A stretch of 64,000 nucleotides of DNA, taken from contig NZ_JALJVY010000002.1 of assembly GCF_024168485.1 (NCBI RefSeq), positions 124,001 to 188,000 on the forward strand, given 5' to 3'. This document shows, one piece after another, positions 1 through 64,000 of the stretch. Position 1 is the stretch's first letter. Every line of letters starts with the position of its first letter. The notes beneath the pieces were generated by a model. The model ran no database searches. It saw only the letters and a program-made list of their open reading frames with translations, and was not told where the DNA came from. The translations under genes were made by a program, and so were the position numbers. The DNA comes from Sphingobium sp. OAS761. GTDB lineage: Bacteria > Pseudomonadota > Alphaproteobacteria > Sphingomonadales > Sphingomonadaceae.

Positions 1-1
1 G

Positions 2-76
2 TTGCGCCACGGCGTCAGCCGCCTGCTGTCCGGCACGCGCTTCGTGCTGGGACTGATTTTTCACGACGCCGCCTGA
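2..76 (+). CDS. C-terminal end of a probable 2OG-Fe(II) oxygenase (partial)
   Basis: An open frame runs in from the left edge and ends at TGA 74-76; only 24 residues are present. It contains an H-G-V-S...S-G-T-R-F...L motif followed by F-H-D-A. In prolyl-4-hydroxylase-like 2OG-Fe(II) dioxygenases the last conserved His and the Arg that binds 2-oxoglutarate occur in a very similar H-x-V...G-x-R arrangement just before the C-terminus. The family call rests on this motif alone and the substrate cannot be guessed. Confidence 0.45.
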   Translation: MRHGVSRLLSGTRFVLGLIFHDAA

Positions 77-112
77 CCCGGCAAGGCCCGGTTCAGCCCC
101 GCCCGCTACATC

Positions 113-153
113 TTGCGACAAATTGGCGCTGCGCGTGCCAAAAACTTGCGACA
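113..153. promoter_or_regulatory. Two direct copies of TTGCGACA upstream of the TonB receptor
   Basis: TTGCGACA occurs at 113-120 and 146-153, 33 bp (about three helical turns) apart, 51-91 bp upstream of the receptor start. A similar pair lies at 10704-10747 and an inverted TTGTCGCAA at 26734-26742. Tandem spacing on one helix face is compatible with a regulator site. No regulator is identified, and an 8-mer can recur by chance. Confidence 0.25.
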
Positions 154-203
154 TATGGCCGCTAGTCCGTTCCGCATCATCGATAGGGTCTCAGGGGGTT
201 TTC

Positions 204-2980
204 GTGCGCCGATCCGCATTCATCATATTGTTGCCTCTGTTGGCGGGAGCCGCGCCCGGCGCCCTTTTTGCCCAGGAAGACCGGCGAGAGGCCCCGCCCG
301 TGCAAACGGAGGAAGGTGACGAGATCATCGTCACCGGCCAGCCCTTGCGCGGCGCGGTGATCGGGAACGTCCAGCCCGAACAGATGCTTTCGCCGGCCGA
401 CGTGCGCGCGTTGGGCGTGACATCAATCGCCGAACTAGTCAGCGAATTGTCGCCCCAGACCAACGGCACGCCGATCCTGCTGTTGAACGGCAAGCGCATA
501 TCGAGCTTCTCGGAAATTCAGGACATCCCGTCGGAAGCGATCGCGCGCGTCGACATCCTGCCCGAGCAGGTCGCGCTCAGCTATGGCTATGCGCCGACGC
601 AGAAGGTGATGAACATCGTCCTGCGTCAGCGTTTCCGCGCCGAAACGGGCGAGCTGAAGCTGGGCACGACCACCGAAGGCGGCCGCGAGAACGGTCAGGC
701 GGAAGCCGGTCTGCTGCGCATCCGTGGCGACAATCGCTTCACGGTGAACCTGGAATATGGCCGCGCCGCGCATCTGCTGGAAAGCCAGCGCTCGATCATC
801 CCTACCGGCCCTAACCGCCCCTACGCCTTGGGCGGCAATATCACCGCCGCACAACGCGGCACAGAGATCGATCCAGCCCTGTCCGCCTTGGCGGGGCAGA
901 CGGTAACGGTTGCATCCGTGCCGGCAAGTGCCGCCGCCAACCTGCCGGCCTTGTCGGATTTCGTCGCCGGTGCGAACAGGACGGATGTCAGCGATCTGAC
1001 GGACTATCGCACGCTCAGTCCCGCGACCGAAAATTTCGTCGCCAACGCCACCCTCGCCCGCGCGCTGGGCGGCGTGTCGGCGTGTCGGCGACCATCAACG
1101 GGCGGCTGGCATTGTCCGACAGCGATTCGCTGCAAGGCCTGTCGGCCGCCGCCTTCACCCTTCCTGAAGGCAGCCCCTTTTCCCCCTTTGCCGACAACGT
1201 CACGCTTTACCGCTATCTGGCGCAGGGCGGGGCATTGGGACAACAGGTGCGCGGCACGACCGGCCATATCGGCGTGACGCTGAACGGCCAGATCAGCAGG
1301 ACCTGGCAATGGTCGTTCACCGGCAATGGCGATATTTCGATCACGCGCACCCGCACGGATCGCGGCATCGACATCGGCGCGATCCAGGCGGCGCTGGACG
1401 CGGGCGATCCGGGCATCAATCCCTATGGGATCTTCGATGGCGGGCTGACCGGCGTCAGGACCATCGACAGCGCCCGCGCCAGATCGCAAGCGATCGGCGG
1501 CGACCTGCTGGTCAGCGGATCGCTGTTCGACCTGCCGGCAGGCGCGGTCACTACTTCGGTGCGCGTCGGCGCGTCCGCCAACGGTTTCGAGAGCCGCTCG
1601 ACCCGATCCGGCGTGGATAGCCGCAGCCATTATAATCGCGAGATCGCAAGCGGACAGGTCAGCCTGGACCTGCCGCTGACCAGCCGGTCCAAGGGGGTGC
1701 TGGGCGCGGTCGGGGACATTGGCGTAAACCTGAACGCGGCGGCCCAGCATTATTCGGATTTCGGCATGCTTTCCACGCTGGGATACGGGCTACGATGGCA
1801 ACCGGTGACGGCGGTGCAGATACTTGTGTCCGCCAATCAGGACCGCGCGGCGCCGACCGGCGCGCAAATCACCGATCCTCTGGTGGCGACGCCGAATATG
1901 TCGGTGTTCGATTATGCGACCGGGCAGAGCGTGTTCGTGACGCAATTGTCCGGCGGCAATGCGGACCTGCGCGAAAGCGTGCGCGACCAGTTCCGGCTGG
2001 GCGCGACGATCAAGCCGTTCGACAAACCGAACCTGACGCTGACCGCCAATTATCTGAACAGCCGGACACGCAACCCGATCGCCGCCTTCCCGACGCCGAC
2101 GCCCGACCTGGAGGCCGCCTTTCCCCAGCGCTTCCTGCGCGACGAGGACGGCAACTTGATCCAGATTGATGCGCGGCCGGTCAATTTCCTGCGATCGCAA
2201 AGCGAGGAACTGCGCTGGGGGTTCGACCTGTCGATCCCGATCAAGTCGCATATCCAGAAGGTGATAGAGGCGTGGCGCGCGGCCGGTGCGAAGCCGGAGG
2301 AGCGACCCAGGGAACTGGACGACATCCGGGCCGCCTTCGCCCGCAACCGGCCACGCGACGGACAGGAAGGCGGACCCCGCGCCGCCGGAGGGGGCGATGA
2401 CGCCAGGCGCGGCGAACGGGGCGGTGGACGCCCGCGCGGCGGTGGCTTTGGCGGCGGGCGCGGAGGACAGGGCGGCGGCCGTATAACGGTCAGCCTCTAC
2501 CATATGTGGCATTTGGCCGAGACCATCCTGATCGCGCCCGGCGTGCCGGAACTGGACCTGCTGGATGGCGACGCAACCGGATCGTCGGGAGGCCAGCCCC
2601 GCCATGAGATCAAGGCGCGGTTCGGCTATATGAACAACGGGATCGGCGCGAGGCTGGGCATCGACTGGGAAAGCGGCACCCATGTGGACGGTGCGCTGGG
2701 TGGCGCATCGCGGCTGGACTTCGGCAGCCTTGCCACCGCAAATCTGCGCGTGTTCGCGAATCTGGGGCAGATGCCCAGCCTGGTGAAGAATGTGCCGTTC
2801 CTGCGTGGATCGCGGGTATCAATCGGTATCGACAATATCTTCAATACGCGGCGCGAGGTGCGCGACGCCAGCGGATCGACCCCGCTTCGCTATCAGCAGG
2901 GCTATCTCGATCCGCTGGGCAGGAGCATTTCGGTCAGCTTTCGCAAGCTGTTTTCACCGGCATTCCCGAGGCGTGGTTAA
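204..2980 (+). pseudogene. TonB-dependent receptor, interrupted by an 8-bp tandem duplication
   Basis: An outer-membrane gated transporter, TonB-dependent, substrate unknown. The GTG start at 204 is preceded by AGGGGG and gives a signal peptide ending near A-L-F-A-Q. An E-I-I-V-T-G segment and a plug-like region follow (I-P-S-E-A-I-A-R-V-D-I-L-P), then beta-barrel sequence ending in ...S-V-S-F-R-K-L-F. The frame from 204 is lost after codon A-L-G-G-V-S-A because GTGTCGGC is present twice in tandem (1074-1089). The downstream barrel is open from 1082 in another frame to 2980. Removing one copy restores a single frame of about 922 codons. Around 2380-2480 the product has an Arg/Gly-rich low-complexity insert, also seen in other sphingomonad receptors. 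A sequencing error, a real null allele or a phase-variable state are all possible. Confidence 0.8.
1074..1089 (+). repeat. 8-bp perfect tandem duplication causing a frameshift
   Basis: GTGTCGGC at 1074-1081 is followed directly by a second GTGTCGGC at 1082-1089. Since 8 is not a multiple of 3, the receptor frame shifts here. One copy gives the continuous reading G-G-V-S-A-T-I-N-G. Slipped-strand duplication is the simplest origin. Confidence 0.9.
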
Positions 2981-3055
2981 ATGCATGTTAGCCACGCCTA
3001 AACCCCTCCGCCTTCGGGTCGTTATGATGTTCATAGACCTTGGGGAGCCAATTTC

Positions 3056-3478
3056 ATGAACCCTGTCAGAATTGTGGTGGTCGACGATTCTCTGACCATC
3101 CGCGCGATGATCGAGACGCTTCTGGAGCGCGACCGGCATATCGAAATCGTCGGCATCGCGCGCAATGGCGAGGAAGCCATCGACCTCATCCGGCTGGAAC
3201 GGCCCGATGTGGTGACGCTGGACATCGCGATGCCGGGACGCGACGGCATGGCCATTCTCGACGAGATCATGGATATGGAACCGCGCCCCGTCATCATGCT
3301 GTCCAGCCTGATGCGCGACGGTGCGCCGATCGTCGATGAGGCGATAAACCGCGGCGCTGCCGCCTGTTTCAACAAGGCGATGATCGTGCGTGAGGCAACA
3401 CGCTTTGTCAGCCTGATCCGCAACGTGGCGCAAGGGCTGATCATGGCCGATCAGGAACCGGTCGCCCTCGCCGCCTGA
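3056..3478 (+). CDS. Single-domain response regulator (receiver only, CheB-receiver-like)
   Basis: A 140-residue cytoplasmic receiver with no output domain. It has the acidic pair D10-D11, phospho-acceptor D56 in V-T-L-D-I-A-M-P-G, S83-S84 in V-I-M-L-S-S, and invariant K107 in F-N-K. The M-P-G-x-D-G and V-I-M-L-S-S wording is closest to the receiver of chemotaxis methylesterase CheB, but the methylesterase domain is absent. It probably acts by phosphorylation-dependent protein binding or as a phosphate sink. No cognate kinase lies nearby. A stem-loop at 3502-3532 closes the unit. Confidence 0.85.
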   Translation: MNPVRIVVVDDSLTIRAMIETLLERDRHIEIVGIARNGEEAIDLIRLERPDVVTLDIAMPGRDGMAILDEIMDMEPRPVIMLSSLMRDGAPIVDEAINRGAAACFNKAMIVREATRFVSLIRNVAQGLIMADQEPVALAA

Positions 3479-3501
3479 GCGCGTCCAACCGATGCTTTCG
3501 C

Positions 3502-3532
3502 AGGCCCGCCATCCAGACGGGATGACGGGCCT
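3502..3532 (+). terminator. Stem-loop after the receiver gene
   Basis: AGGCCCG (3502-3508) pairs with CGGGCCT (3526-3532), and an inner CATCC/GGATG pairing (3510-3514 with 3520-3524) extends the stem around a 5-nt loop. No T-run follows, so intrinsic termination is plausible but not assured. Confidence 0.45.
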
Positions 3533-3627
3533 GACGCCGTTCGGGCGCGCCCTTGCTGCTGGATGAATTTGCTATGCGCCGGCCGGCACGGCCCCTGCCT
3601 GGTCATGGGCGTCGGAATTCCTGCCGG

Positions 3628-6240
3628 TCAGGATGCCAGCGATCTTGGGGCGTTGCGCAGGGCGTTGATGTCGACTTCGTTTTCAAACTCCACGCCCATC
3701 CGGTCTTCCTTCGACCAGCGTGCCATCGCCTTGACCAGCGTGCGATCTGTCAGTTCAATGGAGAATGCAGTGCCGGCCGGCACGTTCCAGAGCCCCTCGA
3801 TCAGCGCGCCGGTGGATGAAATGTTGCGCACCCGGCCAGTGTAGACATGGCCGTCGTGGTGGACGGCAACGGTTCGCAGCATCGTCTTGCGCTCCGGCCG
3901 GCTCGACTGGAAACCGATCGGCGCCGCGTCGGTCCCCTTGCGCTGGCTGACCATAACATCTTCGAACGGCATGGGCCGGCCATAAATATAGCCCTGGATG
4001 TGACTGCACCCCAGCTGGCGGATCAGCGCCAGTTCGTCCTGCGTCTCAGCCCCTTCGGCGGTAGTGTCCATACCCAGCGCTTCCGCCAGGCTGACGATCG
4101 CCTTGATGATCGCGCTGTTGCGGCTGCCCTTGATCGCCGCGCCACGGACGAAGCTCTGGTCGATCTTGATCTTGTCGAAAGGCGCCTTCTTCAGATAGCC
4201 CAGCGATGAATAGCCCGTGCCGAAATCGTCGAGCGCGAGCCGCACACCCAGCGCCTTCAATCGCGAGAACATCGCGTCGGTGCCCGCATCGTCGTTCAGG
4301 AACACGCTTTCGGTGATTTCCAGTTCCAGCCGTTCGGGCGCAAGTTGAGCCCCGGCAAGGGCGCTCATGACGGTAGAGGGAAAGTTCGGATTGGCGAATT
4401 GGGTCGGCGACACGTTGACCGCGACGCGGATACCTTCGCGCCATTGCACCGCGTCCCGGCAGGCCGTGCGCATCACCCACTCGCCGATCTGCGCGATCAG
4501 GCCGGTATCCTCGGCAATGGGAATGAATATGGCCGGAGAAATTGCGCCGCGCGTGGGATGGTTCCAGCGCAGCAAAGCCTCATAACCGGCAATTTTCTCC
4601 GTCTTGGACGACACCACCGGCTGATAGACGAGATGCAGGCCGTCCGCGGCGAGCGCATGGCGCAAATCCTCTTCCAGCTTGCGGCGGTCCTCGGCATCGG
4701 CATGCATGTCTGCCGAATAGAAACGGTGCACCCCGCGCCCGTCGCCCTTGGCGGCGTAGAGGGCAAGGTCGGCGTTGCGGATCAATGCATCGGCGGTGAC
4801 GCCATCCTGCGGGCACAGGGAAATGCCGATCGACACGCCGATGACGACGGCGTTCCCTTCGATAGAATAGGGCTGCGACACCTGCCCGATAATGGCTTCG
4901 GCCAGTTGCGACAGCTGGGCCGGATCGACCCGGCCAGGCACCAGGATCTTGAATTCGTCGCCACCCTGGCGCCCCACCAACGCGCGATTGCCGACCACAC
5001 GCTGCAGGCGCTGGCTCACCTGGCGCAACAGCGCATCGCCGGCGGGATGACCGAGCGTGTCGTTCACTGACTTGAACCGATCGAGATCGAGCATCAACAG
5101 CGAACATTCGCCGGGCTTGCCGTTACGGTCGGCCACCGCCTGCTCGAGAGACCGCAGCATCTGGATGCGATTGGCAAGACCGGTCAGCGAATCGAACTGC
5201 GCCAGCCGGTTCACTTCCGCCTGGCTGCGACGCATTTCCGTCAGGTCCGTGCCGCTGCCGCGAAAGCCGTGGAACTGACCATATTCATTGAACACCGGCT
5301 GACCCGATATGGACCACCATCGCTCCTCGGCCGCCAGCGCGGCGCAGACGGCGATGTCGGAAAAGCCGGTCCGGGCCGACAAATGGAAACCCAGCGTGCG
5401 TTCGCCATCGCCCTGCTGCCGGTCGCCATGACGGACGATCTCGGTAATCGGGCGTCCGATGAGCCCCCCCGTCGTCGTCTTGAGCGTTTCGACCAGCGTA
5501 TCGGAAATATAGGTGAGCATGCCGTTGCGATCGGTTTCCCAGAACCAGCCGCGTCCGGTGCGTTCATGCTCCTGCAACAGGCGGTCGGACCTTTGCGCCC
5601 GCAAGTCCCGCCGATGCATCTCAATCGCGCGTTCGCGATCCGCCATCGCCTGGCGAACAGTGGCCAAAGCCATGACACCGATGCAAGACACCAGCAGCCC
5701 CACCTTGACCAGGTCCGGACTGGTCATGACCGGGACTAGGAAAGCGCCGACGAAATAGCTGATACCCAGAAGACGGCGATCCCCGAAAATGCATACCGCC
5801 AACAGCGTCATCGCCGTCTGCGGGCGCGCCATCAGCAATACGCCGGTTGACATCTCCAGACGGTCGGCACCAAGCCAGAGGCTGAATGTCAGACCCGACA
5901 GAAAGACCAGCGGCAGCATGAGCCAGTTCTGGACATGCGGCAGCAAGCGCTGGAACAAGGCCCGTCGAGGGGCGATCACGATCACGCCATCGACCAGCAG
6001 CGTGGTTGCCATCAACAGCATCTGTCGGGCGGTTTGCGGCATCAGGGACGACAGGTCGAGAAGCGACAACAGGCAAATCTTTGCCAGCAGGATCAAGGGC
6101 CAGAGACGGGCGATATAGACGAATGCCCCGGAAATCCAGGATGCGGACACTTCCGTCCCGCTGGGCGCAAGGCCTAGTGCGACCATGACCGAGTTGGAAC
6201 CCGCGATGCTGTCCGCCAAGGCATTGCGCTGAATAGCCAT
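3628..6240 (-). CDS. Membrane GGDEF-EAL-PilZ cyclic-di-GMP enzyme/receptor
   Basis: About 870 residues from the ATG at 6240; an in-frame GTG/ATG 54 nt upstream would add an unlikely leader. Order: several hydrophobic helices (about 37-195, putative sensor module), a PAS-like region (about 225-335) with an F-R-G-S-G-T-D-L-T-E end, a diguanylate cyclase domain with intact G-G-D-E-F near 420, a phosphodiesterase domain with intact Y-E-A-L-L-R-W, E-L-E-I-T-E-S, D-D-F-G-T-G-Y-S-S and T-A-E-G-A-E-T, then a C-terminal PilZ domain. No RxxD inhibitory site is seen before GGDEF. Both activities could be real. The PilZ tail would let the enzyme sense its own substrate or product. Monocistronic. Confidence 0.9.
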   Translation of the reverse strand: MAIQRNALADSIAGSNSVMVALGLAPSGTEVSASWISGAFVYIARLWPLILLAKICLLSLLDLSSLMPQTARQMLLMATTLLVDGVIVIAPRRALFQRLLPHVQNWLMLPLVFLSGLTFSLWLGADRLEMSTGVLLMARPQTAMTLLAVCIFGDRRLLGISYFVGAFLVPVMTSPDLVKVGLLVSCIGVMALATVRQAMADRERAIEMHRRDLRAQRSDRLLQEHERTGRGWFWETDRNGMLTYISDTLVETLKTTTGGLIGRPITEIVRHGDRQQGDGERTLGFHLSARTGFSDIAVCAALAAEERWWSISGQPVFNEYGQFHGFRGSGTDLTEMRRSQAEVNRLAQFDSLTGLANRIQMLRSLEQAVADRNGKPGECSLLMLDLDRFKSVNDTLGHPAGDALLRQVSQRLQRVVGNRALVGRQGGDEFKILVPGRVDPAQLSQLAEAIIGQVSQPYSIEGNAVVIGVSIGISLCPQDGVTADALIRNADLALYAAKGDGRGVHRFYSADMHADAEDRRKLEEDLRHALAADGLHLVYQPVVSSKTEKIAGYEALLRWNHPTRGAISPAIFIPIAEDTGLIAQIGEWVMRTACRDAVQWREGIRVAVNVSPTQFANPNFPSTVMSALAGAQLAPERLELEITESVFLNDDAGTDAMFSRLKALGVRLALDDFGTGYSSLGYLKKAPFDKIKIDQSFVRGAAIKGSRNSAIIKAIVSLAEALGMDTTAEGAETQDELALIRQLGCSHIQGYIYGRPMPFEDVMVSQRKGTDAAPIGFQSSRPERKTMLRTVAVHHDGHVYTGRVRNISSTGALIEGLWNVPAGTAFSIELTDRTLVKAMARWSKEDRMGVEFENEVDINALRNAPRSLAS

Positions 6241-6333
6241 GGGCCGCGTATAACGCCTAGTCGTTGACAGAGGATTACCTCGAAAGCCCGTCAAATAAAC
6301 GGGCAGTCACGTTCAACTAAATCGCGAGGATCG

Positions 6334-7446
6334 TCAGACACGCATCGGCATCAGAACATACAGCGCCGAACTCTCGTCATTTTCCCGGATCAGCGTCGGC
6401 GCCGCCGCATCCGCCAGATGCAGGTCGACCGTATCACTGTCGATCTGACCCAATATGTCGAGCAGATAACGCGCGTTGAAACCGATGTCGAACCCTTCGC
6501 CCTGAAACGCACCGGGAACCTCTTCTGCTGCGGTGCCATTTTCCGGGCTCGTGACCGACAGGGTGATCCGGTCCCGATCCAGGCTCATCTTGACGGCACG
6601 CGTCTTTTCGGTCGCGATGGTCGCAACGCGGTCGACGCCCTCCTCGAAACTGCGGGGATCAATCTTCAGCAGCTTGTCGTTGGCCGTGGGTATGACGCGG
6701 CTGTAATCGGGGAAGGTGCCGTCGATCAGCTTGCTCGTCAGGATCGCGTTTCCCAGACCGAAGCGGATCTTGCTCGCCGAAAGCGAAACTTCGACCGAAC
6801 CGTCAACCTCATCGAGCAGCTTGCGCAGTTCGCCGATGCATTTGCGCGGCACGATGATGCCCGGCATGCCGTCGGCGCCATCGGGGCGGGTCACGGTGAC
6901 GCGCGCAAGGCGGTGGCCGTCGGTCGCCGCGGCCTTCAGCACGGGCTGGCCATCGTCGGACACATGGAAATAGATGCCGTTCAGATAATAGCGCGTCTCT
7001 TCGGTCGAGATAGCGAACCGCGTCTTGTCGACGATCTGCTTCAGCGTTTCTGCCGGCAGTTCGAAATGGGTCGGCAGGTCGCCTTCCGCGATCACGGGAA
7101 AATCGTCCCGCGGCAGGGTCGACAGGTTGAAGCGCGCGCGCCCGGCCTGGATCAGCATCTTGCCTTCGGCGGCGTGGAGCGAGACCTGGCTGCCTTCAGG
7201 CAGTTTGCGGGCGATGTCGAACAGGGTGTGGGCGGAAATGGTGGTGGCGCCTGCCTGCTCTACCTGAGCCGACACGCTCTCGACGATCTGGAGATCGAGG
7301 TCCGTCGCCATCAGCTTGATCGCACCGTCCATCGATGCCTCGATCAGGACGTTGGACAGGATCGGGATGGTATTGCGCCGCTCGACCACCGACTGGACGT
7401 GGCTCAGGCTCTTGAGGAGCGTTGCGCGTTCGATGGTGGCCTTCAT
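6334..7446 (-). CDS. dnaN: DNA polymerase III subunit beta (sliding clamp)
   Basis: A 370-residue protein of normal clamp length with the family start M-K-A-T-I-E-R, the S-H-V-Q-S-V-V-E-R-R-N-T-I-P-I-L-S-N segment, and a C-terminus ending in Y-V-L-M-P-M-R-V. It forms the dimeric ring that tethers polymerases to DNA. It lies alone on the minus strand, diverging from the IalB-like gene. No dnaA, recF or gyrB is nearby, so the ancestral dnaA-dnaN-recF order is not kept here, as is usual in alphaproteobacteria. Confidence 0.97.
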   Translation of the reverse strand: MKATIERATLLKSLSHVQSVVERRNTIPILSNVLIEASMDGAIKLMATDLDLQIVESVSAQVEQAGATTISAHTLFDIARKLPEGSQVSLHAAEGKMLIQAGRARFNLSTLPRDDFPVIAEGDLPTHFELPAETLKQIVDKTRFAISTEETRYYLNGIYFHVSDDGQPVLKAAATDGHRLARVTVTRPDGADGMPGIIVPRKCIGELRKLLDEVDGSVEVSLSASKIRFGLGNAILTSKLIDGTFPDYSRVIPTANDKLLKIDPRSFEEGVDRVATIATEKTRAVKMSLDRDRITLSVTSPENGTAAEEVPGAFQGEGFDIGFNARYLLDILGQIDSDTVDLHLADAAAPTLIRENDESSALYVLMPMRV

Positions 7447-7616
7447 GTCCCTGTTGTGTCCGTTTCTGTTTTCGTGATGGCCGGCACCCGGTCGAATCCG
7501 GCGGCACTGATGGATGCTTCTTCATAACCGCTATGACGGCGTGGGCAAGCGCCAGCGCGCGCTTTTGCGGCAGGCGCGGGCTTGCAAAGCGGGACGGGTT
7601 GCGCTTTGGCCGTTCC

Positions 7617-8105
7617 ATGCGCCGCAGCATTGCCCTCACCCTTGCCCTGATCGCGGTTCCCGCAACCGCAATGGCCCGGGATTCGCTGGGCATGTTCGAA
7701 AGCTGGGGGGCGTTCCGCGATCCGGCCACGCCGCGCTGCTATGCCATCGCCCAGCCGCGGGTCCGTCGCGGACAACAGCCGAAAGGCTTCGCTGCCGTGG
7801 GCACCTGGCCGCGCAAACGTGTGCGGGGACAGGTCCATTTTCGCCTTAGCCGCCCGCGTGCGGACGATGCGAAGGTCACGCTTGGCGTCGGCGACCGCCG
7901 GTTCGCGCTGGTCGCCGGGCAGGTGGATGCCTGGGCAACGGACGCGCGGGCCGACGCCGCGATTGTCGCTGCCATGCGGTCGGCTACCAGCATGAGTGTT
8001 TCCACCGTCGGGGCCGACGGGCGGGGTTTTGCCGACAGCTATGCCCTGCGCGGCGCGGCGACCGCCATGGATGCGGCCGCGCTGGGGTGCGCGAAGCTGC
8101 GCTGA
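7617..8105 (+). CDS. Invasion-associated locus B (IalB)-like periplasmic protein
   Basis: A 162-residue exported protein. ATG 7617 gives a signal peptide (M-R-R-S-I-A-L-T-L-A-L-I-A-V-P-A-T-A-M-A) with cleavage before R-D-S. The mature protein begins with F-E-S-W-G-A-F...C-Y-A-I-A and ends in L-G-C-A-K-L-R. The W...C-Y start and C-terminal Cys match the IalB family, a beta-rich periplasmic group common in alphaproteobacteria and named after Bartonella but not restricted to pathogens. The molecular role is unknown. It diverges from dnaN. Confidence 0.7.
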   Translation: MRRSIALTLALIAVPATAMARDSLGMFESWGAFRDPATPRCYAIAQPRVRRGQQPKGFAAVGTWPRKRVRGQVHFRLSRPRADDAKVTLGVGDRRFALVAGQVDAWATDARADAAIVAAMRSATSMSVSTVGADGRGFADSYALRGAATAMDAAALGCAKLR

Positions 8106-8151
8106 CGCGGCACATCTTCCAAAATCGGCGCAAATCGGCTAGGGGCGGGCC

Positions 8152-9411
8152 ATGCAGTCAGCGACCAGCCCCCTCATGCCGATTCCCGGCGCCATCGATC
8201 CTGTGCCCGTGCCGCGCGCGGTGACGCCGCGCGAAGACGGCCGCATCGACCTGATGGGCCTGTCGCGCCCGCAAATCCGCGATATTTTCTCGGACGCCGG
8301 ACTGGATGCAAAGGCCTCCAAGCTGCGATCGAAGCAGGTATTTCATTGGCTCTACCATCGCGGCGTAACCGATTTCGATGCAATGACCGACCTGGCCAAG
8401 CCGATGCGCGGCTGGATGGCCGAGCGCTTCGTCGTCGGCCGCCCGCAGGTGGTGGAGGCGCAAGTGTCGAGTGACGGCACCCGCAAATGGCTGCTCCGTT
8501 CGGACGACGGGCAGGATTATGAAATGGTCTTCATCCCCGACGCCGACCGCGGCACGCTGTGCGTTTCCAGCCAGGTCGGCTGCACGCTCAACTGCAGCTT
8601 CTGCCACACCGGCACGATGCGGCTGGTGCGCAACCTGACGCCGGGCGAGATTGTGGGCCAGGTCATGCTGGCGCGCGACGCGCTGGGCGAATGGCCGCGC
8701 GGCAACATGGCCAGCGCCAATGACGATGAGTCGGACGAGGCATCCCACTACACCCCGGACGGCCGGATGCTGACCAACATCGTGATGATGGGGATGGGCG
8801 AGCCGCTCTATAATTTCAACCATGTGCGCGACGCGCTGAAGGTCGTGATGGACGGCGACGGCCTGGCTCTGTCCAAGCGCCGCATCACCCTGTCGACCAG
8901 CGGCGTCATCCCGATGATGGCGCGCGCGGGCGAGGAGATCGGCGTGAACCTGGCCGTTTCGCTCCATGCCGTGACCAAGGATGTGCGCGACGAGCTGGTG
9001 CCGCTCAACAGGAAGTTCGGCATCGACGAATTGCTGGCCGCCTGCGCCGCCTATCCCGGCGCCAACAATGCCCGCCGCATCACGTTCGAATATGTGATGA
9101 TCAGGGACAAGAATGACAGCGACGATGACGCGCGCGAACTGGTCCGCCTGCTGCGCCATTACAAGCTGCCGGCCAAGGTCAACCTGATCCCGTTCAACCC
9201 ATGGCCGGGCACCGATTATGAATGTTCGACGCCCGAGAGGATCAGGCGCTTTTCCGACATCGTGTTCGAAGGCGGCATCAGCGCGCCGGTGCGCACCCCG
9301 CGCGGGCGCGACATCATGGCGGCGTGCGGCCAACTCAAGTCCGCGAGCGAGAAGAAGAGCAAGGCGGAAATGAAGCGCCTGGCCGAAGAGAAGCAAGCCG
9401 CGCTCGGATGA
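8152..9411 (+). CDS. rlmN: 23S rRNA (adenine(2503)-C(2))-methyltransferase, also tRNA m2A37
   Basis: A 419-residue radical-SAM enzyme. Seen are the Cys triad C-T-L-N-C-S-F-C that binds the 4Fe-4S cluster, the M-G-M-G-E-P-L-Y-N motif, and L-S-T-S-G-V-I-P and F-N-P-W-P-G near the C-terminus. An acidic insert of about 20 residues sits before L-T-N-I-V-M-M. A second catalytic Cys is found in E-C-S-T-P and A-A-C-G-Q near the end. It methylates A2503 of 23S rRNA in the peptidyl-transferase centre and A37 of certain tRNAs. A strong terminator follows at 9453. Confidence 0.96.
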
Positions 9412-9450
9412 TCCGGGGCTGACAGGCTGCGCCCTTGGGGCGCGACACGA

Positions 9451-9481
9451 AACCCCGCCTGGAACGGCGGGGTTTTCTTTT
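9451..9481 (+). terminator. Rho-independent terminator after rlmN
   Basis: CCCCGCC (9453-9459), a 6-nt loop and GGCGGGG (9466-9472) are followed by TTTTCTTTT, a textbook intrinsic terminator. It lies just before the ribosome-binding site of the next gene, which therefore probably has its own promoter or is expressed by readthrough. Confidence 0.9.
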
Positions 9482-9491
9482 CGGGGGAAAG

Positions 9492-9917
9492 ATGATGACC
9501 GATGACGATATCGATCGGCTGGCCGAAGGCTTTCTGGCCTGCGCGCTGCCCAAGGAATGCTGGACCCATCAGGCGCATTTCGCGACCGCGCTCTGGCTGA
9601 TCCTGACGCGTCCGGACGTACATCCCGAGCGCGACCTGCCGGACATGATCCGTCGCTACAATGCGAGCGTCGGCGGCGTGAACAGCGACACCAGCGGCTA
9701 TCATGAAACAATCACGCAGGCATCCCTGCGGATGGCCCGCCATATGCTGGCCGGCCTGGATGTCCATCCCAGCCCTGCCCAGGCCCTGGCGCGGCTGATG
9801 GCGTCGCCGCTGGCCGACAAGGACTGGCCGCTGGCCTACTGGTCGCGGGACAGGCTGATGTCGGTCGAAGCCCGCAGAAGCTGGGTGGCCCCGGACATCC
9901 GCCCCCTGCCGACATGA
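9492..9917 (+). CDS. Conserved hypothetical protein with WTHQAH and YHET motifs
   Basis: A 141-residue soluble protein. The ATG at 9492 (or 9495) is chosen because GGGGGAAA precedes it; the longer frame from 9435 would run through the terminator. It shows C-W-T-H-Q-A-H-F near residue 23 and a second His/acid motif G-Y-H-E-T-I-T near 73. These clustered His residues recur in a widespread family of unknown function and could bind metal. No signal peptide or membrane segment is seen. Confidence 0.7.
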   Translation: MMTDDDIDRLAEGFLACALPKECWTHQAHFATALWLILTRPDVHPERDLPDMIRRYNASVGGVNSDTSGYHETITQASLRMARHMLAGLDVHPSPAQALARLMASPLADKDWPLAYWSRDRLMSVEARRSWVAPDIRPLPT

Positions 9918-9945
9918 AAAAGGGCGGCCCGGCTGGACCGCCCTT
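9916..9945 (-). terminator. Terminator for the outer-membrane barrel gene
   Basis: AGGGCGG (9921-9927) pairs with CCGCCCT (9938-9944) around a 10-nt loop. On the minus strand the stem is followed by TTTTTC, so it should end transcription of the gene whose stop is at 9971. It may also serve the converging plus-strand gene. Confidence 0.8.
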
Positions 9946-9970
9946 CCCCGTTCCGATCGATTGAGAGGGA

Positions 9971-10507
9971 TCAGAAACGAATGCCGAGGCCGGCAACGAC
10001 CTGGTGGCGTTCCACGTCGGCTTCGTAGTTGGAATAGCGATATTCGCCCTTCACGAACATCTGGCCGTTCAGCTTATATTCCAGGCCCGCGCCGACGCGC
10101 ACGCCGTCACCGTTTTCGGCGCAGCAGCCCTGATATTCGATGCGCGCGTTGGTGTAGCCGGCCTTGACATAGGCCAGCGCCTGCGGACCGACCAGGAAAC
10201 CGGCACGGGCGCCGATGTAGAGGTCGCGTGCGGCATCGACATCGGTACCGAAAGCTTCGGTATTGGCGGTCGAATCGGAAATTTCGCCTTCGATGCCGAG
10301 GACAGCGCCACCCATCTGGGCGTCATAGCCAAGGGCGATACCGTAGAGGAAACCGTCCGGGTTGCCGAGGCCGCTGCCATTGGTGTCGAGCTTGTCATAT
10401 CCGGCGAGCACTTCGGCGCGCGCGCCGGTGAAGGGCGCGGCGTCCTGCGCGAAGGCGGGAGTTGCAAAAGCGGCAGCAGCCATCGCTGCGAAAATCACAG
10501 TCTTCAT
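9971..10507 (-). CDS. Small outer-membrane beta-barrel protein (OmpA/opacity-like)
   Basis: A 178-residue protein. Its signal peptide is M-K-T-V-I-F-A-A-M...F-A-T-P-A-F-A with cleavage before Q-D-A. The mature part alternates polar and hydrophobic residues with aromatic girdles (L-A-G-Y-D, A-L-G-Y-D, V-K-A-G-Y, E-Y-R-Y-S-N-Y) and ends in G-L-G-I-R-F, the terminal Phe expected for BAM-dependent barrels. The size fits an eight-stranded barrel. No periplasmic OmpA domain is present. Function unknown, probably structural or adhesive. Confidence 0.85.
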   Translation of the reverse strand: MKTVIFAAMAAAAFATPAFAQDAAPFTGARAEVLAGYDKLDTNGSGLGNPDGFLYGIALGYDAQMGGAVLGIEGEISDSTANTEAFGTDVDAARDLYIGARAGFLVGPQALAYVKAGYTNARIEYQGCCAENGDGVRVGAGLEYKLNGQMFVKGEYRYSNYEADVERHQVVAGLGIRF

Positions 10508-11017
10508 ATAGTCCTCAATTTTATCTTGTTGTCGACTGAAGACGTTTCAGCCGATTTTCAGACATGATGCAAAGATGGCATTATATATTTATCCATCCTC
10601 CTGCTTCCAATCCTCTTCCATTAAAGGATCAGACCATGCCAAGCATCATCAGCATGCAAGCGGCGATGTAGGATCGTCATAATGACTTGGAAAGGCATAA
10701 TAATTGCGACATGGCAATTTACCGGCATGTGTTGCAAAACTGTGACATGGGCTCCACTGGTACGAACCGGCCGGCTCATCTCTCGCTCCACCCTCCCGTC
10801 CCTGTCGGAAGCAGCCCAACGCCCGTCACGCGTTCATGGCCTGAAAAGGCCCTGCCGCCGACATCGTTCTTTCAAATGGTAAAACCCTCTCCCTGTCGTC
10901 CGGAATGACGCCGCCAGGGGCGTTGTCATAGCCGGCATTCGACCAACGTCATGCCTGAAGACGCGAGTGACATGAATGCGCGTGGTGCCGTCATGAAAAT
11001 AGGATAGACTGGCCGGC
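10508..11017. other. Intergenic region, relatively AT-rich, with TTGCGACA-like repeats
   Basis: This is a 510-bp divergent spacer between the barrel gene and the cytochrome b gene. It holds an AT-rich stretch (about 10507-10620) that probably contains the barrel promoter, and a pair of related elements, ATTGCGACATGG at 10703 and ACTGTGACATGG at about 10739. No convincing RNA gene was found. Two short frames inside have no start signal or family likeness. Confidence 0.4.
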
Positions 11018-11737
11018 ATGGATGAACCGACCGCTTCTTCGCGCGGGACCGTCAGACGCCACCGCCTCTCGACACGGCTCTGGCACTGGCTGAATGCGCT
11101 TATGCTCTATATCCTCTTCACCAGCGGCCTTGGCATATTCAATGCTCATCCCCGCCTCTACTGGGGCCATTATGGCGCCAATTACGATCATGCATGGCTC
11201 ACGCTCGATCGTTTCGGCGCCTGGCTCACCCTGCCGGCCCATTATAATCTGGCGATGTCACGCCACTGGCATCTTGCCGCCGCGCCAATCTTCGCCTTTG
11301 CGCTGCTGGTCTACATGCTCTGGAGCCTGGCCAACCGGCATATCGGCCGGGATCTTGCCTTTCGCCGCGAAGAACTGGCGCCCGGCCATGTCTGGCAGGA
11401 TATCAAGGACCATGCCCGCCTGCGCTTTCCCACCGGCGAGGCGGCATTGCGTTACAATATCCTGCAAAAGGCGAGCTATGTCGGCGTGATCTTCGTCGCC
11501 CTGCCGCTGGTCATTCTGACCGGCCTCACCATGTCGCCCGGCATGAACGCGGCCTGGCCCTGGCTGGTCGACCTGTTCGGCGGGCGGCAATCGGCGCGAT
11601 CGATCCATTTCATCGCCGCCTTCGCGCTGGTGGCTTTTTTCCTGGTTCACATTCTGATGGTTTTGCTTGCCGGCCCGATCAACGAGGTGCGATCGATGAT
11701 CACCGGCCGCTATCGGGTGCCGGGGGCGCGGCCATGA
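11018..11737 (+). CDS. Membrane cytochrome b (b561/thiosulfate-reductase type)
   Basis: A 239-residue inner-membrane protein with about four to five transmembrane helices and helix-borne His residues suited to b-type heme (R-L-W-H-W-L-N in helix 1, R-H-W-H-L-A, S-I-H-F-I-A-A, F-L-V-H-I-L). It resembles cytochrome b subunits that pair with periplasmic molybdopterin enzymes. Its stop overlaps the next start by 4 nt (ATGA), so the two are translationally coupled. It probably exchanges electrons between quinone and the molybdoprotein. Confidence 0.85.
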   Translation: MDEPTASSRGTVRRHRLSTRLWHWLNALMLYILFTSGLGIFNAHPRLYWGHYGANYDHAWLTLDRFGAWLTLPAHYNLAMSRHWHLAAAPIFAFALLVYMLWSLANRHIGRDLAFRREELAPGHVWQDIKDHARLRFPTGEAALRYNILQKASYVGVIFVALPLVILTGLTMSPGMNAAWPWLVDLFGGRQSARSIHFIAAFALVAFFLVHILMVLLAGPINEVRSMITGRYRVPGARP

Positions 11738-12480
11738 TCCTCAATCGCCGCACGCTGCTGTTGGGCGCGACCGCGACGCTGGCCGGCTGCGACCGGATCG
11801 CGCGCAACGAGACATTCCGCAATACTTTGTTTTCCGCCGAGAATTTCCACAAATGGGCACAGCGCAGCCTGATGGCGCGCGACGCGCTGGCGCAGGAGTT
11901 CCGGCCCGACCAGATTTCGCCTGTTTTTCGCGCAAATGGTACCGCCAACCCGAACACCGAAGCCTACAAGGCGATATGGCGCACCGGCTTTGCCGACTGG
12001 AGGCTGGAAATTTCGGGGCTGGTCGAACGCCCGCTCGCGCTGTCCCTTGCCCAGTTGCGCGCCTTCCCGCAGCGAGAGCAGATCACGCGCCATGACTGTG
12101 TGGAAGGGTGGAGCGCGATCGGCAAGTGGCGCGGGGTGCCGCTGAAAACCGTGCTGGAAGCGGCGCGGCTTCGCGATAGCGCGCGCTACATCGTATTTCG
12201 CTGCGCGGACGACATGGGTGGCGGCAACGGCTATTATGAAAGCATCGACCGGGTCGATGCATTTCACCCGCAGACCATCCTCGCCCATATGCTGAACGAT
12301 CGTCCGCTCAGCGTCGCGAACGGCGCACCGCTGCGGCTGCGGGTGGAACGGCATCTGGGCTACAAGCAGGCGAAATATCTGATGCGGATCGACGCCGTCG
12401 ACACGCTGTCCGGGATCGGGAGGGGCAAGGGCGGCTTTTGGGAAGATCATGCCAATTATGATTGGTATGCCGGCATTTGA
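11734..12480 (+). CDS. Tat-exported molybdopterin oxidoreductase lipoprotein (sulfite-oxidase fold)
   Basis: 248 residues. The N-terminus has twin Arg (N-R-R-T-L-L-L-G) followed by lipobox L-A-G-C, so it is probably a Tat-secreted lipoprotein. The core shows R-H-D-C-V-E-G-W-S, with the Cys expected to ligate molybdenum, and R-L-R-V-E-R-H-L-G-Y-K, as in the sulfite oxidase/MsrP superfamily. Fusion of Tat and lipobox signals makes it membrane-anchored on the periplasmic side, next to its cytochrome b. The substrate is unknown; protein methionine sulfoxide or a small sulfoxide are possible by family analogy. Confidence 0.85.
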   Translation: MILNRRTLLLGATATLAGCDRIARNETFRNTLFSAENFHKWAQRSLMARDALAQEFRPDQISPVFRANGTANPNTEAYKAIWRTGFADWRLEISGLVERPLALSLAQLRAFPQREQITRHDCVEGWSAIGKWRGVPLKTVLEAARLRDSARYIVFRCADDMGGGNGYYESIDRVDAFHPQTILAHMLNDRPLSVANGAPLRLRVERHLGYKQAKYLMRIDAVDTLSGIGRGKGGFWEDHANYDWYAGI

Positions 12481-12511
12481 CCGCTTCCGCACGCCGTGAC
12501 AAAGCGTCTGC

Positions 12512-13753
12512 ATGACGATGTTCGAACGCATACTCGGACGCCTGGTCACCAAGGGCACATTGACGGTCCGTTATGCCGACGGGCGGCATTTCACCGTCGG
12601 CCAAAGCACACCGGGATTTCCCGATCTCGCGCTGCGGTTTCGCGACCGTCGGGTGCCGCTGGACATCGTGCTGGACCCGCGCCTTGGCATGGCGGAAGCG
12701 TGGATCGACGGCCGCGTGACCATAGAGGGCGGCGGCATCATGGAGTTCGTTTCCATGCTGCGGGCCAACAACCCGTGGGAACAGGGCAAGTCGATCAGCT
12801 CGAACAACATCGTCACCCGCGGCTTCAAGACCACCCGGCAGAAGCTGTGGCGCCTGAATCACAGGGCAAGGTCCAAGGCGAATGTCGCGCATCATTACGA
12901 CCTGTCGGGGGCGCTCTATGCCCTCTTTCTGGATCGTGACCGGCAATATAGCTGCGCCTATTACCCGGACGCCGACAATGACGCGGCCATCAGCCTCGAG
13001 CAGGCGCAGGAGGACAAGAAGGCACATATCGCCGCCAAACTGCACCTGAAGCCGGGAATGAAGGTGCTGGATATCGGCTGCGGCTGGGGCGGCATGGCGC
13101 TCTATCTCCACCGTACATGCGGCGTGGACGTGACCGGCATCACCCTGTCGGAAGAACAGCTTAAGGTCGCGCGCCAGCGGGCCCAGGACGCGGGCGTCGC
13201 CGATCATGTCCGGTTCGAGCTGATCGATTATCGCGATATGCAGGGGCCGTTCGACCGGATCGTGTCCGTGGGCATGTTCGAACATGTCGGCACCGCGCAT
13301 TTCCGCACCTTCTTCAACAAGTGCAGGGACCTGCTGACGCCCGAGGGGGTCATGCTGGTCCACACCATCGGCCGCGTCGGCGGCCCCGGTATCACGGACG
13401 CCTTCACGCAGAAATATATCTTCCCCGGGGGATATATCCCCGCCCTGTCGGAAATGATCCGGGGCAGCGAGGACACCCGCCTGATGGTGACCGATGTCGA
13501 AGTGCTGCGCCTGCATTACGGCCTGACCATCCGCGAATGGTACAAACGGACGATGGCGCACAAGGCGGAGATCGTTGCCCTGTATGACGAGCGCTTCTTT
13601 CGCCTGTGGACCTTCTATCTCGCCGGCGCAGCCACCGTGTTCGAACATGGCGGCATGGTCAATTTCCAGGTCCAGTATGCACGCGACCGCCGCGCCCTGC
13701 CCATCACCCGTGATTATATGGTCGAAACGGAGGCGGCGCTGCTCGGGCGGTGA
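12512..13753 (+). CDS. cfa: Cyclopropane-fatty-acyl-phospholipid synthase family methyltransferase
   Basis: A 413-residue SAM-dependent enzyme. It has an N-terminal lipid-binding-like region, then the SAM motif V-L-D-I-G-C-G-W-G-G, the S-V-G-M-F-E-H-V-G segment, and F-P-G-G-Y-I-P typical of CFA synthases. It would add a methylene across the double bond of unsaturated acyl chains in membrane phospholipids. It follows the molybdoenzyme gene by 31 bp and may be co-transcribed. The substrate within the family (classic Cfa versus a related fatty-acid methylase) is not decidable here. Confidence 0.88.
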   Translation: MTMFERILGRLVTKGTLTVRYADGRHFTVGQSTPGFPDLALRFRDRRVPLDIVLDPRLGMAEAWIDGRVTIEGGGIMEFVSMLRANNPWEQGKSISSNNIVTRGFKTTRQKLWRLNHRARSKANVAHHYDLSGALYALFLDRDRQYSCAYYPDADNDAAISLEQAQEDKKAHIAAKLHLKPGMKVLDIGCGWGGMALYLHRTCGVDVTGITLSEEQLKVARQRAQDAGVADHVRFELIDYRDMQGPFDRIVSVGMFEHVGTAHFRTFFNKCRDLLTPEGVMLVHTIGRVGGPGITDAFTQKYIFPGGYIPALSEMIRGSEDTRLMVTDVEVLRLHYGLTIREWYKRTMAHKAEIVALYDERFFRLWTFYLAGAATVFEHGGMVNFQVQYARDRRALPITRDYMVETEAALLGR

Positions 13754-13823
13754 ACAACGGCCGTAAATACCTCCATCGCGCATCGTGGGTCGAAATGAAC
13801 TTCGGGGTGAAACGCAGGGAACC

Positions 13824-14282
13824 ATGACAATCGAACGGGCACACCGACAGAGCCCCATCATCATCTGCCCGCGATGCGGCACGGCAAACCGCGTGCCCGC
13901 CGACAGGCTGGCCCATGCCCCACGATGCGGACGGTGCGGAAATGTCCTCTTCAGCGGGGAACCGCTGGCCGTCGACACCGCCGCCTTCGACCGCCATGTC
14001 GGCAAGGGCACTTTGCCGGTCCTCGCTGATTTCTGGGCAAGCTGGTGCGGCCCCTGCCGGACGATGGCGCCAGCCTTCGCCGCCGCCGCCCGATCACTGG
14101 AACCAGATGTCCGGCTGCTCAAGGTCGATGCGGAGGCGGCACCCGACCTTTCCGCACGATATGCGATCCGTTCCATCCCGACGATGATCCTGTTCCGCTA
14201 CGGCCGGGAAGTCGCGCGCCGGTCGGGCGCCATGGACGAAGGGACGATCCGGCGCTGGGTCGCGCAGGCGATGGCGGGGTGA
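13824..14282 (+). CDS. trxC: Thioredoxin TrxC (thioredoxin 2 with N-terminal zinc ribbon)
   Basis: 152 residues from ATG 13824. The N-terminal C-P-R-C-G...C-G-R-C-G pairs form the zinc-binding ribbon that distinguishes TrxC from TrxA. The thioredoxin fold follows, with active site W-A-S-W-C-G-P-C-R and the cis-Pro motif S-I-P-T-M. It is a cytoplasmic disulfide reductase, often induced by oxidative stress. The final loop R-R-S-G-A is a variant of the usual G-x-x. Confidence 0.93.
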   Translation: MTIERAHRQSPIIICPRCGTANRVPADRLAHAPRCGRCGNVLFSGEPLAVDTAAFDRHVGKGTLPVLADFWASWCGPCRTMAPAFAAAARSLEPDVRLLKVDAEAAPDLSARYAIRSIPTMILFRYGREVARRSGAMDEGTIRRWVAQAMAG

Positions 14283-14334
14283 CGCGCGTGTTCGCGCTCG
14301 ACTTCTCGCCGCGCGCCCGGCTAAGAGATGCGCC

Positions 14335-15009
14335 ATGATGAAGCTCTTTATCGGCAACAAGGCCTATTCCAGCTGGTCGCTCCGCGGCTGGCTGGCCTGC
14401 AAGCTGTCCGGCCTGCCTTTTGAGGAGGCGGTGGTCCCGCTCTACGACGAGGCCTGGGAGAAACGCCGCGAGGGCGACGAATTCGCACCGTCGTCAGGCA
14501 AGGTGCCCATCCTGTGGGACGGCGAGGACATCGTCGTCTGGGACAGTCTGGCCATCATCGAATATCTGAACGAAAAGAGCGGCGGCGACAAATTCTGGCC
14601 AGCCGATACCGCGCCGCGCGCGATGGCCCGGTCGATGGCGGCGGAAATGCACAGCAGCTTCGCGGCGCTGCGCCGCGAGCACAGCATGAACATCCGCCAG
14701 ATTTACGATCCGCAGCCGCCGTCCGAGGCGGTATTGCAGGATATCGGCCGAATCATGGAATTATGGGCGCAGGCGCGCGCGCGCCACGGCGGCGACGGCG
14801 ATTTCCTGTTCGGCACGTTCGGCGCAGCGGATGTGATGTTCGCACCGGTGGTGACGCGCTTCATCACCTATCAGTTGCCCGTGGCCCGCTTTGCCCAGGC
14901 CTATATGCAGGCGATCGTCGCGCATCCCTGGATGCAGGAATGGATTGGCGGCGCGCAGGCGGAAGATTGGGTGATCGACAAGTTCGAAGTGCCCCCGCAG
15001 TCCGTATGA
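14335..15009 (+). CDS. Glutathione S-transferase family protein
   Basis: 224 residues; ATG at 14335 or 14338. The N-terminal thioredoxin-like domain starts K-L-F-I-G-N-K-A-Y-S-S-W-S-L-R-G, followed by G-K-V-P-I-L-W with the cis-Pro and D-S-L-A-I-I-E-Y-L for glutathione gamma-glutamyl binding. The all-helical C-terminal domain includes F-G-A-A-D-V-M-F-A-P. It is a soluble conjugating or isomerising enzyme with unknown electrophile. Its stop overlaps the next start by 4 nt. Confidence 0.9.
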   Translation: MMKLFIGNKAYSSWSLRGWLACKLSGLPFEEAVVPLYDEAWEKRREGDEFAPSSGKVPILWDGEDIVVWDSLAIIEYLNEKSGGDKFWPADTAPRAMARSMAAEMHSSFAALRREHSMNIRQIYDPQPPSEAVLQDIGRIMELWAQARARHGGDGDFLFGTFGAADVMFAPVVTRFITYQLPVARFAQAYMQAIVAHPWMQEWIGGAQAEDWVIDKFEVPPQSV

Positions 15010-15644
15010 GGCCTATGAAAGACCGCGATATTGGTCCGAAGACCATTTCGCCGCCGCGCCGTCGTCGCGTCACGCTGGGCGAAACGCTGGCGGTGATCGC
15101 CGCGCTGATTTCGGGGCTGACTCTCTATCTCAACTGGTCGGACAAGCGCGATGCACGCGCGGACAAGGCCGCGGAGAGCCGCCGGGCATCGGATCGCGCG
15201 GCGCGCCTGGTGCTCGACGCAAGAGTTGATGGCGGCAAGCGCCTGCTGCTGGCTCCCACCCAGGCCGGCCAGATCGTGCAAAGCCAGATCATCCGCTTTC
15301 CCGCGGCGCTCAAACTCTCCCCCGTGGCCACGACCGGGGAACCGCGCATCGAGGCGCGCTGGTTTGCCGACGCGCTCAAGCGGGCGCGGGACAAGGCGAA
15401 ACTGCCCGACGACAGCCTGGGCGACGAAAGCCTGCCGGTGGAGATCACCACCCGCTTCGTCGCGGATGGCGAGACACGGGTCGATACCGCGCTCTACGAC
15501 ATCGGCTACAGCATCGCGGGCAAATGGCTGACGGGGCATGAACTGACCCTGCGCGGCCTGTCGCTGGTCTCGCGCGGCCCGGTGCAGCATCCTCAGGTCC
15601 GGCTGGATGCGCGCTGGGCGACGACGGTAAAAGGCCGCTCATGA
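15006..15644 (+). CDS. Single-pass membrane protein of unknown function
   Basis: 212 residues from the ATG overlapping the GST stop; an in-frame ATG at 15015 is equally possible. A basic N-terminus (P-P-R-R-R-R-V) precedes one hydrophobic helix (about residues 23-43, L-A-V-I-A-A-L-I-S-G-L-T-L-Y). A charged K/R/A/E linker and a globular C-terminal domain rich in beta propensity follow. This implies type II topology with the C-terminus in the periplasm. No family is recognised. It is likely coupled to the GST gene. Confidence 0.65.
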   Translation: MRPMKDRDIGPKTISPPRRRRVTLGETLAVIAALISGLTLYLNWSDKRDARADKAAESRRASDRAARLVLDARVDGGKRLLLAPTQAGQIVQSQIIRFPAALKLSPVATTGEPRIEARWFADALKRARDKAKLPDDSLGDESLPVEITTRFVADGETRVDTALYDIGYSIAGKWLTGHELTLRGLSLVSRGPVQHPQVRLDARWATTVKGRS

Positions 15645-15681
15645 AAAAGCCCGGGACTCCATGCGGAGGCCCGGGCCTTTC
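15644..15681. terminator. Bidirectional terminator between the membrane-protein gene and ndk
   Basis: GCCCGGG (15649-15655) pairs with CCCGGGC (15670-15676), and CTCC/GGAG extends the stem around the loop ATGC. AAAAA on the left and CTTTT on the right give U-tracts for both strands. It separates two converging genes. Confidence 0.9.
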
Positions 15682-15702
15682 GATTGGACGGGATAGCGGC
15701 GA

Positions 15703-16125
15703 TCAGCCGACAATGTCTTCCGGCTTGAAGAAATAAGCGATCTCGATCGCGGCATTTTCCTCGCTGTCCGAACCATGGACCGAATTGGCCTCGATCGATT
15801 CGGCATAGTCCTTGCGGATCGTACCCTCGTCGGCATTGGCCGGGTTGGTCGCACCCATGATGTCACGGTTGCGCTTCACCGCGTCCTCGCCTTCCAGGAC
15901 CTGGACGACGACCGGGCCGGAAATCATGAACGCGACCAGATCGGCGAAGAAAGGACGTTCCTTATGAACGGCATAGAAGCCCTCGGCCTGCTCGCGGCTC
16001 ATCCGGATGCGCCGCGACGCGACGACGCGCAGGCCGGCTTCCTCCAGCTTCTTGGTAACCGCGCCGGTCAGGTTGCGACGGGTCGCGTCAGGCTTGATGA
16101 TCGAAAAGGTGCGCGTGACGGCCAT
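15703..16125 (-). CDS. ndk: Nucleoside-diphosphate kinase
   Basis: 140 residues, the usual bacterial length. It begins T-F-S-I-I-K-P-D-A, carries R-P-F-F for base stacking, and has the catalytic His in S-V-H-G-S-D. It equilibrates NTP and dNTP pools by ping-pong phosphotransfer through that His. Monocistronic, converging on a shared terminator. Confidence 0.98.
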
Positions 16126-16198
16126 GGCCCTCGTAACTCCGAATTGTTGGGATTGCTGGGCGCGCCTTTAGACGCGGCCGTGCCGGGCCGCAAGAGCA

Positions 16199-16438
16199 TT
16201 AACCTCCCAGGTCAGATGCCCGCTCGCACGATCGGTTACGACCAGACCACAAATGTACCGCGACCGAAATCGCCCCTGCGATGATTCCGGAAACGCCCGC
16301 TAGAGCGATAGACATGAAAGGCAGGGCCGCAACGGCGGTTGACCCGGCGGCATGGCTGACATTCACCGCCATCGGCCAAGCGCCCCCGCTATGTTCAGCG
16401 CACTCCGCCTTCGCACGCTCATCCGGCAAGCTTGGCAT
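16199..16438 (-). CDS. Candidate small membrane protein (uncertain)
   Basis: A 79-codon frame whose start lies 28 nt after the holC stop on the same strand, so it could be the third gene of pepA-holC. Residues about 36-64 form one convincing hydrophobic segment (A-L-P-F-M-S-I-A-L-A-G-V-S-G-I-I-A-G). No family is recognised and the frame could be fortuitous. The rest of the ndk-holC spacer shows nothing clear. Confidence 0.3.
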   Translation of the reverse strand: MPSLPDERAKAECAEHSGGAWPMAVNVSHAAGSTAVAALPFMSIALAGVSGIIAGAISVAVHLWSGRNRSCERASDLGG

Positions 16439-16466
16439 GTTTTGTCCGGCACATCGGCGTGCGAGA

Positions 16467-16904
16467 TCACGGGCCCTGCACCCATTTACGCCCTTCCTGC
16501 CGCCAGAAGCGCGGGGTCACGCCTTCGCGCTTTGCCAGCGCGCGCCAACTGGCCCGTGCGCCCTCGATCGTGTCGTGATCGAAGAAGTAAAAGGCACGGT
16601 CGAAGGACAAGGCCTCCTCGCGCCAGATGCCGTCGGCGATCGCGATGTGGCGCGCGCCGTTGGCGGCATGGCAATCGGACGCGAGCAGCACCGGCTGCAC
16701 GGCGTCCCGTCCTTCCCCGGCACGCCCGTGGGCCAGGAAGCTTTCGGGCGAACCGGCCCATAATCCTTCGGAAATGCGCGCCAGCCGTCCGGCATCGTCG
16801 GCCACCACCAGCAGCCGTTCCCCCAGGTCCAGGATGCGGCTCGCGATGGCGGGCAGCACCTGTTCGACGGGATCGCGGCTCAGCTGGTAGAAATCGACCT
16901 GCAT
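16467..16904 (-). CDS. holC: DNA polymerase III subunit chi
   Basis: 145 residues from ATG at 16904, which overlaps the pepA stop by one base (TAATG). The start M-Q-V-D-F-Y-Q-L, the L-L-V-V-A-D-D-A segment, S-F-L-A-H-G, P-V-L-L-A-S-D and the C-terminal Y-F-F-D-H-D-T...A-R-A-S-W-R-A match chi. Chi links the clamp loader to SSB during replication. The pepA-holC order is the common arrangement in proteobacteria. Confidence 0.92.
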   Translation of the reverse strand: MQVDFYQLSRDPVEQVLPAIASRILDLGERLLVVADDAGRLARISEGLWAGSPESFLAHGRAGEGRDAVQPVLLASDCHAANGARHIAIADGIWREEALSFDRAFYFFDHDTIEGARASWRALAKREGVTPRFWRQEGRKWVQGP

Positions 16905-18349
16905 TACCCCTCGAACCGATCGGCGACCAGGCGGTCTAGCAGGCGAACGCCATAGCCCGTGGCGCCCTTGTCCCAGACGGCACCCGGCTTGTCGGCCCAT
17001 ACCATGCCGGCGATGTCCAGATGCGCCCATTTAACGCCGTCATCGACGAACCGCTTGAGGAACTGGGCTGCGGTGATCGACCCGGCGAAGCGCGGCCCGA
17101 TATTCTTCATGTCGGCAATCGGGCTGTCGAGCAGCTTGTCATAAGCATCCGACAGCGGGAAGCGCCACAGCGGGTCGCCCGCCGCCTTGCCCGCCGCGAT
17201 CAGGTCGTCCGCGAGGCCGTCGTCATTGGAGAAGATGCCCGCATATTCGCTGCCCAGCGACACGATCATCGCGCCGGTCAGGGTAGCAAGATCGACAATA
17301 ATGTCGGGGTGATAGGTCTGTTGCGCCCAGGTGAGCGCGTCGCACAGGACCAGCCGGCCTTCCGCATCGGTATTGAGCACCTCGATCGTCTGGCCGGACA
17401 TGGAAGTGACGATATCGCCGGGGCGCTGCGCATTGCCGTCCGGCATGTTTTCGACCAGACCGCAAATGCCCACGACATGCGCCTTCGCCTTGCGCCCGGC
17501 CAGCGCCTTCATCGCCCCGGCGACGGCACCCGCGCCCCCCATGTCCCATTTCATGTCTTCCATGCCCGCGCCGGGCTTCAAGGAAATGCCGCCGGTGTCG
17601 AACGTCACGCCCTTGCCGACGAAGACCACCGGTTTGGTCGATGCGCCGCCCGTACCGTCCCATTCCATCGCCAGCAACCGTGCCTCGCGCACCGACCCCT
17701 GCGCCACGCCGAGCAACGCGCCCATGCCCAGCTTTTCCATCGCCGCCCTGTCGAGCACGGTGATCTTGATGCCCATCTGCTCCAGAGGACGGCAGCGTTC
17801 GACGAAGCTTTCCGGATACAGGATGTTGGCCGGTTCGGACACCAGTTCGCGCGTGAAGGCCACGCCGGCGGCGACGGCGGACAGGCGCGCCCATGCCGCA
17901 CCTGCATCGGCCGAAACGATGGTGACGGTCCCCAGCGTCGGCTTCGCCTTCTCGCTCAGCCTGGTTCGATAGCTGTCGATGCGCCAGCTGCGCAGCAACG
18001 CACCATAGGCGAGACGCGCCGCCGCCTCTCCGCTGGCGCCGCCGGGAAATTCCACCGCCGCATGGGTAGCCCCGCTCACCAGCAACTTCGCGACCAGCGC
18101 ACCGCCGGCGCGTTCCATGTCCGTGTCCGTGCCGTTGCCGATGCCGACCAGCAGGATACGGACCAGCGTGCCGCCTTCTTCCGCGAAACTTTCGAAACTG
18201 CTTCCCGCTTCCCCGGCGAACCGGGCGGCGGCGGCGGCGCCCGCGATGGTGCGCGCGGCGCCAAGCGGCAGGGCGTCGAAGTCGCCGCGCGCGACCGCGA
18301 AGACCAGGGTGTCGGCGTTGGGGCGGGAAGAGCTGATCGCGATTTCCAT
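16904..18349 (-). CDS. pepA: Leucyl (cytosol) aminopeptidase, M17 family
   Basis: 481 residues from ATG 18349; the longer frame upstream overlaps lptD and is not used. The M17 signatures are present: V-G-K-G-V-T-F-D-T-G-G-I-S-L-K-P with metal-binding Lys/Asp, D-M-G-G-A, and N-T-D-A-E-G-R-L-V-L-C-D-A. It is a dinuclear-metal cytosolic exopeptidase releasing N-terminal residues. Coupled to holC downstream and divergent from lptD. Confidence 0.97.
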   Translation of the reverse strand: MEIAISSSRPNADTLVFAVARGDFDALPLGAARTIAGAAAAARFAGEAGSSFESFAEEGGTLVRILLVGIGNGTDTDMERAGGALVAKLLVSGATHAAVEFPGGASGEAAARLAYGALLRSWRIDSYRTRLSEKAKPTLGTVTIVSADAGAAWARLSAVAAGVAFTRELVSEPANILYPESFVERCRPLEQMGIKITVLDRAAMEKLGMGALLGVAQGSVREARLLAMEWDGTGGASTKPVVFVGKGVTFDTGGISLKPGAGMEDMKWDMGGAGAVAGAMKALAGRKAKAHVVGICGLVENMPDGNAQRPGDIVTSMSGQTIEVLNTDAEGRLVLCDALTWAQQTYHPDIIVDLATLTGAMIVSLGSEYAGIFSNDDGLADDLIAAGKAAGDPLWRFPLSDAYDKLLDSPIADMKNIGPRFAGSITAAQFLKRFVDDGVKWAHLDIAGMVWADKPGAVWDKGATGYGVRLLDRLVADRFEG

Positions 18350-18529
18350 CAAAGGGCCTTTTCTTCTGTTGTCCGCCGGGAGCGGCCTTACGCAGACCAA
18401 ATAGTGCGACGGACCGCCCGTGGCAAAGAGGTTCGACCGTTTTGCCGCAAAAGAATGCCGGGCCGATTGCGGCGCGAGCCAAGCAATGCGATAGGCGGGA
18501 GCGATCATCGCCCCTTTACGAGGCTTCTT

Positions 18530-20794
18530 TTGGTTTCTGCTTCCCTTCTTCGCTGGCCGCTGCGCCCGTTGCTGCTCACCGGCGGCGCGATCGCCTGTTT
18601 CGCCGGCCCGGCCGCGCTCGCCCAGCAACTGAACGAGCCGCAGACACCGATCAGCGCGCCCGACACGCCGGTGCCCGAAAATGACGACCAGATCGGCTTC
18701 GCCGCCGACACGCTGGAATATAACAGCGACACAGAAGTCGTTACGGCCAGCGGTAATGTGCAATTGCTGCGGGAAGGCAACCGCCTGCGCGCGGACGCCG
18801 TCGTGTGGGACCGCAACAGCGGCAAGGTGGAGGCGAAGGGCAATGTTTCCGTCACCGATCCCGAAGGCAATGTCGCCTATGGCGACCGGTTCGACGTCAC
18901 CGACACGCTAAAGGACGGCGCGGTCGACAACATGCTGCTGGTGCTCCAGCAAGGCGGGCGGCTGGCCGCGAAAAAGGGCGAACGGGTCAACGGCATCTAC
19001 ACCCTGCACCATGCGGCCTATACCGGCTGCGCGGTGGAGGACAGCGAAGCTTGCCCCAAGGAGCCGACGTGGCAGATCAACGCGGTGCGGGTCATCTACG
19101 ATCCGACGCGCCAGCGCGTGACCTACAAGGGCGCGAACATCGAACTGTTCGGCTTGCCGCTGATCCCGCTGCCCGGCCTGTCCCATCCGGTCGGCGACAA
19201 TGGCAGCAGCGGGCTGCTGGTGCCCAATTTGCGGTATGACCGGAATAACGGCTTCGAAATGGCGCTGCCTTATTATTTCAAGCTGGCGCCCAATCGCGAC
19301 GTGACCGTCACGCCGCACGTCTATTCCGGCGCATTGCCGATGCTGGAGACGAATTTCCGCCATCTCTACGACCGCGGCGCCTATCAGATCACCGGCTATG
19401 TCACCCATGGGCGCCGCGTCGGCATAGGGGATGCGGCCGGGACCACACCGGCCGACGCAGAGCGGGATATTCGCGGCCATCTGGACGCCAGCGGCACATT
19501 GCAGTTCAGCCCTGAATGGAGCCTCGACGGATCAATCCGCGTCGCCACGGACCGGACCTTCCTGCGACGCTACGACATCAGTCGCGAAGACCGACTGCGG
19601 TCCACGATCGGTGCCCAGCGCATCGGTGAGAACAGCTATTTCTCGATCCGTGGCTGGGCGGTGCAGACGTTGCGCCAGGGCGATTCACAGGGCCAGACGC
19701 CCATCGCGCTGCCGGTCGTCGATTACCGGCTTCGGATGAAGGACCCGTGGCTGGGCGGCGTGCTGCAACTTCAGGCCAACACGCTGGCCATAACCCGCAC
19801 CGCCGGTCAGGACACGCAGCGCGCCTTCGCTGCCGCCCAGTGGAATCTGCGCACGCTGACAGGCATGGGACAGGAAATCACCTTCACCGGCTATCTGCGC
19901 GGCGACGTCTATCACAGCAGCGACAACGACCTCACGTCCATCGCCAGCTATGCCGGCGATCCGGGCTGGCAGGCCCGGGGCATCGCCGCCGCCGCGGTCG
20001 ACATGCGCTGGCCCTTCGTGGGCGAAGCGTTCGGCGGCATCCAGCGGATTGCCCCGCGGGTTCAGATCGTCGCCGCGCCGCATCTGGCCAACCTGTCGCT
20101 GCCCAACGAGGATGCGCGCGCCGTCGACCTGGAAGACAGCAATCTTTTCGCGCTCAATCGCTTTGCCGGCTATGACCGGTTCGAGGATTCAAGCCGTATC
20201 ACCTATGGCTTGGAATACAGCCTTTCGCTGCCCAGTTTCTCGCTGGAAAGCATCGTCGGCCAGAGTTATCGCATCAACAGTCGGGAAACCATCCTGCCCG
20301 ACGGCACCGGCCTGTCCGACCGGACATCGGATATCGTCGGCCGGACGACCGTCAGATACAGGGATTTCCTCAGCTTCACGCACCGCTTCCGGGTGGACAA
20401 GGACAATCTGTCCGTCCGGCGCAACGAGATCGACGCGACGGTGGGCAGCAAGAAGACCTATGCCATGGTCGGGTATCTGCGCCTTAACCGGGACGCCCTG
20501 TCCAGCCTAGAGGATTTGCAGGATCGCGAGGAATTGCGCCTGGGCGGCCGGGTGCAGTTCGCCCGCTTCTGGTCCGTATTCGGATCGACCGTCATCGACT
20601 TGACCGACGCGAAGGAAGACCCGGTCAGCGTCGCGGATGGTTATGAACCCGTGCGCCATCGCCTTGGCGTCGCGTATGAGGACGACTGCCTGACGCTCGG
20701 GCTGACCTGGCGACGCGACTATCAGAGCAACGGCGACGCGCGAAAGGGCAACAGCTTCCAGCTACGGCTAGCATTCCGCAACATTGGCATATAA
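18530..20794 (+). CDS. lptD: LPS-assembly protein LptD (outer membrane)
   Basis: 754 residues. There is no nearby in-frame ATG. TTG 18530, 6 nt after ACGAGG, gives a signal peptide ending A-A-L-A-Q-Q, so it is the best start. The N-terminal OstA/LptA-like jellyroll carries F-A-A-D-T-L-E-Y and A-S-G-N-V. The long C-terminal barrel includes G-L-L-V-P-N and Y-Y-F-K-L-A-P-N-R-D. Cys are present in Y-T-G-C-A-V-E-D-S-E-A-C and D-D-C. With LptE it inserts lipopolysaccharide into the outer leaflet. First gene of lptD-surA-pdxA-rsmA. Confidence 0.95.
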   Translation: MVSASLLRWPLRPLLLTGGAIACFAGPAALAQQLNEPQTPISAPDTPVPENDDQIGFAADTLEYNSDTEVVTASGNVQLLREGNRLRADAVVWDRNSGKVEAKGNVSVTDPEGNVAYGDRFDVTDTLKDGAVDNMLLVLQQGGRLAAKKGERVNGIYTLHHAAYTGCAVEDSEACPKEPTWQINAVRVIYDPTRQRVTYKGANIELFGLPLIPLPGLSHPVGDNGSSGLLVPNLRYDRNNGFEMALPYYFKLAPNRDVTVTPHVYSGALPMLETNFRHLYDRGAYQITGYVTHGRRVGIGDAAGTTPADAERDIRGHLDASGTLQFSPEWSLDGSIRVATDRTFLRRYDISREDRLRSTIGAQRIGENSYFSIRGWAVQTLRQGDSQGQTPIALPVVDYRLRMKDPWLGGVLQLQANTLAITRTAGQDTQRAFAAAQWNLRTLTGMGQEITFTGYLRGDVYHSSDNDLTSIASYAGDPGWQARGIAAAAVDMRWPFVGEAFGGIQRIAPRVQIVAAPHLANLSLPNEDARAVDLEDSNLFALNRFAGYDRFEDSSRITYGLEYSLSLPSFSLESIVGQSYRINSRETILPDGTGLSDRTSDIVGRTTVRYRDFLSFTHRFRVDKDNLSVRRNEIDATVGSKKTYAMVGYLRLNRDALSSLEDLQDREELRLGGRVQFARFWSVFGSTVIDLTDAKEDPVSVADGYEPVRHRLGVAYEDDCLTLGLTWRRDYQSNGDARKGNSFQLRLAFRNIGI

Positions 20795-20879
20795 GGAACA
20801 GCTTTCCCGCCATCCGTCAGGGCCGGTTAAGGCGGACCCGTACATCACGCACGGGCCCAATTGGAGATGTTTGCCGACA

Positions 20880-22271
20880 ATGCTGCCTGCTGCTTTTCCC
20901 TCGCTCCGCCTGATTGACCGCGCCCGTTCGGGGGCGCGTGCCTTCGGCCTTTCCTGCGCATTGGCCAGCTTGTGCGTTCATGGCGTCGCGGTCGCGCAGA
21001 GCGTCGATGACGACAGCACGGATGTCGCAAGCCAGCCGCTCAACCTGCCGAGCGAGATGACGGTGTTCGGCAAGAGCGATCCGAATGTGCGGAAGGCCAC
21101 CGCCAGGGTGAACGGCTATGTCATCACCGGAACCGACGTGGACCAGCGTCTGGCGCTGATCATCACCGCCAATGGCGGGAAGGTGTCGGACGAGGAAAGG
21201 GACCGGCTGCGCGTTCAGGTGCTGCGCAACCTGATCGACGAGACCCTGCAGATCCAGGAAGCCGCCGCCAACGACATCAAGATCGCGCCGGAGGAAATCA
21301 ACCAGAGCTATGAGCGGGTTGCGACCAATTTCCGCAAGTCGCCTGCGGATTTCGATGCCTATCTGCGGACACAGGGCAGTTCGGCGGCCAGCATAAAGCG
21401 GCAGATCGAAGGCGAGCTTGCCTGGAGCCGCCTGCTCCGCCGGAACATCCAGCCCTTCATCAATGTGTCGGAAGAGGAAGTGAAGTCGGTTGTCGACCGC
21501 CTCAATGCCGCAAAGGGCAGCGAGGAAGTCCGCATCGGTGAAATCTACTTGTCGGCGACACCGGAAAATCATCAGCAGATCGTCGCTAACGCCCGTAATA
21601 TCATCCAGCAGATTCAGCAGGGCGGCAGCTTCCAGGCCTATGCCCGCCAGTTTTCCGAAGCTTCGACCGCGGCCGTCGGCGGCGACCTGGGCTGGGTGCG
21701 CCCCGAACAGCTTCCCAACGAACTGGCGCAGGCGGCAAACGAGATGCAGGTCGGGCAGATCGCCGGGCCGATCGATACGGTCGGCGGCGTGTCCATCCTG
21801 TATGTCATGGACAAGCGAAAGGTACTGGCTGCCGATCCGCGCGATTCGCTGCTCAGCCTGAAACAGCTGGCCATCAACTTCGCGCCCGGAACGACCAAGG
21901 AACAGGCGAGCGCCAAGGCAGCAGCGTTCGCAGCCGCCGTGAAGGAAATCAAGGGCTGCGGCCAGGCCAATGAGGTCGGGGCACGCATCGGCGCGGATGT
22001 GGTCGACAACGACAATGTGAAGGTGCGCGACCTGCCGCCCCAGCTTCAGGAAATCCTCGTCAACCTTCAGGTGGGCGAAACCACGCCGCCCTTCGGGTCG
22101 ATCACCGACGGCGTGCGCGTGCTCGTGGTATGCGGGCGTGACGATCCGCAGGCAGCCGGTGCCCCCAATGCCGACCAGATCATGGCGCAGTTGGAGGAGG
22201 AACGGGTCAACAAGCGGGCACGCATTTATCTGCGCGACCTTCGCCGCGATGCCATCATCGAATATAATTGA
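20880..22271 (+). CDS. surA: Periplasmic chaperone/peptidyl-prolyl isomerase SurA-like
   Basis: 463 residues from ATG 20880, with GGAG 13 nt upstream. The signal peptide ends near V-A-V-A-Q. A SurA N-terminal helical domain (A-R-V-N-G-Y-V-I-T-G-T-D-V and R-D-R-L-R-V-Q-V-L-R-N-L-I-D-E) is followed by a parvulin rotamase domain (I-Y-L-S-A...F-S-E-A-S-T-A-A-V-G-G-D-L-G-W-V). A second parvulin-like stretch appears degenerate. It escorts outer-membrane proteins such as LptD to BAM, which fits its neighbour. It ends 26 nt before the pdxA start. Confidence 0.93.
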   Translation: MLPAAFPSLRLIDRARSGARAFGLSCALASLCVHGVAVAQSVDDDSTDVASQPLNLPSEMTVFGKSDPNVRKATARVNGYVITGTDVDQRLALIITANGGKVSDEERDRLRVQVLRNLIDETLQIQEAAANDIKIAPEEINQSYERVATNFRKSPADFDAYLRTQGSSAASIKRQIEGELAWSRLLRRNIQPFINVSEEEVKSVVDRLNAAKGSEEVRIGEIYLSATPENHQQIVANARNIIQQIQQGGSFQAYARQFSEASTAAVGGDLGWVRPEQLPNELAQAANEMQVGQIAGPIDTVGGVSILYVMDKRKVLAADPRDSLLSLKQLAINFAPGTTKEQASAKAAAFAAAVKEIKGCGQANEVGARIGADVVDNDNVKVRDLPPQLQEILVNLQVGETTPPFGSITDGVRVLVVCGRDDPQAAGAPNADQIMAQLEEERVNKRARIYLRDLRRDAIIEYN

Positions 22272-22296
22272 CCCCGCTCCGCCCGAGCAGCCTCTA

Positions 22297-23289
22297 GTGG
22301 CTCCCTTTGCCGTCCCGCTCGGCGACCCGGCGGGTATCGGCCCGGAAATCGTGGCGAAGGCCTGGGTCATGCGTGCCGCACGCGGCCTCGCTCCCTTCTT
22401 CGCAGTGGGCGATCCGGCCGCCCTGCGTGCGGTCTGGCTCGGCCCGATCGCACCGATCAACGCCCCGGAGGAAGCCATCGGCCTGTTCGACGAGGCCCTG
22501 CCCTGCCTCAAGGTCGCGGATGCTGGCGCCATCGTGCCGGGCGCGCCGAGCGTCGATGGCGCGCGCAGCGCCTTTCAGGCACTGGAAGTATCGGTCGGCC
22601 TCGCCCGGTCGGGTTCGGCCGCCGGCCTGATCACCGCGCCGGTGGGCAAGGAACAGCTTTACGGCGTTGGCTTCACCCACCCCGGACAGACCGAATTCAT
22701 CGCTGAACGTTGCGGCGTCGCACCGCACAATGCGGTGATGATGCTGGCCGGGCCGGCTCTCAAGGTGGTCCCCGTCACGATCCATATCCCGCTCGCCGAC
22801 GTATCGGCCGCGCTGACGCAGGACCTGATCCGCGCGCGGGCGCTGGCTACCGTCAAGGGATTGCAGCGGAATTTCGGCGTCGCGCGACCTCGGCTGGTGG
22901 TTGCCGGGCTCAATCCACATGCCGGGGAAAATGGCGCGCTCGGCCGCGAAGAGATCGAGGTGATCCGCCCGGCGATCGATTCGTTGCGCGAGGACGGGCT
23001 GGACATAAAGGGGCCGCTTGCCGCCGACGGCTTGTTCCATGCCCGCGCGCGTGAAACCTATGACGCGGCGCTGTGCATGTATCACGACCAGGCGCTGATC
23101 CCGATCAAGACCCTGAATTTCGACGAAGGCGTCAATATCACCCTGGGCCTGCCGATCGTGCGGACTTCGCCCGACCACGGAACCGCCTTCGGCATCGCCG
23201 GCACGGACATGGCCAATCCGGGCGCGATGATCGCCGCGATCCGCATGGCGGAAGCGGCCGCCCGATCCCGGCTTGCCTATGCCGGTTGA
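22297..23289 (+). CDS. pdxA: 4-hydroxythreonine-4-phosphate dehydrogenase
   Basis: 330 residues, the family length, using GTG 22297 (product start [18 protein letters not shown]). No in-frame ATG lies between the surA stop and this motif. It shows [30 protein letters not shown] and [10 protein letters not shown], covering the metal-binding His residues. It oxidises 4-phosphohydroxy-threonine in pyridoxal-phosphate synthesis. It overlaps rsmA by 11 nt. Confidence 0.97.
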
Positions 23290-24127
23290 TCCGCGCCCGG
23301 CGCTGCCGCCGCTGCGGGACGTGATCGCCCGCCACGGGCTCGCGGCATCCAAGGCGCTGGGGCAGAATTTCCTGCTGGACGAACAATTGCTGGACCGCAT
23401 CGCCGCTATTCCGGGCATGCCGCAGGGTGGCCGCGCGTTCGAGGTGGGTCCCGGCCCCGGCGGGCTGACCCGCGCCATATTGCGCACCGGCGCGCATCTG
23501 GTTGCGGTAGAGCGCGACCAGCGGTGCCTGCCCGCGCTCGCGGAATTGCAGGAAGCTTTCCCTGACCGGTTGCGCATCATCTCCGGTGACGCGATGCAGG
23601 TGGATGCCCGTGCCGAAGCGGGCGAAGGCGCGCACATCATCGCAAACCTGCCCTATAATGTCGGTACGCCGCTGCTGGTGGGCTGGCTTTCCGCGCCATG
23701 GGAACCTCTGCCCTGGTGGGCCAGCCTGACGCTGATGTTCCAGATGGAGGTTGCCGAACGGATCGTCGCACGGCCCGGCACCGACCATTATGGCCGGCTG
23801 GCAGTCCTGACCCAATGGCGTGCCGACGCGCGCATCGCGATGAAGGTGCATCGCAGCGCCTTCACGCCGCCGCCCAAGGTCATGTCCGCCGTGGTCCACA
23901 TCACGCCACGCGCCGCCCCGGACGGTATTGCGCTCCGCCATCTGGAACGCCTGACCGCGGCCGCTTTCGGGCAGCGCCGCAAGATGCTGCGTCAAAGTCT
24001 CAAGGGCTTGCCCGGGGCGATCGACGCGCTGGAGGCTGTAGGCATCGATCCGCAGCGCCGGGCCGAGACACTGGCCGTCGAGGATTTCGTCGAGATCGCC
24101 CGCCATCTGGGCAACGCGACGCGCTAG
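23279..24127 (+). CDS. rsmA: 16S rRNA dimethyladenosine transferase (A1518/A1519)
   Basis: 282 residues from ATG 23279. It shows L-G-Q-N-F-L, the SAM motif [11 protein letters not shown], and I-A-N-L-P-Y-N (the N-L-P-Y catalytic motif), then F-T-P-P-P-K-V and the R-R-K-M-L-R-Q motif. It dimethylates two adjacent adenines in helix 45 of 16S rRNA as a late assembly check. Last gene of the lptD operon. It converges with the GH3 gene and overlaps its end by 4 nt. Confidence 0.97.
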
Positions 24128-26400
24128 GCAGTCATACCGGGCGGCGCCCCATAGAGGGTGAATTGGGTGTGCAGGCCGCCGACCGACGATTGCCCTACCC
24201 ACAGGTCGAACACGCCCGGCTCGGCCATGCGGCGATTTCCCGCACCGACAAATTCGAGATCGGTTCGGGAAAGGGAAAAGCGCACCGTCTGGCTTTCCCC
24301 CGCATCCAGCGTGACCCGAGCGATGCGCTTCAATTCCCGAATGGGCCGGGTGCGGCTGGCCACGCGATCGCGGATGTAGAGCTGGACGACTTCGCTGCCC
24401 CTTCTCTGCCCGGCATTCGTCAGGCGCGCCCTTACCTCGATCGCGGCGTCCCAACGCAGGGCTTCGTCGGACAACGTCAACCGGTCCAGGGTGAAGCGGG
24501 TGTAGCTCAACCCATGGCCGAAGGGAAAACGGGCGCTATTGTCCGTCGTTGCATAGCGCGCCTTATATTCGGTGCTGCCATTGTCCACCACGGGCCGTCC
24601 GGTCGACTTGCGGTCGTAGAAAAAGGGTTCCTGCCCGCTCTCCCACGGAAAACTGACCGGCAATTTCCCCGACGGATCGACTTTCCCAAGCAGGACGTCG
24701 GCAATCGCATGGCCGGCCTCGCTGCCCAGGAACCAGGTGGCGAGGATGGCGCCGGCGCCGGCAACACCTTCATGCAGGGCCAATGCGCGACCATGGCGCA
24801 GCAGCACCGCCATCGGCGTGCCGGTCGCCGCCACCGCATCGGCCAGCGCCTGCTGGGCCGCGGGCAATTCTATCACGGTGCGGGACTGCGCTTCGCCCGA
24901 CATGGCCTGCGATTCGCCGATGGCCAGCAGTACGAGGTCCGCCGTTTTTGCCGCGGCGACCGCCTGCGCGATGCCTCCGTCGATCGCGCCGCCGACATCG
25001 CATCCACGCGTGACGGCCAGCATGGCGGGATCGGGCAGCGCCGCCCGCAGGCCGGTGGCGATGTCGACACCCTTGCCCGGGTCACCATAGAAGGCCCAAG
25101 GTCCATAGAGATTGTCGCGGTCCTCGGCAAAGGGACCAATGAGGGCGATCTTGCGCACCTTGCCCGGGTCGATCGGCAGCACGCCTTCGTTGCGCAGCAG
25201 CACGATGGATCGCGTCGCCGCCTCGTGCGCGAGTGCGCGATGCGACGGCGTGAAGATACGACTCTTCTCGGTTTCCTCGTCGAGCGACCGCCATGGGTTG
25301 TCGAACAGGCCGATCGCCGCCTTCACATAAAGGATGCGGCGCACGGCGATGTCGACGGTCGCCGCCGGGACCGCGCCGCTGTTGACCAGTTCGGGCAGAT
25401 AACGCGTGTAGAGGCCGCTCTGCATCGACATGTCCACGCCGGCCAGCACGGCCAGCCGCGCCGCATCGCGCGCATCCTGGGCATAACCATGGGCGACCAG
25501 TTCCTCGTCGGCCGTATAATCGGAACAGACGAAGCCGCGAAATCCCATCTCCCCGCGCAATATGTCGGTCAGCAGTTCGCGGTCGGCGGTGGCCGGTACA
25601 CCATTTACCTCGCTGAACGCGGCCATGGTGACGAGTGCGCCGGCCGCGAAGGATGCACCGAAAGGGGGCAGATGGGTTTCGCGCAACGTCTCGTCGGAAA
25701 TGTCGACGCTGCCATATTCCAGCCCGCCGGCCACCGCGCCATAGGCTGCGAAGTGCTTGGGGCAGGCGAGCAGGCTGTCGGACCTGCGCAGATCCCTTCC
25801 CTGGAATCCCCGCACCCGGGCCGCGGACAGTAGTCCGGTCAAATAGACATCCTCCCCCGCCCCTTCCACTACCCGGCCCCAGCGCTGGTCCCGCGCAACG
25901 TCGACCATCGGCGCGAAGGTCAGGTGCAAACCCGCGGCCGTGGCTTCCACCGCCATCGCCCGGGCAGTCCGTTCGCATAGATGCGGGTCGAAGCTGGCGG
26001 CTTCGGCGATCGGGACGGGAAAAATGGTTTTCAGGCCATGGATGACATCGCCTGCCAACAGCAGCGGAATCCCCAACCTGCTTTCCCCGACGGCCATTTC
26101 CTGGGCGCGACGCGCGCCCGCCACGCCGATGCCGTTGAACAGGCACCCTACCCTTCCCTTGCGGATTTCCGCAGCCAGGCGACGTTCGTCCTGAATACCG
26201 GCCTGCGGGTTGGGGGGATTGAACGGACGGAAGCTGTCAGCGAGGCAGGTCATTTGCCCCGCCTTTTCCTCCAGCGTCATGCGCGCGATCAGATCGTCGA
26301 CGCGCGCGACCTGGTCCTGAGCCAGCACCCGGCGCGGCACACCCATGGCCATGGCTCCGGCCATTATCTGGATCAGCAGGTCCCGGCGTTCGATTGTCAT
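24124..26400 (-). CDS. Glycoside hydrolase family 3 (beta-glucosidase-like), exported
   Basis: 758 residues. The N-terminus [15 protein letters not shown] has twin Arg and a hydrophobic stretch, suggesting Tat export, with cleavage near V-L-A-Q. The GH3 N-terminal barrel carries K-H-F-A-A-Y-G and the nucleophile Asp in G-F-V-C-S-D-Y. An alpha/beta sandwich follows, and a C-terminal fibronectin-III-like domain (V-R-A-R-L-T-N-A-G...V-V-Q-L-Y-I-R-D). It removes terminal beta-linked glucose or xylose from oligosaccharides in the periplasm. The exact sugar is not determinable. Monocistronic. Confidence 0.92.
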
Positions 26401-26484
26401 GCGGAACCGGGCATAACCGGTTGGGGATGAACCAATCTTGTCCGACCGGCGCCGGACAGCGATTTTATTCGCGTTCTGTTTCGA

Positions 26485-26646
26485 TCAGCTCGTCTTGCGG
26501 ACTTCGGCCAGCAAGCGACTGTAGATGGTCATTACCTGATCTTCGATCGGTTTTGTAGGATCCGGTTTCTTCACGCCCGACCGAACTGCCCAGGCCTGGG
26601 TTAGATGTGCCGCCACGAGGGCAGCGGTATCGTCACTCATCGCCAT
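26485..26646 (-). CDS. Small conserved-looking protein (53 aa), unknown
   Basis: ATG-GCG-ATG at 26646 opens a 53-codon frame ending at TGA 26487-26485. The product is acidic and helical at the start (M-S-D-D-T-A-A-L-V-A-A-H-L), has A-W-A-V-R-S-G, a K-K-P-D-P-T-K-P turn, and a helical Y-S-R-L-L-A-E-V-R-K end. The codon usage is GC-rich like the neighbours. GGGGT precedes the start. It lies between the GH3 start and tRNA-Tyr. No family is assigned. Confidence 0.5.
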   Translation of the reverse strand: MAMSDDTAALVAAHLTQAWAVRSGVKKPDPTKPIEDQVMTIYSRLLAEVRKTS

Positions 26647-26772
26647 GCCATGACCCCGGTTTTCGTTTCGACATGGTCATGATGCAGGCATGATATGACA
26701 AGTCAACGACAAATGCCGCATTGCAGCATATTCTTGTCGCAACGCAGCGTAGATATCGGAAAGAGAGAGAGG

Positions 26773-26859
26773 TGGTGGACAGGGCTGGATTCGAACCAGC
26801 GTACGGGAAACCCGGGCAGATTTACAGTCTGCTGCCTTTAACCACTCGGCCACCTGTCC
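26773..26859 (-). tRNA. tRNA-Tyr (anticodon GTA)
   Basis: 87 nt including an encoded CCA end. The 7-bp acceptor stem GGACAGG/CCTGTCC is perfect. The anticodon loop reads CTGTAAA with GTA. The T-arm GGTTCGAATCC is canonical. A long variable arm (CCCGGGTTTCCCG region) marks a class II tRNA, as expected for bacterial tRNA-Tyr. Confidence 0.97.
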
Positions 26860-26955
26860 AGTGTCCTGACGCGAAAAGCCTTGCTAGCCGCGCTGGAGGC
26901 GGCTCAATGGCGAATGGAGGCTTGCCTGTCAATGGTAGGATGTGAAAAGAGCGCG

Positions 26956-27699
26956 ATGATGAAAAAAGGTCACCGCTCCGCCAAGCCCAAGGGCGCCTTC
27001 CCGCGATTTTACGGTCGCCATGCCGTTATCGCGGCTCTTGCCAATCCCGACCGTACCGTCCGCAAGATATGGGGTACGCGCGATGCGCTCAATGCGCTGG
27101 ATCTGCCGCCGGTTCTGCCCATCGTCTATGCCGACGTCGCGGATCTCGGCCGCATGGTCCCGTCAGATGCGCCGCATCAGGGCATCGTCGCCGAGGTCGA
27201 GCCGCTGGACGATGTCTGGCTGGGCGAGGTGCTGGAGGATGGACAGGATGACAGGCGGCCGGTGCTGGTACTCGACCAGGTGACCGATCCGCATAATGTC
27301 GGCGCGATCCTGCGGTCCGCGGCCGCCTTCGACGCGCTGTGCATCGTGACGCAGGATCGCCACGCCCCGCCCGAATCGGGGGTGCTGGCGCGCGCGGCAT
27401 CGGGCGCGCTCGAAATCGTGCCCTGGGTGCGGGTCGTGAACCTGGCCCGCGCCCTCGACGAGATTGCCGAGGCGGGGTATTGGCGCATCGGCCTGGACGG
27501 TGACGCCGACATCACCCTGGGGGATGCGATCGGCGATTCCCGTGTCGCACTTGTCCTGGGCGCGGAAGGCGAAGGGTTGCGCCACAACAGCGTGGCGCAT
27601 TGCGACATTATCGCTAAACTGCCGATCAGCCCGCGGATGGAGAGCCTCAACGTCTCCAACGCCGCGGCGATCGCCCTGTACGCCGCCGCCAGCCGGTAG
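26956..27699 (+). CDS. rlmB: 23S rRNA (guanosine(2251)-2'-O)-methyltransferase, SpoU/TrmH family
   Basis: 247 residues from ATG 26956; ATG 26932 is an alternative. The basic start K-K-G-H-R-S-A-K-P-K-G precedes F-Y-G-R-H-A-V, the substrate-binding N-domain. The SPOUT catalytic domain has D-Q-V-T-D-P-H-N-V-G-A-I-L-R-S-A, V-L-G-A-E-G-E-G-L and P-M-E-S-L-N-V-S-N-A-A, which form the trefoil knot that holds SAM. It 2'-O-methylates G2251 of 23S rRNA. It starts next to tRNA-Tyr, divergent from it. Confidence 0.93.
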   Translation: MMKKGHRSAKPKGAFPRFYGRHAVIAALANPDRTVRKIWGTRDALNALDLPPVLPIVYADVADLGRMVPSDAPHQGIVAEVEPLDDVWLGEVLEDGQDDRRPVLVLDQVTDPHNVGAILRSAAAFDALCIVTQDRHAPPESGVLARAASGALEIVPWVRVVNLARALDEIAEAGYWRIGLDGDADITLGDAIGDSRVALVLGAEGEGLRHNSVAHCDIIAKLPISPRMESLNVSNAAAIALYAAASR

Positions 27700-27739
27700 G
27701 CGGCCGACAGCGGCGGCCATACTGGAGGGGAAGGCCGCC

Positions 27740-28465
27740 ATGACCCGATTGCCTCGCAGCTTCGGCGCGCTTGCCGGACTGATGCTGCTGTCCGCTTGCC
27801 TGGTCACACCGGGCCGGTTCGATTCCAGCCTCGACATTCGCGCCGACGGTCAATTCACCTTTAGCTACAAGGGAGAGATATTGGCCGCGGATTCGATGAA
27901 GGACGGCGTCATTCCGCCCGGCATGGGCGGGGAAGACGATGCGGATGGCGCGACCGCCGGACCCGCGCTGTTGCAGATCGCCGCGAAGCAAGATGATTTT
28001 CCCAGCGGCAAGGCCGGGGATGAAACGGACATGCGCGCGATCGCCGATGCCTTGTCCAAGGAAAAGGGGTTTCGATCCGTCCGCTATCTGGGCAGCCGGA
28101 AATTCGCGATCGATTATGCCGTCAGCGGCAGGCTGACCCACGCATTCCTGTTCCCCTTCAACACCGATGCGCAGATCATTCTGCCGTTTGTCGCCGTGGA
28201 ATTGCGCGGCGACGATCGCGTGCGGGTCAAGGCGCCGGGCTTTTCAAATGGATTCGACAAGAGCCAGGGCCCGGCAGGCATGGCTGGCGGCAACGATGCC
28301 GCAAAGGCGCTGGACGGCCGCTTCACGCTGACCACCGACGCCGAAATCGTCAGCCAGAATCAGGAAGATGGGGCCAGGACCGTTCCGGCGGGCAGACAAA
28401 TCGTCTGGACCATCACGCCCGCCACCAGTGACGCACCCGCCGCCAGCTTGCGCCTGCAACGCTGA
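27740..28465 (+). CDS. Lipoprotein of unknown function
   Basis: 241 residues preceded by GGAGGGG. The signal peptide ends in lipobox M-L-L-S-A-C (Cys about residue 21). The mature part opens with a beta-rich segment (S-S-L-D-I-R-A-D-G-Q-F-T-F-S-Y-K-G) and has a Gly/Asp-rich acidic loop (G-M-G-G-E-D-D-A-D-G-A). Later strands end near I-V-W-T-I-T-P-A. The same opening pattern occurs in other sphingomonad lipoproteins of unknown role. Envelope-located by inference. Confidence 0.75.
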   Translation: MTRLPRSFGALAGLMLLSACLVTPGRFDSSLDIRADGQFTFSYKGEILAADSMKDGVIPPGMGGEDDADGATAGPALLQIAAKQDDFPSGKAGDETDMRAIADALSKEKGFRSVRYLGSRKFAIDYAVSGRLTHAFLFPFNTDAQIILPFVAVELRGDDRVRVKAPGFSNGFDKSQGPAGMAGGNDAAKALDGRFTLTTDAEIVSQNQEDGARTVPAGRQIVWTITPATSDAPAASLRLQR

Positions 28466-28480
28466 CGGCAGGTCACATCG

Positions 28481-28801
28481 TCAATCTTCCGGCGCGATCG
28501 TGACGCGCAGGCCGTCCAGCGCGTCGCTCATCACCAACTGGCAAGACAGGCGGCTCGTCTCGTTGCGATGTTCGGAACTGTCGAGCAGATCATTCTCGTC
28601 TTCGCTCATCGCCGGAAGCGCGTCGCCCAGAGCCGGATCGACATAGACATGGCAGGTCGCACAGGAACAGCAGCCACCGCACAAAGCAAGCAGTTCATCG
28701 AAGCCATTGTCGCGGATGAGTTCCATGACCGACAGGCCGTTGCCGCCTTCAACAATCTTCTCTTCGCCCTCACGGTTGACCACAATCAGTTTCGGCATCA
28801 C
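28481..28801 (-). CDS. [2Fe-2S] ferredoxin, adrenodoxin/putidaredoxin type
   Basis: 106 residues. The cluster ligands follow the vertebrate-type spacing C-x5-C-x2-C plus a distant Cys: C41, C47 and C50 in [10 protein letters not shown] and C87 in L-S-C-Q-L. Two extra Cys (44, 45) lie inside the loop. The A-T-C-H-V-Y-V and [10 protein letters not shown] motifs are typical of electron donors to P450s or oxygenases. No partner monooxygenase is adjacent. Confidence 0.93.
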
Positions 28802-28871
28802 ATCAAACCCCTAGAATTTCTCCGTCGCTCTGGCCGAGGGTAAGGCGGAAATCAAGGTCGGAGATGATGAA

Positions 28872-29504
28872 ATGGTGGTCACCGCAGGACATTTGCGGAC
28901 AAGCCTTGACGCGATCGCGGCGATGGAACCGGCGTTCGCGGCAGCCATCGCGCGCGTCGGCTATCCCGAACCGCGCGTTCGGGAACCGGGGTACGAAACC
29001 TTGCTGCGCACCATCGTCGGACAGCAGGTCAGTGTCGCCGCGGCGGCGTCGGTATGGCGCAAGCTGGAGGCCGAACTGGGCGCCGGATGCGCACCCGACG
29101 CCCTGATGGCCCGCGACTTCGACGCGCTGCGTGCCTGCGGCCTGTCGCGCCAGAAACAGGGCTATGCCCGCTCGCTCGCCGATCTGGTCATTTCCGGGGC
29201 GCTCGACCTGCACGCCTTGCCGGCCGACGACGAGGAAGCGATCGCTCAGTTGGTGCGGATCAAGGGCATCGGGCGATGGTCGGCGGAAATATATCTTCTG
29301 TTCGCGGAAGGCCGGCCCGACATCTGGCCGGCAGGAGACCTGGCCATACAGATCGCCGTGGGACGCATGTTGGGCCTGCCCGACCGACCGACCGAGCAGG
29401 CCACGCGCGCGCTTGCGGAAGCATGGCGCCCCCATCGCGGCGCGGCGGCCATCATGGCCTGGCACCATTATAATAAAGGCGCGGATATGCTCGCGACCAC
29501 ATGA
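28872..29504 (+). CDS. DNA-3-methyladenine glycosylase (AlkA-like, HhH-GPD)
   Basis: 210 residues, soluble. It has T-I-V-G-Q-Q-V-S at the N-side and the helix-hairpin-helix L-V-R-I-K-G-I-G-R-W-S-A-E. The catalytic Asp is in P-A-G-D-L-A-I, about 20 residues later. These are the marks of the HhH-GPD superfamily, 3-methyladenine glycosylase II branch. It excises alkylated purines to start base-excision repair. There is no Fe-S cluster motif. It diverges from the ferredoxin gene. Confidence 0.92.
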   Translation: MVVTAGHLRTSLDAIAAMEPAFAAAIARVGYPEPRVREPGYETLLRTIVGQQVSVAAAASVWRKLEAELGAGCAPDALMARDFDALRACGLSRQKQGYARSLADLVISGALDLHALPADDEEAIAQLVRIKGIGRWSAEIYLLFAEGRPDIWPAGDLAIQIAVGRMLGLPDRPTEQATRALAEAWRPHRGAAAIMAWHHYNKGADMLATT

Positions 29505-29872
29505 CGTTTCCGGCAGCCGCGCCGCGCGCAGCCATGGGCAGATCGTGGCGCCGACATCCAGGACCATATGCCGCGAATCGTGGCGGCCCGCATCGGCCGG
29601 TGGCGTGGCATGCTGACAGCGGACTGGCTGACGACCGAAAAAGGCAGTTGCATCCCCCCGGCAATTTGCCTATTTGGGCAAGACAACGTTGTCACAATCT
29701 CTCTCCAAGTAGATGGCGTTGCGGCTCCGGACAGCCCGTTGGCGAACTGCACGCGCTACGGGCTGTCCGGGACCTGACATGCCGCTGACGGCCACTGGGG
29801 GGATTGATCATTCTCCTTCCCTTTCTCTACCATGCCGCTAGTAAGCCGCGCGAGTCGGCCAGCAGGAGAGCG
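29505..29872. other. Gene-free spacer with a perfect 11-bp inverted repeat
   Basis: About 370 bp without a convincing gene. GGACAGCCCGT (29729-29739) and ACGGGCTGTCC (29758-29768) are perfect inverted repeats around an 18-nt loop; no T-run follows. The hairpin could be a factor-assisted terminator, part of a small RNA, or a protein site. A short AGGAG-led gene starts just after, at 29873. Confidence 0.5.
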
Positions 29873-30037
29873 ATGGGAATGGATCGGGACGATCAAGCGG
29901 AAGAAGCCGGCTGGTGGAGCCGTCTTACTCGGGCGTTGTTCCGGGAACCGGCGATCGTGTTGATGGAGGAGGAAGGGGAACATCCGCACCGGCCGCGCGA
30001 AACCCCGCTGTTCAGCATGGACACCATCTCCCGGTAA
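29873..30037 (+). CDS. Small hypothetical protein (54 aa)
   Basis: ATG 29873 follows AGGAG with good spacing. The product is acidic at the N-terminus (D-R-D-D-Q-A-E-E-A), has an amphipathic W-W-S-R-L-T-R-A-L-F helix, then E-E-E-G-E-H-P-H and a C-terminal S-M-D-T-I-S-R. It has no membrane segment or signal. The strong ribosome-binding site supports it; the function is unknown. Confidence 0.5.
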   Translation: MGMDRDDQAEEAGWWSRLTRALFREPAIVLMEEEGEHPHRPRETPLFSMDTISR

Positions 30038-30117
30038 CGCATCGTTTTCGCCTTGGATCTTCTCATCCTGCCGATTTTGCGGGCATAGGCCCGATCATCC
30101 AGCAAGGAGATCGCCTC

Positions 30118-30711
30118 ATGCCGACCACGTCCCGCACCGTTACGAATCCTGTCGAACCGCTATTTCTGGACCGCTGGTCGCCCCGGGCGTTCGACGCGTC
30201 CGTCATGCCGCAGGCCGATCTGGATACGCTGTTCGATGCCGCGCGCTGGGCCCCTTCGGCATTCAATTATCAACCATGGCGCTTCCTCTATGCCCATCGC
30301 GACGGGGCCGACTGGGATCGCTTTCTCGATCTGCTTGTCCCGGCCAACCAGAATTGGGCGCGGCATGCGTCGGTCCTGATCTTCATTTTATCCGACACGC
30401 AAATGGCCTCTCCCGGATCGGAAGCCCTCAGGCCTTCGCATAGCCATAGCTTCGACGCGGGTGCCGCCTGGATGGCGCTGGCGCTGCAGGCCACCCGCCT
30501 TGGCTATCAGGCACATGGCATGACCGGCGTTGATTTCGATCGCGCGCGCACGGCGTTGGCAGTCCCCGATCGCTTCCGCATCGAGGCGGCAGTTGCCGTC
30601 GGCCGCCAGGGGGACAAGTCGATCCTGCCCGAAGCGCTACAGGCCCGAGAAACGCCGAGCGAGCGCAACCCGATCGACCGTCATGCCTTTGCAGGAAATT
30701 TCGTCAGCTGA
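30118..30711 (+). CDS. Nitroreductase-family FMN oxidoreductase
   Basis: 197 residues, with AAGGAG 8 nt before ATG 30118. It has R-W-S-P-R-A-F at the start, A-A-R-W-A-P-S-A-F-N-Y-Q-P-W-R for FMN binding, and a C-terminal A-V-A-V-G-R segment that binds the flavin phosphate. It belongs to the compact nitroreductases that reduce quinones or nitro compounds with NAD(P)H. The physiological substrate is unknown. It is the last ordinary gene before the accessory island. Confidence 0.88.
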   Translation: MPTTSRTVTNPVEPLFLDRWSPRAFDASVMPQADLDTLFDAARWAPSAFNYQPWRFLYAHRDGADWDRFLDLLVPANQNWARHASVLIFILSDTQMASPGSEALRPSHSHSFDAGAAWMALALQATRLGYQAHGMTGVDFDRARTALAVPDRFRIEAAVAVGRQGDKSILPEALQARETPSERNPIDRHAFAGNFVS

Positions 30712-30787
30712 TCGACCTGCGTCATGGCATCGGGCCCGTCGACGGTGTGCGGCAGCCAAAATGCCAAAACGATCTCGGACTATTGAT

Positions 30788-32425
30788 TTACCTGGCAGGA
30801 TCGCATGGCCATGTCCCACTTTGCGCCAAAGCGACGCATGTGCCGTCGGTCGCGCCCGCCGGCAGGGGCAGGCCCACCATCGCGGCGAGGGTCGGCATGA
30901 TGTCCACCGCCTGGATTTCGGTGGCGGGATTTGCCGGTGCCGCACCGGGCCACCAGAACAGGATCGGAATGCGCCGGTCATAGTCCCATGGCGACCCGTG
31001 CATTGCCACGCTGCCCGGTAGCGGGGATTCCATCGGCGTGACATAGGGTTTGAAGAGCACGACAAGGTCGCCCGATCGCGTCGGATAGAAGCTGGCCCAG
31101 GCACGGTCCGCGATGCTCCATTGGGAAGCCGGCAGTGTCGGTTTCGGCGCGCGCACCAGTTCATCACGCGTCAGGACGGCCTCGACCTCGGGCAGGGCGA
31201 GGAGCGCGTCCTTCGCTATCTTCGCGACGACGGGACGCGACGCCGTGGCCGAAGGATCAAGATAGATGTCGCTTGCGTTATCCGTCGATATGAACCGGGC
31301 TCCGGCCTCCACGCCCAGTTTCGCGCGGATAGTTTCGTTGATGGCACGCGTGACCCGTTGCATGCCGATCCGCCGGGCGGCCATGTTCCCGTGGCTCCGG
31401 CTGCGTTCGGGTGCATCGGGCGCACCGTGATCCGCCGTCAGCATCAGCACGAACGGCGTCCCCATGCGTTCCAGCCGGTCGGTCAGTTCCCCGATAACCC
31501 GGTCAAGCGTGGCCATCTGGACGCACATGTCCGCACTGCCGGCGCCCGTAGCATGGCCGATATAGTCCGTTGCGGCCAGCCCTATAGCCAATATGTCCGT
31601 GGCCGCGCCACGGCCCAGCTTCATCTCCTGCGCGAGGTCGATCGCCAGTCCGGCGGTAAGTTCATCCAGCATGCCGCTCGCGCGGAACCCGCGCACGTCC
31701 CCGGGACGCGGTGTCGACGACGCCATCGCCGCATCGGGAAACAGGGGTTGCGGATCGACATGATCGCGGCAGCTATCGGGGATGGTACGCGGCGCCGGGG
31801 CAGCGATGGCCGCACGCGCACGCGCATTGGCGCGCGCCACGGCGGACGGCGGATCGCCGTCATCCGCGGCCGTCCTGAACCGCGTGCCCGACCAGAACCA
31901 GAGCTGATCGGTCGCTTGGCCACCCAGCAGCACCGCCAGCCGGTCCTTGCCCGCCACCGCAACCACGCGGCTGGCCGGATCGACCGCCTTGAGCCGGTCT
32001 CCCAGCGTCTTCGCCAGCAGATTGCGGGCCGACACCCGATAGCCGCGGTCACCGGCCACCGGCGCGTCTGGATCCTCGGCGCAATAGACCATCTTGTCGG
32101 CGCGCCGCGCATGATCGTCGATCCAGCTATTGGCGATGATGCCGTTGTGCGCGGGATGCATGCCGGTCAATATGGTCGACGCGCCCGGGCAGGTCTCGGT
32201 CGCGGCATGTGCCTGGTAACCGGATGCGAACACCACGCCTTGCGACGACAGGCGCTTGAGTCCCGCGCTGAAACTGTCGCGATATTGTTCGAACAGGTCG
32301 GCGGACAACTGGTCGACGACGATCGCCACGACCAGCCTGGGCCGGGGCGGCTGCGCCCATGCGGACGACGCCGCCATCAGTGTCGGAAGGGCAAACAATA
32401 CCGCCGCTTTCCAGACTCCTTTCAT
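30788..32425 (-). CDS. Secreted alkaline-phosphatase-superfamily phosphatase/phosphodiesterase (PafA-like)
   Basis: 545 residues from ATG 32425, which overlaps the upstream gene by 4 nt (ATGA). The signal peptide ends A-S-S-A-W-A-Q. The metal site begins V-V-D-Q-L, and the nucleophile Thr/Ser lies in A-T-E-T-C-P-G-A-S-T-I-L-T-G. Further ligands lie in A-T-D-Y-I-G-H, T-A-D-H-G-A and a late H-G-S-P. These match the type I phosphodiesterase/PafA group. A Zn-dependent periplasmic phosphatase fits. Its place as last gene of the MoxR operon suggests a role as effector, or in processing a phosphorylated periplasmic signal; this is inference. Confidence 0.85.
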   Translation of the reverse strand: MKGVWKAAVLFALPTLMAASSAWAQPPRPRLVVAIVVDQLSADLFEQYRDSFSAGLKRLSSQGVVFASGYQAHAATETCPGASTILTGMHPAHNGIIANSWIDDHARRADKMVYCAEDPDAPVAGDRGYRVSARNLLAKTLGDRLKAVDPASRVVAVAGKDRLAVLLGGQATDQLWFWSGTRFRTAADDGDPPSAVARANARARAAIAAPAPRTIPDSCRDHVDPQPLFPDAAMASSTPRPGDVRGFRASGMLDELTAGLAIDLAQEMKLGRGAATDILAIGLAATDYIGHATGAGSADMCVQMATLDRVIGELTDRLERMGTPFVLMLTADHGAPDAPERSRSHGNMAARRIGMQRVTRAINETIRAKLGVEAGARFISTDNASDIYLDPSATASRPVVAKIAKDALLALPEVEAVLTRDELVRAPKPTLPASQWSIADRAWASFYPTRSGDLVVLFKPYVTPMESPLPGSVAMHGSPWDYDRRIPILFWWPGAAPANPATEIQAVDIMPTLAAMVGLPLPAGATDGTCVALAQSGTWPCDPAR

Positions 32426-35043
32426 AGCGCCTCCGTCTGGCCCGCGGTGCAATCGGCCAGCTTCCCGCTGATCGCCTTGCGGCCGGAATCGTCGAAACCA
32501 ATATCTCCCACCGGCGTCGGCGCGAAATAGAGCGTCTCCACATCGGTTACTGCCGCCGCCTTGCTGATCACGCGTGCGACGGCGGAAAGCGTGGCGCAGG
32601 AAATGGATCGCGCTTCATCGCTGTCGATCTGTCCGTTCCCGTCGCTGTCGAACCGGGCGAGAAATATGGTCTTGAGCCCGGCGTCGATATTGCTTTTCTC
32701 CCGAATGGTCATCCGAAGTATTTCGGATTGGGCCCGATCGTTGCGCATGATGGCATCATCGCCCGATCTGCCTTCGATACTGCTCTGCGGGGACGTGGCG
32801 CCGATTTGCTGCTGGACTTCCGGTCCCGGTTCATTGACCCCTGCATATGCTTGCCCGGTTCCCTCATCCACCTTCGTTGTGGTCTTGCGCCGGTCGATCC
32901 GCACTCCGGTCGCTTTTTTCGTATCGGGCAGCTTTGTCGTATCGCTCGTCCCGGCGCTGTTGCCGCTTGCGTTCTCCATGACCGGCGGAGCGGGCGGTGT
33001 CTCATCTTGGACCTGCGACGCGGTCTCATTGCCCGCCAAGGGCTCTTCCACGGCGCTCGGCAAGTCTTGCGGCGGGACCGATCTGCTGGTGAACAAAGCG
33101 GGATAGAAAGGCAGCATCGGCATCGCCGTCAACACGACCAGCGTGGTTATCCAGGCGCGCGCGATCCGGTTCCGCCAGAGCGGCGCGACGGCATCGCGCA
33201 GCGTCGGCGCGATCTCTACCCCGAGTCGGTCGGGCACCCGACCGGTCAGCGCATCGACCAATATGCGGTCAGCCAGGACGGATTGCGGGCTGAGACGCAG
33301 CCATTCGCGCAGCTTCGCCCGGTGCCGCAGGTCGGCGCCCGCCGCCAGGTCGATCCGCACCGCACCTGCCTGCTGCGGCAACAGAAACGCCTGGATCGCC
33401 TCAGTCGCGCGCGCCAGCTGGTCGGGTGACAGGCCCTGAACGAGCGCCAGTCGCAACCAATCCGGCATATGTCCGGTACGGAACCACGGCAGGCGCGACA
33501 AGCGCAACAGACGCGCTTCCGCCAGCAGCGGCGCTCCGGCCTCGTCGACAAGACTCGATCCCATATGCACCGTCAATTCCGGTTCGACATGGGGAAAGAG
33601 CGCCAACGCGCGCAGCCAGTCCAGCCCGGCCGCGCCGAGCCAGCAATCGAGATCGTCGATCAACCCGTCGACGACGAAAGCGGGCGGCGCCTCGTCGCGA
33701 AGCAGCATCCCGCTTCCCCTTATCAGGCTTTCCGGCAGATCGAACCCGTCCGGGACAACCGAGGCGGTGCTGGATGCCGGATTTTCGAGATAGGCGGCAT
33801 AAGTGCCAAGGCCGTCCGCGTCGAAGGCAAAGGGTGGAATGCCGGCATCCCGCGCGCGGCGCTCCGCCGCGTTCCACAAGCCCGGCGGCCGCGGGTCGAG
33901 CAGGGCCGGGACGGACGCCTGACGCAGGGTGTCGACCCAGTTCGTCCCCACATCAGGCGCGAGCGAGTCGAAACTTTCGGCCAGAATAAGGGGGTTGGCG
34001 CGTGCGTTTAGCGCGAGCGCGCCTGCAAGCGGCACCGTCTCGCGCGCACCCCGGCCGGCGGCCGGACGCAGGCGCCGCGGATCGCCGACAAATTCAAAAT
34101 GGCTGAGCGCAATCTGTTCTGCATCCATGCGCCGCGCAAGCAGGCGCGCGTGCCAGGCGAGGTGATCCCGCGGCGAGTCCCGTTCCGACAGCAGCAGATA
34201 TTCCGGACTGAGCGCCCGGCTGCGAAAACGCAACCGGGGCGATCCACCCGCGCCGATCGTGGCCTTCACCGTCGCGCGAAGGTCGAGCCGATATCCCCGC
34301 TCCCGCCGGTGCCGCCGCAGACGCCGCAGCGCCAGACGCCAGGCGCGCCCGGTCATGAGGCCATTGGGATTTTCCGCCAGACGCAGGGCCAGCGCGCGCT
34401 GTGGGGCAGGCGCATGATCCCGCAACAATTGCCGCCGACGCAAAATCTCCGACACGCTATAGGCCGCCGCAATCAGCAAGAGCACGACCAGCGGGACGAT
34501 CGCTGGCCAGTTCGGCAAGGGCGAAGTGCCCGGCGGGCTGATCTGGTTCGTCGAACCGCCTTTGTCGGCCTGCTGAACATTCGCCACGCCCCCGCTGTCA
34601 TTGCCGCCGTCCGGCGAGGATTGACCAGGATCCGGCGCGAAATGCACCAGCACGACGACGATGGCGATCAGCAGGAATGTCCCGCTCGCCAGGATGACCC
34701 ATCGCCGGCGCCACCAGAGGACAGGCCGATCGGGCGCCAGTGGCACTGTTGCCGTGTCCGTCGCCTCGTCCGCCTCACCGGGATGCTCCCTGGCGGGCGG
34801 AGCCGCCGCGCCGGCCTGCATCCCGGCGAACAGCGTGAGGAACGCCTGCCGCTCGTGACTGGATCGACACAGGGCGGCCGCCAGCCACATCGGGATGCGC
34901 ACGTCGTCCGGGCCGATACCGCGCGCGATCAGATGGCGTCGCAACGATTCCAGACGCAGATGCGCGCCCGGCCCCATATGCAGCAGACGGGCCGCTTCAA
35001 GACCGCGCGCGAAGAAATCCGGGGCATCGATCGCGGCCGACAC
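32422..35043 (-). CDS. Three-helix membrane protein with degenerate vWA-like core and periplasmic EF-hand
   Basis: 873 residues from GTG 35043, 4 nt after the MoxR stop. Residues 1-80 form a helical domain (F-A-R-G-L-E-A-A-R-L-L-H-M...F-L-T-L-F-A-G-M) like the N-terminus of vWA proteins encoded with MoxR. Helices at about 115-136 and 181-201 precede a large cytoplasmic region. That region has R-A-L-S-P-E-Y-L-L-L-S, where a vWA strand would be, but no D-x-S-x-S metal site. It continues with L-L-D-P-R-P-P-G-L-W and L-P-W-F-R-T-G-H-M-P-D-W-L-R. A third helix (632-651) leads to a disordered stretch and a perfect EF-hand loop (799-810, D-S-D-G-N-G-Q-I-D-S-D-E). It is proposed as the transmembrane partner of MoxR; family naming is inference. 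Confidence 0.7.
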   Translation of the reverse strand: MSAAIDAPDFFARGLEAARLLHMGPGAHLRLESLRRHLIARGIGPDDVRIPMWLAAALCRSSHERQAFLTLFAGMQAGAAAPPAREHPGEADEATDTATVPLAPDRPVLWWRRRWVILASGTFLLIAIVVVLVHFAPDPGQSSPDGGNDSGGVANVQQADKGGSTNQISPPGTSPLPNWPAIVPLVVLLLIAAAYSVSEILRRRQLLRDHAPAPQRALALRLAENPNGLMTGRAWRLALRRLRRHRRERGYRLDLRATVKATIGAGGSPRLRFRSRALSPEYLLLSERDSPRDHLAWHARLLARRMDAEQIALSHFEFVGDPRRLRPAAGRGARETVPLAGALALNARANPLILAESFDSLAPDVGTNWVDTLRQASVPALLDPRPPGLWNAAERRARDAGIPPFAFDADGLGTYAAYLENPASSTASVVPDGFDLPESLIRGSGMLLRDEAPPAFVVDGLIDDLDCWLGAAGLDWLRALALFPHVEPELTVHMGSSLVDEAGAPLLAEARLLRLSRLPWFRTGHMPDWLRLALVQGLSPDQLARATEAIQAFLLPQQAGAVRIDLAAGADLRHRAKLREWLRLSPQSVLADRILVDALTGRVPDRLGVEIAPTLRDAVAPLWRNRIARAWITTLVVLTAMPMLPFYPALFTSRSVPPQDLPSAVEEPLAGNETASQVQDETPPAPPVMENASGNSAGTSDTTKLPDTKKATGVRIDRRKTTTKVDEGTGQAYAGVNEPGPEVQQQIGATSPQSSIEGRSGDDAIMRNDRAQSEILRMTIREKSNIDAGLKTIFLARFDSDGNGQIDSDEARSISCATLSAVARVISKAAAVTDVETLYFAPTPVGDIGFDDSGRKAISGKLADCTAGQTEAL

Positions 35044-35047
35044 GGCG

Positions 35048-36205
35048 TCAGCCCGACGCCGCCTGACGCAAGATACGGCGTCCGATATCCAGATCCTCGG
35101 CCGATTTGAGCAGCGCGCACAGCGTCCGTTCAATCTCCTTCGGTCGCGTGCGCACGGCAGTGGAGAGCGACATGCCCGGACCCAGTCCGACATGATTGAG
35201 CAATATGTCGAACCAGGCCAGCAATTCGGCCGTGCCGGGTTTCTTGCGCAATTGCGGCGTGTCGTGGATTTGCAGGAAGGCAGTCACCGCCTCCTGTACC
35301 AACGGGCTGTCCGGGGCGAAGCTTGCCCTGCGTTCGTCGACCGTTGCAGCGGACGCCCCCTCCTCTAATGCTTCCTCCTGCTCGTCCGGCCGATACCCGC
35401 CCAGCGTCGCGCTGACGATTTCGGCGAGCTGGTCCGGATTGGGGAACGGGATGTCGAAATAGGCGCAGCGGCGCAAAAAAGGTTCGGGCAGCGACCGTTC
35501 GGAATTGCTGGTCAGGATGACGATGGGCCGCTTGATACCCGGCGTCAGCTTCAACCCCAGTTCGGGGATAGCGAATTGCAGCGTCTCGAACTCGGCGAGC
35601 AGGTCGTTGGGCGTATCGCGCGGCGCCTTGTCCAGCTCATCGATCAGCACCACGCTATGCACCGCCTCGCCAAGGCCGCCGCCCGGCAGCAGCAATCCGG
35701 CCCGGGGCGCCTCCCCCGCGGCCGATTTTCCAAAGGCCCTGACCAGCAGCGCCTCGTCCGGCGGATTGCCGAACAGGTCCGTCAGGGGCGCGCTGTCGCC
35801 GCCGCCGCGCAAGATGCCCAGGCCAAGGGCATTGAACCGCACATAGTCGATCAGCGGCCGAATCTCATTCTGGCTGGCATCGCGGAAGCGCGCGACCTCA
35901 TCGAAACTGTAGAGCAGGTCGACGCCGGTGGTGCCGGACTTGACGTCCGATTTCAGCGGCCTGCCCAGCCCCAGCTCGTGGGCCAGCCAGAAGGCCGCCC
36001 TGGTCTTGCCGGTCCCCGGTTCGCCGGTCAGCAGCAACGGCACGCCGAGCAGCATCGCCACGTCGACCGCTTCGGCCAGGCCGGGCGCGGGCTTGTAGGT
36101 CGTCGGCCGGTCATGATCGGCGACCAATGGCGGCCATAGCGCGAAGCTCTCCGCGCCGCTGCCTTCCGCTTGCGGCGACGTCCTTACGGCAACGAATTCG
36201 ACCAT
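35048..36205 (-). CDS. MoxR-family AAA+ ATPase
   Basis: 385 residues, cytosolic. Walker A G-E-P-G-T-G-K-T is at 61-68, Walker B V-V-L-I-D-E-L-D at 184-191, sensor-1 region I-V-I-L-T-S-N-S-E, and an Arg-rich segment P-F-L-R-R-C-A-Y-F. All catalytic motifs are intact. MoxR ATPases act as chaperone-like remodelers together with vWA-domain proteins. Here the following gene encodes a degenerate vWA-like membrane protein. It lies 15 nt after the trypsin-like gene in one minus-strand operon. Confidence 0.92.
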   Translation of the reverse strand: MVEFVAVRTSPQAEGSGAESFALWPPLVADHDRPTTYKPAPGLAEAVDVAMLLGVPLLLTGEPGTGKTRAAFWLAHELGLGRPLKSDVKSGTTGVDLLYSFDEVARFRDASQNEIRPLIDYVRFNALGLGILRGGGDSAPLTDLFGNPPDEALLVRAFGKSAAGEAPRAGLLLPGGGLGEAVHSVVLIDELDKAPRDTPNDLLAEFETLQFAIPELGLKLTPGIKRPIVILTSNSERSLPEPFLRRCAYFDIPFPNPDQLAEIVSATLGGYRPDEQEEALEEGASAATVDERRASFAPDSPLVQEAVTAFLQIHDTPQLRKKPGTAELLAWFDILLNHVGLGPGMSLSTAVRTRPKEIERTLCALLKSAEDLDIGRRILRQAASG

Positions 36206-36220
36206 CGCCCTGTCCCCTTT

Positions 36221-37726
36221 CTATGCCAGTTGCCGGATCCAGCCATTGATCGCGTCCAGCCGGAAACGCTCAGACAATGGCAGGCTTCGGCGCGCCTGCG
36301 CCTTGATATCGTCGATCCGGTCCTCGTCCAGATCCATCTCAGCCCCGACCCGCTCCACCCAGGTTTCGACATTGTCGAACATGAAGTCGTTCAGCAGTTC
36401 GGTACCGGCCAGACGGCCGGGAACGCCCCGGTCGTTCACATCGGCCAGCGCGCCCGCGTAAAAACGGCGCAGGCGATGCATGGGCTCGGGTGCGGCCGGA
36501 TCGACCTGACCGGCGTCCAGCCGGAAAATGATGAAATGGATGCAGGGCTTTTCCAGCCTTTCCGAACTCAGCTCCCGCAGCAGGTCGCCCCATTGGCGCA
36601 ATAATTGCGCGTGGCGACGACCCCAGTGACGCTGGTCGATCATGCTGAAAAAGGCGGACGGCTGGTGCCGATCGTTCAATCCCTGGCGGATCGCGGCAGC
36701 ACCGGCCTCATCGCTGCCGACATGATAGGCGATTACGTTGCGCATCCGGTCGAACTCGCCCGCCACATCGAAACGCTCGCGCACCGGCCAGGAAATTTCT
36801 TCCGCCAGGAATTTGCGAAAACTGAATCCCTGCTTCTCAAGAAAGGGGCGCAGGGTCAGCCGCAGCCGCTCACGGCACGACAGCGGCAGGTCGGCGTCCA
36901 GCCCGGCAATAGCGCACATGAATGCCCCCGACGCATCCTGCCAACGTGCCTTGAACGCCGTTCTGAAATGGGCGACCTGATCGCTCCGGTCAAATTCCTC
37001 GAACGCATTGAGCCAGGCACGGTTGACCGGCACGGCCGCCGGTCCGGGCGGCGCTGCACCGGACTGCACCGCTGTGGGCGCTTCCAGGTCGAAACTCCAC
37101 ATATCGCCAAGTACCGCCAGCGGGACGATGAACGCAGTGCGCGCCTCCTGCTTTTCGACGACCATGCCGATCAGCCCCCCGGGGCCGAAGGCGCCCGTGC
37201 CGGAGCAACCCCGCCGAACGGCAATCTCCTCGTCCCGGAAATGCACGCGCCGCCGGCTCAAATCGTCATAATCGCCCAGCGCGCCGCGCAGGCCGACGCC
37301 ACCCACATCCCCCGACCAGCGTCCTTCCTCGTCCCGGAGATGGCCCATGCCCAACGCATAGACGGGCATATCGTCGGCCAGCGTGCCCCGCATCGGCGTT
37401 GCGGCGACGAAATCGACGGGGAAGGAGAAGCCCGGCGCCAGTTCAAGCAGGCAAAGGTCACGCAGACGATGGATCGCCGGTCCCATCGCCTCCGTGCCGT
37501 CCGACGGATGAAAATCCCGAACGACCAGCTGCGCGCGATGAAAAGGCGCCATAGGGAAACGCGCCGAAACCACGTCGCCCTTTTTCAGCGGACCACCGAC
37601 ACAGGCGGCGACGACATGAGTGCAACCAAGCACATGCCGCTGCCCGCAAATGAAGCCGCAGCCCAGCAGATTTCCCTCCGCATCGCCGAGACGAACCTGA
37701 CAGGCGAGCCGTTGTTCGGAATTCAT
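36221..37726 (-). CDS. Trypsin-like serine protease fused to an iSTAND-like C-terminal region
   Basis: About 501 residues from ATG 37726, preceded by GGGGG; ATG 37822 and GTG 37852 are in-frame alternatives. The chymotrypsin-fold domain shows His37 in G-C-T-H-V-V, Asp90 in L-R-D-L-C-L-L-E-L and Ser175 in R-G-C-S-G-T-G-A-F. The protein has no signal peptide and so is cytosolic. Residues about 230-500 resemble the inactive-STAND regions that cap proteases in bacterial conflict systems (F-M-C-A-I-A-G-L, S-F-R-K-F-L-A-E-E, W-G-D-L-L-R-E-L...H-F-I-I-F-R-L). No Walker A is visible. It is likely the effector or activating protease held in check by the C-terminal part. First gene of the MoxR operon. 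Confidence 0.8.
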   Translation of the reverse strand: MNSEQRLACQVRLGDAEGNLLGCGFICGQRHVLGCTHVVAACVGGPLKKGDVVSARFPMAPFHRAQLVVRDFHPSDGTEAMGPAIHRLRDLCLLELAPGFSFPVDFVAATPMRGTLADDMPVYALGMGHLRDEEGRWSGDVGGVGLRGALGDYDDLSRRRVHFRDEEIAVRRGCSGTGAFGPGGLIGMVVEKQEARTAFIVPLAVLGDMWSFDLEAPTAVQSGAAPPGPAAVPVNRAWLNAFEEFDRSDQVAHFRTAFKARWQDASGAFMCAIAGLDADLPLSCRERLRLTLRPFLEKQGFSFRKFLAEEISWPVRERFDVAGEFDRMRNVIAYHVGSDEAGAAAIRQGLNDRHQPSAFFSMIDQRHWGRRHAQLLRQWGDLLRELSSERLEKPCIHFIIFRLDAGQVDPAAPEPMHRLRRFYAGALADVNDRGVPGRLAGTELLNDFMFDNVETWVERVGAEMDLDEDRIDDIKAQARRSLPLSERFRLDAINGWIRQLA

Positions 37727-37856
37727 GAGCCCCCAGCCCGCGCGCATCCGGACCGAAATGGCGGGACGCCGATCAAGCAAGGATGACCCCAAATAGGAGT
37801 ATTCGCAACCCGATTTGTCCATTTTCCAAGTATTATCCGCTATCGGCGACACGGAT

Positions 37857-37866
37857 TTTATAATAT
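37857..37866 (+). promoter_or_regulatory. AT-rich divergent promoter region between the two protease operons
   Basis: The spacer between the trypsin-like and subtilase genes is markedly AT-rich compared with its surroundings. It contains TATAAT at 37859-37864 on the plus strand, a perfect -10 match, but no clear -35. On the opposite strand the same bases give ATTATA. Function is inferred from position only. Confidence 0.3.
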
Positions 37867-38013
37867 TGTTCTACCATCCGCATGATCGTCGGCCTTTCCG
37901 CTGAGTCGTGCGTGACCTATGACATGCTTCCCGATGACGGCTGATGACGGGCGCGCGGGGACACAACGATAACAAAAGGGCGCGGCAAACGGCAACGGAC
38001 GAGGGGACAGTCC

Positions 38014-39270
38014 ATGACGACCAGGCGCTTTTTCATCATCGAGCAGGATCCGGACGGATTCCCGCCGCCTCCCGCCGTTGAAAGCGTACCCGGTCGGGGT
38101 CGCGTCCCGGTCGCGCTGAGGCCGATGGGGGGCAGAGGCCGCCCGGCGCGTCCCACGGCCGAGCAGCCGACCCGCGTGAAGGTGGCCACGGCCGAACTCT
38201 CGGACAAGGAGGCATCGGCGGAGCGCCGCCGCGAAGGCGTGCGCATGATCGGTCGGGCCATGCCGGTGCGGCTCATTGCCTATGGCGACCGGGAACCGGT
38301 TCCGGCCGCCATGGGGGCGAGCTGGGGCATCGCCGCGACGGGCGCGGATCGAAGCCCGCGCACGGGAAACGGCGTGACCGTGGCGGTGCTCGATACCGGC
38401 ATCAACAAGAAACATCCTGCCTTTGCCGGCATGGAACTCGTCTGTCGCGATTTCACCGTCGATGGTGAGGTCAAGACGGCGGTAGACCGGCATGGGCACG
38501 GCACCCATTGCGCCGGCACGATCTTCGGCCGCGAAATCGACGGCACGCGGATCGGCGTTGCCCCGGGCATCGAACGTGCATTGATCGGGAAGGTTCTGCC
38601 AGACGATGGCGGCGGCGACTCCGGGATGCTGTTCGATGCCTTGACCTGGGCCAGCCGGGAGGGGGCGAACATCGTCTCCATGTCGCTCGGCTTCGACTTC
38701 CCGGGGCTGGTCGCGACATTGACGCAGGACGGCATGGCGCCGGAAGTGGCGGCCTCCAATGCGCTGGTCGTGTTCGGCCAGAATCTGCGGGCGTTCGACA
38801 CGTTGATGGCCAATTTCCGCGTCAGCGAGTTCATCGGCCGCAATATGCTGGTGGTCAGCGCGGCGGGGAACGAAAGCCGGCGCGATCAGGCGGCAGACTT
38901 CCGCATCTCGACATCGCTGCCTGCGGCGACGCTCGGCGTTGTCTCGGTCGCGGCCTACGGCCAGAATGGCGGGGGTTTCAGAATCGCTCCCTTTTCCAAT
39001 ATCGACGCGCTGATCGCGGGCCCGGGCGTGGACATCGTCTCCGCGGATCTGAAAAAGGGGCTCGCCCGCATGAGCGGCACCAGCCAGGCCTGCCCCCATG
39101 TCGCGGGCCTCGCGGCCCTGTGGTGGGAAGCGATCGCGGCCGGGGGCGAGACGCCGACCCCTGACCGGGTCCGCGAAAAACTGTTCAGCGCGGCCGTGAC
39201 CGACGGCCTGCCCGCCGACTGCGATGAAACCGAGCGTGGCCGTGGCCGCGCGCTGGCGCCGCTCGGTTGA
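38014..39270 (+). CDS. Cytosolic subtilase (S8) serine protease
   Basis: 418 residues without a signal peptide. The catalytic triad is intact: Asp127 in V-L-D-T-G-I-N, His162 in R-H-G-H-G-T-H-C-A-G and Ser357 in G-T-S-Q-A-C-P-H-V-A-G-L, with oxyanion Asn286 in S-A-A-G-N-E-S. The first 100 residues are Arg/Pro-rich and may be an inhibitory pro-segment. An insert between about 230 and 275 is larger than in plain subtilisins. Its stop is 7 nt before the caspase start, so both are in one operon. Intracellular location and neighbours suggest a regulated suicide or zymogen-cleaving protease. Confidence 0.93.
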   Translation: MTTRRFFIIEQDPDGFPPPPAVESVPGRGRVPVALRPMGGRGRPARPTAEQPTRVKVATAELSDKEASAERRREGVRMIGRAMPVRLIAYGDREPVPAAMGASWGIAATGADRSPRTGNGVTVAVLDTGINKKHPAFAGMELVCRDFTVDGEVKTAVDRHGHGTHCAGTIFGREIDGTRIGVAPGIERALIGKVLPDDGGGDSGMLFDALTWASREGANIVSMSLGFDFPGLVATLTQDGMAPEVAASNALVVFGQNLRAFDTLMANFRVSEFIGRNMLVVSAAGNESRRDQAADFRISTSLPAATLGVVSVAAYGQNGGGFRIAPFSNIDALIAGPGVDIVSADLKKGLARMSGTSQACPHVAGLAALWWEAIAAGGETPTPDRVREKLFSAAVTDGLPADCDETERGRGRALAPLG

Positions 39271-39277
39271 GGCTGGC

Positions 39278-40501
39278 ATGGCGGATCCCGCTCTTCTCTT
39301 CCATGACCCGTCCGACCGGGACGGGACGCATGTGCTGCTGATCGGCATCGGCGACTATCCCTGGCTGGAGGATGGCGCCGACTATGACCCGGCGCTGCAT
39401 GACGACAATGCGATGGGCATGGGCCAGCTCGCGGCGCCTGCAACATCGATCCGCCGCCTGGCAGACTGGTTTCTGGATTCCCAGGGTTTCGACAATGCGG
39501 AACGGCCGCTCGCGAGCCTGGCGATGCTGCTGTCCGAGCCGACGCCCGCGCGGTACGATCACCCCCGGGCCAAGCCGGCGGCGCGGGTGCCGCGCGGGAC
39601 CGTCGCCGACGTGGAAAAGGCGGTTGAGGCCTGGGTCGAGCGTGCCTCCGGCAGGCGTGGAAATGCGCTGGTTTTCGCCTTTTGCGGACATGGCCTGCAA
39701 TCGGGCAACCCGGTCCTGCTGTGCCGGGATTATGGCCGCAGCCGCCAGAACCGCTTCAAGGGCGCGATCGATTTCGAACAATTCCGCATTGCGCTGTCCA
39801 CTCGCCAGCCAGACCAGCAATTATTGCTGGTCGATGCGTGCCGAACGCCGGACGCGGAAGCGGAACTTCTGGGCCAGGCCACGCCCGGCAATCCTCTTCT
39901 CTCCATTTTCAGCCTGGCCGGTCGCGACAGTGCTCCGGCTCAGCAGAGCGTCCATTTCGCGACATCCCTCTATACCCCGGCATGGGGCCGCGCCGATGGC
40001 GCCACCCTGTTCAACGACGCGCTTCTGGCGGCGCTGACGGGGGGCGGCGCGGATCAGACGGCCGAATGGTGGGTGACGACCAGCCGCCTTCATTCGGCGC
40101 TGGCGACCTATCTTGCCCGAATTTCCAGCCAGGAAGGCATCGTGCAACGGCCCGCCGCGCAAACGCAGGATTTCCGGATCTGCAAGCCCGAACGTATCGC
40201 CGTACCGCTCTATATCACCGCCAACGAGCCCGACATATGGAAAGAGGAGGTCTGGATCGACGCGATGCGCGGTGGCGCACTGGCGCACAGCTTCACTTAC
40301 AAGCCGCCGGCAGGCACGGGCAATCCGGGTGCCACGCCATGCGCGCTCAGGCTGGTCAATCCGACCCAGCGCGTGCGCGACGTCATTTATGGCGTATCGG
40401 CGCGATTTGCGGCGGCATCGCGTTTCAGCGCCACCCCGGAGGAAATCATTGCCTATCCGCCCGAGGTCACGTGCGAATTGCGTGTGAGCAAGCAGCCATG
40501 A
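39278..40501 (+). CDS. Caspase-like (C14) cysteine protease
   Basis: 407 residues from ATG 39278. The caspase p20 fold is indicated by V-L-L-I-G-I-G-D-Y near the start. Catalytic His138 lies in F-A-F-C-G-H-G and Cys188 in L-L-L-V-D-A-C-R-T, at normal spacing. The C-terminal 120 residues form a separate part with beta propensity (V-P-L-Y-I-T-A...). No signal peptide. Bacterial caspases of this kind (metacaspase-like) often act in abortive infection, cleaving at basic or acidic residues. It is linked by ATGA to the next gene. Confidence 0.9.
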   Translation: MADPALLFHDPSDRDGTHVLLIGIGDYPWLEDGADYDPALHDDNAMGMGQLAAPATSIRRLADWFLDSQGFDNAERPLASLAMLLSEPTPARYDHPRAKPAARVPRGTVADVEKAVEAWVERASGRRGNALVFAFCGHGLQSGNPVLLCRDYGRSRQNRFKGAIDFEQFRIALSTRQPDQQLLLVDACRTPDAEAELLGQATPGNPLLSIFSLAGRDSAPAQQSVHFATSLYTPAWGRADGATLFNDALLAALTGGGADQTAEWWVTTSRLHSALATYLARISSQEGIVQRPAAQTQDFRICKPERIAVPLYITANEPDIWKEEVWIDAMRGGALAHSFTYKPPAGTGNPGATPCALRLVNPTQRVRDVIYGVSARFAAASRFSATPEEIIAYPPEVTCELRVSKQP

Positions 40502-41841
40502 TGGTAAGCCCGGCAGGTATATCGATCAGCTTCGGCGGAACCCGGGGAAGCGACGACGACAGTCGTCCAGTGGTCGCGCGCGTCTTCGGCTTTGCCCGTG
40601 ACGACGAAGAACGTCCGATCAGTCATGAAATGGTCGTGCCCGCCGGGCAGACCGTATCGCAGGACCTTCCCCAGGGCATGTATAATGTGCAGCTGACCCT
40701 GCCTTCAGGGCGCATCCTCCAGCGCAACGTGCAGATCAACGAGGACAGCAACGAACGCTACACCTTCTTTGAGGATTTCGCGCCCGGTGCCGGCTTCAGC
40801 CTTCAGGAAACGATGGGACAGGCGGACCGGTCCAGCCTGTCGCGTGCCCTGTCCGCATCGGGCAACAGCAGCAGCGATGAGTATTTCAAGGCACTGGAAC
40901 GCGCCAGCACGATCGATTCCACGACGACATCGCCGCTGCAAAGCTTCAGAAAGGGGTTGCGATATTGGCGGACGCCGGCACCCGCGTCGCCCCTGCCCGC
41001 CCCGCCTGTCCATGCCACGATGTCGCTGCTGCGCGACCCGGTTCTGGACATGACGCAAAATGACCCGCCCCCTTCGGAGGCCGACGCCATTGCCCCGGCG
41101 GAACTGCTTGGAAACGGGGCGATGTGGCGCATAGCGTCCGACCGCGTCGCTTCCCCCGACAAGCATGTCCGACATTGGGCTCATGTTACCTTGCCAAATG
41201 GCCGGGTCGAGGTCGCCAGCCTGCCGCTGCCCTGGCTCTGCGCTGCGTCTGGCACGCTGTCACAGGCGACCCTGCTGGTGGACCCCGCCCGGACCGACGA
41301 TGCGGCGACCCGGGTGGCGGTGGACGACGCGGCCATGGCTGGCCTGCTGTCCTTTCTCGATCGAGGCCAGGCCAATGCCGCTGGCCCGATGCTCGAAATG
41401 CTGGAACGCGACGACGTGATCGAACGCGTGATCCGCGACGGACAAAATTCCCTTGCCGCCTGCGCCGCCGCTTATGTCGGCTTGGCGGTGTATGATCCGT
41501 ATGAGCGGGAAATCTGGGACGCGCGCTTATATGATTGCATGATGCGCTATCCCCATGTGCCGGACGCGGCTATCGTCCATGCGCGCCGCGCGATCCTGCG
41601 TCCGCAGAACAGCGACGACAACGGCGAGGCCGCCGAGGCGCTGCGACGGGCCTGCGCGGCGGGCATTCCCTATTTCAGCGCCGGTGTCCCCTTGTTACAG
41701 GAAATGCTGCTGCTGCTGTCGCCTGATTTCCCTGACCTTGCCCCGCTGGCGGCGCGTGCGGCGCAACTCGCCGCGCGAACCGACCTGGGCCAGGCCTTCA
41801 CGGTTCTGCGCTACGCCGCGCCAAAGGAGGACAGGACATGA
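40498..41841 (+). CDS. Unknown protein with N-terminal beta-rich domain, between caspase and MBL genes
   Basis: 447 residues; the start overlaps the caspase stop and the end overlaps the next start, both by ATGA. The first 100 residues look like a beta-sandwich (V-P-A-G-Q-T-V, D-L-P-Q-G-M-Y-N-V-Q-L-T-L-P-S-G-R). A Ser-rich linker and a Pro-rich stretch follow. The C-terminal third is helical and repeat-like (A-C-A-A-A-Y-V-G-L-A-V...). No catalytic motif is seen. It may be an adaptor or a substrate of the neighbouring proteases. No family is recognised. Confidence 0.75.
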   Translation: MMVSPAGISISFGGTRGSDDDSRPVVARVFGFARDDEERPISHEMVVPAGQTVSQDLPQGMYNVQLTLPSGRILQRNVQINEDSNERYTFFEDFAPGAGFSLQETMGQADRSSLSRALSASGNSSSDEYFKALERASTIDSTTTSPLQSFRKGLRYWRTPAPASPLPAPPVHATMSLLRDPVLDMTQNDPPPSEADAIAPAELLGNGAMWRIASDRVASPDKHVRHWAHVTLPNGRVEVASLPLPWLCAASGTLSQATLLVDPARTDDAATRVAVDDAAMAGLLSFLDRGQANAAGPMLEMLERDDVIERVIRDGQNSLAACAAAYVGLAVYDPYEREIWDARLYDCMMRYPHVPDAAIVHARRAILRPQNSDDNGEAAEALRRACAAGIPYFSAGVPLLQEMLLLLSPDFPDLAPLAARAAQLAARTDLGQAFTVLRYAAPKEDRT

Positions 41842-42890
41842 GCGTGTTTCGTCTCTCGATGCTGCCGGCCAACGAAGGCGACTGCCTGATCCTGAGCTAT
41901 GGCGACGGCGTGCAGCCGTTGCGACATGTGGTGGTCGATGGCGGACGCAAGGGATGCTGGGCGCATCTGAAACCGGCGCTCAGCACGATCGAGGCCTATG
42001 GCGAAACCGTGGAACTGCTGCTGTTGAGCCATATCGATGCGGATCATATCGACGGGTTGCGCGCCTTTGCGGAAGATCCGCATCCGCCGCTGGTCCCGAT
42101 CGAAATATGGCATAACGGCTTTGTCCAGTTGCAGGGACTTGCCACCCGCGGCGGCTTGCAACCCATGGGTTTTCCCGCCGCCGATGCCTATAGCAAGGCG
42201 CTGGCGGACAAGGGCTGGACGCTCAACCATCATTTCGGCGGCAAAGCCATTGTCGTCGGCGATGAGCCCATGACGTTCGATTTTGCGGACCTGCGGTTGA
42301 CGTTGCTGTCACCCACCGTGTCCAAACTGCGCCAGCTCTGGTCGGGCTGGCGAACCTGGCACGACGCGCAGGCGGGCGGCTTGCAGCCCCTGGGCAAGCG
42401 GCCGATGCCGGCGGTACTGGATGTCGAGCGGCTCAGCGCGGCCAGCCCCGAGGATTCGACCGTTCCCAACGGCTCCAGCATCGCGATGATCATCGAATAT
42501 GGCGGCCGGTCGGTGCTGCTCGGTGCGGACGCTCATCCCGACATTCTGACAGACATGCTGGACAAGCTTGCCGTCGATGGCGCGCTTCCCCGGTTCGACC
42601 TCGTCAAGCTGCCGCATCATGGCAGTCGTGCCAACGTGACCCGCGCCCTGCTGGAAAGGATGGACTGCCATCGTTTCGCCATCTCGACCAGCGGCGCGGT
42701 TTTCGGCCACCCCGATCCGGAGGCCATCAGCCGGATCCTGCGTTTCGGCAGCGCCGGTCACAAGCTGTTCTATTTCAACTATGCCAGCGACCGGACCACG
42801 CCGTGGAACGACGGAGCGCTGAAACAGCGCTGGGATTATGAGTGTCGGTTCCCCGACCAGGAAAGGCAACCGTTGGTCATCGACATATAG
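41838..42890 (+). CDS. Metallo-beta-lactamase-fold hydrolase (ComEC/Rec2-like MBL domain)
   Basis: 350 residues, soluble. The metal motif L-S-H-I-D-A-D-H-I-D-G-L (H-x-D-x-D-H) is intact. Further ligands lie in L-G-A-D-A-H and L-P-H-H-G-S, with a C-terminal His in F-G-H-P. This pattern is that of the stand-alone ComEC-like MBL proteins often found in defence and conflict loci, possibly acting on nucleic acids or nucleotides. There is no membrane competence region, so it is not a DNA-uptake channel. Last gene of the plus-strand protease operon. Confidence 0.88.
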   Translation: MSVFRLSMLPANEGDCLILSYGDGVQPLRHVVVDGGRKGCWAHLKPALSTIEAYGETVELLLLSHIDADHIDGLRAFAEDPHPPLVPIEIWHNGFVQLQGLATRGGLQPMGFPAADAYSKALADKGWTLNHHFGGKAIVVGDEPMTFDFADLRLTLLSPTVSKLRQLWSGWRTWHDAQAGGLQPLGKRPMPAVLDVERLSAASPEDSTVPNGSSIAMIIEYGGRSVLLGADAHPDILTDMLDKLAVDGALPRFDLVKLPHHGSRANVTRALLERMDCHRFAISTSGAVFGHPDPEAISRILRFGSAGHKLFYFNYASDRTTPWNDGALKQRWDYECRFPDQERQPLVIDI

Positions 42891-42898
42891 GCCGGCGA

Positions 42899-43792
42899 TC
42901 AGGTGGATGGCGGCGGATCGTGCGGCGCCGGGTCCGGTGCCGGTTCCAGCCTGACCAATTGCGGCAATATCCAGGTCCACAGCAGCACCAATATGCTGGC
43001 AACCTTCTGAATCTGTTGCTGCTGCATCCTGGCGTCGATGTCGGTGTGCAGGACATATTTGATGTTTTCGGCCAGCGACAGGTCCAGCGTCGCACCGACC
43101 CACAGCAGGAAAGACATGGCGGATACCGCCACGGCGGCCTTGTTGACCGTACCCTGCGCGCTGCGCAGCGCTGCGACGCGCACCACGATGACCGCAAGCA
43201 GCACGACGGCCACCAGCCACAGCGCACCGCCCCCGGCGATCTGGACCGCGGCCAGATAGACCGTCACTGCCTCGGCCGGGAACATCGTCATCAGCTTGGC
43301 GAACCAGGGCGGATCCGCAGCCGGCTTGGGCGGCGGGGGGGGCGTCGGGGCGCCACCGCTTTCCGCACCGGTCAGCGCAGGTGGCACGCGGGGAAAAGGC
43401 ATTGCCACATATGTCCTGGTGCTTTTTGTCCGCAATTGTCCGGAAAATCGCAGGAAGCTGCTTTCGCGGAGCGCGGAGGTCACCGCCTCCAGCGCATCGC
43501 CACCCTGATTGGAGTGGTCATAGACCGGTTGCTGGCTGGCAGCGCTGCCCGGCACCATCTGGGCGATGGCGGCCAGCCCTTTTCGCGCATGTGCCAGCGG
43601 CAGATCATAATAGGCCGAATTGTCACCGAAACGCGGCGCGGTCATGAAGGCGTTGAGCTGGCCGTTGTAAAAAAGATGCAAAGCCGAAAACGCCCCGCGT
43701 TCCGCATCCGAAAAGCGCCCGTCGCCGGCCAGCGCGTGCAGAGCGTCGCGGAATGCCACAGCCGCGTCGATCAGATCGGATTTGCTCGCCAT
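42899..43792 (-). CDS. Membrane protein with about three C-terminal helices
   Basis: 297 residues from the ATG overlapping the upstream stop (TGATG). Residues 1-130 are soluble with helical content (A-F-R-D-A-L-H-A-L and L-R-E-S-S-F-L-R-F). A poly-Pro linker (T-P-P-P-P-P-K-P) leads to three hydrophobic helices (V-T-V-Y-L-A-A-V-Q-I-A-G, L-V-A-V-V-L-L-A-V-I-V-V, and I-L-V-L-L-W-T-W-I-L-P) with a Q-rich stretch (M-Q-Q-Q-Q-I-Q) before the last. No family is recognised. It could be a pore-like effector or an anchor. Coupled to the lipoprotein gene. Confidence 0.7.
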   Translation of the reverse strand: MASKSDLIDAAVAFRDALHALAGDGRFSDAERGAFSALHLFYNGQLNAFMTAPRFGDNSAYYDLPLAHARKGLAAIAQMVPGSAASQQPVYDHSNQGGDALEAVTSALRESSFLRFSGQLRTKSTRTYVAMPFPRVPPALTGAESGGAPTPPPPPKPAADPPWFAKLMTMFPAEAVTVYLAAVQIAGGGALWLVAVVLLAVIVVRVAALRSAQGTVNKAAVAVSAMSFLLWVGATLDLSLAENIKYVLHTDIDARMQQQQIQKVASILVLLWTWILPQLVRLEPAPDPAPHDPPPST

Positions 43793-44913
43793 CAGATCAC
43801 CCCCCATGCAGAAACGGCCTTCGCGACCAGGCCCAGCGCGTCGATGATGCGCTTGCCGGACTCGTCCGCCGCCTTCGCGCGTTGTGCATCCGTCGGATTG
43901 TCCAGAGCGTGGCGCAGGTCCGCCTGCTCCCTGTCGAGTTGTTCGACCGATTTCAGGAATGCGTCCGTGGTCGGCTTCACCTTCTCGCGGTCGCTGACAG
44001 ACTGGCGATACAGCGTGAGCAACGCGAGGCGTCCGTCGAAATCCAGCTTGCCGCGTTCATTCTCATAGGCGGTGCGCAAATTATCGACCGTGACCTGCGA
44101 ATATCCCGCGGTGGCCACTTCCTGCCATTGCCGGATCTGCACGGGCAGGCTGGCGATCGCCTGTTCAACCTTGTCGCCATGCGCGCGCAGGGCAGCCCTG
44201 ATATCGCGCACCTGTCCGGCTTCGTGCGACAGCGCCGCCACGAAATCGAGCAGCGCCACCGCGGCTTCGACCTGCTTGGACTTGAGGTCGGGCAGCGCGG
44301 GCAAGGAGGTGCCCGTCAACCCTTCGGCGATGGTCTTGGCCTCGGCCGCCTTGGCGGCGATGTCGTCCATCTGCTTACGGATGTCGGGTTTGGGCTCCGC
44401 GACAATACGGGCCAGCGCGGCGCCATAATCGCCGATCGCGCCGATCAGCAGCACGGTAGGCTTCAACGCCTCCGAACTGGCAGGACTGAAGCTGACCGAC
44501 TTGACCCTGTAATTTGCCAGGACGGCGTCCGCGCCATTGGCGCACAACGGCGCCCTGGGATCATTCGGCACCGGCGGACGCAAGGGCACGAAGATATAGA
44601 CGGGGTCCACCGGCGAACAATGCGGGTCGCTGGCGATCAAGGTAAGATAGGCACGGGCGCGACGCGCCTCGGCATCGTCGATTGCCGACCTGGCTTTGGC
44701 TACCACGGCAGACGAGGCGGCACTGACATTGCCCGCCGTTTCGACACGCACCCGATTCATGCCGCAACCCGCCATCAGAACGGAAAGCAGCAGGGTCATG
44801 CAGACGATCGCGGGCTTCCCGCCACGGGCACGCCAGCCAACGGCTCCCTGCGCCGGCACCATATACATGGATGCCGTCGCCTTGCCATTTCCCCAGGATC
44901 GGAAGCCCCCCAT
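43792..44913 (-). CDS. Lipoprotein with helical/coiled-coil content, unknown
   Basis: 373 residues; ATG 44913 has GAGGGG upstream. The hydrophobic stretch M-T-L-L-L-S-V-L-M-A-G-C is a lipobox, though the preceding leader is unusually long (about 38 residues), so a downstream start is possible. The mature protein is largely helical (D-I-R-K-Q-M-D-D-I-A-A-K-A-A-E-A-K and S-V-E-Q-L-D-R-E-Q-A-D-L-R), consistent with a rod-like envelope protein. It is expressed with the three-helix membrane protein, perhaps as one envelope assembly. Confidence 0.7.
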   Translation of the reverse strand: MGGFRSWGNGKATASMYMVPAQGAVGWRARGGKPAIVCMTLLLSVLMAGCGMNRVRVETAGNVSAASSAVVAKARSAIDDAEARRARAYLTLIASDPHCSPVDPVYIFVPLRPPVPNDPRAPLCANGADAVLANYRVKSVSFSPASSEALKPTVLLIGAIGDYGAALARIVAEPKPDIRKQMDDIAAKAAEAKTIAEGLTGTSLPALPDLKSKQVEAAVALLDFVAALSHEAGQVRDIRAALRAHGDKVEQAIASLPVQIRQWQEVATAGYSQVTVDNLRTAYENERGKLDFDGRLALLTLYRQSVSDREKVKPTTDAFLKSVEQLDREQADLRHALDNPTDAQRAKAADESGKRIIDALGLVAKAVSAWGVI

Positions 44914-45174
44914 GGCACCCCTCTACCGCAAAGCAACGAAGTCACGGAAAGGTTGGCAAAAATGCCTTCCCCGCCCGAATCGTCCATAGAAACAATGAAA
45001 ATGTAACTTGCTTTAACCTTGATCGAAGTAGCGCATATAGTCAAATCAATTGACGACTTTAGGCATGACCAGTTGATTCCGTTTCGGATGTCATACCATC
45101 TGGCATCGTAATGAACTGGTGATGGAAAACCAAATCGTGTATACAGGCATTATTTCAGAAGCGGGGCGGTATCG

Positions 45175-46068
45175 ATGCGGTTGACGTCCATCACGAAAAT
45201 GGGGGGAGAAGCGGCGACGCCGCTTCCCCGGGCCTTGACCGAGGAAATCATCCTGCCAGGCGCACCGGCCGCCCTGCCATCCAAACCGGGCACGGTGCGA
45301 CGGCTGGCGACCCTTGCCAGATCGCCCGTATCGGCGGCACGCGGCATGGGTTTTGGCATCCGCTCGATTATCGGCTCGGACGAACGCACGCGCATCCATG
45401 CCACGGAAGAGGCGCCCTGGCGGATGATCTGCGCGCTGGAGATCGCCAGCCCCTGGGGCGATTTCATCGGGACCGGCTGGTTCGCGGGTCCGCGCACGAT
45501 CATCACCGCCGGACATTGCGTATTCGACCGCGCACAGATGGGCGGATGGGCCAGCACGATCACGGTCACCCCCGGCCGCGACGGCGCCGAAAAGCCCTTT
45601 GGCCAGATGCGCGCCACCAAATTTTCAAGCACCGATGCCTGGATCGAGCGACAGGACCCCGATTTCGATGTGGCCGCCATCCACCTGCCTGCCGACGCGG
45701 CAGTGCCGGCGGACATCGGCTGGTTCGGCGTGGCTGCCTATCCCAACGACAAATTGACGGGAATGAGCGTGAACGTCAGCGGTTATCCCGGCGACCGGGG
45801 CGACGGCACCGAACAATGGTGGGCGCGCAACCGCATCCACCGCCTGGCGCCGCGCCGGATATTCTACGATGTCGACACGATGGGCGGACAAAGCGGCGCC
45901 CCGGTCTATGTACTGCCGGACGCGCGCACGCCGCCCGTGGTGATCGGCGTCCATGCCTATGGCGTCGGCGGCTCCGCGGCCGCAGGTCAGGATTTGAATT
46001 CAGGGCCCCGGATGATCCCGGAGCTGACGGAATGCATTGCCGGCTGGATCGCGGCCGACGCGGGGTGA
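45175..46068 (+). CDS. V8/glutamyl-endopeptidase-like serine protease
   Basis: 297 residues with no evident signal peptide. The trypsin-fold triad is His114 in I-T-A-G-H-C-V, Asp165 in D-F-D-V-A-A-I and Ser240 in G-G-Q-S-G-A-P-V, the G-x-S-G-x-P pattern typical of V8-like enzymes. About 80 residues precede the fold and may be a pro-segment (I-H-A-T-E-E-A-P-W before the mature core). It is the second trypsin-fold protease of the island but only distantly like the first. It leads an operon with the patatins. Confidence 0.9.
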   Translation: MRLTSITKMGGEAATPLPRALTEEIILPGAPAALPSKPGTVRRLATLARSPVSAARGMGFGIRSIIGSDERTRIHATEEAPWRMICALEIASPWGDFIGTGWFAGPRTIITAGHCVFDRAQMGGWASTITVTPGRDGAEKPFGQMRATKFSSTDAWIERQDPDFDVAAIHLPADAAVPADIGWFGVAAYPNDKLTGMSVNVSGYPGDRGDGTEQWWARNRIHRLAPRRIFYDVDTMGGQSGAPVYVLPDARTPPVVIGVHAYGVGGSAAAGQDLNSGPRMIPELTECIAGWIAADAG

Positions 46069-46072
46069 TCCC

Positions 46073-46327
46073 ATGACGCGCCATGCGGTTGTCGGACAGG
46101 TCCTATCGGGAAATGGCGCGCCGGTGGCGGGCGCGTTCGTCATGGTGACCGGCGGGACAAGTCCGTCGCCCGACATTGCCGCGCGAACGGATCGGACGGG
46201 CTGTTTCCGGCTGGCGCTGCCCGATGGTCATTTCACGCTGGAGGCGCATCATCGCGATGCGCATGGCCGGGTCACCATTGATGTCGAAGGCGAAATGACG
46301 CCGGTCAGGCTGGTGGTGAAGGATTGA
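46073..46327 (+). CDS. Small carboxypeptidase-regulatory-like beta-sandwich protein
   Basis: 84 residues, starting 4 nt after the V8-like stop. It reads V-V-G-Q-V-L-S-G-N-G-A-P-V-A-G-A-F-V-M-V, then T-D-R-T-G-C-F-R-L-A-L-P-D-G-H-F-T-L-E-A. This is the hallmark pattern of the carboxypeptidase regulatory-like/transthyretin-like fold, here as a lone domain. It may bind or cap the adjacent protease. No catalytic residues are expected. Confidence 0.8.
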   Translation: MTRHAVVGQVLSGNGAPVAGAFVMVTGGTSPSPDIAARTDRTGCFRLALPDGHFTLEAHHRDAHGRVTIDVEGEMTPVRLVVKD

Positions 46328-46339
46328 AGGGGGACAGGC

Positions 46340-47602
46340 ATGGGACGCGGATTGAGGAACGCCCTGGTCGCGATGCTGGCAATGCCGCTCGCGGCGTGCG
46401 CCACATCGGGTGCGCTGGACATTGCCTGCCGGGATTTCGACAATCCTGACCCGCAGCGCAGCCTGCGACAGAAGCTGCCGCCCAGCGCACTGGAACAGCA
46501 GATACAGAGCGGCGGAGCCGAAGCGGCTCCCGCCCGGGCGCCGCTGGATGCGGCACTGGAAGCCGCACTGATGCCGGCAGCAACCAGCGGCGCCGAAAGC
46601 ACACCGCGCAAACCGAGTTACCTGTTGCTGTCCGGGGGCGGTCAGTGGGGTGCCTTCGGCGCGCAATTTCTGGCGGAACAGCATCGCCAGGGAGCATTGC
46701 CGCCGTTCAAGATCATCACCGGGGTCAGCACCGGCGGCCTCCAGTCCCTGTTCCTGGGCGTCGGAACCGACGAGGCATTCGACCAGCTCGTTGCCGCTTA
46801 CAGTCCGTCCGGCGAGGCCGAAATCGTCGACCGTCATCCGCAATGGCAAGCGGCGATCCGCGGGGCGATCGCGGGCCTGAAACCACTCAAGCGCAGGATC
46901 GAGCAGCGCATCTGCGCCGATCCCTCGCGCCCCTGTTTCATCGATGCGCTGGCGCAGTCGGGAAAGCAGATACTGATAGGGTTCGTGGAGGCGGATTCAG
47001 GCAGCTTCTATTATGTCGACGCGGTCCGCATCGCCCGGTTGCCGGACCGACGGGAAGCCCGCGCGTGCCTCACCGCCGCCGCGCTGGCATCGGCGGCGAT
47101 GCCGGTCTTTTTCCAGCAAGTGCGTATCAACGGCGTCACCTATTATGACGGCGGCGTCCGCCAGTCCGTCTTCGAATCGCGTATTGCCGAGGGGATCGGC
47201 CGCGCCGAGCGCGCCGTGGCGCGCGATCGTGGCGGCATACCGGCAGGCCGTCTTTATGTCGTGCGCAACGGCCCCACGACCCTGGCATCCGATGCCAAGG
47301 CCAATGACGCGGCCGATGCCCTGACCAACGCGCTGCGTGCGGAGGCGATCATCGTCAACCAACTGGAGGTGGGATCGATCGCCGCCTTGCGGCTGGAACG
47401 GCCGAGCGAACCGATATCGCTGATCACCGCCCAGGGCTGGAACAACCATCCCGACCCCGCCGCACCCGGTCAATTTTGCCATAAAGCTAATCCGGACGCG
47501 ATGTTCGACCCCGGCTTCATGGCTTGCCTGCGCGATTTCGGAAAGAGCAAGGCCGCCCTTCCGGCCCCCTGGATCGCGCTGCGCCCCATCACCCAACGCT
47601 AG
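46340..47602 (+). CDS. Patatin-like phospholipase, lipoprotein
   Basis: 420 residues. The signal peptide ends in lipobox P-L-A-A-C (Cys20), so it is probably membrane-anchored in the periplasm. The catalytic dyad is Ser130 in G-V-S-T-G-G and Asp270 in Y-Y-D-G-G, with oxyanion loop L-S-G-G-G-Q-W-G. It would hydrolyse acyl esters of membrane lipids. About 60 residues between lipobox and catalytic domain look disordered (A-A-P-A-R-A-P-L-D). It lies 12 nt after the sandwich-protein gene. Confidence 0.9.
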   Translation: MGRGLRNALVAMLAMPLAACATSGALDIACRDFDNPDPQRSLRQKLPPSALEQQIQSGGAEAAPARAPLDAALEAALMPAATSGAESTPRKPSYLLLSGGGQWGAFGAQFLAEQHRQGALPPFKIITGVSTGGLQSLFLGVGTDEAFDQLVAAYSPSGEAEIVDRHPQWQAAIRGAIAGLKPLKRRIEQRICADPSRPCFIDALAQSGKQILIGFVEADSGSFYYVDAVRIARLPDRREARACLTAAALASAAMPVFFQQVRINGVTYYDGGVRQSVFESRIAEGIGRAERAVARDRGGIPAGRLYVVRNGPTTLASDAKANDAADALTNALRAEAIIVNQLEVGSIAALRLERPSEPISLITAQGWNNHPDPAAPGQFCHKANPDAMFDPGFMACLRDFGKSKAALPAPWIALRPITQR

Positions 47603-47650
47603 GACCGGCGCACCGCCGGACCGTTACGCCATCGGCAGGGAGGCCATGAC

Positions 47651-48766
47651 ATGAGCAGCAATATCGAAGAGCCGGTATCGACCGAGGATCGCGGCGAACA
47701 GTTGGAGGACGGTATCGGCATCGCCCTGTCGGGCGGCGGATACCGGGCGACCCTGTTCCATCTGGGCGGGCTTCTGCGCCTGTTCGAAGCCGGCCTGCTG
47801 ATGAAGGCCGCGCGCATCTCCAGCGTATCGGGCGGATCGATCACATCGGCCAAGGTCGCGCTCGAATGGCCGCGCCTGACGGATCGGGACGCCTTCATGA
47901 CCCATGTCGTTGCGCCGATCCGCAAGCTCACGGCGATCACCATCGACATCCCCTCCATCGTCGGCGGGCTGTTGCTGCCCGGCAGCGTGGCCGACAGGGT
48001 CGCGGAACAATATAGACGCCACCTCTTCGGCGACGCGACATTACAGGACCTGCCTGACGCGCCGCGCTTCGTGATCAACGCGACCAATGTCGAAACCGGA
48101 TCGCTATGGCGCTTTTCCAAACCCTATATGCGCGACTGGCGGGTCGGAACCGTGGAACGCCCAACCGTTCCCCTCGCCGAGGCGGTGACGGCCTCTTCGG
48201 CCTTCCCGCCCGTGCTTTCCCCCTATGTGCTGCGCGTCGGCGCCGATGATTTCACCCAGATCGAGCCCGGCGTGGATGAGCGCCTGCTGGAGGATGTCTC
48301 CCTTACCGACGGCGGCGTCTATGACAATCTCGGCCTGGAAACCGTGTACAAGCGCTATCGCACCTTGCTGGTGGCCGACGCCGGCGGCGCGCTGCAACCC
48401 GATCCGTCGCCGCCTGCCGACTGGGCACAACATGCCAAGCGTGTACTCGACATCATTCACGGCCAGGTATCCAGCGTACGCGTTCGCCAGTTGATCCAGG
48501 CGTTCGACCGTGGAGATAGAAAGGGAGCCTATTGGGGCATCAGAAGCGATATCGCCAACCTGGGCGCCACGTCTCCGCTTCCCGCGCCGCTGGAACGCAC
48601 ACGGCAGCTGGCGGCAACGCCGACGCGTCTGAAGCGCCTTTCGTCCGAACTTCAGGAGAGGCTGATCAATTGGGGCTATGCGGCGTGCGACGCTGCGGTT
48701 CGAGGCCATGTCCTGTCAGGCGGCACCCCAGCGGCTGCGTTCCCCTATCCCTCGTCGGGCGTATGA
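47651..48766 (+). CDS. Patatin-like phospholipase, cytosolic
   Basis: 371 residues, no signal peptide. The dyad is Ser60 in S-V-S-G-G-S and Asp220 in L-T-D-G-G-V-Y-D-N, with oxyanion loop L-S-G-G-G-Y-R-A. The arrangement is like the patatins that serve as lipase effectors in several antiphage systems. With the lipoprotein patatin next door, both faces of the inner membrane could be attacked; this is inference. Its 3' end overlaps bufC tail-to-tail by 22 bp. Confidence 0.92.
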   Translation: MSSNIEEPVSTEDRGEQLEDGIGIALSGGGYRATLFHLGGLLRLFEAGLLMKAARISSVSGGSITSAKVALEWPRLTDRDAFMTHVVAPIRKLTAITIDIPSIVGGLLLPGSVADRVAEQYRRHLFGDATLQDLPDAPRFVINATNVETGSLWRFSKPYMRDWRVGTVERPTVPLAEAVTASSAFPPVLSPYVLRVGADDFTQIEPGVDERLLEDVSLTDGGVYDNLGLETVYKRYRTLLVADAGGALQPDPSPPADWAQHAKRVLDIIHGQVSSVRVRQLIQAFDRGDRKGAYWGIRSDIANLGATSPLPAPLERTRQLAATPTRLKRLSSELQERLINWGYAACDAAVRGHVLSGGTPAAAFPYPSSGV

Positions 48767-49542
48767 GCCGGGCAACCGCCGGGACCGGAGGGTAGGGAAT
48801 GGCATAGCAGGCCTTCCTGCGCCCAACGCCCGAGCCATTCGCCCGCCTGCGCGACGCCGGCCGCTTCACCCAGGCGCCGCACAAGGCGCTCGCACAGCAT
48901 GGCGAAATCCAGTCCGCCAGCGCCCATCATCGCGAGCGCGCTCGCTTCGTCATCGTCGACCGGTCGGAAATGGCACAGCCATTCCTGTCGCCAGACCAAC
49001 AGTTGTCGCGGCTCCGCTCCCCAACTCCCGGCGGGCGGATCGGCTTCGTCATCCGCGAGCGCGCTCCAGATGTCGGGCGCATTCGACCGCAGCGACAGGA
49101 TGCTGGCGGCCGGGACCAGCGACAGCCGGGCGCCGTCCCAATCGATCATGCTCAGGTCCCCGACCGTGACGGGGCTGGAATCGGCGGCCGTAAAGACATC
49201 GGAGAGCGTCAGTTCCAGCCGCGCCAGTTCGGCGACCTCCATATCCCGGGGATAGTCGTCGGCCAGGCCGGCCGGAAAATCCCGCGCATAGGCATCCAGC
49301 GTCCAACTGGACGGCGGAACGCGGTCGACATGGCGCGCGGCGGCAGCATCGAACGCCGTTTCCCCCAGCCAGGCGCGGGTTATCGGAAAACTCTCGGCCA
49401 GGCAGGCCATCAACGCTCCCCTGTAATTGTTGCGGTAGACGGCCAGGCCGCGCCGGTCGGCCAGCGGCAGCATCGCGGCCGATTCCGACTCCTCGCCAGC
49501 GAGCCAGCTCAGGAAATCGCGCTGCATCCGCTTCAGGCGCAT
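48745..49542 (-). CDS. bufC: BufC/HvfC-type (DUF2063) bufferin maturation partner
   Basis: 265 residues. The N-terminal helical domain has Q-R-D-F-L-S-W-L, L-A-V-Y-R-N-N-Y-R-G-A-L and F-P-I-T-R-A-W-L-G-E, the signature of DUF2063. The C-terminal half (L-L-V-W-R-Q-E-W-L) is winged-helix-like. In bufferin operons this protein complexes with the MNIO enzyme and presents the precursor. It overlaps the bufB stop by 10 nt. Despite the historical DNA-binding label, a RiPP-recognition role fits the context. Confidence 0.88.
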   Translation of the reverse strand: MRLKRMQRDFLSWLAGEESESAAMLPLADRRGLAVYRNNYRGALMACLAESFPITRAWLGETAFDAAAARHVDRVPPSSWTLDAYARDFPAGLADDYPRDMEVAELARLELTLSDVFTAADSSPVTVGDLSMIDWDGARLSLVPAASILSLRSNAPDIWSALADDEADPPAGSWGAEPRQLLVWRQEWLCHFRPVDDDEASALAMMGAGGLDFAMLCERLVRRLGEAAGVAQAGEWLGRWAQEGLLCHSLPSGPGGCPAHTPDEG

Positions 49543-50375
49543 GGTACCGACCGTTCCGCCTCGACGCGCGCCGCAATGTCACGCGCCAAGTCCAATTCCG
49601 CCAGCAATATGTCCAGCGGCGGGATATTGTCGTCGCGCTCGATCATCACCGCCACATCCTGCACCTGACCGAGCAGGGCCTGCAAAAGCTGCCATACCGG
49701 CGCGGATACGGGCTGGTCATGCGTGTCGATCAACAGGTCGCGCCCAGCCATGTGCCCGGCGAGATGAACCTGCCGGACATGCGTCATGGGAATGCCGGCG
49801 AGATAATCGGCGCCCGAAAAGCCATGATTGATCGCACTGACATGGATATTGTTGACGTCGATCAGCAGCACGCATCCGGTGCGGCGGCACAGTGCCGCGA
49901 GAAATTCCCACTCCGTCATCCGGGACGTCGCGAAAGTGACGTAGCTGGAAGGGTTTTCGATCAGCAGCGTGCGGCCAAGCACTTCCTGGGCGCGATCGAC
50001 ATTGTCGCATATCAGGTCGAGCGCCTCGTCGTCATAAGGCATCGGCAGCAGGTCATGGGCATTATGCGCGCCCAGGCGGGTCCAGCACAGATGGTCGGAC
50101 AGAAGGAAAGGCTCGATCTCGTCCGCCAGCGCCTTCAGTCGGCGCAGATAGTCCTCGTCCAGCCCATCGGCCGACCCGACCGACATCGACACGCCATGCA
50201 TGGCCACCCGATAGTCGCGCCGCACCCGCCGCAGGATGTCGCGCGGCCGCCCTCCGGGAACCATGAAGTTCTCCGAAATCACTTCCACGAAATCGACGGC
50301 GACCGATCCGGCCAGGAAATCCCGATAATGCGGTTTGCGCAAACCCAGGCCAAAAAGATGGGCATGACGTGTCAT
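49533..50375 (-). CDS. bufB: BufB, MNIO-type (DUF692) multinuclear iron oxidase
   Basis: 280 residues from ATG 50375 (M-T-R-H-A-H-L-F-G-L-G-L-R). It is a TIM-barrel metalloenzyme with the MNIO ligand set: A-M-H-G-V, S-D-H-L, E-N-P-S-S-Y, D-V-N-N-I-H, H-L-A-G-H and D-T-H-D. Known relatives (MbnB, TglH, BufB) use two or three irons to convert Cys side chains of a peptide, for bufferins into thiooxazole groups. It sits between its precursor gene and bufC. Confidence 0.93.
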   Translation of the reverse strand: MTRHAHLFGLGLRKPHYRDFLAGSVAVDFVEVISENFMVPGGRPRDILRRVRRDYRVAMHGVSMSVGSADGLDEDYLRRLKALADEIEPFLLSDHLCWTRLGAHNAHDLLPMPYDDEALDLICDNVDRAQEVLGRTLLIENPSSYVTFATSRMTEWEFLAALCRRTGCVLLIDVNNIHVSAINHGFSGADYLAGIPMTHVRQVHLAGHMAGRDLLIDTHDQPVSAPVWQLLQALLGQVQDVAVMIERDDNIPPLDILLAELDLARDIAARVEAERSVPCA

Positions 50376-50449
50376 TGGATAAAGATCCTGATGCTGGGGG
50401 CAACGCGCTGGTCCGATCCGCGGGAACAAACCGGCGCGCTGCCTATCCG

Positions 50450-50719
50450 TCAGTTGGGGGCGGTCAGGCTGCCGCCCGCCTTGGCGCAGGCATTCTTGGT
50501 CAGGTCCTTAAATCCCTGGCCCTTGCAATCATTCTGGCCCTTGCAATCATGATTGCCCGACTTGCAGTCCGATTGGCCCTTGCATGCGTTGACGCCATAG
50601 CAGGCAACCTTTTCGGCGGCGGCATGTTTTGCGAAGACCGGCGTACTGGTCGCGGCGGACGTGACGGCGATCAGCGCGGCGGCGGCGGCAAAACCGGCAT
50701 GTTTGGTGAGGATGGTCAT
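50450..50719 (-). CDS. bufA: Bufferin-type metallophore precursor, CKGQ-repeat (BufA2-like)
   Basis: 89 residues from ATG 50719; the longer frame only adds the 5' leader. The signal peptide ends A-T-S-T-P-V-F-A, so the peptide goes to the periplasm. The core has Cys40, 46, 52, 59, 65 and 78 in a repeating C-K-G-Q-x-D-C pattern starting with C-Y-G-V-N-A-C. It lies 74 nt before bufB and 38 nt downstream of a SigF-type -10 element. Bufferins bind copper in the periplasm after Cys modification. The subfamily name is from memory. Confidence 0.88.
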   Translation of the reverse strand: MTILTKHAGFAAAAALIAVTSAATSTPVFAKHAAAEKVACYGVNACKGQSDCKSGNHDCKGQNDCKGQGFKDLTKNACAKAGGSLTAPN

Positions 50720-50756
50720 GATAGTCTCCAAATGAGGTGCCTTGTTGGCCTTCTGC

Positions 50757-50783
50757 ATTCGGATGGCGGCCTCAGCCGGTTAC
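50757..50783 (-). promoter_or_regulatory. SigF-type ECF promoter for bufA-bufB-bufC
   Basis: On the minus strand GTAACC (50783-50778), 16 bp, then CGAA (50761-50758). The same two blocks with the same 16-bp spacer occur before the sigma gene and the second bufferin gene. They match, as I recall it, the Caulobacter SigF consensus. The bufA start codon is about 38 nt beyond the -10 block. Confidence 0.8.
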
Positions 50784-50797
50784 ATCTCCATCGTGAT

Positions 50798-51439
50798 TTA
50801 CCAGCGCAGCAGCCTGGGTCCGAGCGCCGCGCCCGCCAAGGCCGCCAGCGCCATCCCCAGCGTGTACCAGGTGAGCACGAAGATCAGCGAGGTTTCGGGA
50901 CAATGAAGGCAATAGAGCGTCGCGGCCCATGCGCCCGCGGTCAGGCCGGCCGCCGCCCCGGCCGTCCGCAGCCGCGTCGGCGCAAGCCTGCGGAAAGACC
51001 ACAGCAATCCGCCGAAAATCGGCACCGACAGCAGGACGACATTGCGCGAGCAGACCTTCCAGCTGCCGCCGAGCCACATGGCCAGCCATTGCGACGACGG
51101 CGTCGATGCCAGCTCCAGCGTGCTCAGCAGAGCGAGGCACAGCACCGGCAGCAGCGCGATCCAGAGCCAGCCGAAAGATCCCGAATCCGGACGCGCCAGC
51201 TTGACGGTCGCCAAGCTCGCGCAGATCGCCAGGCTGCCGGTGTACAGCCATTTGATCCAGAAGATCGTACCCTGCATGGCAATCCACAGGTCGGGACGGA
51301 AGCCCAGGACCAGGCCGACGGCAGCCGCCGTCGCGACGGCCCCCATGATCAGGCCCATGGTCAGGCGCAAGGACAGGGCGCGCCGCCGGACAGGGCCGAC
51401 ATCATGCGCCAGGGCTTCGATCAGGTCTTCGCTTTTCAT
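50798..51439 (-). CDS. nrsF: Anti-sigma factor NrsF (DUF1109), six-helix membrane protein
   Basis: 213 residues with about six hydrophobic segments (L-T-M-G-L-I-M-G-A-V..., L-W-I-A-L-L-P-V-L-C..., through L-G-M-A-L-A-A-L). Conserved Cys130 (W-K-V-C-S-R-N) and Cys180 (L-H-C-P-E) match the paired Cys of NrsF, which bind metal and trigger sigma release; Cys177 is an additional residue. The start overlaps the sigma stop by 4 nt (ATGA). It holds the ECF sigma factor inactive at the membrane until metal stress. Confidence 0.92.
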   Translation of the reverse strand: MKSEDLIEALAHDVGPVRRRALSLRLTMGLIMGAVATAAAVGLVLGFRPDLWIAMQGTIFWIKWLYTGSLAICASLATVKLARPDSGSFGWLWIALLPVLCLALLSTLELASTPSSQWLAMWLGGSWKVCSRNVVLLSVPIFGGLLWSFRRLAPTRLRTAGAAAGLTAGAWAATLYCLHCPETSLIFVLTWYTLGMALAALAGAALGPRLLRW

Positions 51440-51975
51440 TTCAAACTGTCCTTGACCCGGTTCGCGAGCGCCTTGAGGCCACGGTGTACCGATATCTTGA
51501 TGTCGGATTCGCCCAGGGCAAAGCGCGCTGCCGCCTCCGTGACCGACAGCCCCTCGATCTTCGTGGCGCGGATCGCCGCGGCCTGCTTGGGCGGTATGGC
51601 GCGCAGCAGGCGGTCGACATCAGCACTGGCATCGCTCCGCTCGGCGAAGCCCTCCGTCACCAGGATCTCGTCCAGATCCTCTATGGAAAAGCTCCGTCCC
51701 CGCGTCCGGAAATGGTCGATCATCTTGTAGCGTGCTACCGCGAACAGCCAACTGGTGAAGGGGCGAGCGACGTCATAGGTGATGCGGCGCTGGTGCACCG
51801 CGATCAGCGTGTCCTGGACCAGATCCTCGATGTCGGCATCCTGGCCCGCCATGCGCCGGCGATAGAAGCCCCGCAACAGCGGAAGCAGGGCGCGCAGCAA
51901 CTGCGCATGGGCCGCCGCGTCGCCATCCAGCCCCTTTGTCATCAGCTGTTTCAGAAAATCTTCGCTCGGTCGCAT
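51436..51975 (-). CDS. sigF: ECF sigma factor, SigF type
   Basis: 179 residues from ATG 51975, preceded by GGGGTGAG. Region 2 has D-I-E-D-L-V-Q-D-T-L-I-A-V-H and F-T-S-W-L-F-A-V-A-R-Y-K. Region 4 has L-S-V-T-E-A-A-A-R-F...K-I-S-V-H-R-G-L, the helix-turn-helix for the -35 box. It is co-transcribed with nrsF. Its own promoter carries the same bipartite element as the two bufferin units, indicating autoregulation. Confidence 0.93.
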   Translation of the reverse strand: MRPSEDFLKQLMTKGLDGDAAAHAQLLRALLPLLRGFYRRRMAGQDADIEDLVQDTLIAVHQRRITYDVARPFTSWLFAVARYKMIDHFRTRGRSFSIEDLDEILVTEGFAERSDASADVDRLLRAIPPKQAAAIRATKIEGLSVTEAAARFALGESDIKISVHRGLKALANRVKDSLK

Positions 51976-51994
51976 AGGCTCACCCCAAGACCCC

Positions 51995-52021
51995 ATTCGA
52001 AGCAGCGGACCGGATGGTTAC
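51995..52021 (-). promoter_or_regulatory. SigF-type ECF promoter for sigF-nrsF
   Basis: On the minus strand GTAACC (52021-52016), 16 bp, CGAA (51999-51996). It is divergent from, and only about 34 bp from, the equivalent element for the plus-strand bufferin gene. This makes the intergenic region a back-to-back SigF promoter pair. Confidence 0.8.
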
Positions 52022-52054
52022 AGCATCCCTGTCGCGAGCGGAAAAATTTTTAGC

Positions 52055-52081
52055 GTAACCGGCTCCGGCTCCCGGCCGAAT
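52055..52081 (+). promoter_or_regulatory. SigF-type ECF promoter for the second bufferin unit
   Basis: GTAACC (52055-52060), 16 bp, CGAA (52077-52080) on the plus strand. The start codon at 52141 leaves an untranslated leader of roughly 50 nt. It is identical in both blocks and in spacing to the other two copies. Confidence 0.8.
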
Positions 52082-52140
52082 AGGGGACACGGGTGCCGAC
52101 GCAGCCCGCCCATCCACGCAACCCCGAAGAGGACATCCCT

Positions 52141-52404
52141 ATGAACGCCAGACACGCCGCCATGGCCGTTGCCGTCGCGCTTTCCACCGCCGCCGTCGCG
52201 CACGCCGCCGACACGCCCAAGACCGAAAAATGCTATGGCGTGGCCAAGGCAGGCAAGAATGATTGCAAGGCGGGCGCCGGAACGAGCTGCGCCGGAACGT
52301 CGAAGGTCGACTATCAAGGCGACGCCTGGAAGCTGGTGAAGGCCGGCACCTGCACCAGCATCAAGACCCCAAAGGGCTTCGGGTCCCTCACCCCGCGCAC
52401 CTGA
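52141..52404 (+). CDS. bufA: Bufferin-type metallophore precursor, DUF2282 (BufA1-like)
   Basis: 87 residues. The signal peptide M-N-A-R-H-A-A...A-V-A-H-A-A is cleaved near A-D-T. The core has Cys31, 42, 50 and 71 in [14 protein letters not shown] and [11 protein letters not shown], the standard DUF2282 pattern. It differs from the precursor at 50450 in Cys number and spacing. It is followed by a strong hairpin and bufD, but has no bufB-bufC of its own nearby, so it probably uses the set at 48.7-50.4 kb. Confidence 0.92.
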
Positions 52405-52410
52405 AGCCCC

Positions 52411-52450
52411 CGGCCCGGCCGGACTTCCCACATCCCCGCCGGCCGGGCCG
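52411..52450 (+). terminator. 12-bp perfect hairpin between bufferin precursor and bufD
   Basis: CGGCCCGGCCGG (52411-52422) and CCGGCCGGGCCG (52439-52450) pair perfectly around a 16-nt loop. No T-run follows. It probably stabilises or partially terminates the precursor message so that the small peptide is made in excess over bufD. Confidence 0.7.
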
Positions 52451-52468
52451 ACCCGCATGGAGACGACC

Positions 52469-52912
52469 ATGTCCCGTATGATCCGCATCCTTACCACGAA
52501 CGACCCCTTTGGCCGGCGCACGGACGCACTGCTTCTCCTGCTCGGGCGTTTGTCGATCGCGCCCATCTTCTTCCTGTCCGGCCGCACCAAGGTGGAAGGA
52601 TGGTTCACCCTGACCGAAGGCACGGTCGACCTGTTCCGCACCGAATATGCCCTCCCGTTACTGCCACCGCTGGTGGCGGCGTGGGCGGCGGCGATAGCGG
52701 AACATCTGTTTTCCGCCATGCTCGTCGTCGGGCTTGGCACCCGTATAGCCGCGGCGGGCCTTCTGGGCATGACCGCCATCATTGAAATCTTCGTTTATCC
52801 CGATGCGTGGCCGACCCATCTGAGCTGGGCCGGACTGCTGATGCCGCTCTTGCTCCGCGGCGGCGGCCGCTGGTCGCTCGATGCGCATATCTCCCGTCGC
52901 ACACCGGCGTGA
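52469..52912 (+). CDS. bufD: DoxX-family membrane protein (BufD-like)
   Basis: 147 residues from ATG 52469, preceded by GGAGACGACC; ATG 52457 is the alternative. Four hydrophobic helices ([37 protein letters not shown], and M-P-L-L-L) and the L-G-R...F-L-S-G-x-x-K start are typical of DoxX. DoxX proteins are frequent partners in bufferin operons, where their role (redox or membrane anchoring) is unsettled. Confidence 0.85.
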
Positions 52913-52940
52913 CGACCGGGCGGCTCCGTAAGGCACCGGC

Positions 52941-53819
52941 TCAGTCGTCCATGTGTCCGGCGCGATCCGGTTCGCTCGGAAATGTCTGCGCCAGAAAATC
53001 GGCCATCGCGCCCATGAACGCATCATTGCGATCACCCACTACCATATGCCCGGCACCGGCAATCTCACGCACTTCCACCTGGGGAATTGTTGCGGCCAGT
53101 TCAGCGACCCCCGCATCGTCGACGATGTCGCTGTCCATGCCCCGGATGACAAGCGTGGGGATGCCGACATTGGGGGCGGCGGAAACGGCCGCCATGGTCC
53201 AGGGACGCCCTTCCGCGGGCTGGCGCAGGAAGGCCGGGTCCCAATGCCAGTGATAGCGGCCGTCGGATCGCTTCCGCAACACCTTGGCAAGGCCCTTCGT
53301 ACTCGCGGGCCTGCCGCGCGCAGGATTATAGGTCGCGATCGCGTCCGACGCCTGTTCCGGCGTCGCGAATCCGCCCTCATTCGCGGTCATGAAGGCCACG
53401 ATACGCCGTATGCCCGCCTCCACCGGACTGAGCGTGATGTCGACCAGCACCAGCGCGCGAACATTGGGAACCAGCCCCTGCCCGACTGCACAGAGCCCGG
53501 TCAATCCGCCCAGCGATGCTCCGACCAGGGCGACAGGGCCGTCCACGGTTGCGAGCACCGCCGCCAGGTCGTCGGCCAGATCCTCCAGACGATATCGGCC
53601 ATCGGGCGACCAGTCGCTTTCTCCATGACCTCGCGCATCGATGTTCATCACGCGATACCCGCGGGCAATCAGGTATGAAACGGCATCCGCCCATGAATGA
53701 CGCGTCTGCCCGCCACCGTGCAGAAGAACGATGGTCGGAGCTCCCGCCTGTCCTCCGACATCGATGGTCAGCGCAATGTCTTCAGCCACCGGCACCTGGA
53801 TGCTTTTGACCTTGTTCAT
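52941..53819 (-). CDS. Alpha/beta-hydrolase fold enzyme
   Basis: 292 residues from ATG 53819, cytosolic. It has oxyanion H-G-G-G, the nucleophile elbow G-A-S-L-G-G, the acid in I-R-G-M-D-S-D, and the catalytic His in G-A-G-H-M-V. R-G-H-G-E-S-D follows the second strand. It resembles epoxide-hydrolase/peroxidase-like esterases in general. The substrate is unknown. It stands alone, converging with bufD. Confidence 0.85.
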   Translation of the reverse strand: MNKVKSIQVPVAEDIALTIDVGGQAGAPTIVLLHGGGQTRHSWADAVSYLIARGYRVMNIDARGHGESDWSPDGRYRLEDLADDLAAVLATVDGPVALVGASLGGLTGLCAVGQGLVPNVRALVLVDITLSPVEAGIRRIVAFMTANEGGFATPEQASDAIATYNPARGRPASTKGLAKVLRKRSDGRYHWHWDPAFLRQPAEGRPWTMAAVSAAPNVGIPTLVIRGMDSDIVDDAGVAELAATIPQVEVREIAGAGHMVVGDRNDAFMGAMADFLAQTFPSEPDRAGHMDD

Positions 53820-54026
53820 GCGTCGTCGGGATCCTTGCTTTACGTCTGCACACTGCGTTTCGGCCATCGCCAAGCCCCGATCCGAGGCAGCGTTGCGCGT
53901 CGCTGGAAGCTCATTCTAGTGATGACAGGCGCTCTTGTGAACGGAATAACATACTGGAAAAAATGACTTCTCCGATCCACAAGCAAGGCGGTCACAACAG
54001 CGCGAAGCGCCCGAGCCGCGATGGAC

Positions 54027-55022
54027 CTAGGCGCATTCGACAGTGATATGCGCCATTCCCGGCAACGCCCGGATGCGAGCCCGAACCTTACCGCTGTCGG
54101 CACCGGGCGCCAGGCTCACTATGGCGGCATGGGCATGCGGTCCGATCCGCCATACGTGCAGGTCGCGAATGGTCGCGCCCTCATTTTCGGCAAGGGCGCG
54201 TATTCGCGCCATCAACGCCGGCTCGGCGGTATCGAGCAGGATCGCCGCCGTGTCCGCCATCAGGCCCCAGGCCCAGCGCGCTATGACGACCGCGCCGAGC
54301 AACCCGACCGCCGGGTCGAGCCACGACCAGCCCATATAGCGGCCGGCCAGCAGAGCAGCGATCGCCAGCACGGATGTCAGCGCATCCGTGAGCACATGGA
54401 CATAGGCCGCGCGCAGATTATTGTCGGTATGGCCATGCGCGTGGGCATGCGCGCCATGGCCATGATCATGGCTGTGATCATGGCCCAGCATGAAGGCGCT
54501 CACGATGTTGATGATCAGGCCGATAACGGCGACGAGGGTCGCCTCGCCAAAGGCCACGCGGACAGGATCGAAGAAGCGCATCACCGATTCGACCGCGATG
54601 AACAGCGCGGTGACCAGCAACAGCAACGCCGAAGCGAAGCCCGACAAGTCCCCCACCTTGCCGGTGCCGAACGTGAAGCGCGGATTGCGGGCATGCCTGC
54701 GGGCATACCCATAGGCGGCGGCCGCGACCGCCAGAGCGCCTGCGTGGGTCGCCATGTGGAAGCCGTCTGCCAGCAGGGCCATGGAACCGGTCAGCCAGCC
54801 GAAGGCGATTTCCACGACCATCGTCGCGGCCGTCAGCCATACCACCCACAATGTGCGGCGGGCATTGCTGTCATGTCCGGCCGACAGGTAGATATGATCG
54901 AAATAATGGCTTTCCTCACCGTCGTCATCGACGGGATGCGGCGCCGCGTCGGGCACGGACGCGCCCATGTCGTGGTCGTGGACGTGGTCGTGGCCACTAT
55001 GGTCATGATCGTGCATCGTCAT
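54027..55022 (-). CDS. dmeF: Cation diffusion facilitator DmeF-like (Co/Ni/Zn efflux)
   Basis: 331 residues. The N-terminus is His-rich (D-H-D-H-S-G-H-D-H), and a second His cluster sits in the loop between helices IV and V (H-D-H-S-H-D-H-G-H). Six transmembrane helices are present with the transport site H-x-x-x-D (A-D-G-F-H-M-A-T-H and L-T-D-A-L-T). A cytoplasmic C-terminal domain includes L-H-V-W-R-I-G. It exports divalent metal against protons. Coupled by ATGA to dmeR, its likely repressor. Confidence 0.93.
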   Translation of the reverse strand: MTMHDHDHSGHDHVHDHDMGASVPDAAPHPVDDDGEESHYFDHIYLSAGHDSNARRTLWVVWLTAATMVVEIAFGWLTGSMALLADGFHMATHAGALAVAAAAYGYARRHARNPRFTFGTGKVGDLSGFASALLLLVTALFIAVESVMRFFDPVRVAFGEATLVAVIGLIINIVSAFMLGHDHSHDHGHGAHAHAHGHTDNNLRAAYVHVLTDALTSVLAIAALLAGRYMGWSWLDPAVGLLGAVVIARWAWGLMADTAAILLDTAEPALMARIRALAENEGATIRDLHVWRIGPHAHAAIVSLAPGADSGKVRARIRALPGMAHITVECA

Positions 55023-55291
55023 TTCCCGTAGCGACGAATGAGCGCCAGCATTTCCTCGGTAGCAGCGGTGCGCTGTGCGTCCGACAGGCCGGGCCGCGCG
55101 ACATGATCGCGCATATGCTGTTCGATCAGTTCCTCCATCAGGCTGCCGACCGCGCCCCGCACCGAGGCGACGAGTTGCAACGTCTCCGAACAGTCCGCCT
55201 CGCCCGAAAGCTGACGCTCCACGGCGGCCACCTGCCCGGCGATCCGCCGGACACGCGCCAGCAACTTGTCTCGATTGACCACCACATGCAT
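55019..55291 (-). CDS. dmeR: RcnR/DmeR-family metal-responsive repressor
   Basis: 90 residues, all helical, CsoR/RcnR superfamily. Likely metal ligands are His2, Cys34 (E-A-D-C-S-E-T), His59 and His63 (E-Q-H-M-R-D-H), the same pattern as E. coli RcnR (His3, Cys35, His60, His64) shifted by one. R-V-R-R-I-A-G-Q-V is the usual N-terminal signature. It would release DNA on binding Co or Ni and derepress itself and dmeF. Confidence 0.92.
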   Translation of the reverse strand: MHVVVNRDKLLARVRRIAGQVAAVERQLSGEADCSETLQLVASVRGAVGSLMEELIEQHMRDHVARPGLSDAQRTAATEEMLALIRRYGK

Positions 55292-55293
55292 AA

Positions 55294-55307
55294 TATACCC
55301 CCCTATA
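55294..55307 (-). promoter_or_regulatory. Likely DmeR operator: TATA-C6-TATA
   Basis: TATACCCCCCTATA, that is TATA-GGGGGG-TATA on the dmeR strand, begins 2 bp before the dmeR start codon. A G/C-tract flanked by AT inverted repeats is the known RcnR/CsoR-type operator architecture. It also overlaps the likely promoter/start region, so binding would block transcription of dmeR-dmeF. Confidence 0.75.
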
Positions 55308-55381
55308 CTATCCTGGTCGATGTTGCAAGGCTTCCCCTTTGGCCCATGGTCATGCGTCGCGCCGTCCCCTAACAGGACAGG

Positions 55382-56533
55382 ATGAATGGCGAGATGGAAT
55401 GCGACCTGGCAATCGTCGGCGGCGGCTTGGCCGGCGGCCTTCTGGCCCATGCCTTCGCCGTGTTGCGGCCGGAGGTGCGGCTGATGCTGATCGAAAGCGG
55501 ACCGCAAGCCGGCGGCAACCATCTCTGGTCCTTCTTCGACGGCGACGTCGCCGACAGCGACAGATGGCTGGTCGATCCGTTCATCACCCACCGATGGCCG
55601 CAGGGGCATGACGTGCGCTTCCCCGGTTTCGAACGGACCCTCGATTGCGGGTATCAGAGCATCGAATCGGGTCGGTTCCACGCCACTCTCGCCGCCCTTC
55701 TGGGTCCGCGCCTGCTCACCGGAGCATCCGCGGCCGTCATCGCACCTGATCAGGTCACCCTGGCCGACGGGCGCGTCATCCGGGCCGGGGCCGTGATCGA
55801 CGCCAGGGGGGCGGTCGATCTGTCCGCCCTGCGATGCGGGTGGCAGAAATTCGTCGGCCACAGCCTGCACCTCGACGCGCCGCACGGCGTGGACCGCCCC
55901 GTCATCATGGACGCGACCGTGGACCAGGTGGATGGCTACCGCTTCGTCTATCTCCTTCCCCGCGACGACCGGACAATCTTCATCGAGGACACATATTATA
56001 GCGACACGCCCGACCTGGACGTCCCTGCCATCGCGGCCCGCATCGCGGCCTATGCCGCGGCACGGGGCTGGGACGGGACGATCGTCCATCGCGAACAGGG
56101 CGTTCTGCCGGTGGTCCATGGCGGTGCCTTCGACCGCTTCTGGCCGGCGGACGACCCGATAGCGCGTGCGGGCGTGCGCGCCGGCCTGTTTCAGCCGATG
56201 ACCGGTTATTCCCTGCCCGATGCCGTGCGGTTCGCCCTGTGGCTGGCGGGACGGCCGCTCGACGATCTGCCCGCCGCCACGCGCGCCCATGCCAGGACCT
56301 GCTGGCGGCATGGCGGCTATTACCGGTTGCTGGGCCGGATGCTGTTCGGCGCGGCGCGGCCGCCGCTGCGCTGGCGCATCTTCGCCCGCTTCTACCGCCT
56401 TCCCGCGCCGCTCATCCAACGCTTCTATTCCGGTCGCTCCACCATCGTCGACCGCATCCGCATCTTGTGCGGACGCCCGCCCGTGCCCATAAGGAGCGCC
56501 ATGCGCGCATTGCTGGACCCTTCGTTCCGATGA
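55382..56533 (+). CDS. crtY: Lycopene beta-cyclase CrtY
   Basis: 383 residues, typical length. The Rossmann motif A-I-V-G-G-G-L-A-G-G-L-L opens the protein, followed by G-N-H-L-W-S-F-F, F-V-G-H (quinone/FAD region) and the catalytic-loop motif F-I-E-D-T-Y-Y-S. P-M-T-G-Y-S-L-P-D-A-V-R is near the C-terminus. It forms beta-rings at both ends of lycopene to give beta-carotene. It overlaps crtI by 4 nt. Confidence 0.97.
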   Translation: MNGEMECDLAIVGGGLAGGLLAHAFAVLRPEVRLMLIESGPQAGGNHLWSFFDGDVADSDRWLVDPFITHRWPQGHDVRFPGFERTLDCGYQSIESGRFHATLAALLGPRLLTGASAAVIAPDQVTLADGRVIRAGAVIDARGAVDLSALRCGWQKFVGHSLHLDAPHGVDRPVIMDATVDQVDGYRFVYLLPRDDRTIFIEDTYYSDTPDLDVPAIAARIAAYAAARGWDGTIVHREQGVLPVVHGGAFDRFWPADDPIARAGVRAGLFQPMTGYSLPDAVRFALWLAGRPLDDLPAATRAHARTCWRHGGYYRLLGRMLFGAARPPLRWRIFARFYRLPAPLIQRFYSGRSTIVDRIRILCGRPPVPIRSAMRALLDPSFR

Positions 56534-58011
56534 ACCGGAAAGCCATTGTCATCGGCGCAGGCTTTGGCGGCCTCGCGCTCGCCATCCGCCTGCAATCGGC
56601 CGGCATCGACACGACCCTGGTGGAAGCCCGCGATCGCCCCGGCGGCCGCGCCTATATGTGGGAAAGGGACGGGTTCACGTTCGACGCCGGGCCGACCGTC
56701 GTCACCGATCCGGACTGCCTCGCCGAACTGTGGCGCCTGTCCGGCCACGACATGGCGCAGGATGTGACGCTGATGCCGGTCATGCCCTTCTACCGCCTCA
56801 ACTGGCGAGACGGCACGAATTTCGACTATTCCAACGACGAAGCGGCGTTGCGCGCGGAAATCGCCAAATTGGATCCGGCCGATGTCGCGGGCTACGAACG
56901 CTTCCTCGATTATTCGGCGGGCGTGTTCGAGGAGGGGTATCGCAAGCTGGGCGCCGTCCCGTTCCTCGATTTCGCGTCCATGATCCGCGCAGCGCCCGCG
57001 CTGGCGAAGCATCAGGCGTGGCGTTCGGTCTATTCGATGGTCTCGTCCTTCGTGAAAAGCGAAAAACTGCGCGAGGCCCTGAGTTTCCACACGCTCCTCG
57101 TCGGCGGCAATCCGATGAAGACCAGCGCGATCTACGCCCTGATCCATAAGCTGGAAAAGGATGGCGGCGTCTGGTTCGCCAAGGGCGGCACCAATCGGCT
57201 GGTGCAGGGGATGGCGGCGCATTTCGAACGGCTGGGCGGCACGCTGCGGCTGGGCGATGCCGTCACCCGGATCGAAACCTATGGCGACAAGGCGACGGCC
57301 GTGCACACCGCGTCCGGCTGGCGCGGGGAGGCCGACGCGATCGCCAGCAACGCCGACCTGATGCACAGCTATCGCGACCTGCTGGGCCATCACCCCAGGG
57401 GGGAAAAGCAGGCGCAGGGCCTGGCGCGCAAGCGCTGGTCGCCCAGCCTGTTCGTCCTGCATTTCGGCATCAAGGGCAGCTGGCCCGGCATCCCGCACCA
57501 CATGATCCTGTTCGGTCCGCGCTACGAGGGGTTGCTGACCGACATCTACGACCATGGCGTTCTACCGCAGGATTTCTCCCTCTATCTGCACCATCCGACC
57601 GTTACCGACCCGTCGATGGCGCCGGAGGGGCATTCGACTTTCTATGCGCTGGCCCCGGTGCCGCACCTGGGCAAGCTGCCGATCGACTGGGACCAGTTCG
57701 GCGCAGCCTATGCCGAACGCATATTGGACGAAATCCAGCATCGCCTGATACCCGACATCCGTTCGCGGATCGTGACGCGGTTTCACTATACGCCGCGCGA
57801 TTTCGGCCGTGACCTCCATGCCCATCTGGGCAGCGCCTTCAGCCTGGAGCCGCTGCTGACCCAGAGCGCCTGGTTCCGTGCGCACAATCGCGACGATGTG
57901 ATCCCCAACCTGTATCTGGTCGGGGCCGGCACGCATCCGGGCGCGGGCATCCCCGGCGTGGTGGGCAGCGCCAAGGCGACGGCAACGCTGATGATAGAGG
58001 ATCTGGTCTGA
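56530..58011 (+). CDS. crtI: Phytoene desaturase CrtI
   Basis: 493 residues. It shows FAD-binding V-I-G-A-G-F-G-G-L-A-L-A, D-R-P-G-G-R-A-Y, and D-A-G-P-T-V-V-T-D-P, ending with the flavin-containing motif L-V-G-A-G-T-H-P-G-A-G-I-P-G-V. It converts phytoene to lycopene in four desaturation steps. It is co-translated with crtY through the ATGA overlap and followed by the LOG-type gene after 4 nt. Confidence 0.98.
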   Translation: MNRKAIVIGAGFGGLALAIRLQSAGIDTTLVEARDRPGGRAYMWERDGFTFDAGPTVVTDPDCLAELWRLSGHDMAQDVTLMPVMPFYRLNWRDGTNFDYSNDEAALRAEIAKLDPADVAGYERFLDYSAGVFEEGYRKLGAVPFLDFASMIRAAPALAKHQAWRSVYSMVSSFVKSEKLREALSFHTLLVGGNPMKTSAIYALIHKLEKDGGVWFAKGGTNRLVQGMAAHFERLGGTLRLGDAVTRIETYGDKATAVHTASGWRGEADAIASNADLMHSYRDLLGHHPRGEKQAQGLARKRWSPSLFVLHFGIKGSWPGIPHHMILFGPRYEGLLTDIYDHGVLPQDFSLYLHHPTVTDPSMAPEGHSTFYALAPVPHLGKLPIDWDQFGAAYAERILDEIQHRLIPDIRSRIVTRFHYTPRDFGRDLHAHLGSAFSLEPLLTQSAWFRAHNRDDVIPNLYLVGAGTHPGAGIPGVVGSAKATATLMIEDLV

Positions 58012-58015
58012 CCCC

Positions 58016-58597
58016 ATGACGAAACTGGCCGTCTATTGCGGATCGGCGACCCCCGCCGACCTGACCTATATCGACGCCGCGCGCCATGTCGGGCGCACCC
58101 TGGCGCAGCGCGGCATCGGCGTCGTCTACGGTGGCGGGCGCCTTGGCCTGATGGGCGCCGTCGCGGACGCGGCGCTGGAGGCGGGGGGCGAGGTAATCGG
58201 CGTCATCCCCGAAGCGTTGGTCGGCGCGGAGGTCGCGCATCGCGGCTGCACCCGGTTGCACGTCGTCCAGACGATGCATCAGCGCAAGCAGCTGTTTACC
58301 GACCTGTCCGACGGCTTCGTTACCCTGCCGGGTGGCGTCGGAACGATGGACGAGCTGTGGGAAGCGATCAGTTGGTCCCAACTTGGCTATCATGACAAGC
58401 CGGTCGGCCTGCTGAACGTCGCCGGCTTTTACGACCAGTTGATCGCGTTCAACCGGCACATGGCGGACACGGGCTTCATCCGGCCGCAGCATCGCGGCAT
58501 ATTGATCCATGACGACAGCATAGAGGGACTGCTCGACGCGATGGCCGCCTATCGGCCGCATGAGACGATATTCGCGATGAAGGCATCGCGGCTGTAG
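58016..58597 (+). CDS. LOG-family protein (cytokinin riboside 5'-phosphate phosphoribohydrolase-like)
   Basis: 193 residues. The Rossmann-like fold has V-Y-C-G-S-A, V-Y-G-G-G-R-L-G-L-M-G and the catalytic P-G-G-V-G-T-M-D-E (P-G-G-x-G-T-x-x-E). In plants and some bacteria such enzymes release free nucleobases from nucleoside monophosphates. It is embedded between crtI and crtB without a known carotenoid role, probably riding on the operon or serving AMP hydrolysis. Confidence 0.93.
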   Translation: MTKLAVYCGSATPADLTYIDAARHVGRTLAQRGIGVVYGGGRLGLMGAVADAALEAGGEVIGVIPEALVGAEVAHRGCTRLHVVQTMHQRKQLFTDLSDGFVTLPGGVGTMDELWEAISWSQLGYHDKPVGLLNVAGFYDQLIAFNRHMADTGFIRPQHRGILIHDDSIEGLLDAMAAYRPHETIFAMKASRL

Positions 58598-58651
58598 CGG
58601 ATCGCGACGGCAGTGGATGACTTTCGACGTAACGCGGGGCATGTCGGAACG

Positions 58652-59605
58652 ATGTCGCCCGTGATGCCAGACCGCCCCGCCCTTGTCGCCCATGCCCGCA
58701 ATGCCATAGCGCGCGGTTCCAAATCCTTTGCCATGGCATCGACCCTTTTCGACCGCGTGACGCGCGAGCGGGCCTGGCTGCTCTATGCCTGGTGCCGCAA
58801 ATGCGACGACATCGCCGACGGGCAGGATCATGGCGGCGCTCTCAATCCGGCGGGCGACGCGCAGGCGCGGCTGTCGTCGATGCGCGTGCTGACCGCGACC
58901 GCCCTGCGCGGCGAGCCGACCGGCGACCCGGCCTTCGACGGCTTCGGCCTCGTCATGCGCGAATGCCGCATTCCCGAGCAATATGCCCAGGACCTGATCG
59001 AGGGTTTCGCACTCGACGCCCGCGACTGGCGTCCGCGCAGCGAAGCCGACATGCTGCGTTATTGCTATCATGTCGCCGGCGCGGTCGGGTGCATGATGGC
59101 GGTGCTGATGGGCGTCGATCCGGCGGACGAGGCGACGCTCGACCGGGCTTGCGACCTCGGCCTCGCCTTCCAGCTCGCCAACATCGCGCGCGACATCAGC
59201 GAGGACGAAGCTGCCGACCGATGCTATCTGCCGGTCGAATGGCTGGTCGAGATGGATATACCGCCGGGCGAGCATATGAAGCCATGGGCCCGTCCCCGCC
59301 TGGCCATCCTGTCCCGGCGGCTGGCCGACATGGCCGCAGCCTACGAGGCCAGTGCACGCCACGGCACTGGGGCCCTGCCCCCGCGCGCCGCATGGGCGGT
59401 GCTGGCGGCAGCAGGCATCTACGGCGACATCGCCCGCGAAGTCGGGCGTCGGGGGGAAAAGGCCTGGGACCGCCGCGTCGTCACGCCCAGGCGGGAAAAG
59501 CTTGGCTGGGTCGTGCGCGCGGGCGCTCAGGTGCCGGGCCGGGCACGCCGCTGGCCTTCGGGTCAGGGTCGGCCGGCTTCGCTATGGAAGCGTCCGGGTC
59601 GCTGA
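58652..59605 (+). CDS. crtB: Phytoene synthase CrtB
   Basis: 317 residues from ATG 58652; GTG 58613 is an alternative. It has A-R-G-S-K-S-F-A near the start. The two Asp-rich motifs are C-D-D-I-A-D and N-I-A-R-D-I-S-E-D, with Y-C-Y-H-V-A-G-A-V-G between, and Y-L-P after the second. It condenses two geranylgeranyl diphosphates into phytoene, the first committed step. It completes the pathway with crtI and crtY. crtE and crtZ are not in the window. Confidence 0.96.
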   Translation: MSPVMPDRPALVAHARNAIARGSKSFAMASTLFDRVTRERAWLLYAWCRKCDDIADGQDHGGALNPAGDAQARLSSMRVLTATALRGEPTGDPAFDGFGLVMRECRIPEQYAQDLIEGFALDARDWRPRSEADMLRYCYHVAGAVGCMMAVLMGVDPADEATLDRACDLGLAFQLANIARDISEDEAADRCYLPVEWLVEMDIPPGEHMKPWARPRLAILSRRLADMAAAYEASARHGTGALPPRAAWAVLAAAGIYGDIAREVGRRGEKAWDRRVVTPRREKLGWVVRAGAQVPGRARRWPSGQGRPASLWKRPGR

Positions 59606-59999
59606 CGCGCCATCCCGACCGGCATTCCGCAACTATGCAAATCCTGTAAAGTTCACACGGTCGTGGCCGACGCGAAAGCGCGGGGACGGACCTGTGGCGT
59701 CGATTTCGCAATAGGAGATTTTTTGCGAAGTCGGCCCGTGCCGGCGCGAATTGCGGCACGGGCAAAACAAGCCGGCAATGAGAAAGAACGGCAGCGATAC
59801 TATCATGACGCCGCACCTGTAGGACAGGCCATCGTCCCGCGCCGTCCGGCGGCCCGACCATGGACCGATACCTTCGCCGGCATGGGAGCACCGACCAAAA
59901 AAAAGGCCGATGCTTTCGCACCGGCCCCAGGCATGTTCGCAGGAGGAACATCGGCAGGCGGGCGGCCCTTTCCCATCGGGCGGGCCGCCCTGCCAAATC
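59606..59999. other. Gene-free spacer with a GC-rich hairpin after amt
   Basis: About 390 bp between crtB and the amt stop without a gene I can support; the short frames here lack start signals. GGGCGGCCC (59960-59968) pairs with GGGCCGCCC (59982-59990) just beyond the amt stop on the minus strand and is probably its transcription end. T-runs are absent. Confidence 0.55.
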
Positions 60000-61334
60000 T
60001 TACATATTGTAGGCGCGCTCGCCGTGCTCGCCGAGGTCCAGGCCTTCCAGTTCGACTTCCTGGCTGACCCGCAGGCCGGTCAGGGCCTTGGCGACGAAGA
60101 TGGCGATGGCGGTGCCGATCGATGCCCAGACGATGGTCGCGACGACCGCTTCGATCTGGATGACGAGCTGCGCACCGATGCCGACCGAACCGTCGCCGGG
60201 ACCGCCGAACATCGGGGCATAGACGATACCGGTGCCGATCGCGCCGACCATGCCGCCGATGCCGTGGATGCCGAAGGCGTCCAGGCTGTCGTCATAGCCG
60301 AGCTTGGGCTTGAGCAGGGTCACGGCGTAGAAGCAGATGACCGAGGCAACCGCGCCCAGGATGATCGCGCCGAACGGACCGGAATTGCCCGCAGCCGGCG
60401 TGACGGCGACCAGACCGGCGATGATACCCGAGCAGAAGCCCAGGGCCGAACCCTTGTGGCCGTTCAGACGCTCGGCGAGCATCCAGAACAGACCGGCCGA
60501 CGCGGTGGCGACGAAGGTGTTGATCATCGCAAGAGCGGCCGAACCATTGGCTTCCAGCGCCGAACCGGCGTTGAAGCCGAACCAGCCGACCCACAGCAGG
60601 CCGGTGCCCACGGCGGTCAGCGTCAGGCTGTGCGGCGGCATGGGTTCCTTGGGGAAACCGATGCGCTTGCCAAGGATGAGGCAGGCCACCAGCGCGGAAA
60701 CGCCCGCGTTGATGTGCACCACGGTGCCGCCCGCGAAGTCCAGGGCGCCCAAGCCGAAGAAATAGCCGTTGCCCGCCCACACCATGTGCGCGACCGGGAA
60801 ATAGACCAGCGTCAGCCAGACGAGCGCGAAGACCATGACGGCGGAAAATTTCATCCGCTCGACCACGGAACCGAGCACCAGCGCCACGGTAATCGCCGCG
60901 AACGTCATCTGGAAGCAGATGAAGACATATTCGGGGATCACGACGCCGTCGGTGAAGGTCGCCGCCGTGCTGTCGGGCGTGACACCCGCGAGGAACAGCT
61001 TGCCGAAGCCCGAGATGATCGCGTTGCCGCCGTCACCGAACGCCATGGTGTAGCCGTAGATCACCCAGATCAGCATGGCGAAAGCCGCCACGGCGCCGAT
61101 CTGCGTCATCACCGACAGCATGTTCTTGGTGCGGGCCAGGCCGCCGTAGAACAGGGCGAGGCCGGGGAGGATCATCGCCAGGACGAGGATGGTCGACACC
61201 ATCATCCAGGCCGTATCGCCCTTGTCGGGCGTGGGTGCGGCGGCGGCCGCATCCTGTGCCCAGGCGGGCAAAGCGGCGAAGAGCGACAGGGCACCAGCCC
61301 CCGCCACGCCGCCGAGTTTCTTGAAAAAGGTCAT
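60000..61334 (-). CDS. amt: Ammonium transporter Amt
   Basis: 444 residues from ATG 61334, with AAGGGGGG upstream. The signal peptide is cleaved near P-A-W-A-Q, then about eleven membrane helices. It includes the Amt motif D-F-A-G-G-T-V-V-H, W-F-G-F-N-A-G-S and the second His of the pore in F-G-I-H-G-I-G-G. It imports ammonium. It follows glnK by 13 nt; the PII protein plugs the channel when nitrogen is ample. Confidence 0.97.
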   Translation of the reverse strand: MTFFKKLGGVAGAGALSLFAALPAWAQDAAAAAPTPDKGDTAWMMVSTILVLAMILPGLALFYGGLARTKNMLSVMTQIGAVAAFAMLIWVIYGYTMAFGDGGNAIISGFGKLFLAGVTPDSTAATFTDGVVIPEYVFICFQMTFAAITVALVLGSVVERMKFSAVMVFALVWLTLVYFPVAHMVWAGNGYFFGLGALDFAGGTVVHINAGVSALVACLILGKRIGFPKEPMPPHSLTLTAVGTGLLWVGWFGFNAGSALEANGSAALAMINTFVATASAGLFWMLAERLNGHKGSALGFCSGIIAGLVAVTPAAGNSGPFGAIILGAVASVICFYAVTLLKPKLGYDDSLDAFGIHGIGGMVGAIGTGIVYAPMFGGPGDGSVGIGAQLVIQIEAVVATIVWASIGTAIAIFVAKALTGLRVSQEVELEGLDLGEHGERAYNM

Positions 61335-61347
61335 TATTCCCCCCTTC

Positions 61348-61686
61348 TTACAGCGCGGTTTCGCCGGTTTCGCCGGTGCGGATACGCACGGCCTGACCGA
61401 CATCGAGGACAAAGATCTTGCCATCGCCGATGGCGCCCGAATTGGCGGCCGCCTGGGTCGCTTCCACGACGCGCGGCGCGAGGTCGTCGTCGCAGACCAC
61501 CTCGATCTTGATCTTCGGAACCATGTTGGTCGAATATTCGGCGCCGCGGTAGATTTCGGTCTGGCCCTTCTGGCGACCAAAGCCCTTCACTTCGCTGACC
61601 GTCATGCCGGCGATGCCGAGCGAGGACAGTGCCTCGCGGACATCGTCAAGCTTGAACGGCTTGATGATAGCCATGACAAGTTTCAT
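61348..61686 (-). CDS. glnK: Nitrogen regulatory protein PII (GlnK)
   Basis: 112 residues, standard length. Tyr51 lies in the T-loop (Y-R-G-A-E-Y), the uridylylation site. K-G-F-G-R-Q-K-G is in the ATP-binding B-loop region, and I-G-D-G-K-I-F-V and R-I-R-T-G-E are in the C-terminal region. It senses 2-oxoglutarate, ATP and ADP, and adjacency to amt identifies it as the GlnK type. Confidence 0.97.
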   Translation of the reverse strand: MKLVMAIIKPFKLDDVREALSSLGIAGMTVSEVKGFGRQKGQTEIYRGAEYSTNMVPKIKIEVVCDDDLAPRVVEATQAAANSGAIGDGKIFVLDVGQAVRIRTGETGETAL

Positions 61687-61840
61687 GTCGCCCCCTTTAC
61701 TGGTGTGCGGACGACTACCAGCAAGAGGCGTGCCAAATTGCTAAAGACGGGTTGATGCGGGCTTTGTGCACGCTGCGCCGAAAGACGCAGCCAAATTTTT
61801 GGGCAGCGCCGTGCATTTGCACATTTTTTGGGCAGCAATT

Positions 61841-62416
61841 CTACCAACCGGCGCCAGCAGCAACCGCCTCCGCCTCTTCAGGCAAGGTCTGGCGGCCGAG
61901 AATGGCGTTGCGATGGGGGAAACGACCGAAGCGGGCAATGGTTGCATGATGTTCGCGGGCGAATTTCAGGGATTCGGAATCGCCCGCGCCCGTGAACAAT
62001 TGAACGGAGAGGGCCTGGTCCTCCAGCGCCTCGCTGTGCATGAACGGCATGTAGAAGAAAGGCCGTCCCGCCCCGCCGATCTGCACGTCATAGCCCTGCG
62101 CGACCGAACCGCGCGCGATGGCCCGCGCAAGATCGTCCGTAGCAAAGGCATCCGCCGTTCCCCGGAACATGTTGCGCGGCAACTGGTCGAACAGCAATAT
62201 GGCGGCGAGCGCGTCGTCCGCACGGTCGAGGAAGCTTTCGGCCGGCCGGTTGCGCTTTTCCTGCCAGTCGCCGCGGAACCGGTCGACGCAAACCGCGTCG
62301 ATCGCGGGATCATGGCTCCACCATCCCGCCTCCCCGACCTCGTTGAACCAGAAATCGAGAAGTGCCGCCGCCCAGTCGGCGGTCACGGCGTCATGACTGT
62401 CGGTCAGCATGTTCAT
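61841..62416 (-). CDS. DUF924-family protein
   Basis: 191 residues from ATG 62416; the frame is open to ATG 62458. It has L-L-D-F-W-F, F-D-Q-L-P-R-N-M-F-R-G and F-F-Y-M-P-F-M-H-S-E, the marks of DUF924 (TPR-like helical fold of unknown function). R-F-G-R-F-P-H-R-N-A-I-L-G-R is the conserved C-terminal block. Soluble and cytosolic. It follows tldD on the same strand. Confidence 0.88.
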   Translation of the reverse strand: MNMLTDSHDAVTADWAAALLDFWFNEVGEAGWWSHDPAIDAVCVDRFRGDWQEKRNRPAESFLDRADDALAAILLFDQLPRNMFRGTADAFATDDLARAIARGSVAQGYDVQIGGAGRPFFYMPFMHSEALEDQALSVQLFTGAGDSESLKFAREHHATIARFGRFPHRNAILGRQTLPEEAEAVAAGAGW

Positions 62417-62471
62417 GGAACGAGAATGACCGGGCGTAGGATGGGTTCCTCCGCTCATGCCGACAAATGGC

Positions 62472-63914
62472 TCAGGCGGCCGTGCCGCCCACGGTGAGCC
62501 CTTCGAGCAGCAGCGTCGGCTGACCGACGCCCGCCGGAACGCTCTGCCCGCCCTTTCCGCACATGCCGATACCTTCGTCCAGGGCCCAGTCGTCGCCGAC
62601 GCCCGCCACCTTCGTCAGCGCGGTCGGGCCGTCGCCGATCAGCGTCGCGCCCTTGATCGGGTCGCCCAGCCGGCCATTTTCGACCTTGTAGGCTTCGGTG
62701 CAGGAAAAGACGAACTTGCCCGACACGATGTCGACCTGGCCGCCGCCGAAACTTTTGGCGAAGATCCCGCTCTTCATGCGCGACAGCAATTCCTCGGGAT
62801 CGTCCTGCCCGCCCTTGATGAAGGTGTTGGTCATGCGCGGCATCGGCGCATGGGCATAGCTTTCGCGACGGCCATTGCCGGTCGGCTCCACGCCCATCAA
62901 CCGGGCATTCAGCCGGTCCTGCATGTAGCCGCGCAGGATACCGTCCTCTATCAGCACATTCTCGCGGGTCGGCGTGCCTTCGTCGTCGATGGACAGCGAA
63001 CCCCGGCGATCGGCGATGCTGCCGTCGTCGACGACGGTGACGCCGGGCGCGGCGACACGTTGCCCGATCTTGCCGGAAAAGGCGCTGGTGCCCTTGCGGT
63101 TGAAATCGCCCTCCAGCCCGTGGCCGATCGCCTCATGCACCAGCACGCCGGGCCAGCCGGGACCGAGCAGCACCGTCATCTCACCGGCGGGCGCAGCGAC
63201 CGAACGCAGGTTGACCTGCGCCTGGGCCAGCGCCTCGTCGATCGCGCGGTTCCACATCGCGGGGGCCATCACCTGATCGTAGAGATAACGCCCGCCAACG
63301 CCGAACACGCCCGTTTCGCGCCGGCCATTTTCCTCCAGGATGATCGAGACATTGAGCCGTACCAGCGGACGAATGTCGGTCGCGGTAAACCCGTCCGCGC
63401 GGACGATCTCGACCACCGACCAGCTTCCCGCCAGGCTGACGGACACCTGCGCCACCCGGGGGTCGCGGGCGCGGGCGGCCGCATCGACCGCGGCGCACAG
63501 CGTCACCTTTTCGGCAAAGGGCACGATTTCCAGCGGATTGGCATCGGTATAGAGGTGGCGATTGGTGCCGAGCGGCGGCGGCGCGGGCCGGCCCTTCGCC
63601 GGATCGAGCAGGGCCAGCGTCTGCGCCGCCTTGCGGATCGCGCCCTCGCTGATGTCGTTGGCGTGCGCGAAGCCGGTCATCTCGCCCGACACGCCGCGCA
63701 GGCCGAAGCCCGCGTCGGTCGAATAGTCGGCGGTCTTGAGCCGCCCGTCATCGAAGCCGAAGCTCTCGCTCGCCCGATATTGCAGGTACAGCTCGCCATC
63801 GTCGCAGGCCTTGAGCGCTTCGGCGGTCAGGCGGCGCGCGCCGTCGGGATCTAGCAGGCCCGGACGGTAAAGCAGGCCGCGGGCATCGGTGAACTGGGCG
63901 GAAAGATCGGTCAT
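62472..63914 (-). CDS. tldD: Metalloprotease TldD
   Basis: 480 residues from ATG 63914. The zinc motif V-H-E-A-I-G-H-G-L-E-G-D (H-E-x-x-x-H) is intact. P-R-M-T-N-T-F and the C-terminal G-P-T-A-L-T and M-C-G-K-G-G-Q match TldD. With TldE (PmbA), not in the window, it degrades unfolded or microcin/antitoxin-type peptides. DUF924 follows on the same strand. Confidence 0.96.
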   Translation of the reverse strand: MTDLSAQFTDARGLLYRPGLLDPDGARRLTAEALKACDDGELYLQYRASESFGFDDGRLKTADYSTDAGFGLRGVSGEMTGFAHANDISEGAIRKAAQTLALLDPAKGRPAPPPLGTNRHLYTDANPLEIVPFAEKVTLCAAVDAAARARDPRVAQVSVSLAGSWSVVEIVRADGFTATDIRPLVRLNVSIILEENGRRETGVFGVGGRYLYDQVMAPAMWNRAIDEALAQAQVNLRSVAAPAGEMTVLLGPGWPGVLVHEAIGHGLEGDFNRKGTSAFSGKIGQRVAAPGVTVVDDGSIADRRGSLSIDDEGTPTRENVLIEDGILRGYMQDRLNARLMGVEPTGNGRRESYAHAPMPRMTNTFIKGGQDDPEELLSRMKSGIFAKSFGGGQVDIVSGKFVFSCTEAYKVENGRLGDPIKGATLIGDGPTALTKVAGVGDDWALDEGIGMCGKGGQSVPAGVGQPTLLLEGLTVGGTAA

Positions 63915-63960
63915 GCCGTCCGATATAGGGAGGGCGCGGCCCAACCCAAACGAAAAAGCG

Positions 63961-64000
63961 TCAGAGGCTGGCGCCCGATGCGATGTCCGGCTTGCCCGCG
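63961..64000 (-). CDS. C-terminal end of an unidentified CDS (partial)
   Basis: A minus-strand frame entering from the right edge ends at TGA 63963-63961. Its last residues are A-G-K-P-D-I-A-S-G-A-S-L. Only 12 codons are present and the frame could also be spurious. No family can be named. Confidence 0.3.
   Translation of the reverse strand, partial: AGKPDIASGASL

Follow-up and report, generated by a model that had tools for sequence, protein, structure and literature searches.

An accessory, probably defensive gene island of Sphingobium sp. OAS761 with two putative protease-driven systems, and phospholipases that recur beside the caspase gene canA in other loci

Two described kinds of system come closest to the locus analyzed here. 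Canu is a three-gene caspase-nuclease antiphage system, CanABC, which in Klebsiella is described as giving phage defence and a caspase-dependent DNase activity, CanA cutting loops of CanC and CanC degrading DNA (Tuck et al., 2025; PMC12799240). The same paper treats Avs1, Lamassu, and Hachiman as gated nuclease-protease pairs, which resemble the present locus in the MBL family of the nuclease. The second kind is the ternary system predicted by Kaur et al. (2020; PMC7159879), composed of an iSTAND protein, in many cases bearing a trypsin or caspase domain, a MoxR ATPase, and a vWA protein whose N-terminal domain is CoxE-like; about 28% of these vWA proteins have TM segments, and their C-terminal parts are variable. 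A further antiphage pair, IetAS (AAA + S8), is similar in having a free subtilase linked to an ATPase.

The whole stretch of DNA analyzed (the window, 64,000 nt) contains in positions 30788-48766 fourteen genes whose folds, order, and coordinates, as obtained from open reading frames and a domain search, agree with those of the preliminary description. The genes are contiguous, as it had stated, and form four strings rather than a single operon: minus 30788-37747, plus 38014-42890, minus 42899-44913, and plus 45346-48766. The tight spacing that it had noticed inside operons was also found, with overlaps and gaps of -16 to 48 nt within each string. The active-site motifs sought in the island proteins are present, in patatin 2 with a variant elbow. 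The features are as follows.

30788..32425, minus: alkaline phosphatase of PhoY/PafA type (P0001), signal-peptide-like start; Phosphodiest 5e-29, PhoY model 1.8e-112 but below cut-off
32422..35043, minus: CoxE/vWA-like membrane component (P0002); VWA_CoxE 0.0027 (below cut-off), two clear TM helices, C-terminal EF-hand loop
35048..36205, minus: MoxR-type AAA+ ATPase (P0004); Pfam AAA 1.4e-7, Walker A/B motifs
36221..37747, minus: trypsin-like + iSTAND protein (P0003), third component of the putative ternary system; Pfam iSTAND E 0.0092 (below cut-off), hhalign, motifs
38014..39270, plus: S8 subtilase (P0005), no signal peptide seen, leading the putative Canu operon 7 nt before canA; Peptidase_S8 1.1e-32, D/H/S motifs
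39278..40501, plus: putative CanA caspase with C-terminal Ig-like domain (P0006); Peptidase_C14 1.5e-5
40498..41841, plus: putative CanB partner (P0007), modelled as beta-sandwich + helical (TPR-like); conserved as neighbour of caspase and MBL genes
41838..42890, plus: CanC, predicted MBL-fold gated pro-nuclease (P0008); Lactamase_B, Avs1a/LmuA/ComEC-like
42899..43807, minus: membrane protein (P0009), by hydropathy; no Pfam match
43792..44913, minus: lipoprotein-like protein (P0010), present in 1/51 genomes (the window's own)
45346..46068, plus: V8/trypsin-like protease (P0011); Trypsin_2 7.4e-9, V8 H and S motifs; alternative upstream start possible at 45175
46073..46327, plus: 84-aa CarboxypepD_reg sandwich protein, the regulatory-like sandwich of the preliminary description; PF13620, E 1.5e-9
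46340..47602, plus: patatin 1 (P0012), lipoprotein-type signal; Patatin 3.2e-19, GxSxG and DGG
47651..48766, plus: patatin 2 (P0013); Patatin 8.8e-19, DGG motif, SVSGG elbow replacing GxSxG

In the minus (MoxR) operon the junctions measure -4 nt (phosphatase/vWA), 4 nt (vWA/MoxR), and 15 nt (MoxR/iSTAND), and the plus (Canu) operon starts divergently from it, 266 nt apart, with junctions of 7 nt (S8/caspase), -4 nt (caspase/CanB), and -4 nt (CanB/MBL). The membrane protein and lipoprotein genes overlap by 16 nt, and the distal plus string has gaps of 4 (V8/sandwich), 12 (sandwich/patatin 1), and 48 nt (patatin 1/patatin 2). No composition shift marks the island, since its GC content of 0.630-0.677 compares with 0.596-0.677 in the window, and a scan for promoters and terminators found sites no more numerous than in shuffles.

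The minus-strand operon is a putative iSTAND-type MoxR-vWA ternary conflict system, a predicted kind. It shares with the system of Kaur et al. (2020) a trypsin-iSTAND protein, MoxR, a putative CoxE-type vWA protein whose vWA-like part is preceded by TM segments and whose C-terminus is variable, and the Gram-negative host, and it differs in its C-terminal EF-hand loop, in the alkaline phosphatase at the operon end, and in that no Trypco gene was recognized. The third component is iSTAND-like: in an hhalign comparison (E 2.3e-5, probability 76%) P0003 proved collinear with a set of four iSTAND-type proteins, and three of the four score above the Pfam iSTAND cut-off. The iSTAND half of the early trypsin-iSTAND call is thereby upheld; the trypsin half is carried by the motifs GCSGTG and THV and by an iSTAND-type relative from Azospirillum (L006) that also carries Trypsin_2, whereas Pfam gave no trypsin match in P0003. 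A search of plasmids with P0003 returned no match. The MoxR protein P0004, which is 45% identical to the MoxR of the Azospirillum locus, matched 104 plasmid records, and the five top-listed of them (L006-L010) were fetched; in four of these five (L006-L009) the order is iSTAND-type protein, MoxR, P0002 homologue, the third component of L009 being below the Pfam iSTAND cut-off and carrying CHAT. A tblastn search with P0002 matched three plasmid records (L006, L007, and L008), and in all of them the match is the gene after MoxR.

P0002 is a putative vWA protein, with a degenerate MIDAS and no vWA match in a PDB profile search. Its EF-hand loop, DSDGNGQI at residue 799, scores below the Pfam cut-off, and the calcium sensing suggested earlier comes down to this one loop. 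Such C-terminal modules are variable, with the EF-hand loop in the window, GUN4 in L007, and a CPP1-like module in L008. No VMAP-named family, as would be expected of the third component of a VMAP ternary system, came up for the island proteins in Pfam at E <= 0.05, which is uninformative if Pfam holds no VMAP models. The phosphatase P0001 is an extra copy, a second one (44%) being present elsewhere in the genome.

The caspase, the following gene, and the MBL gene of the plus strand are, judging from sequences and structural models, CanA, CanB, and CanC of a putative Canu system, the Klebsiella proteins having been compared through the description given by Tuck et al. (2025). Four features agree with this identification: the order of the genes, the resemblance of the caspase-Ig model to MALT1, the ComEC-like character of the nuclease, and its two glycine-bearing gating loops. 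CanA carries the caspase motifs CGHG and DACR, and its H138 and C188 are invariant in 31 aligned sequences. The 16 best matches of its model (pLDDT 92.0, pTM 0.91) in a Foldseek search of the PDB are all MALT1, several labelled caspase-IG3 (best E 2.3e-8), with a modest TM-score by query of 0.38-0.45 and a large rmsd over both domains. The CanB model (pLDDT 74.6) has a sandwich, a beta domain, and a helical repeat, and its matches in the PDB are all weak (best E 0.04); plasmid records matching P0007 were two, both of Bradyrhizobium. A complex of CanB with CanA is predicted in the window from gene overlap and conservation. CanC has the MBL motif HxDxDH and matches the ComEC nuclease (E 1.3e-10) as well as the Avs1a and LmuA models, these last below the curated cut-off where one exists. 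In an alignment of 41 sequences, the window CanC has the gating motifs LQPMG and LQPLG at residues 107-111 and 182-186, and both loops carry a conserved glycine; two or more strict motif matches anywhere in the protein were found in 15 of the 41 sequences, the window among them. One further copy each of the gating motif lies in the window phosphatase and, away from the loops, in CanC.

The likeness to Canu extends to a middle partner with a sandwich and helical repeat and to the placing of Canu in variable loci of defence islands (PMC12799240), the window differing in the S8 subtilase before canA and the patatins after it. In Avs1, Lamassu, and Hachiman, as treated in that paper, the sensor includes a fused trypsin and the nuclease is encoded upstream, whereas here a free caspase lies upstream. 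The subtilase of IetAS has about 800 aa, against 418 aa in the window, where the subtilase stands without an IetA partner: no IetA-type ATPase was found beside the S8 gene, and MoxR is weakly like IetA.

A scan of genome contigs with the caspase alignment gave at least 52 loci, and the addition of eight loci from plasmids (L005, L011-L017) brings the set used to 60. The triad of caspase, CanB-like protein, and MBL protein is present in 39 of these 60 among the matches listed, and the record titles place the triads in Pseudomonadota, Actinomycetota, Bacteroidota, Acidobacteriota, and Chloroflexota. They are not 39 independent cases, because L011 and L019 belong to the same species and many are from Streptomyces. 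Counts were made on raw open reading frames, called genes being absent in L012, L025, L026, and L028 and merged in L023, L024, and L034. The order CanA-CanB-CanC holds in 38 of the 39 listed triad loci (L037 has the MBL gene first), and in some the genes are fused.

The commonest recognized neighbour of canA in the loci examined is a phospholipase, which adjoins the canA start on either strand, at most 219 nt from the caspase match, in 19 of the 39 listed triad loci and in three phyla (Pseudomonadota, Actinomycetota, and Acidobacteriota). It is a patatin in seven loci (L011, L018, L019, L022, L035, L036, and L042) and a Tle1-like phospholipase in 12 (L005, L020, L021, L023, L024, L025, L028, L029, and L031-L034), and at the same place L012 has another a/b hydrolase. 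The remaining 20 listed triad loci gave no patatin or Tle1 match. Elsewhere in the triad loci (583 called genes) these profiles matched nothing except a fragment of the same patatin gene of L011, a result to be read knowing that the profiles were built from genes first noticed beside canA and are therefore biased to that place. Five of the 39 triad loci (L005, L013, L017, L037, and L047) have an AAA+S8 pair, or its AAA part, near canABC, which from its Pfam domains and arrangement we take to be IetAS.

The clearest case is in the same genus. In Sphingobium terrigena (L018), patatin, CanA, CanB, and CanC are encoded consecutively with overlaps, and the proteins are 53, 63, 53, and 60% identical to those of the window; the patatin is the first gene of that canu operon, and its counterpart in the window is patatin 2. 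As a counterpoint, in the window the slot before canA holds the subtilase, and the patatins lie at least 3.4 kb downstream in another gene string, behind the V8 protease. The words "lipase", "phospholipase", "subtilisin", and "patatin" do not occur in the main text of the Canu paper (PMC12799240), and, judging from the open-access literature and that main text, the link between lipases and Canu seems not to be in print.

The family of patatin 2 was also approached from its own side. P0013 has matches in 56 plasmid records, extending over 80% or more in 33, and members of the family are found elsewhere beside canA or near other protease and MBL genes. Fourteen loci were examined: thirteen chosen non-randomly from 25 listed matches (L103-L109 and L111-L116), and L011, which had been picked through its caspase. 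An open reading frame matching the CanC profile (E < 1e-8) lies within the 6-11 kb flanks in 12 of the 14, or 11 of 13 without L011, the flanks of L108 and L115 having none. Four of the 12 matches are strong, at 1e-50 or better (L011, L103, L109, and L116), and eight are distant, from 1e-17 to 1e-9 (L104-L107 and L111-L114). As background, the 59 caspase-chosen loci L011-L069 (1,036,619 bases) contain one CanC-profile reading frame outside the CanC position, in L018. In several patatin loci another protease lies between patatin and MBL: the arrangement is patatin-S8-MBL in L103 and patatin-hypothetical-S8-MBL in L116. A 629-aa protein takes the middle place in L105 and L111, and a 630-aa protein in L106; in L011 the patatin is beside caspase-CanB-MBL, and in L109 it is about 2 kb from a MoxR-linked MBL gene.

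Cleavage of the patatin by the caspase at the CanC motif was considered and found no support, the motif occurring once in seven patatins, about background, and not at all in P0012, P0013, or the S8 protease; because the patatins are without it, proteolytic activation of the lipase has no support from sequence. In the Tle1-like proteins the motif was counted 4 in 7 and in the a/b hydrolases 7 in 13, two to three times background.

The island is accessory. The SpoU-methylase and HhH-GPD (28872-29504) genes adjoin in all five relatives fetched and synteny ends after 29504; none of the window genes after HhH is a neighbour there, and the relatives gave two weak matches to window genes from elsewhere. 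The HhH gene is present in 59 of 61 genomes of the genus and the MbnB gene near the island in 27 of 61, and MbnB is no syntenic partner because in the 26 other genomes it lies on a contig other than that of HhH or at least 100 kb away on the same one. No right border of the island was found. Within it, the vWA component P0002 occurs in 1 of 61 genomes, the window's own, with no match in the 60 relatives searched; P0003 in 2 of 246, the second a weak 73-residue piece; P0007 in 1 of 289 in the class; and, within the genus, CanA in 5 of 94, three of these matches being weak and two, that of the window itself and that of G009, strong. The V8 protease was matched in 5 of 119 genomes, and, of 51 genomes, P0013 was matched in 8 (one strong besides its own), P0012 in 6, and P0001 in 34.

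How the blocks relate to one another was judged from these distributions. The preliminary description had seen a single system of fourteen genes, with no described counterpart. The MoxR/vWA/trypsin-iSTAND and caspase/CanB/MBL operons belong to two separately described kinds, and the blocks occur independently elsewhere, Canu also within the genus, an outcome that it had itself named beforehand as contradicting it: Sphingobium terrigena has patatin-CanA-CanB-CanC without the MoxR system, while the vWA component is unmatched in 60 relatives. The single system was rejected as the main reading. One integrated system, in which the MoxR/iSTAND switch controls caspase-nuclease and lipases, is consistent with the divergent arrangement of the two operons and with the operons of R. 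etli (L010) and Rhizobium (L109), which hold MoxR with a CanC-family MBL protein, the P0013-family patatin of L109 being close by. However, L010 and L109 have no CanA or CanB match, CanC is unmatched in L006-L009, which carry the ternary genes, and the loci L011-L069 have no vWA-component match and no MoxR match stronger than 7e-16, so that we regard this integration as improbable. A housekeeping role in envelope or phosphate stress, to which the overlap of the alkaline phosphatase gene with the vWA gene would point, is hardly credible against the sparse spread of the vWA protein, of strong CanA matches (2/94), and of P0010, the end of synteny before the island in all five relatives, and the phosphatase being an extra copy.

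A more serious competitor, although still an unlikely one, is that patatins, V8 protease, and the membrane protein/lipoprotein pair are unrelated envelope genes standing by chance beside two defence systems. These genes stand in strings of their own; a lipoprotein signal is present in patatin 1, which has relatives in genomes of the genus that gave no CanA match (G006 and G028); both patatins lack the cleavage motif; and, from 29 plasmid records, the single V8 relative looked at has a context unlike that of the window. Against this stands the association of the patatin 2 family with canA and with further loci that contain MBL genes. We consider it probable that this is an accessory defence island with two protease-driven systems, iSTAND MoxR-vWA and Canu, of which the S8 protease and patatin 2 are likely Canu companions. 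The preliminary description was right in seeing a defence island that is rich in proteases, linked to NTP, probably suicidal, and equipped with enzymes that cut lipids, and its lipid-destruction arm gained unexpected support from the lipases beside canA and from the patatin loci near CanC-family reading frames.

In this two-system island, we infer that the systems would act independently. The trypsin-iSTAND sensor (36221-37747), the AAA+ ring (35048-36205), and the membrane-anchored vWA-like protein (32422-35043) would keep a switch in the off state as long as no invader is sensed, as may be expected from the 2020 prediction (PMC7159879). Upon infection, the CanA caspase and CanB (the operon part 39278-42890) would respond, and CanA would cut the two gating loops of CanC; cut CanC would become an unspecific DNase, and the infected cell would be killed or arrested, by analogy with PMC12799240. 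Patatin 2 may attack membranes in the same response, as its recurrence suggests, and the S8 protease may replace or feed the caspase in the cascade, because an S8 protease occupies the caspase place in L103 and L116. From its neighbourhood we infer that the lipase may be a co-effector of Canu, and since a phospholipase is the commonest recognized neighbour of canA, joint damage to DNA and membrane is likely.

We propose that Canu-type loci are often double-effector loci (DNA plus membrane) with an interchangeable protease, for which caspase-CanB, the subtilase, perhaps the 629-aa protein, and the MoxR-linked caspase/CHAT-like protein may be candidates. The general form of this proposal, a protease-switched double effector that pairs a phospholipase (patatin, Tle1-like, or other hydrolase) with a gated MBL nuclease and has Canu as one branch, is put forward tentatively, at somewhat less than an even chance.

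Both kinds of protease-driven system have already been described, and the reading as two systems sets right the tempting view that the island is a single new one; what seems new is the lipase link. The adjacency of a lipase to canA poses a testable question, namely whether the caspase, or the subtilase, releases the lipase. If the double effector is true, a phage escaping one arm would still meet the other. The recurrent phospholipase beside canA would equip the caspase immunity of bacteria with a membrane-killing arm, and this arm would resemble a theme of animals, in which caspases open membranes as well as cut DNA.

On the left edge of the island, the gene at 30788-32425 encodes a second PhoY/PafA-like alkaline phosphatase and overlaps the vWA gene. 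To its right lie two groups of genes:

48745-51975: DUF2063, MbnB/TglH/ChrH-type RiPP enzyme, NrsF and sigma factor
55382-59605: genes for a lycopene cyclase, a desaturase-like member of the amine-oxidase family and a member of the phytoene synthase family

The former, which adjoins the island, looks like a metal-binding RiPP cluster, and the latter are carotenoid genes. In Sphingobium terrigena (L018), directly after canC and on the opposite strand, there is an additional gene (12767-14062) encoding an MBL protein distinct from CanC that carries SH3-like domains.

In rhizobia, an operon joins genes for proteins of 1029 and 639 aa to those for MoxR, a protein with multiple TM segments and an MBL protein of the CanC family:

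L010:4919-13105: copy 1 (R. etli)
L109:14204-22404: copy 2 (Rhizobium)

The two copies are conserved (~44-71% identity), and in L109 two frames were needed to cover the MoxR match and likewise the MBL match. Read by eye, the 639-aa protein has a caspase/CHAT-like GHG...NAC pattern; a Pfam search with this protein gave zero matches.

Two canA-type caspase genes are preceded by other genes:

L064:4144-5247: ion-channel domain protein
L057:5879-8931: NucA-type endonuclease and S8 protease

Among the matches listed from the caspase profile scan, 13 loci (L040, L041, L044, L045, L046, L050, L052, L054, L056, L059, L062, L063 and L065), in which an MBL gene was sought and none was found, carry an α/β hydrolase gene immediately 5' of the caspase gene, with a short overlap between both genes in the majority. 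Six of these 13 hydrolases contain, within residues 49-79, an [E]x[FL]G motif resembling the glycine-bearing gating-loop motif of CanC, which may be a caspase site.
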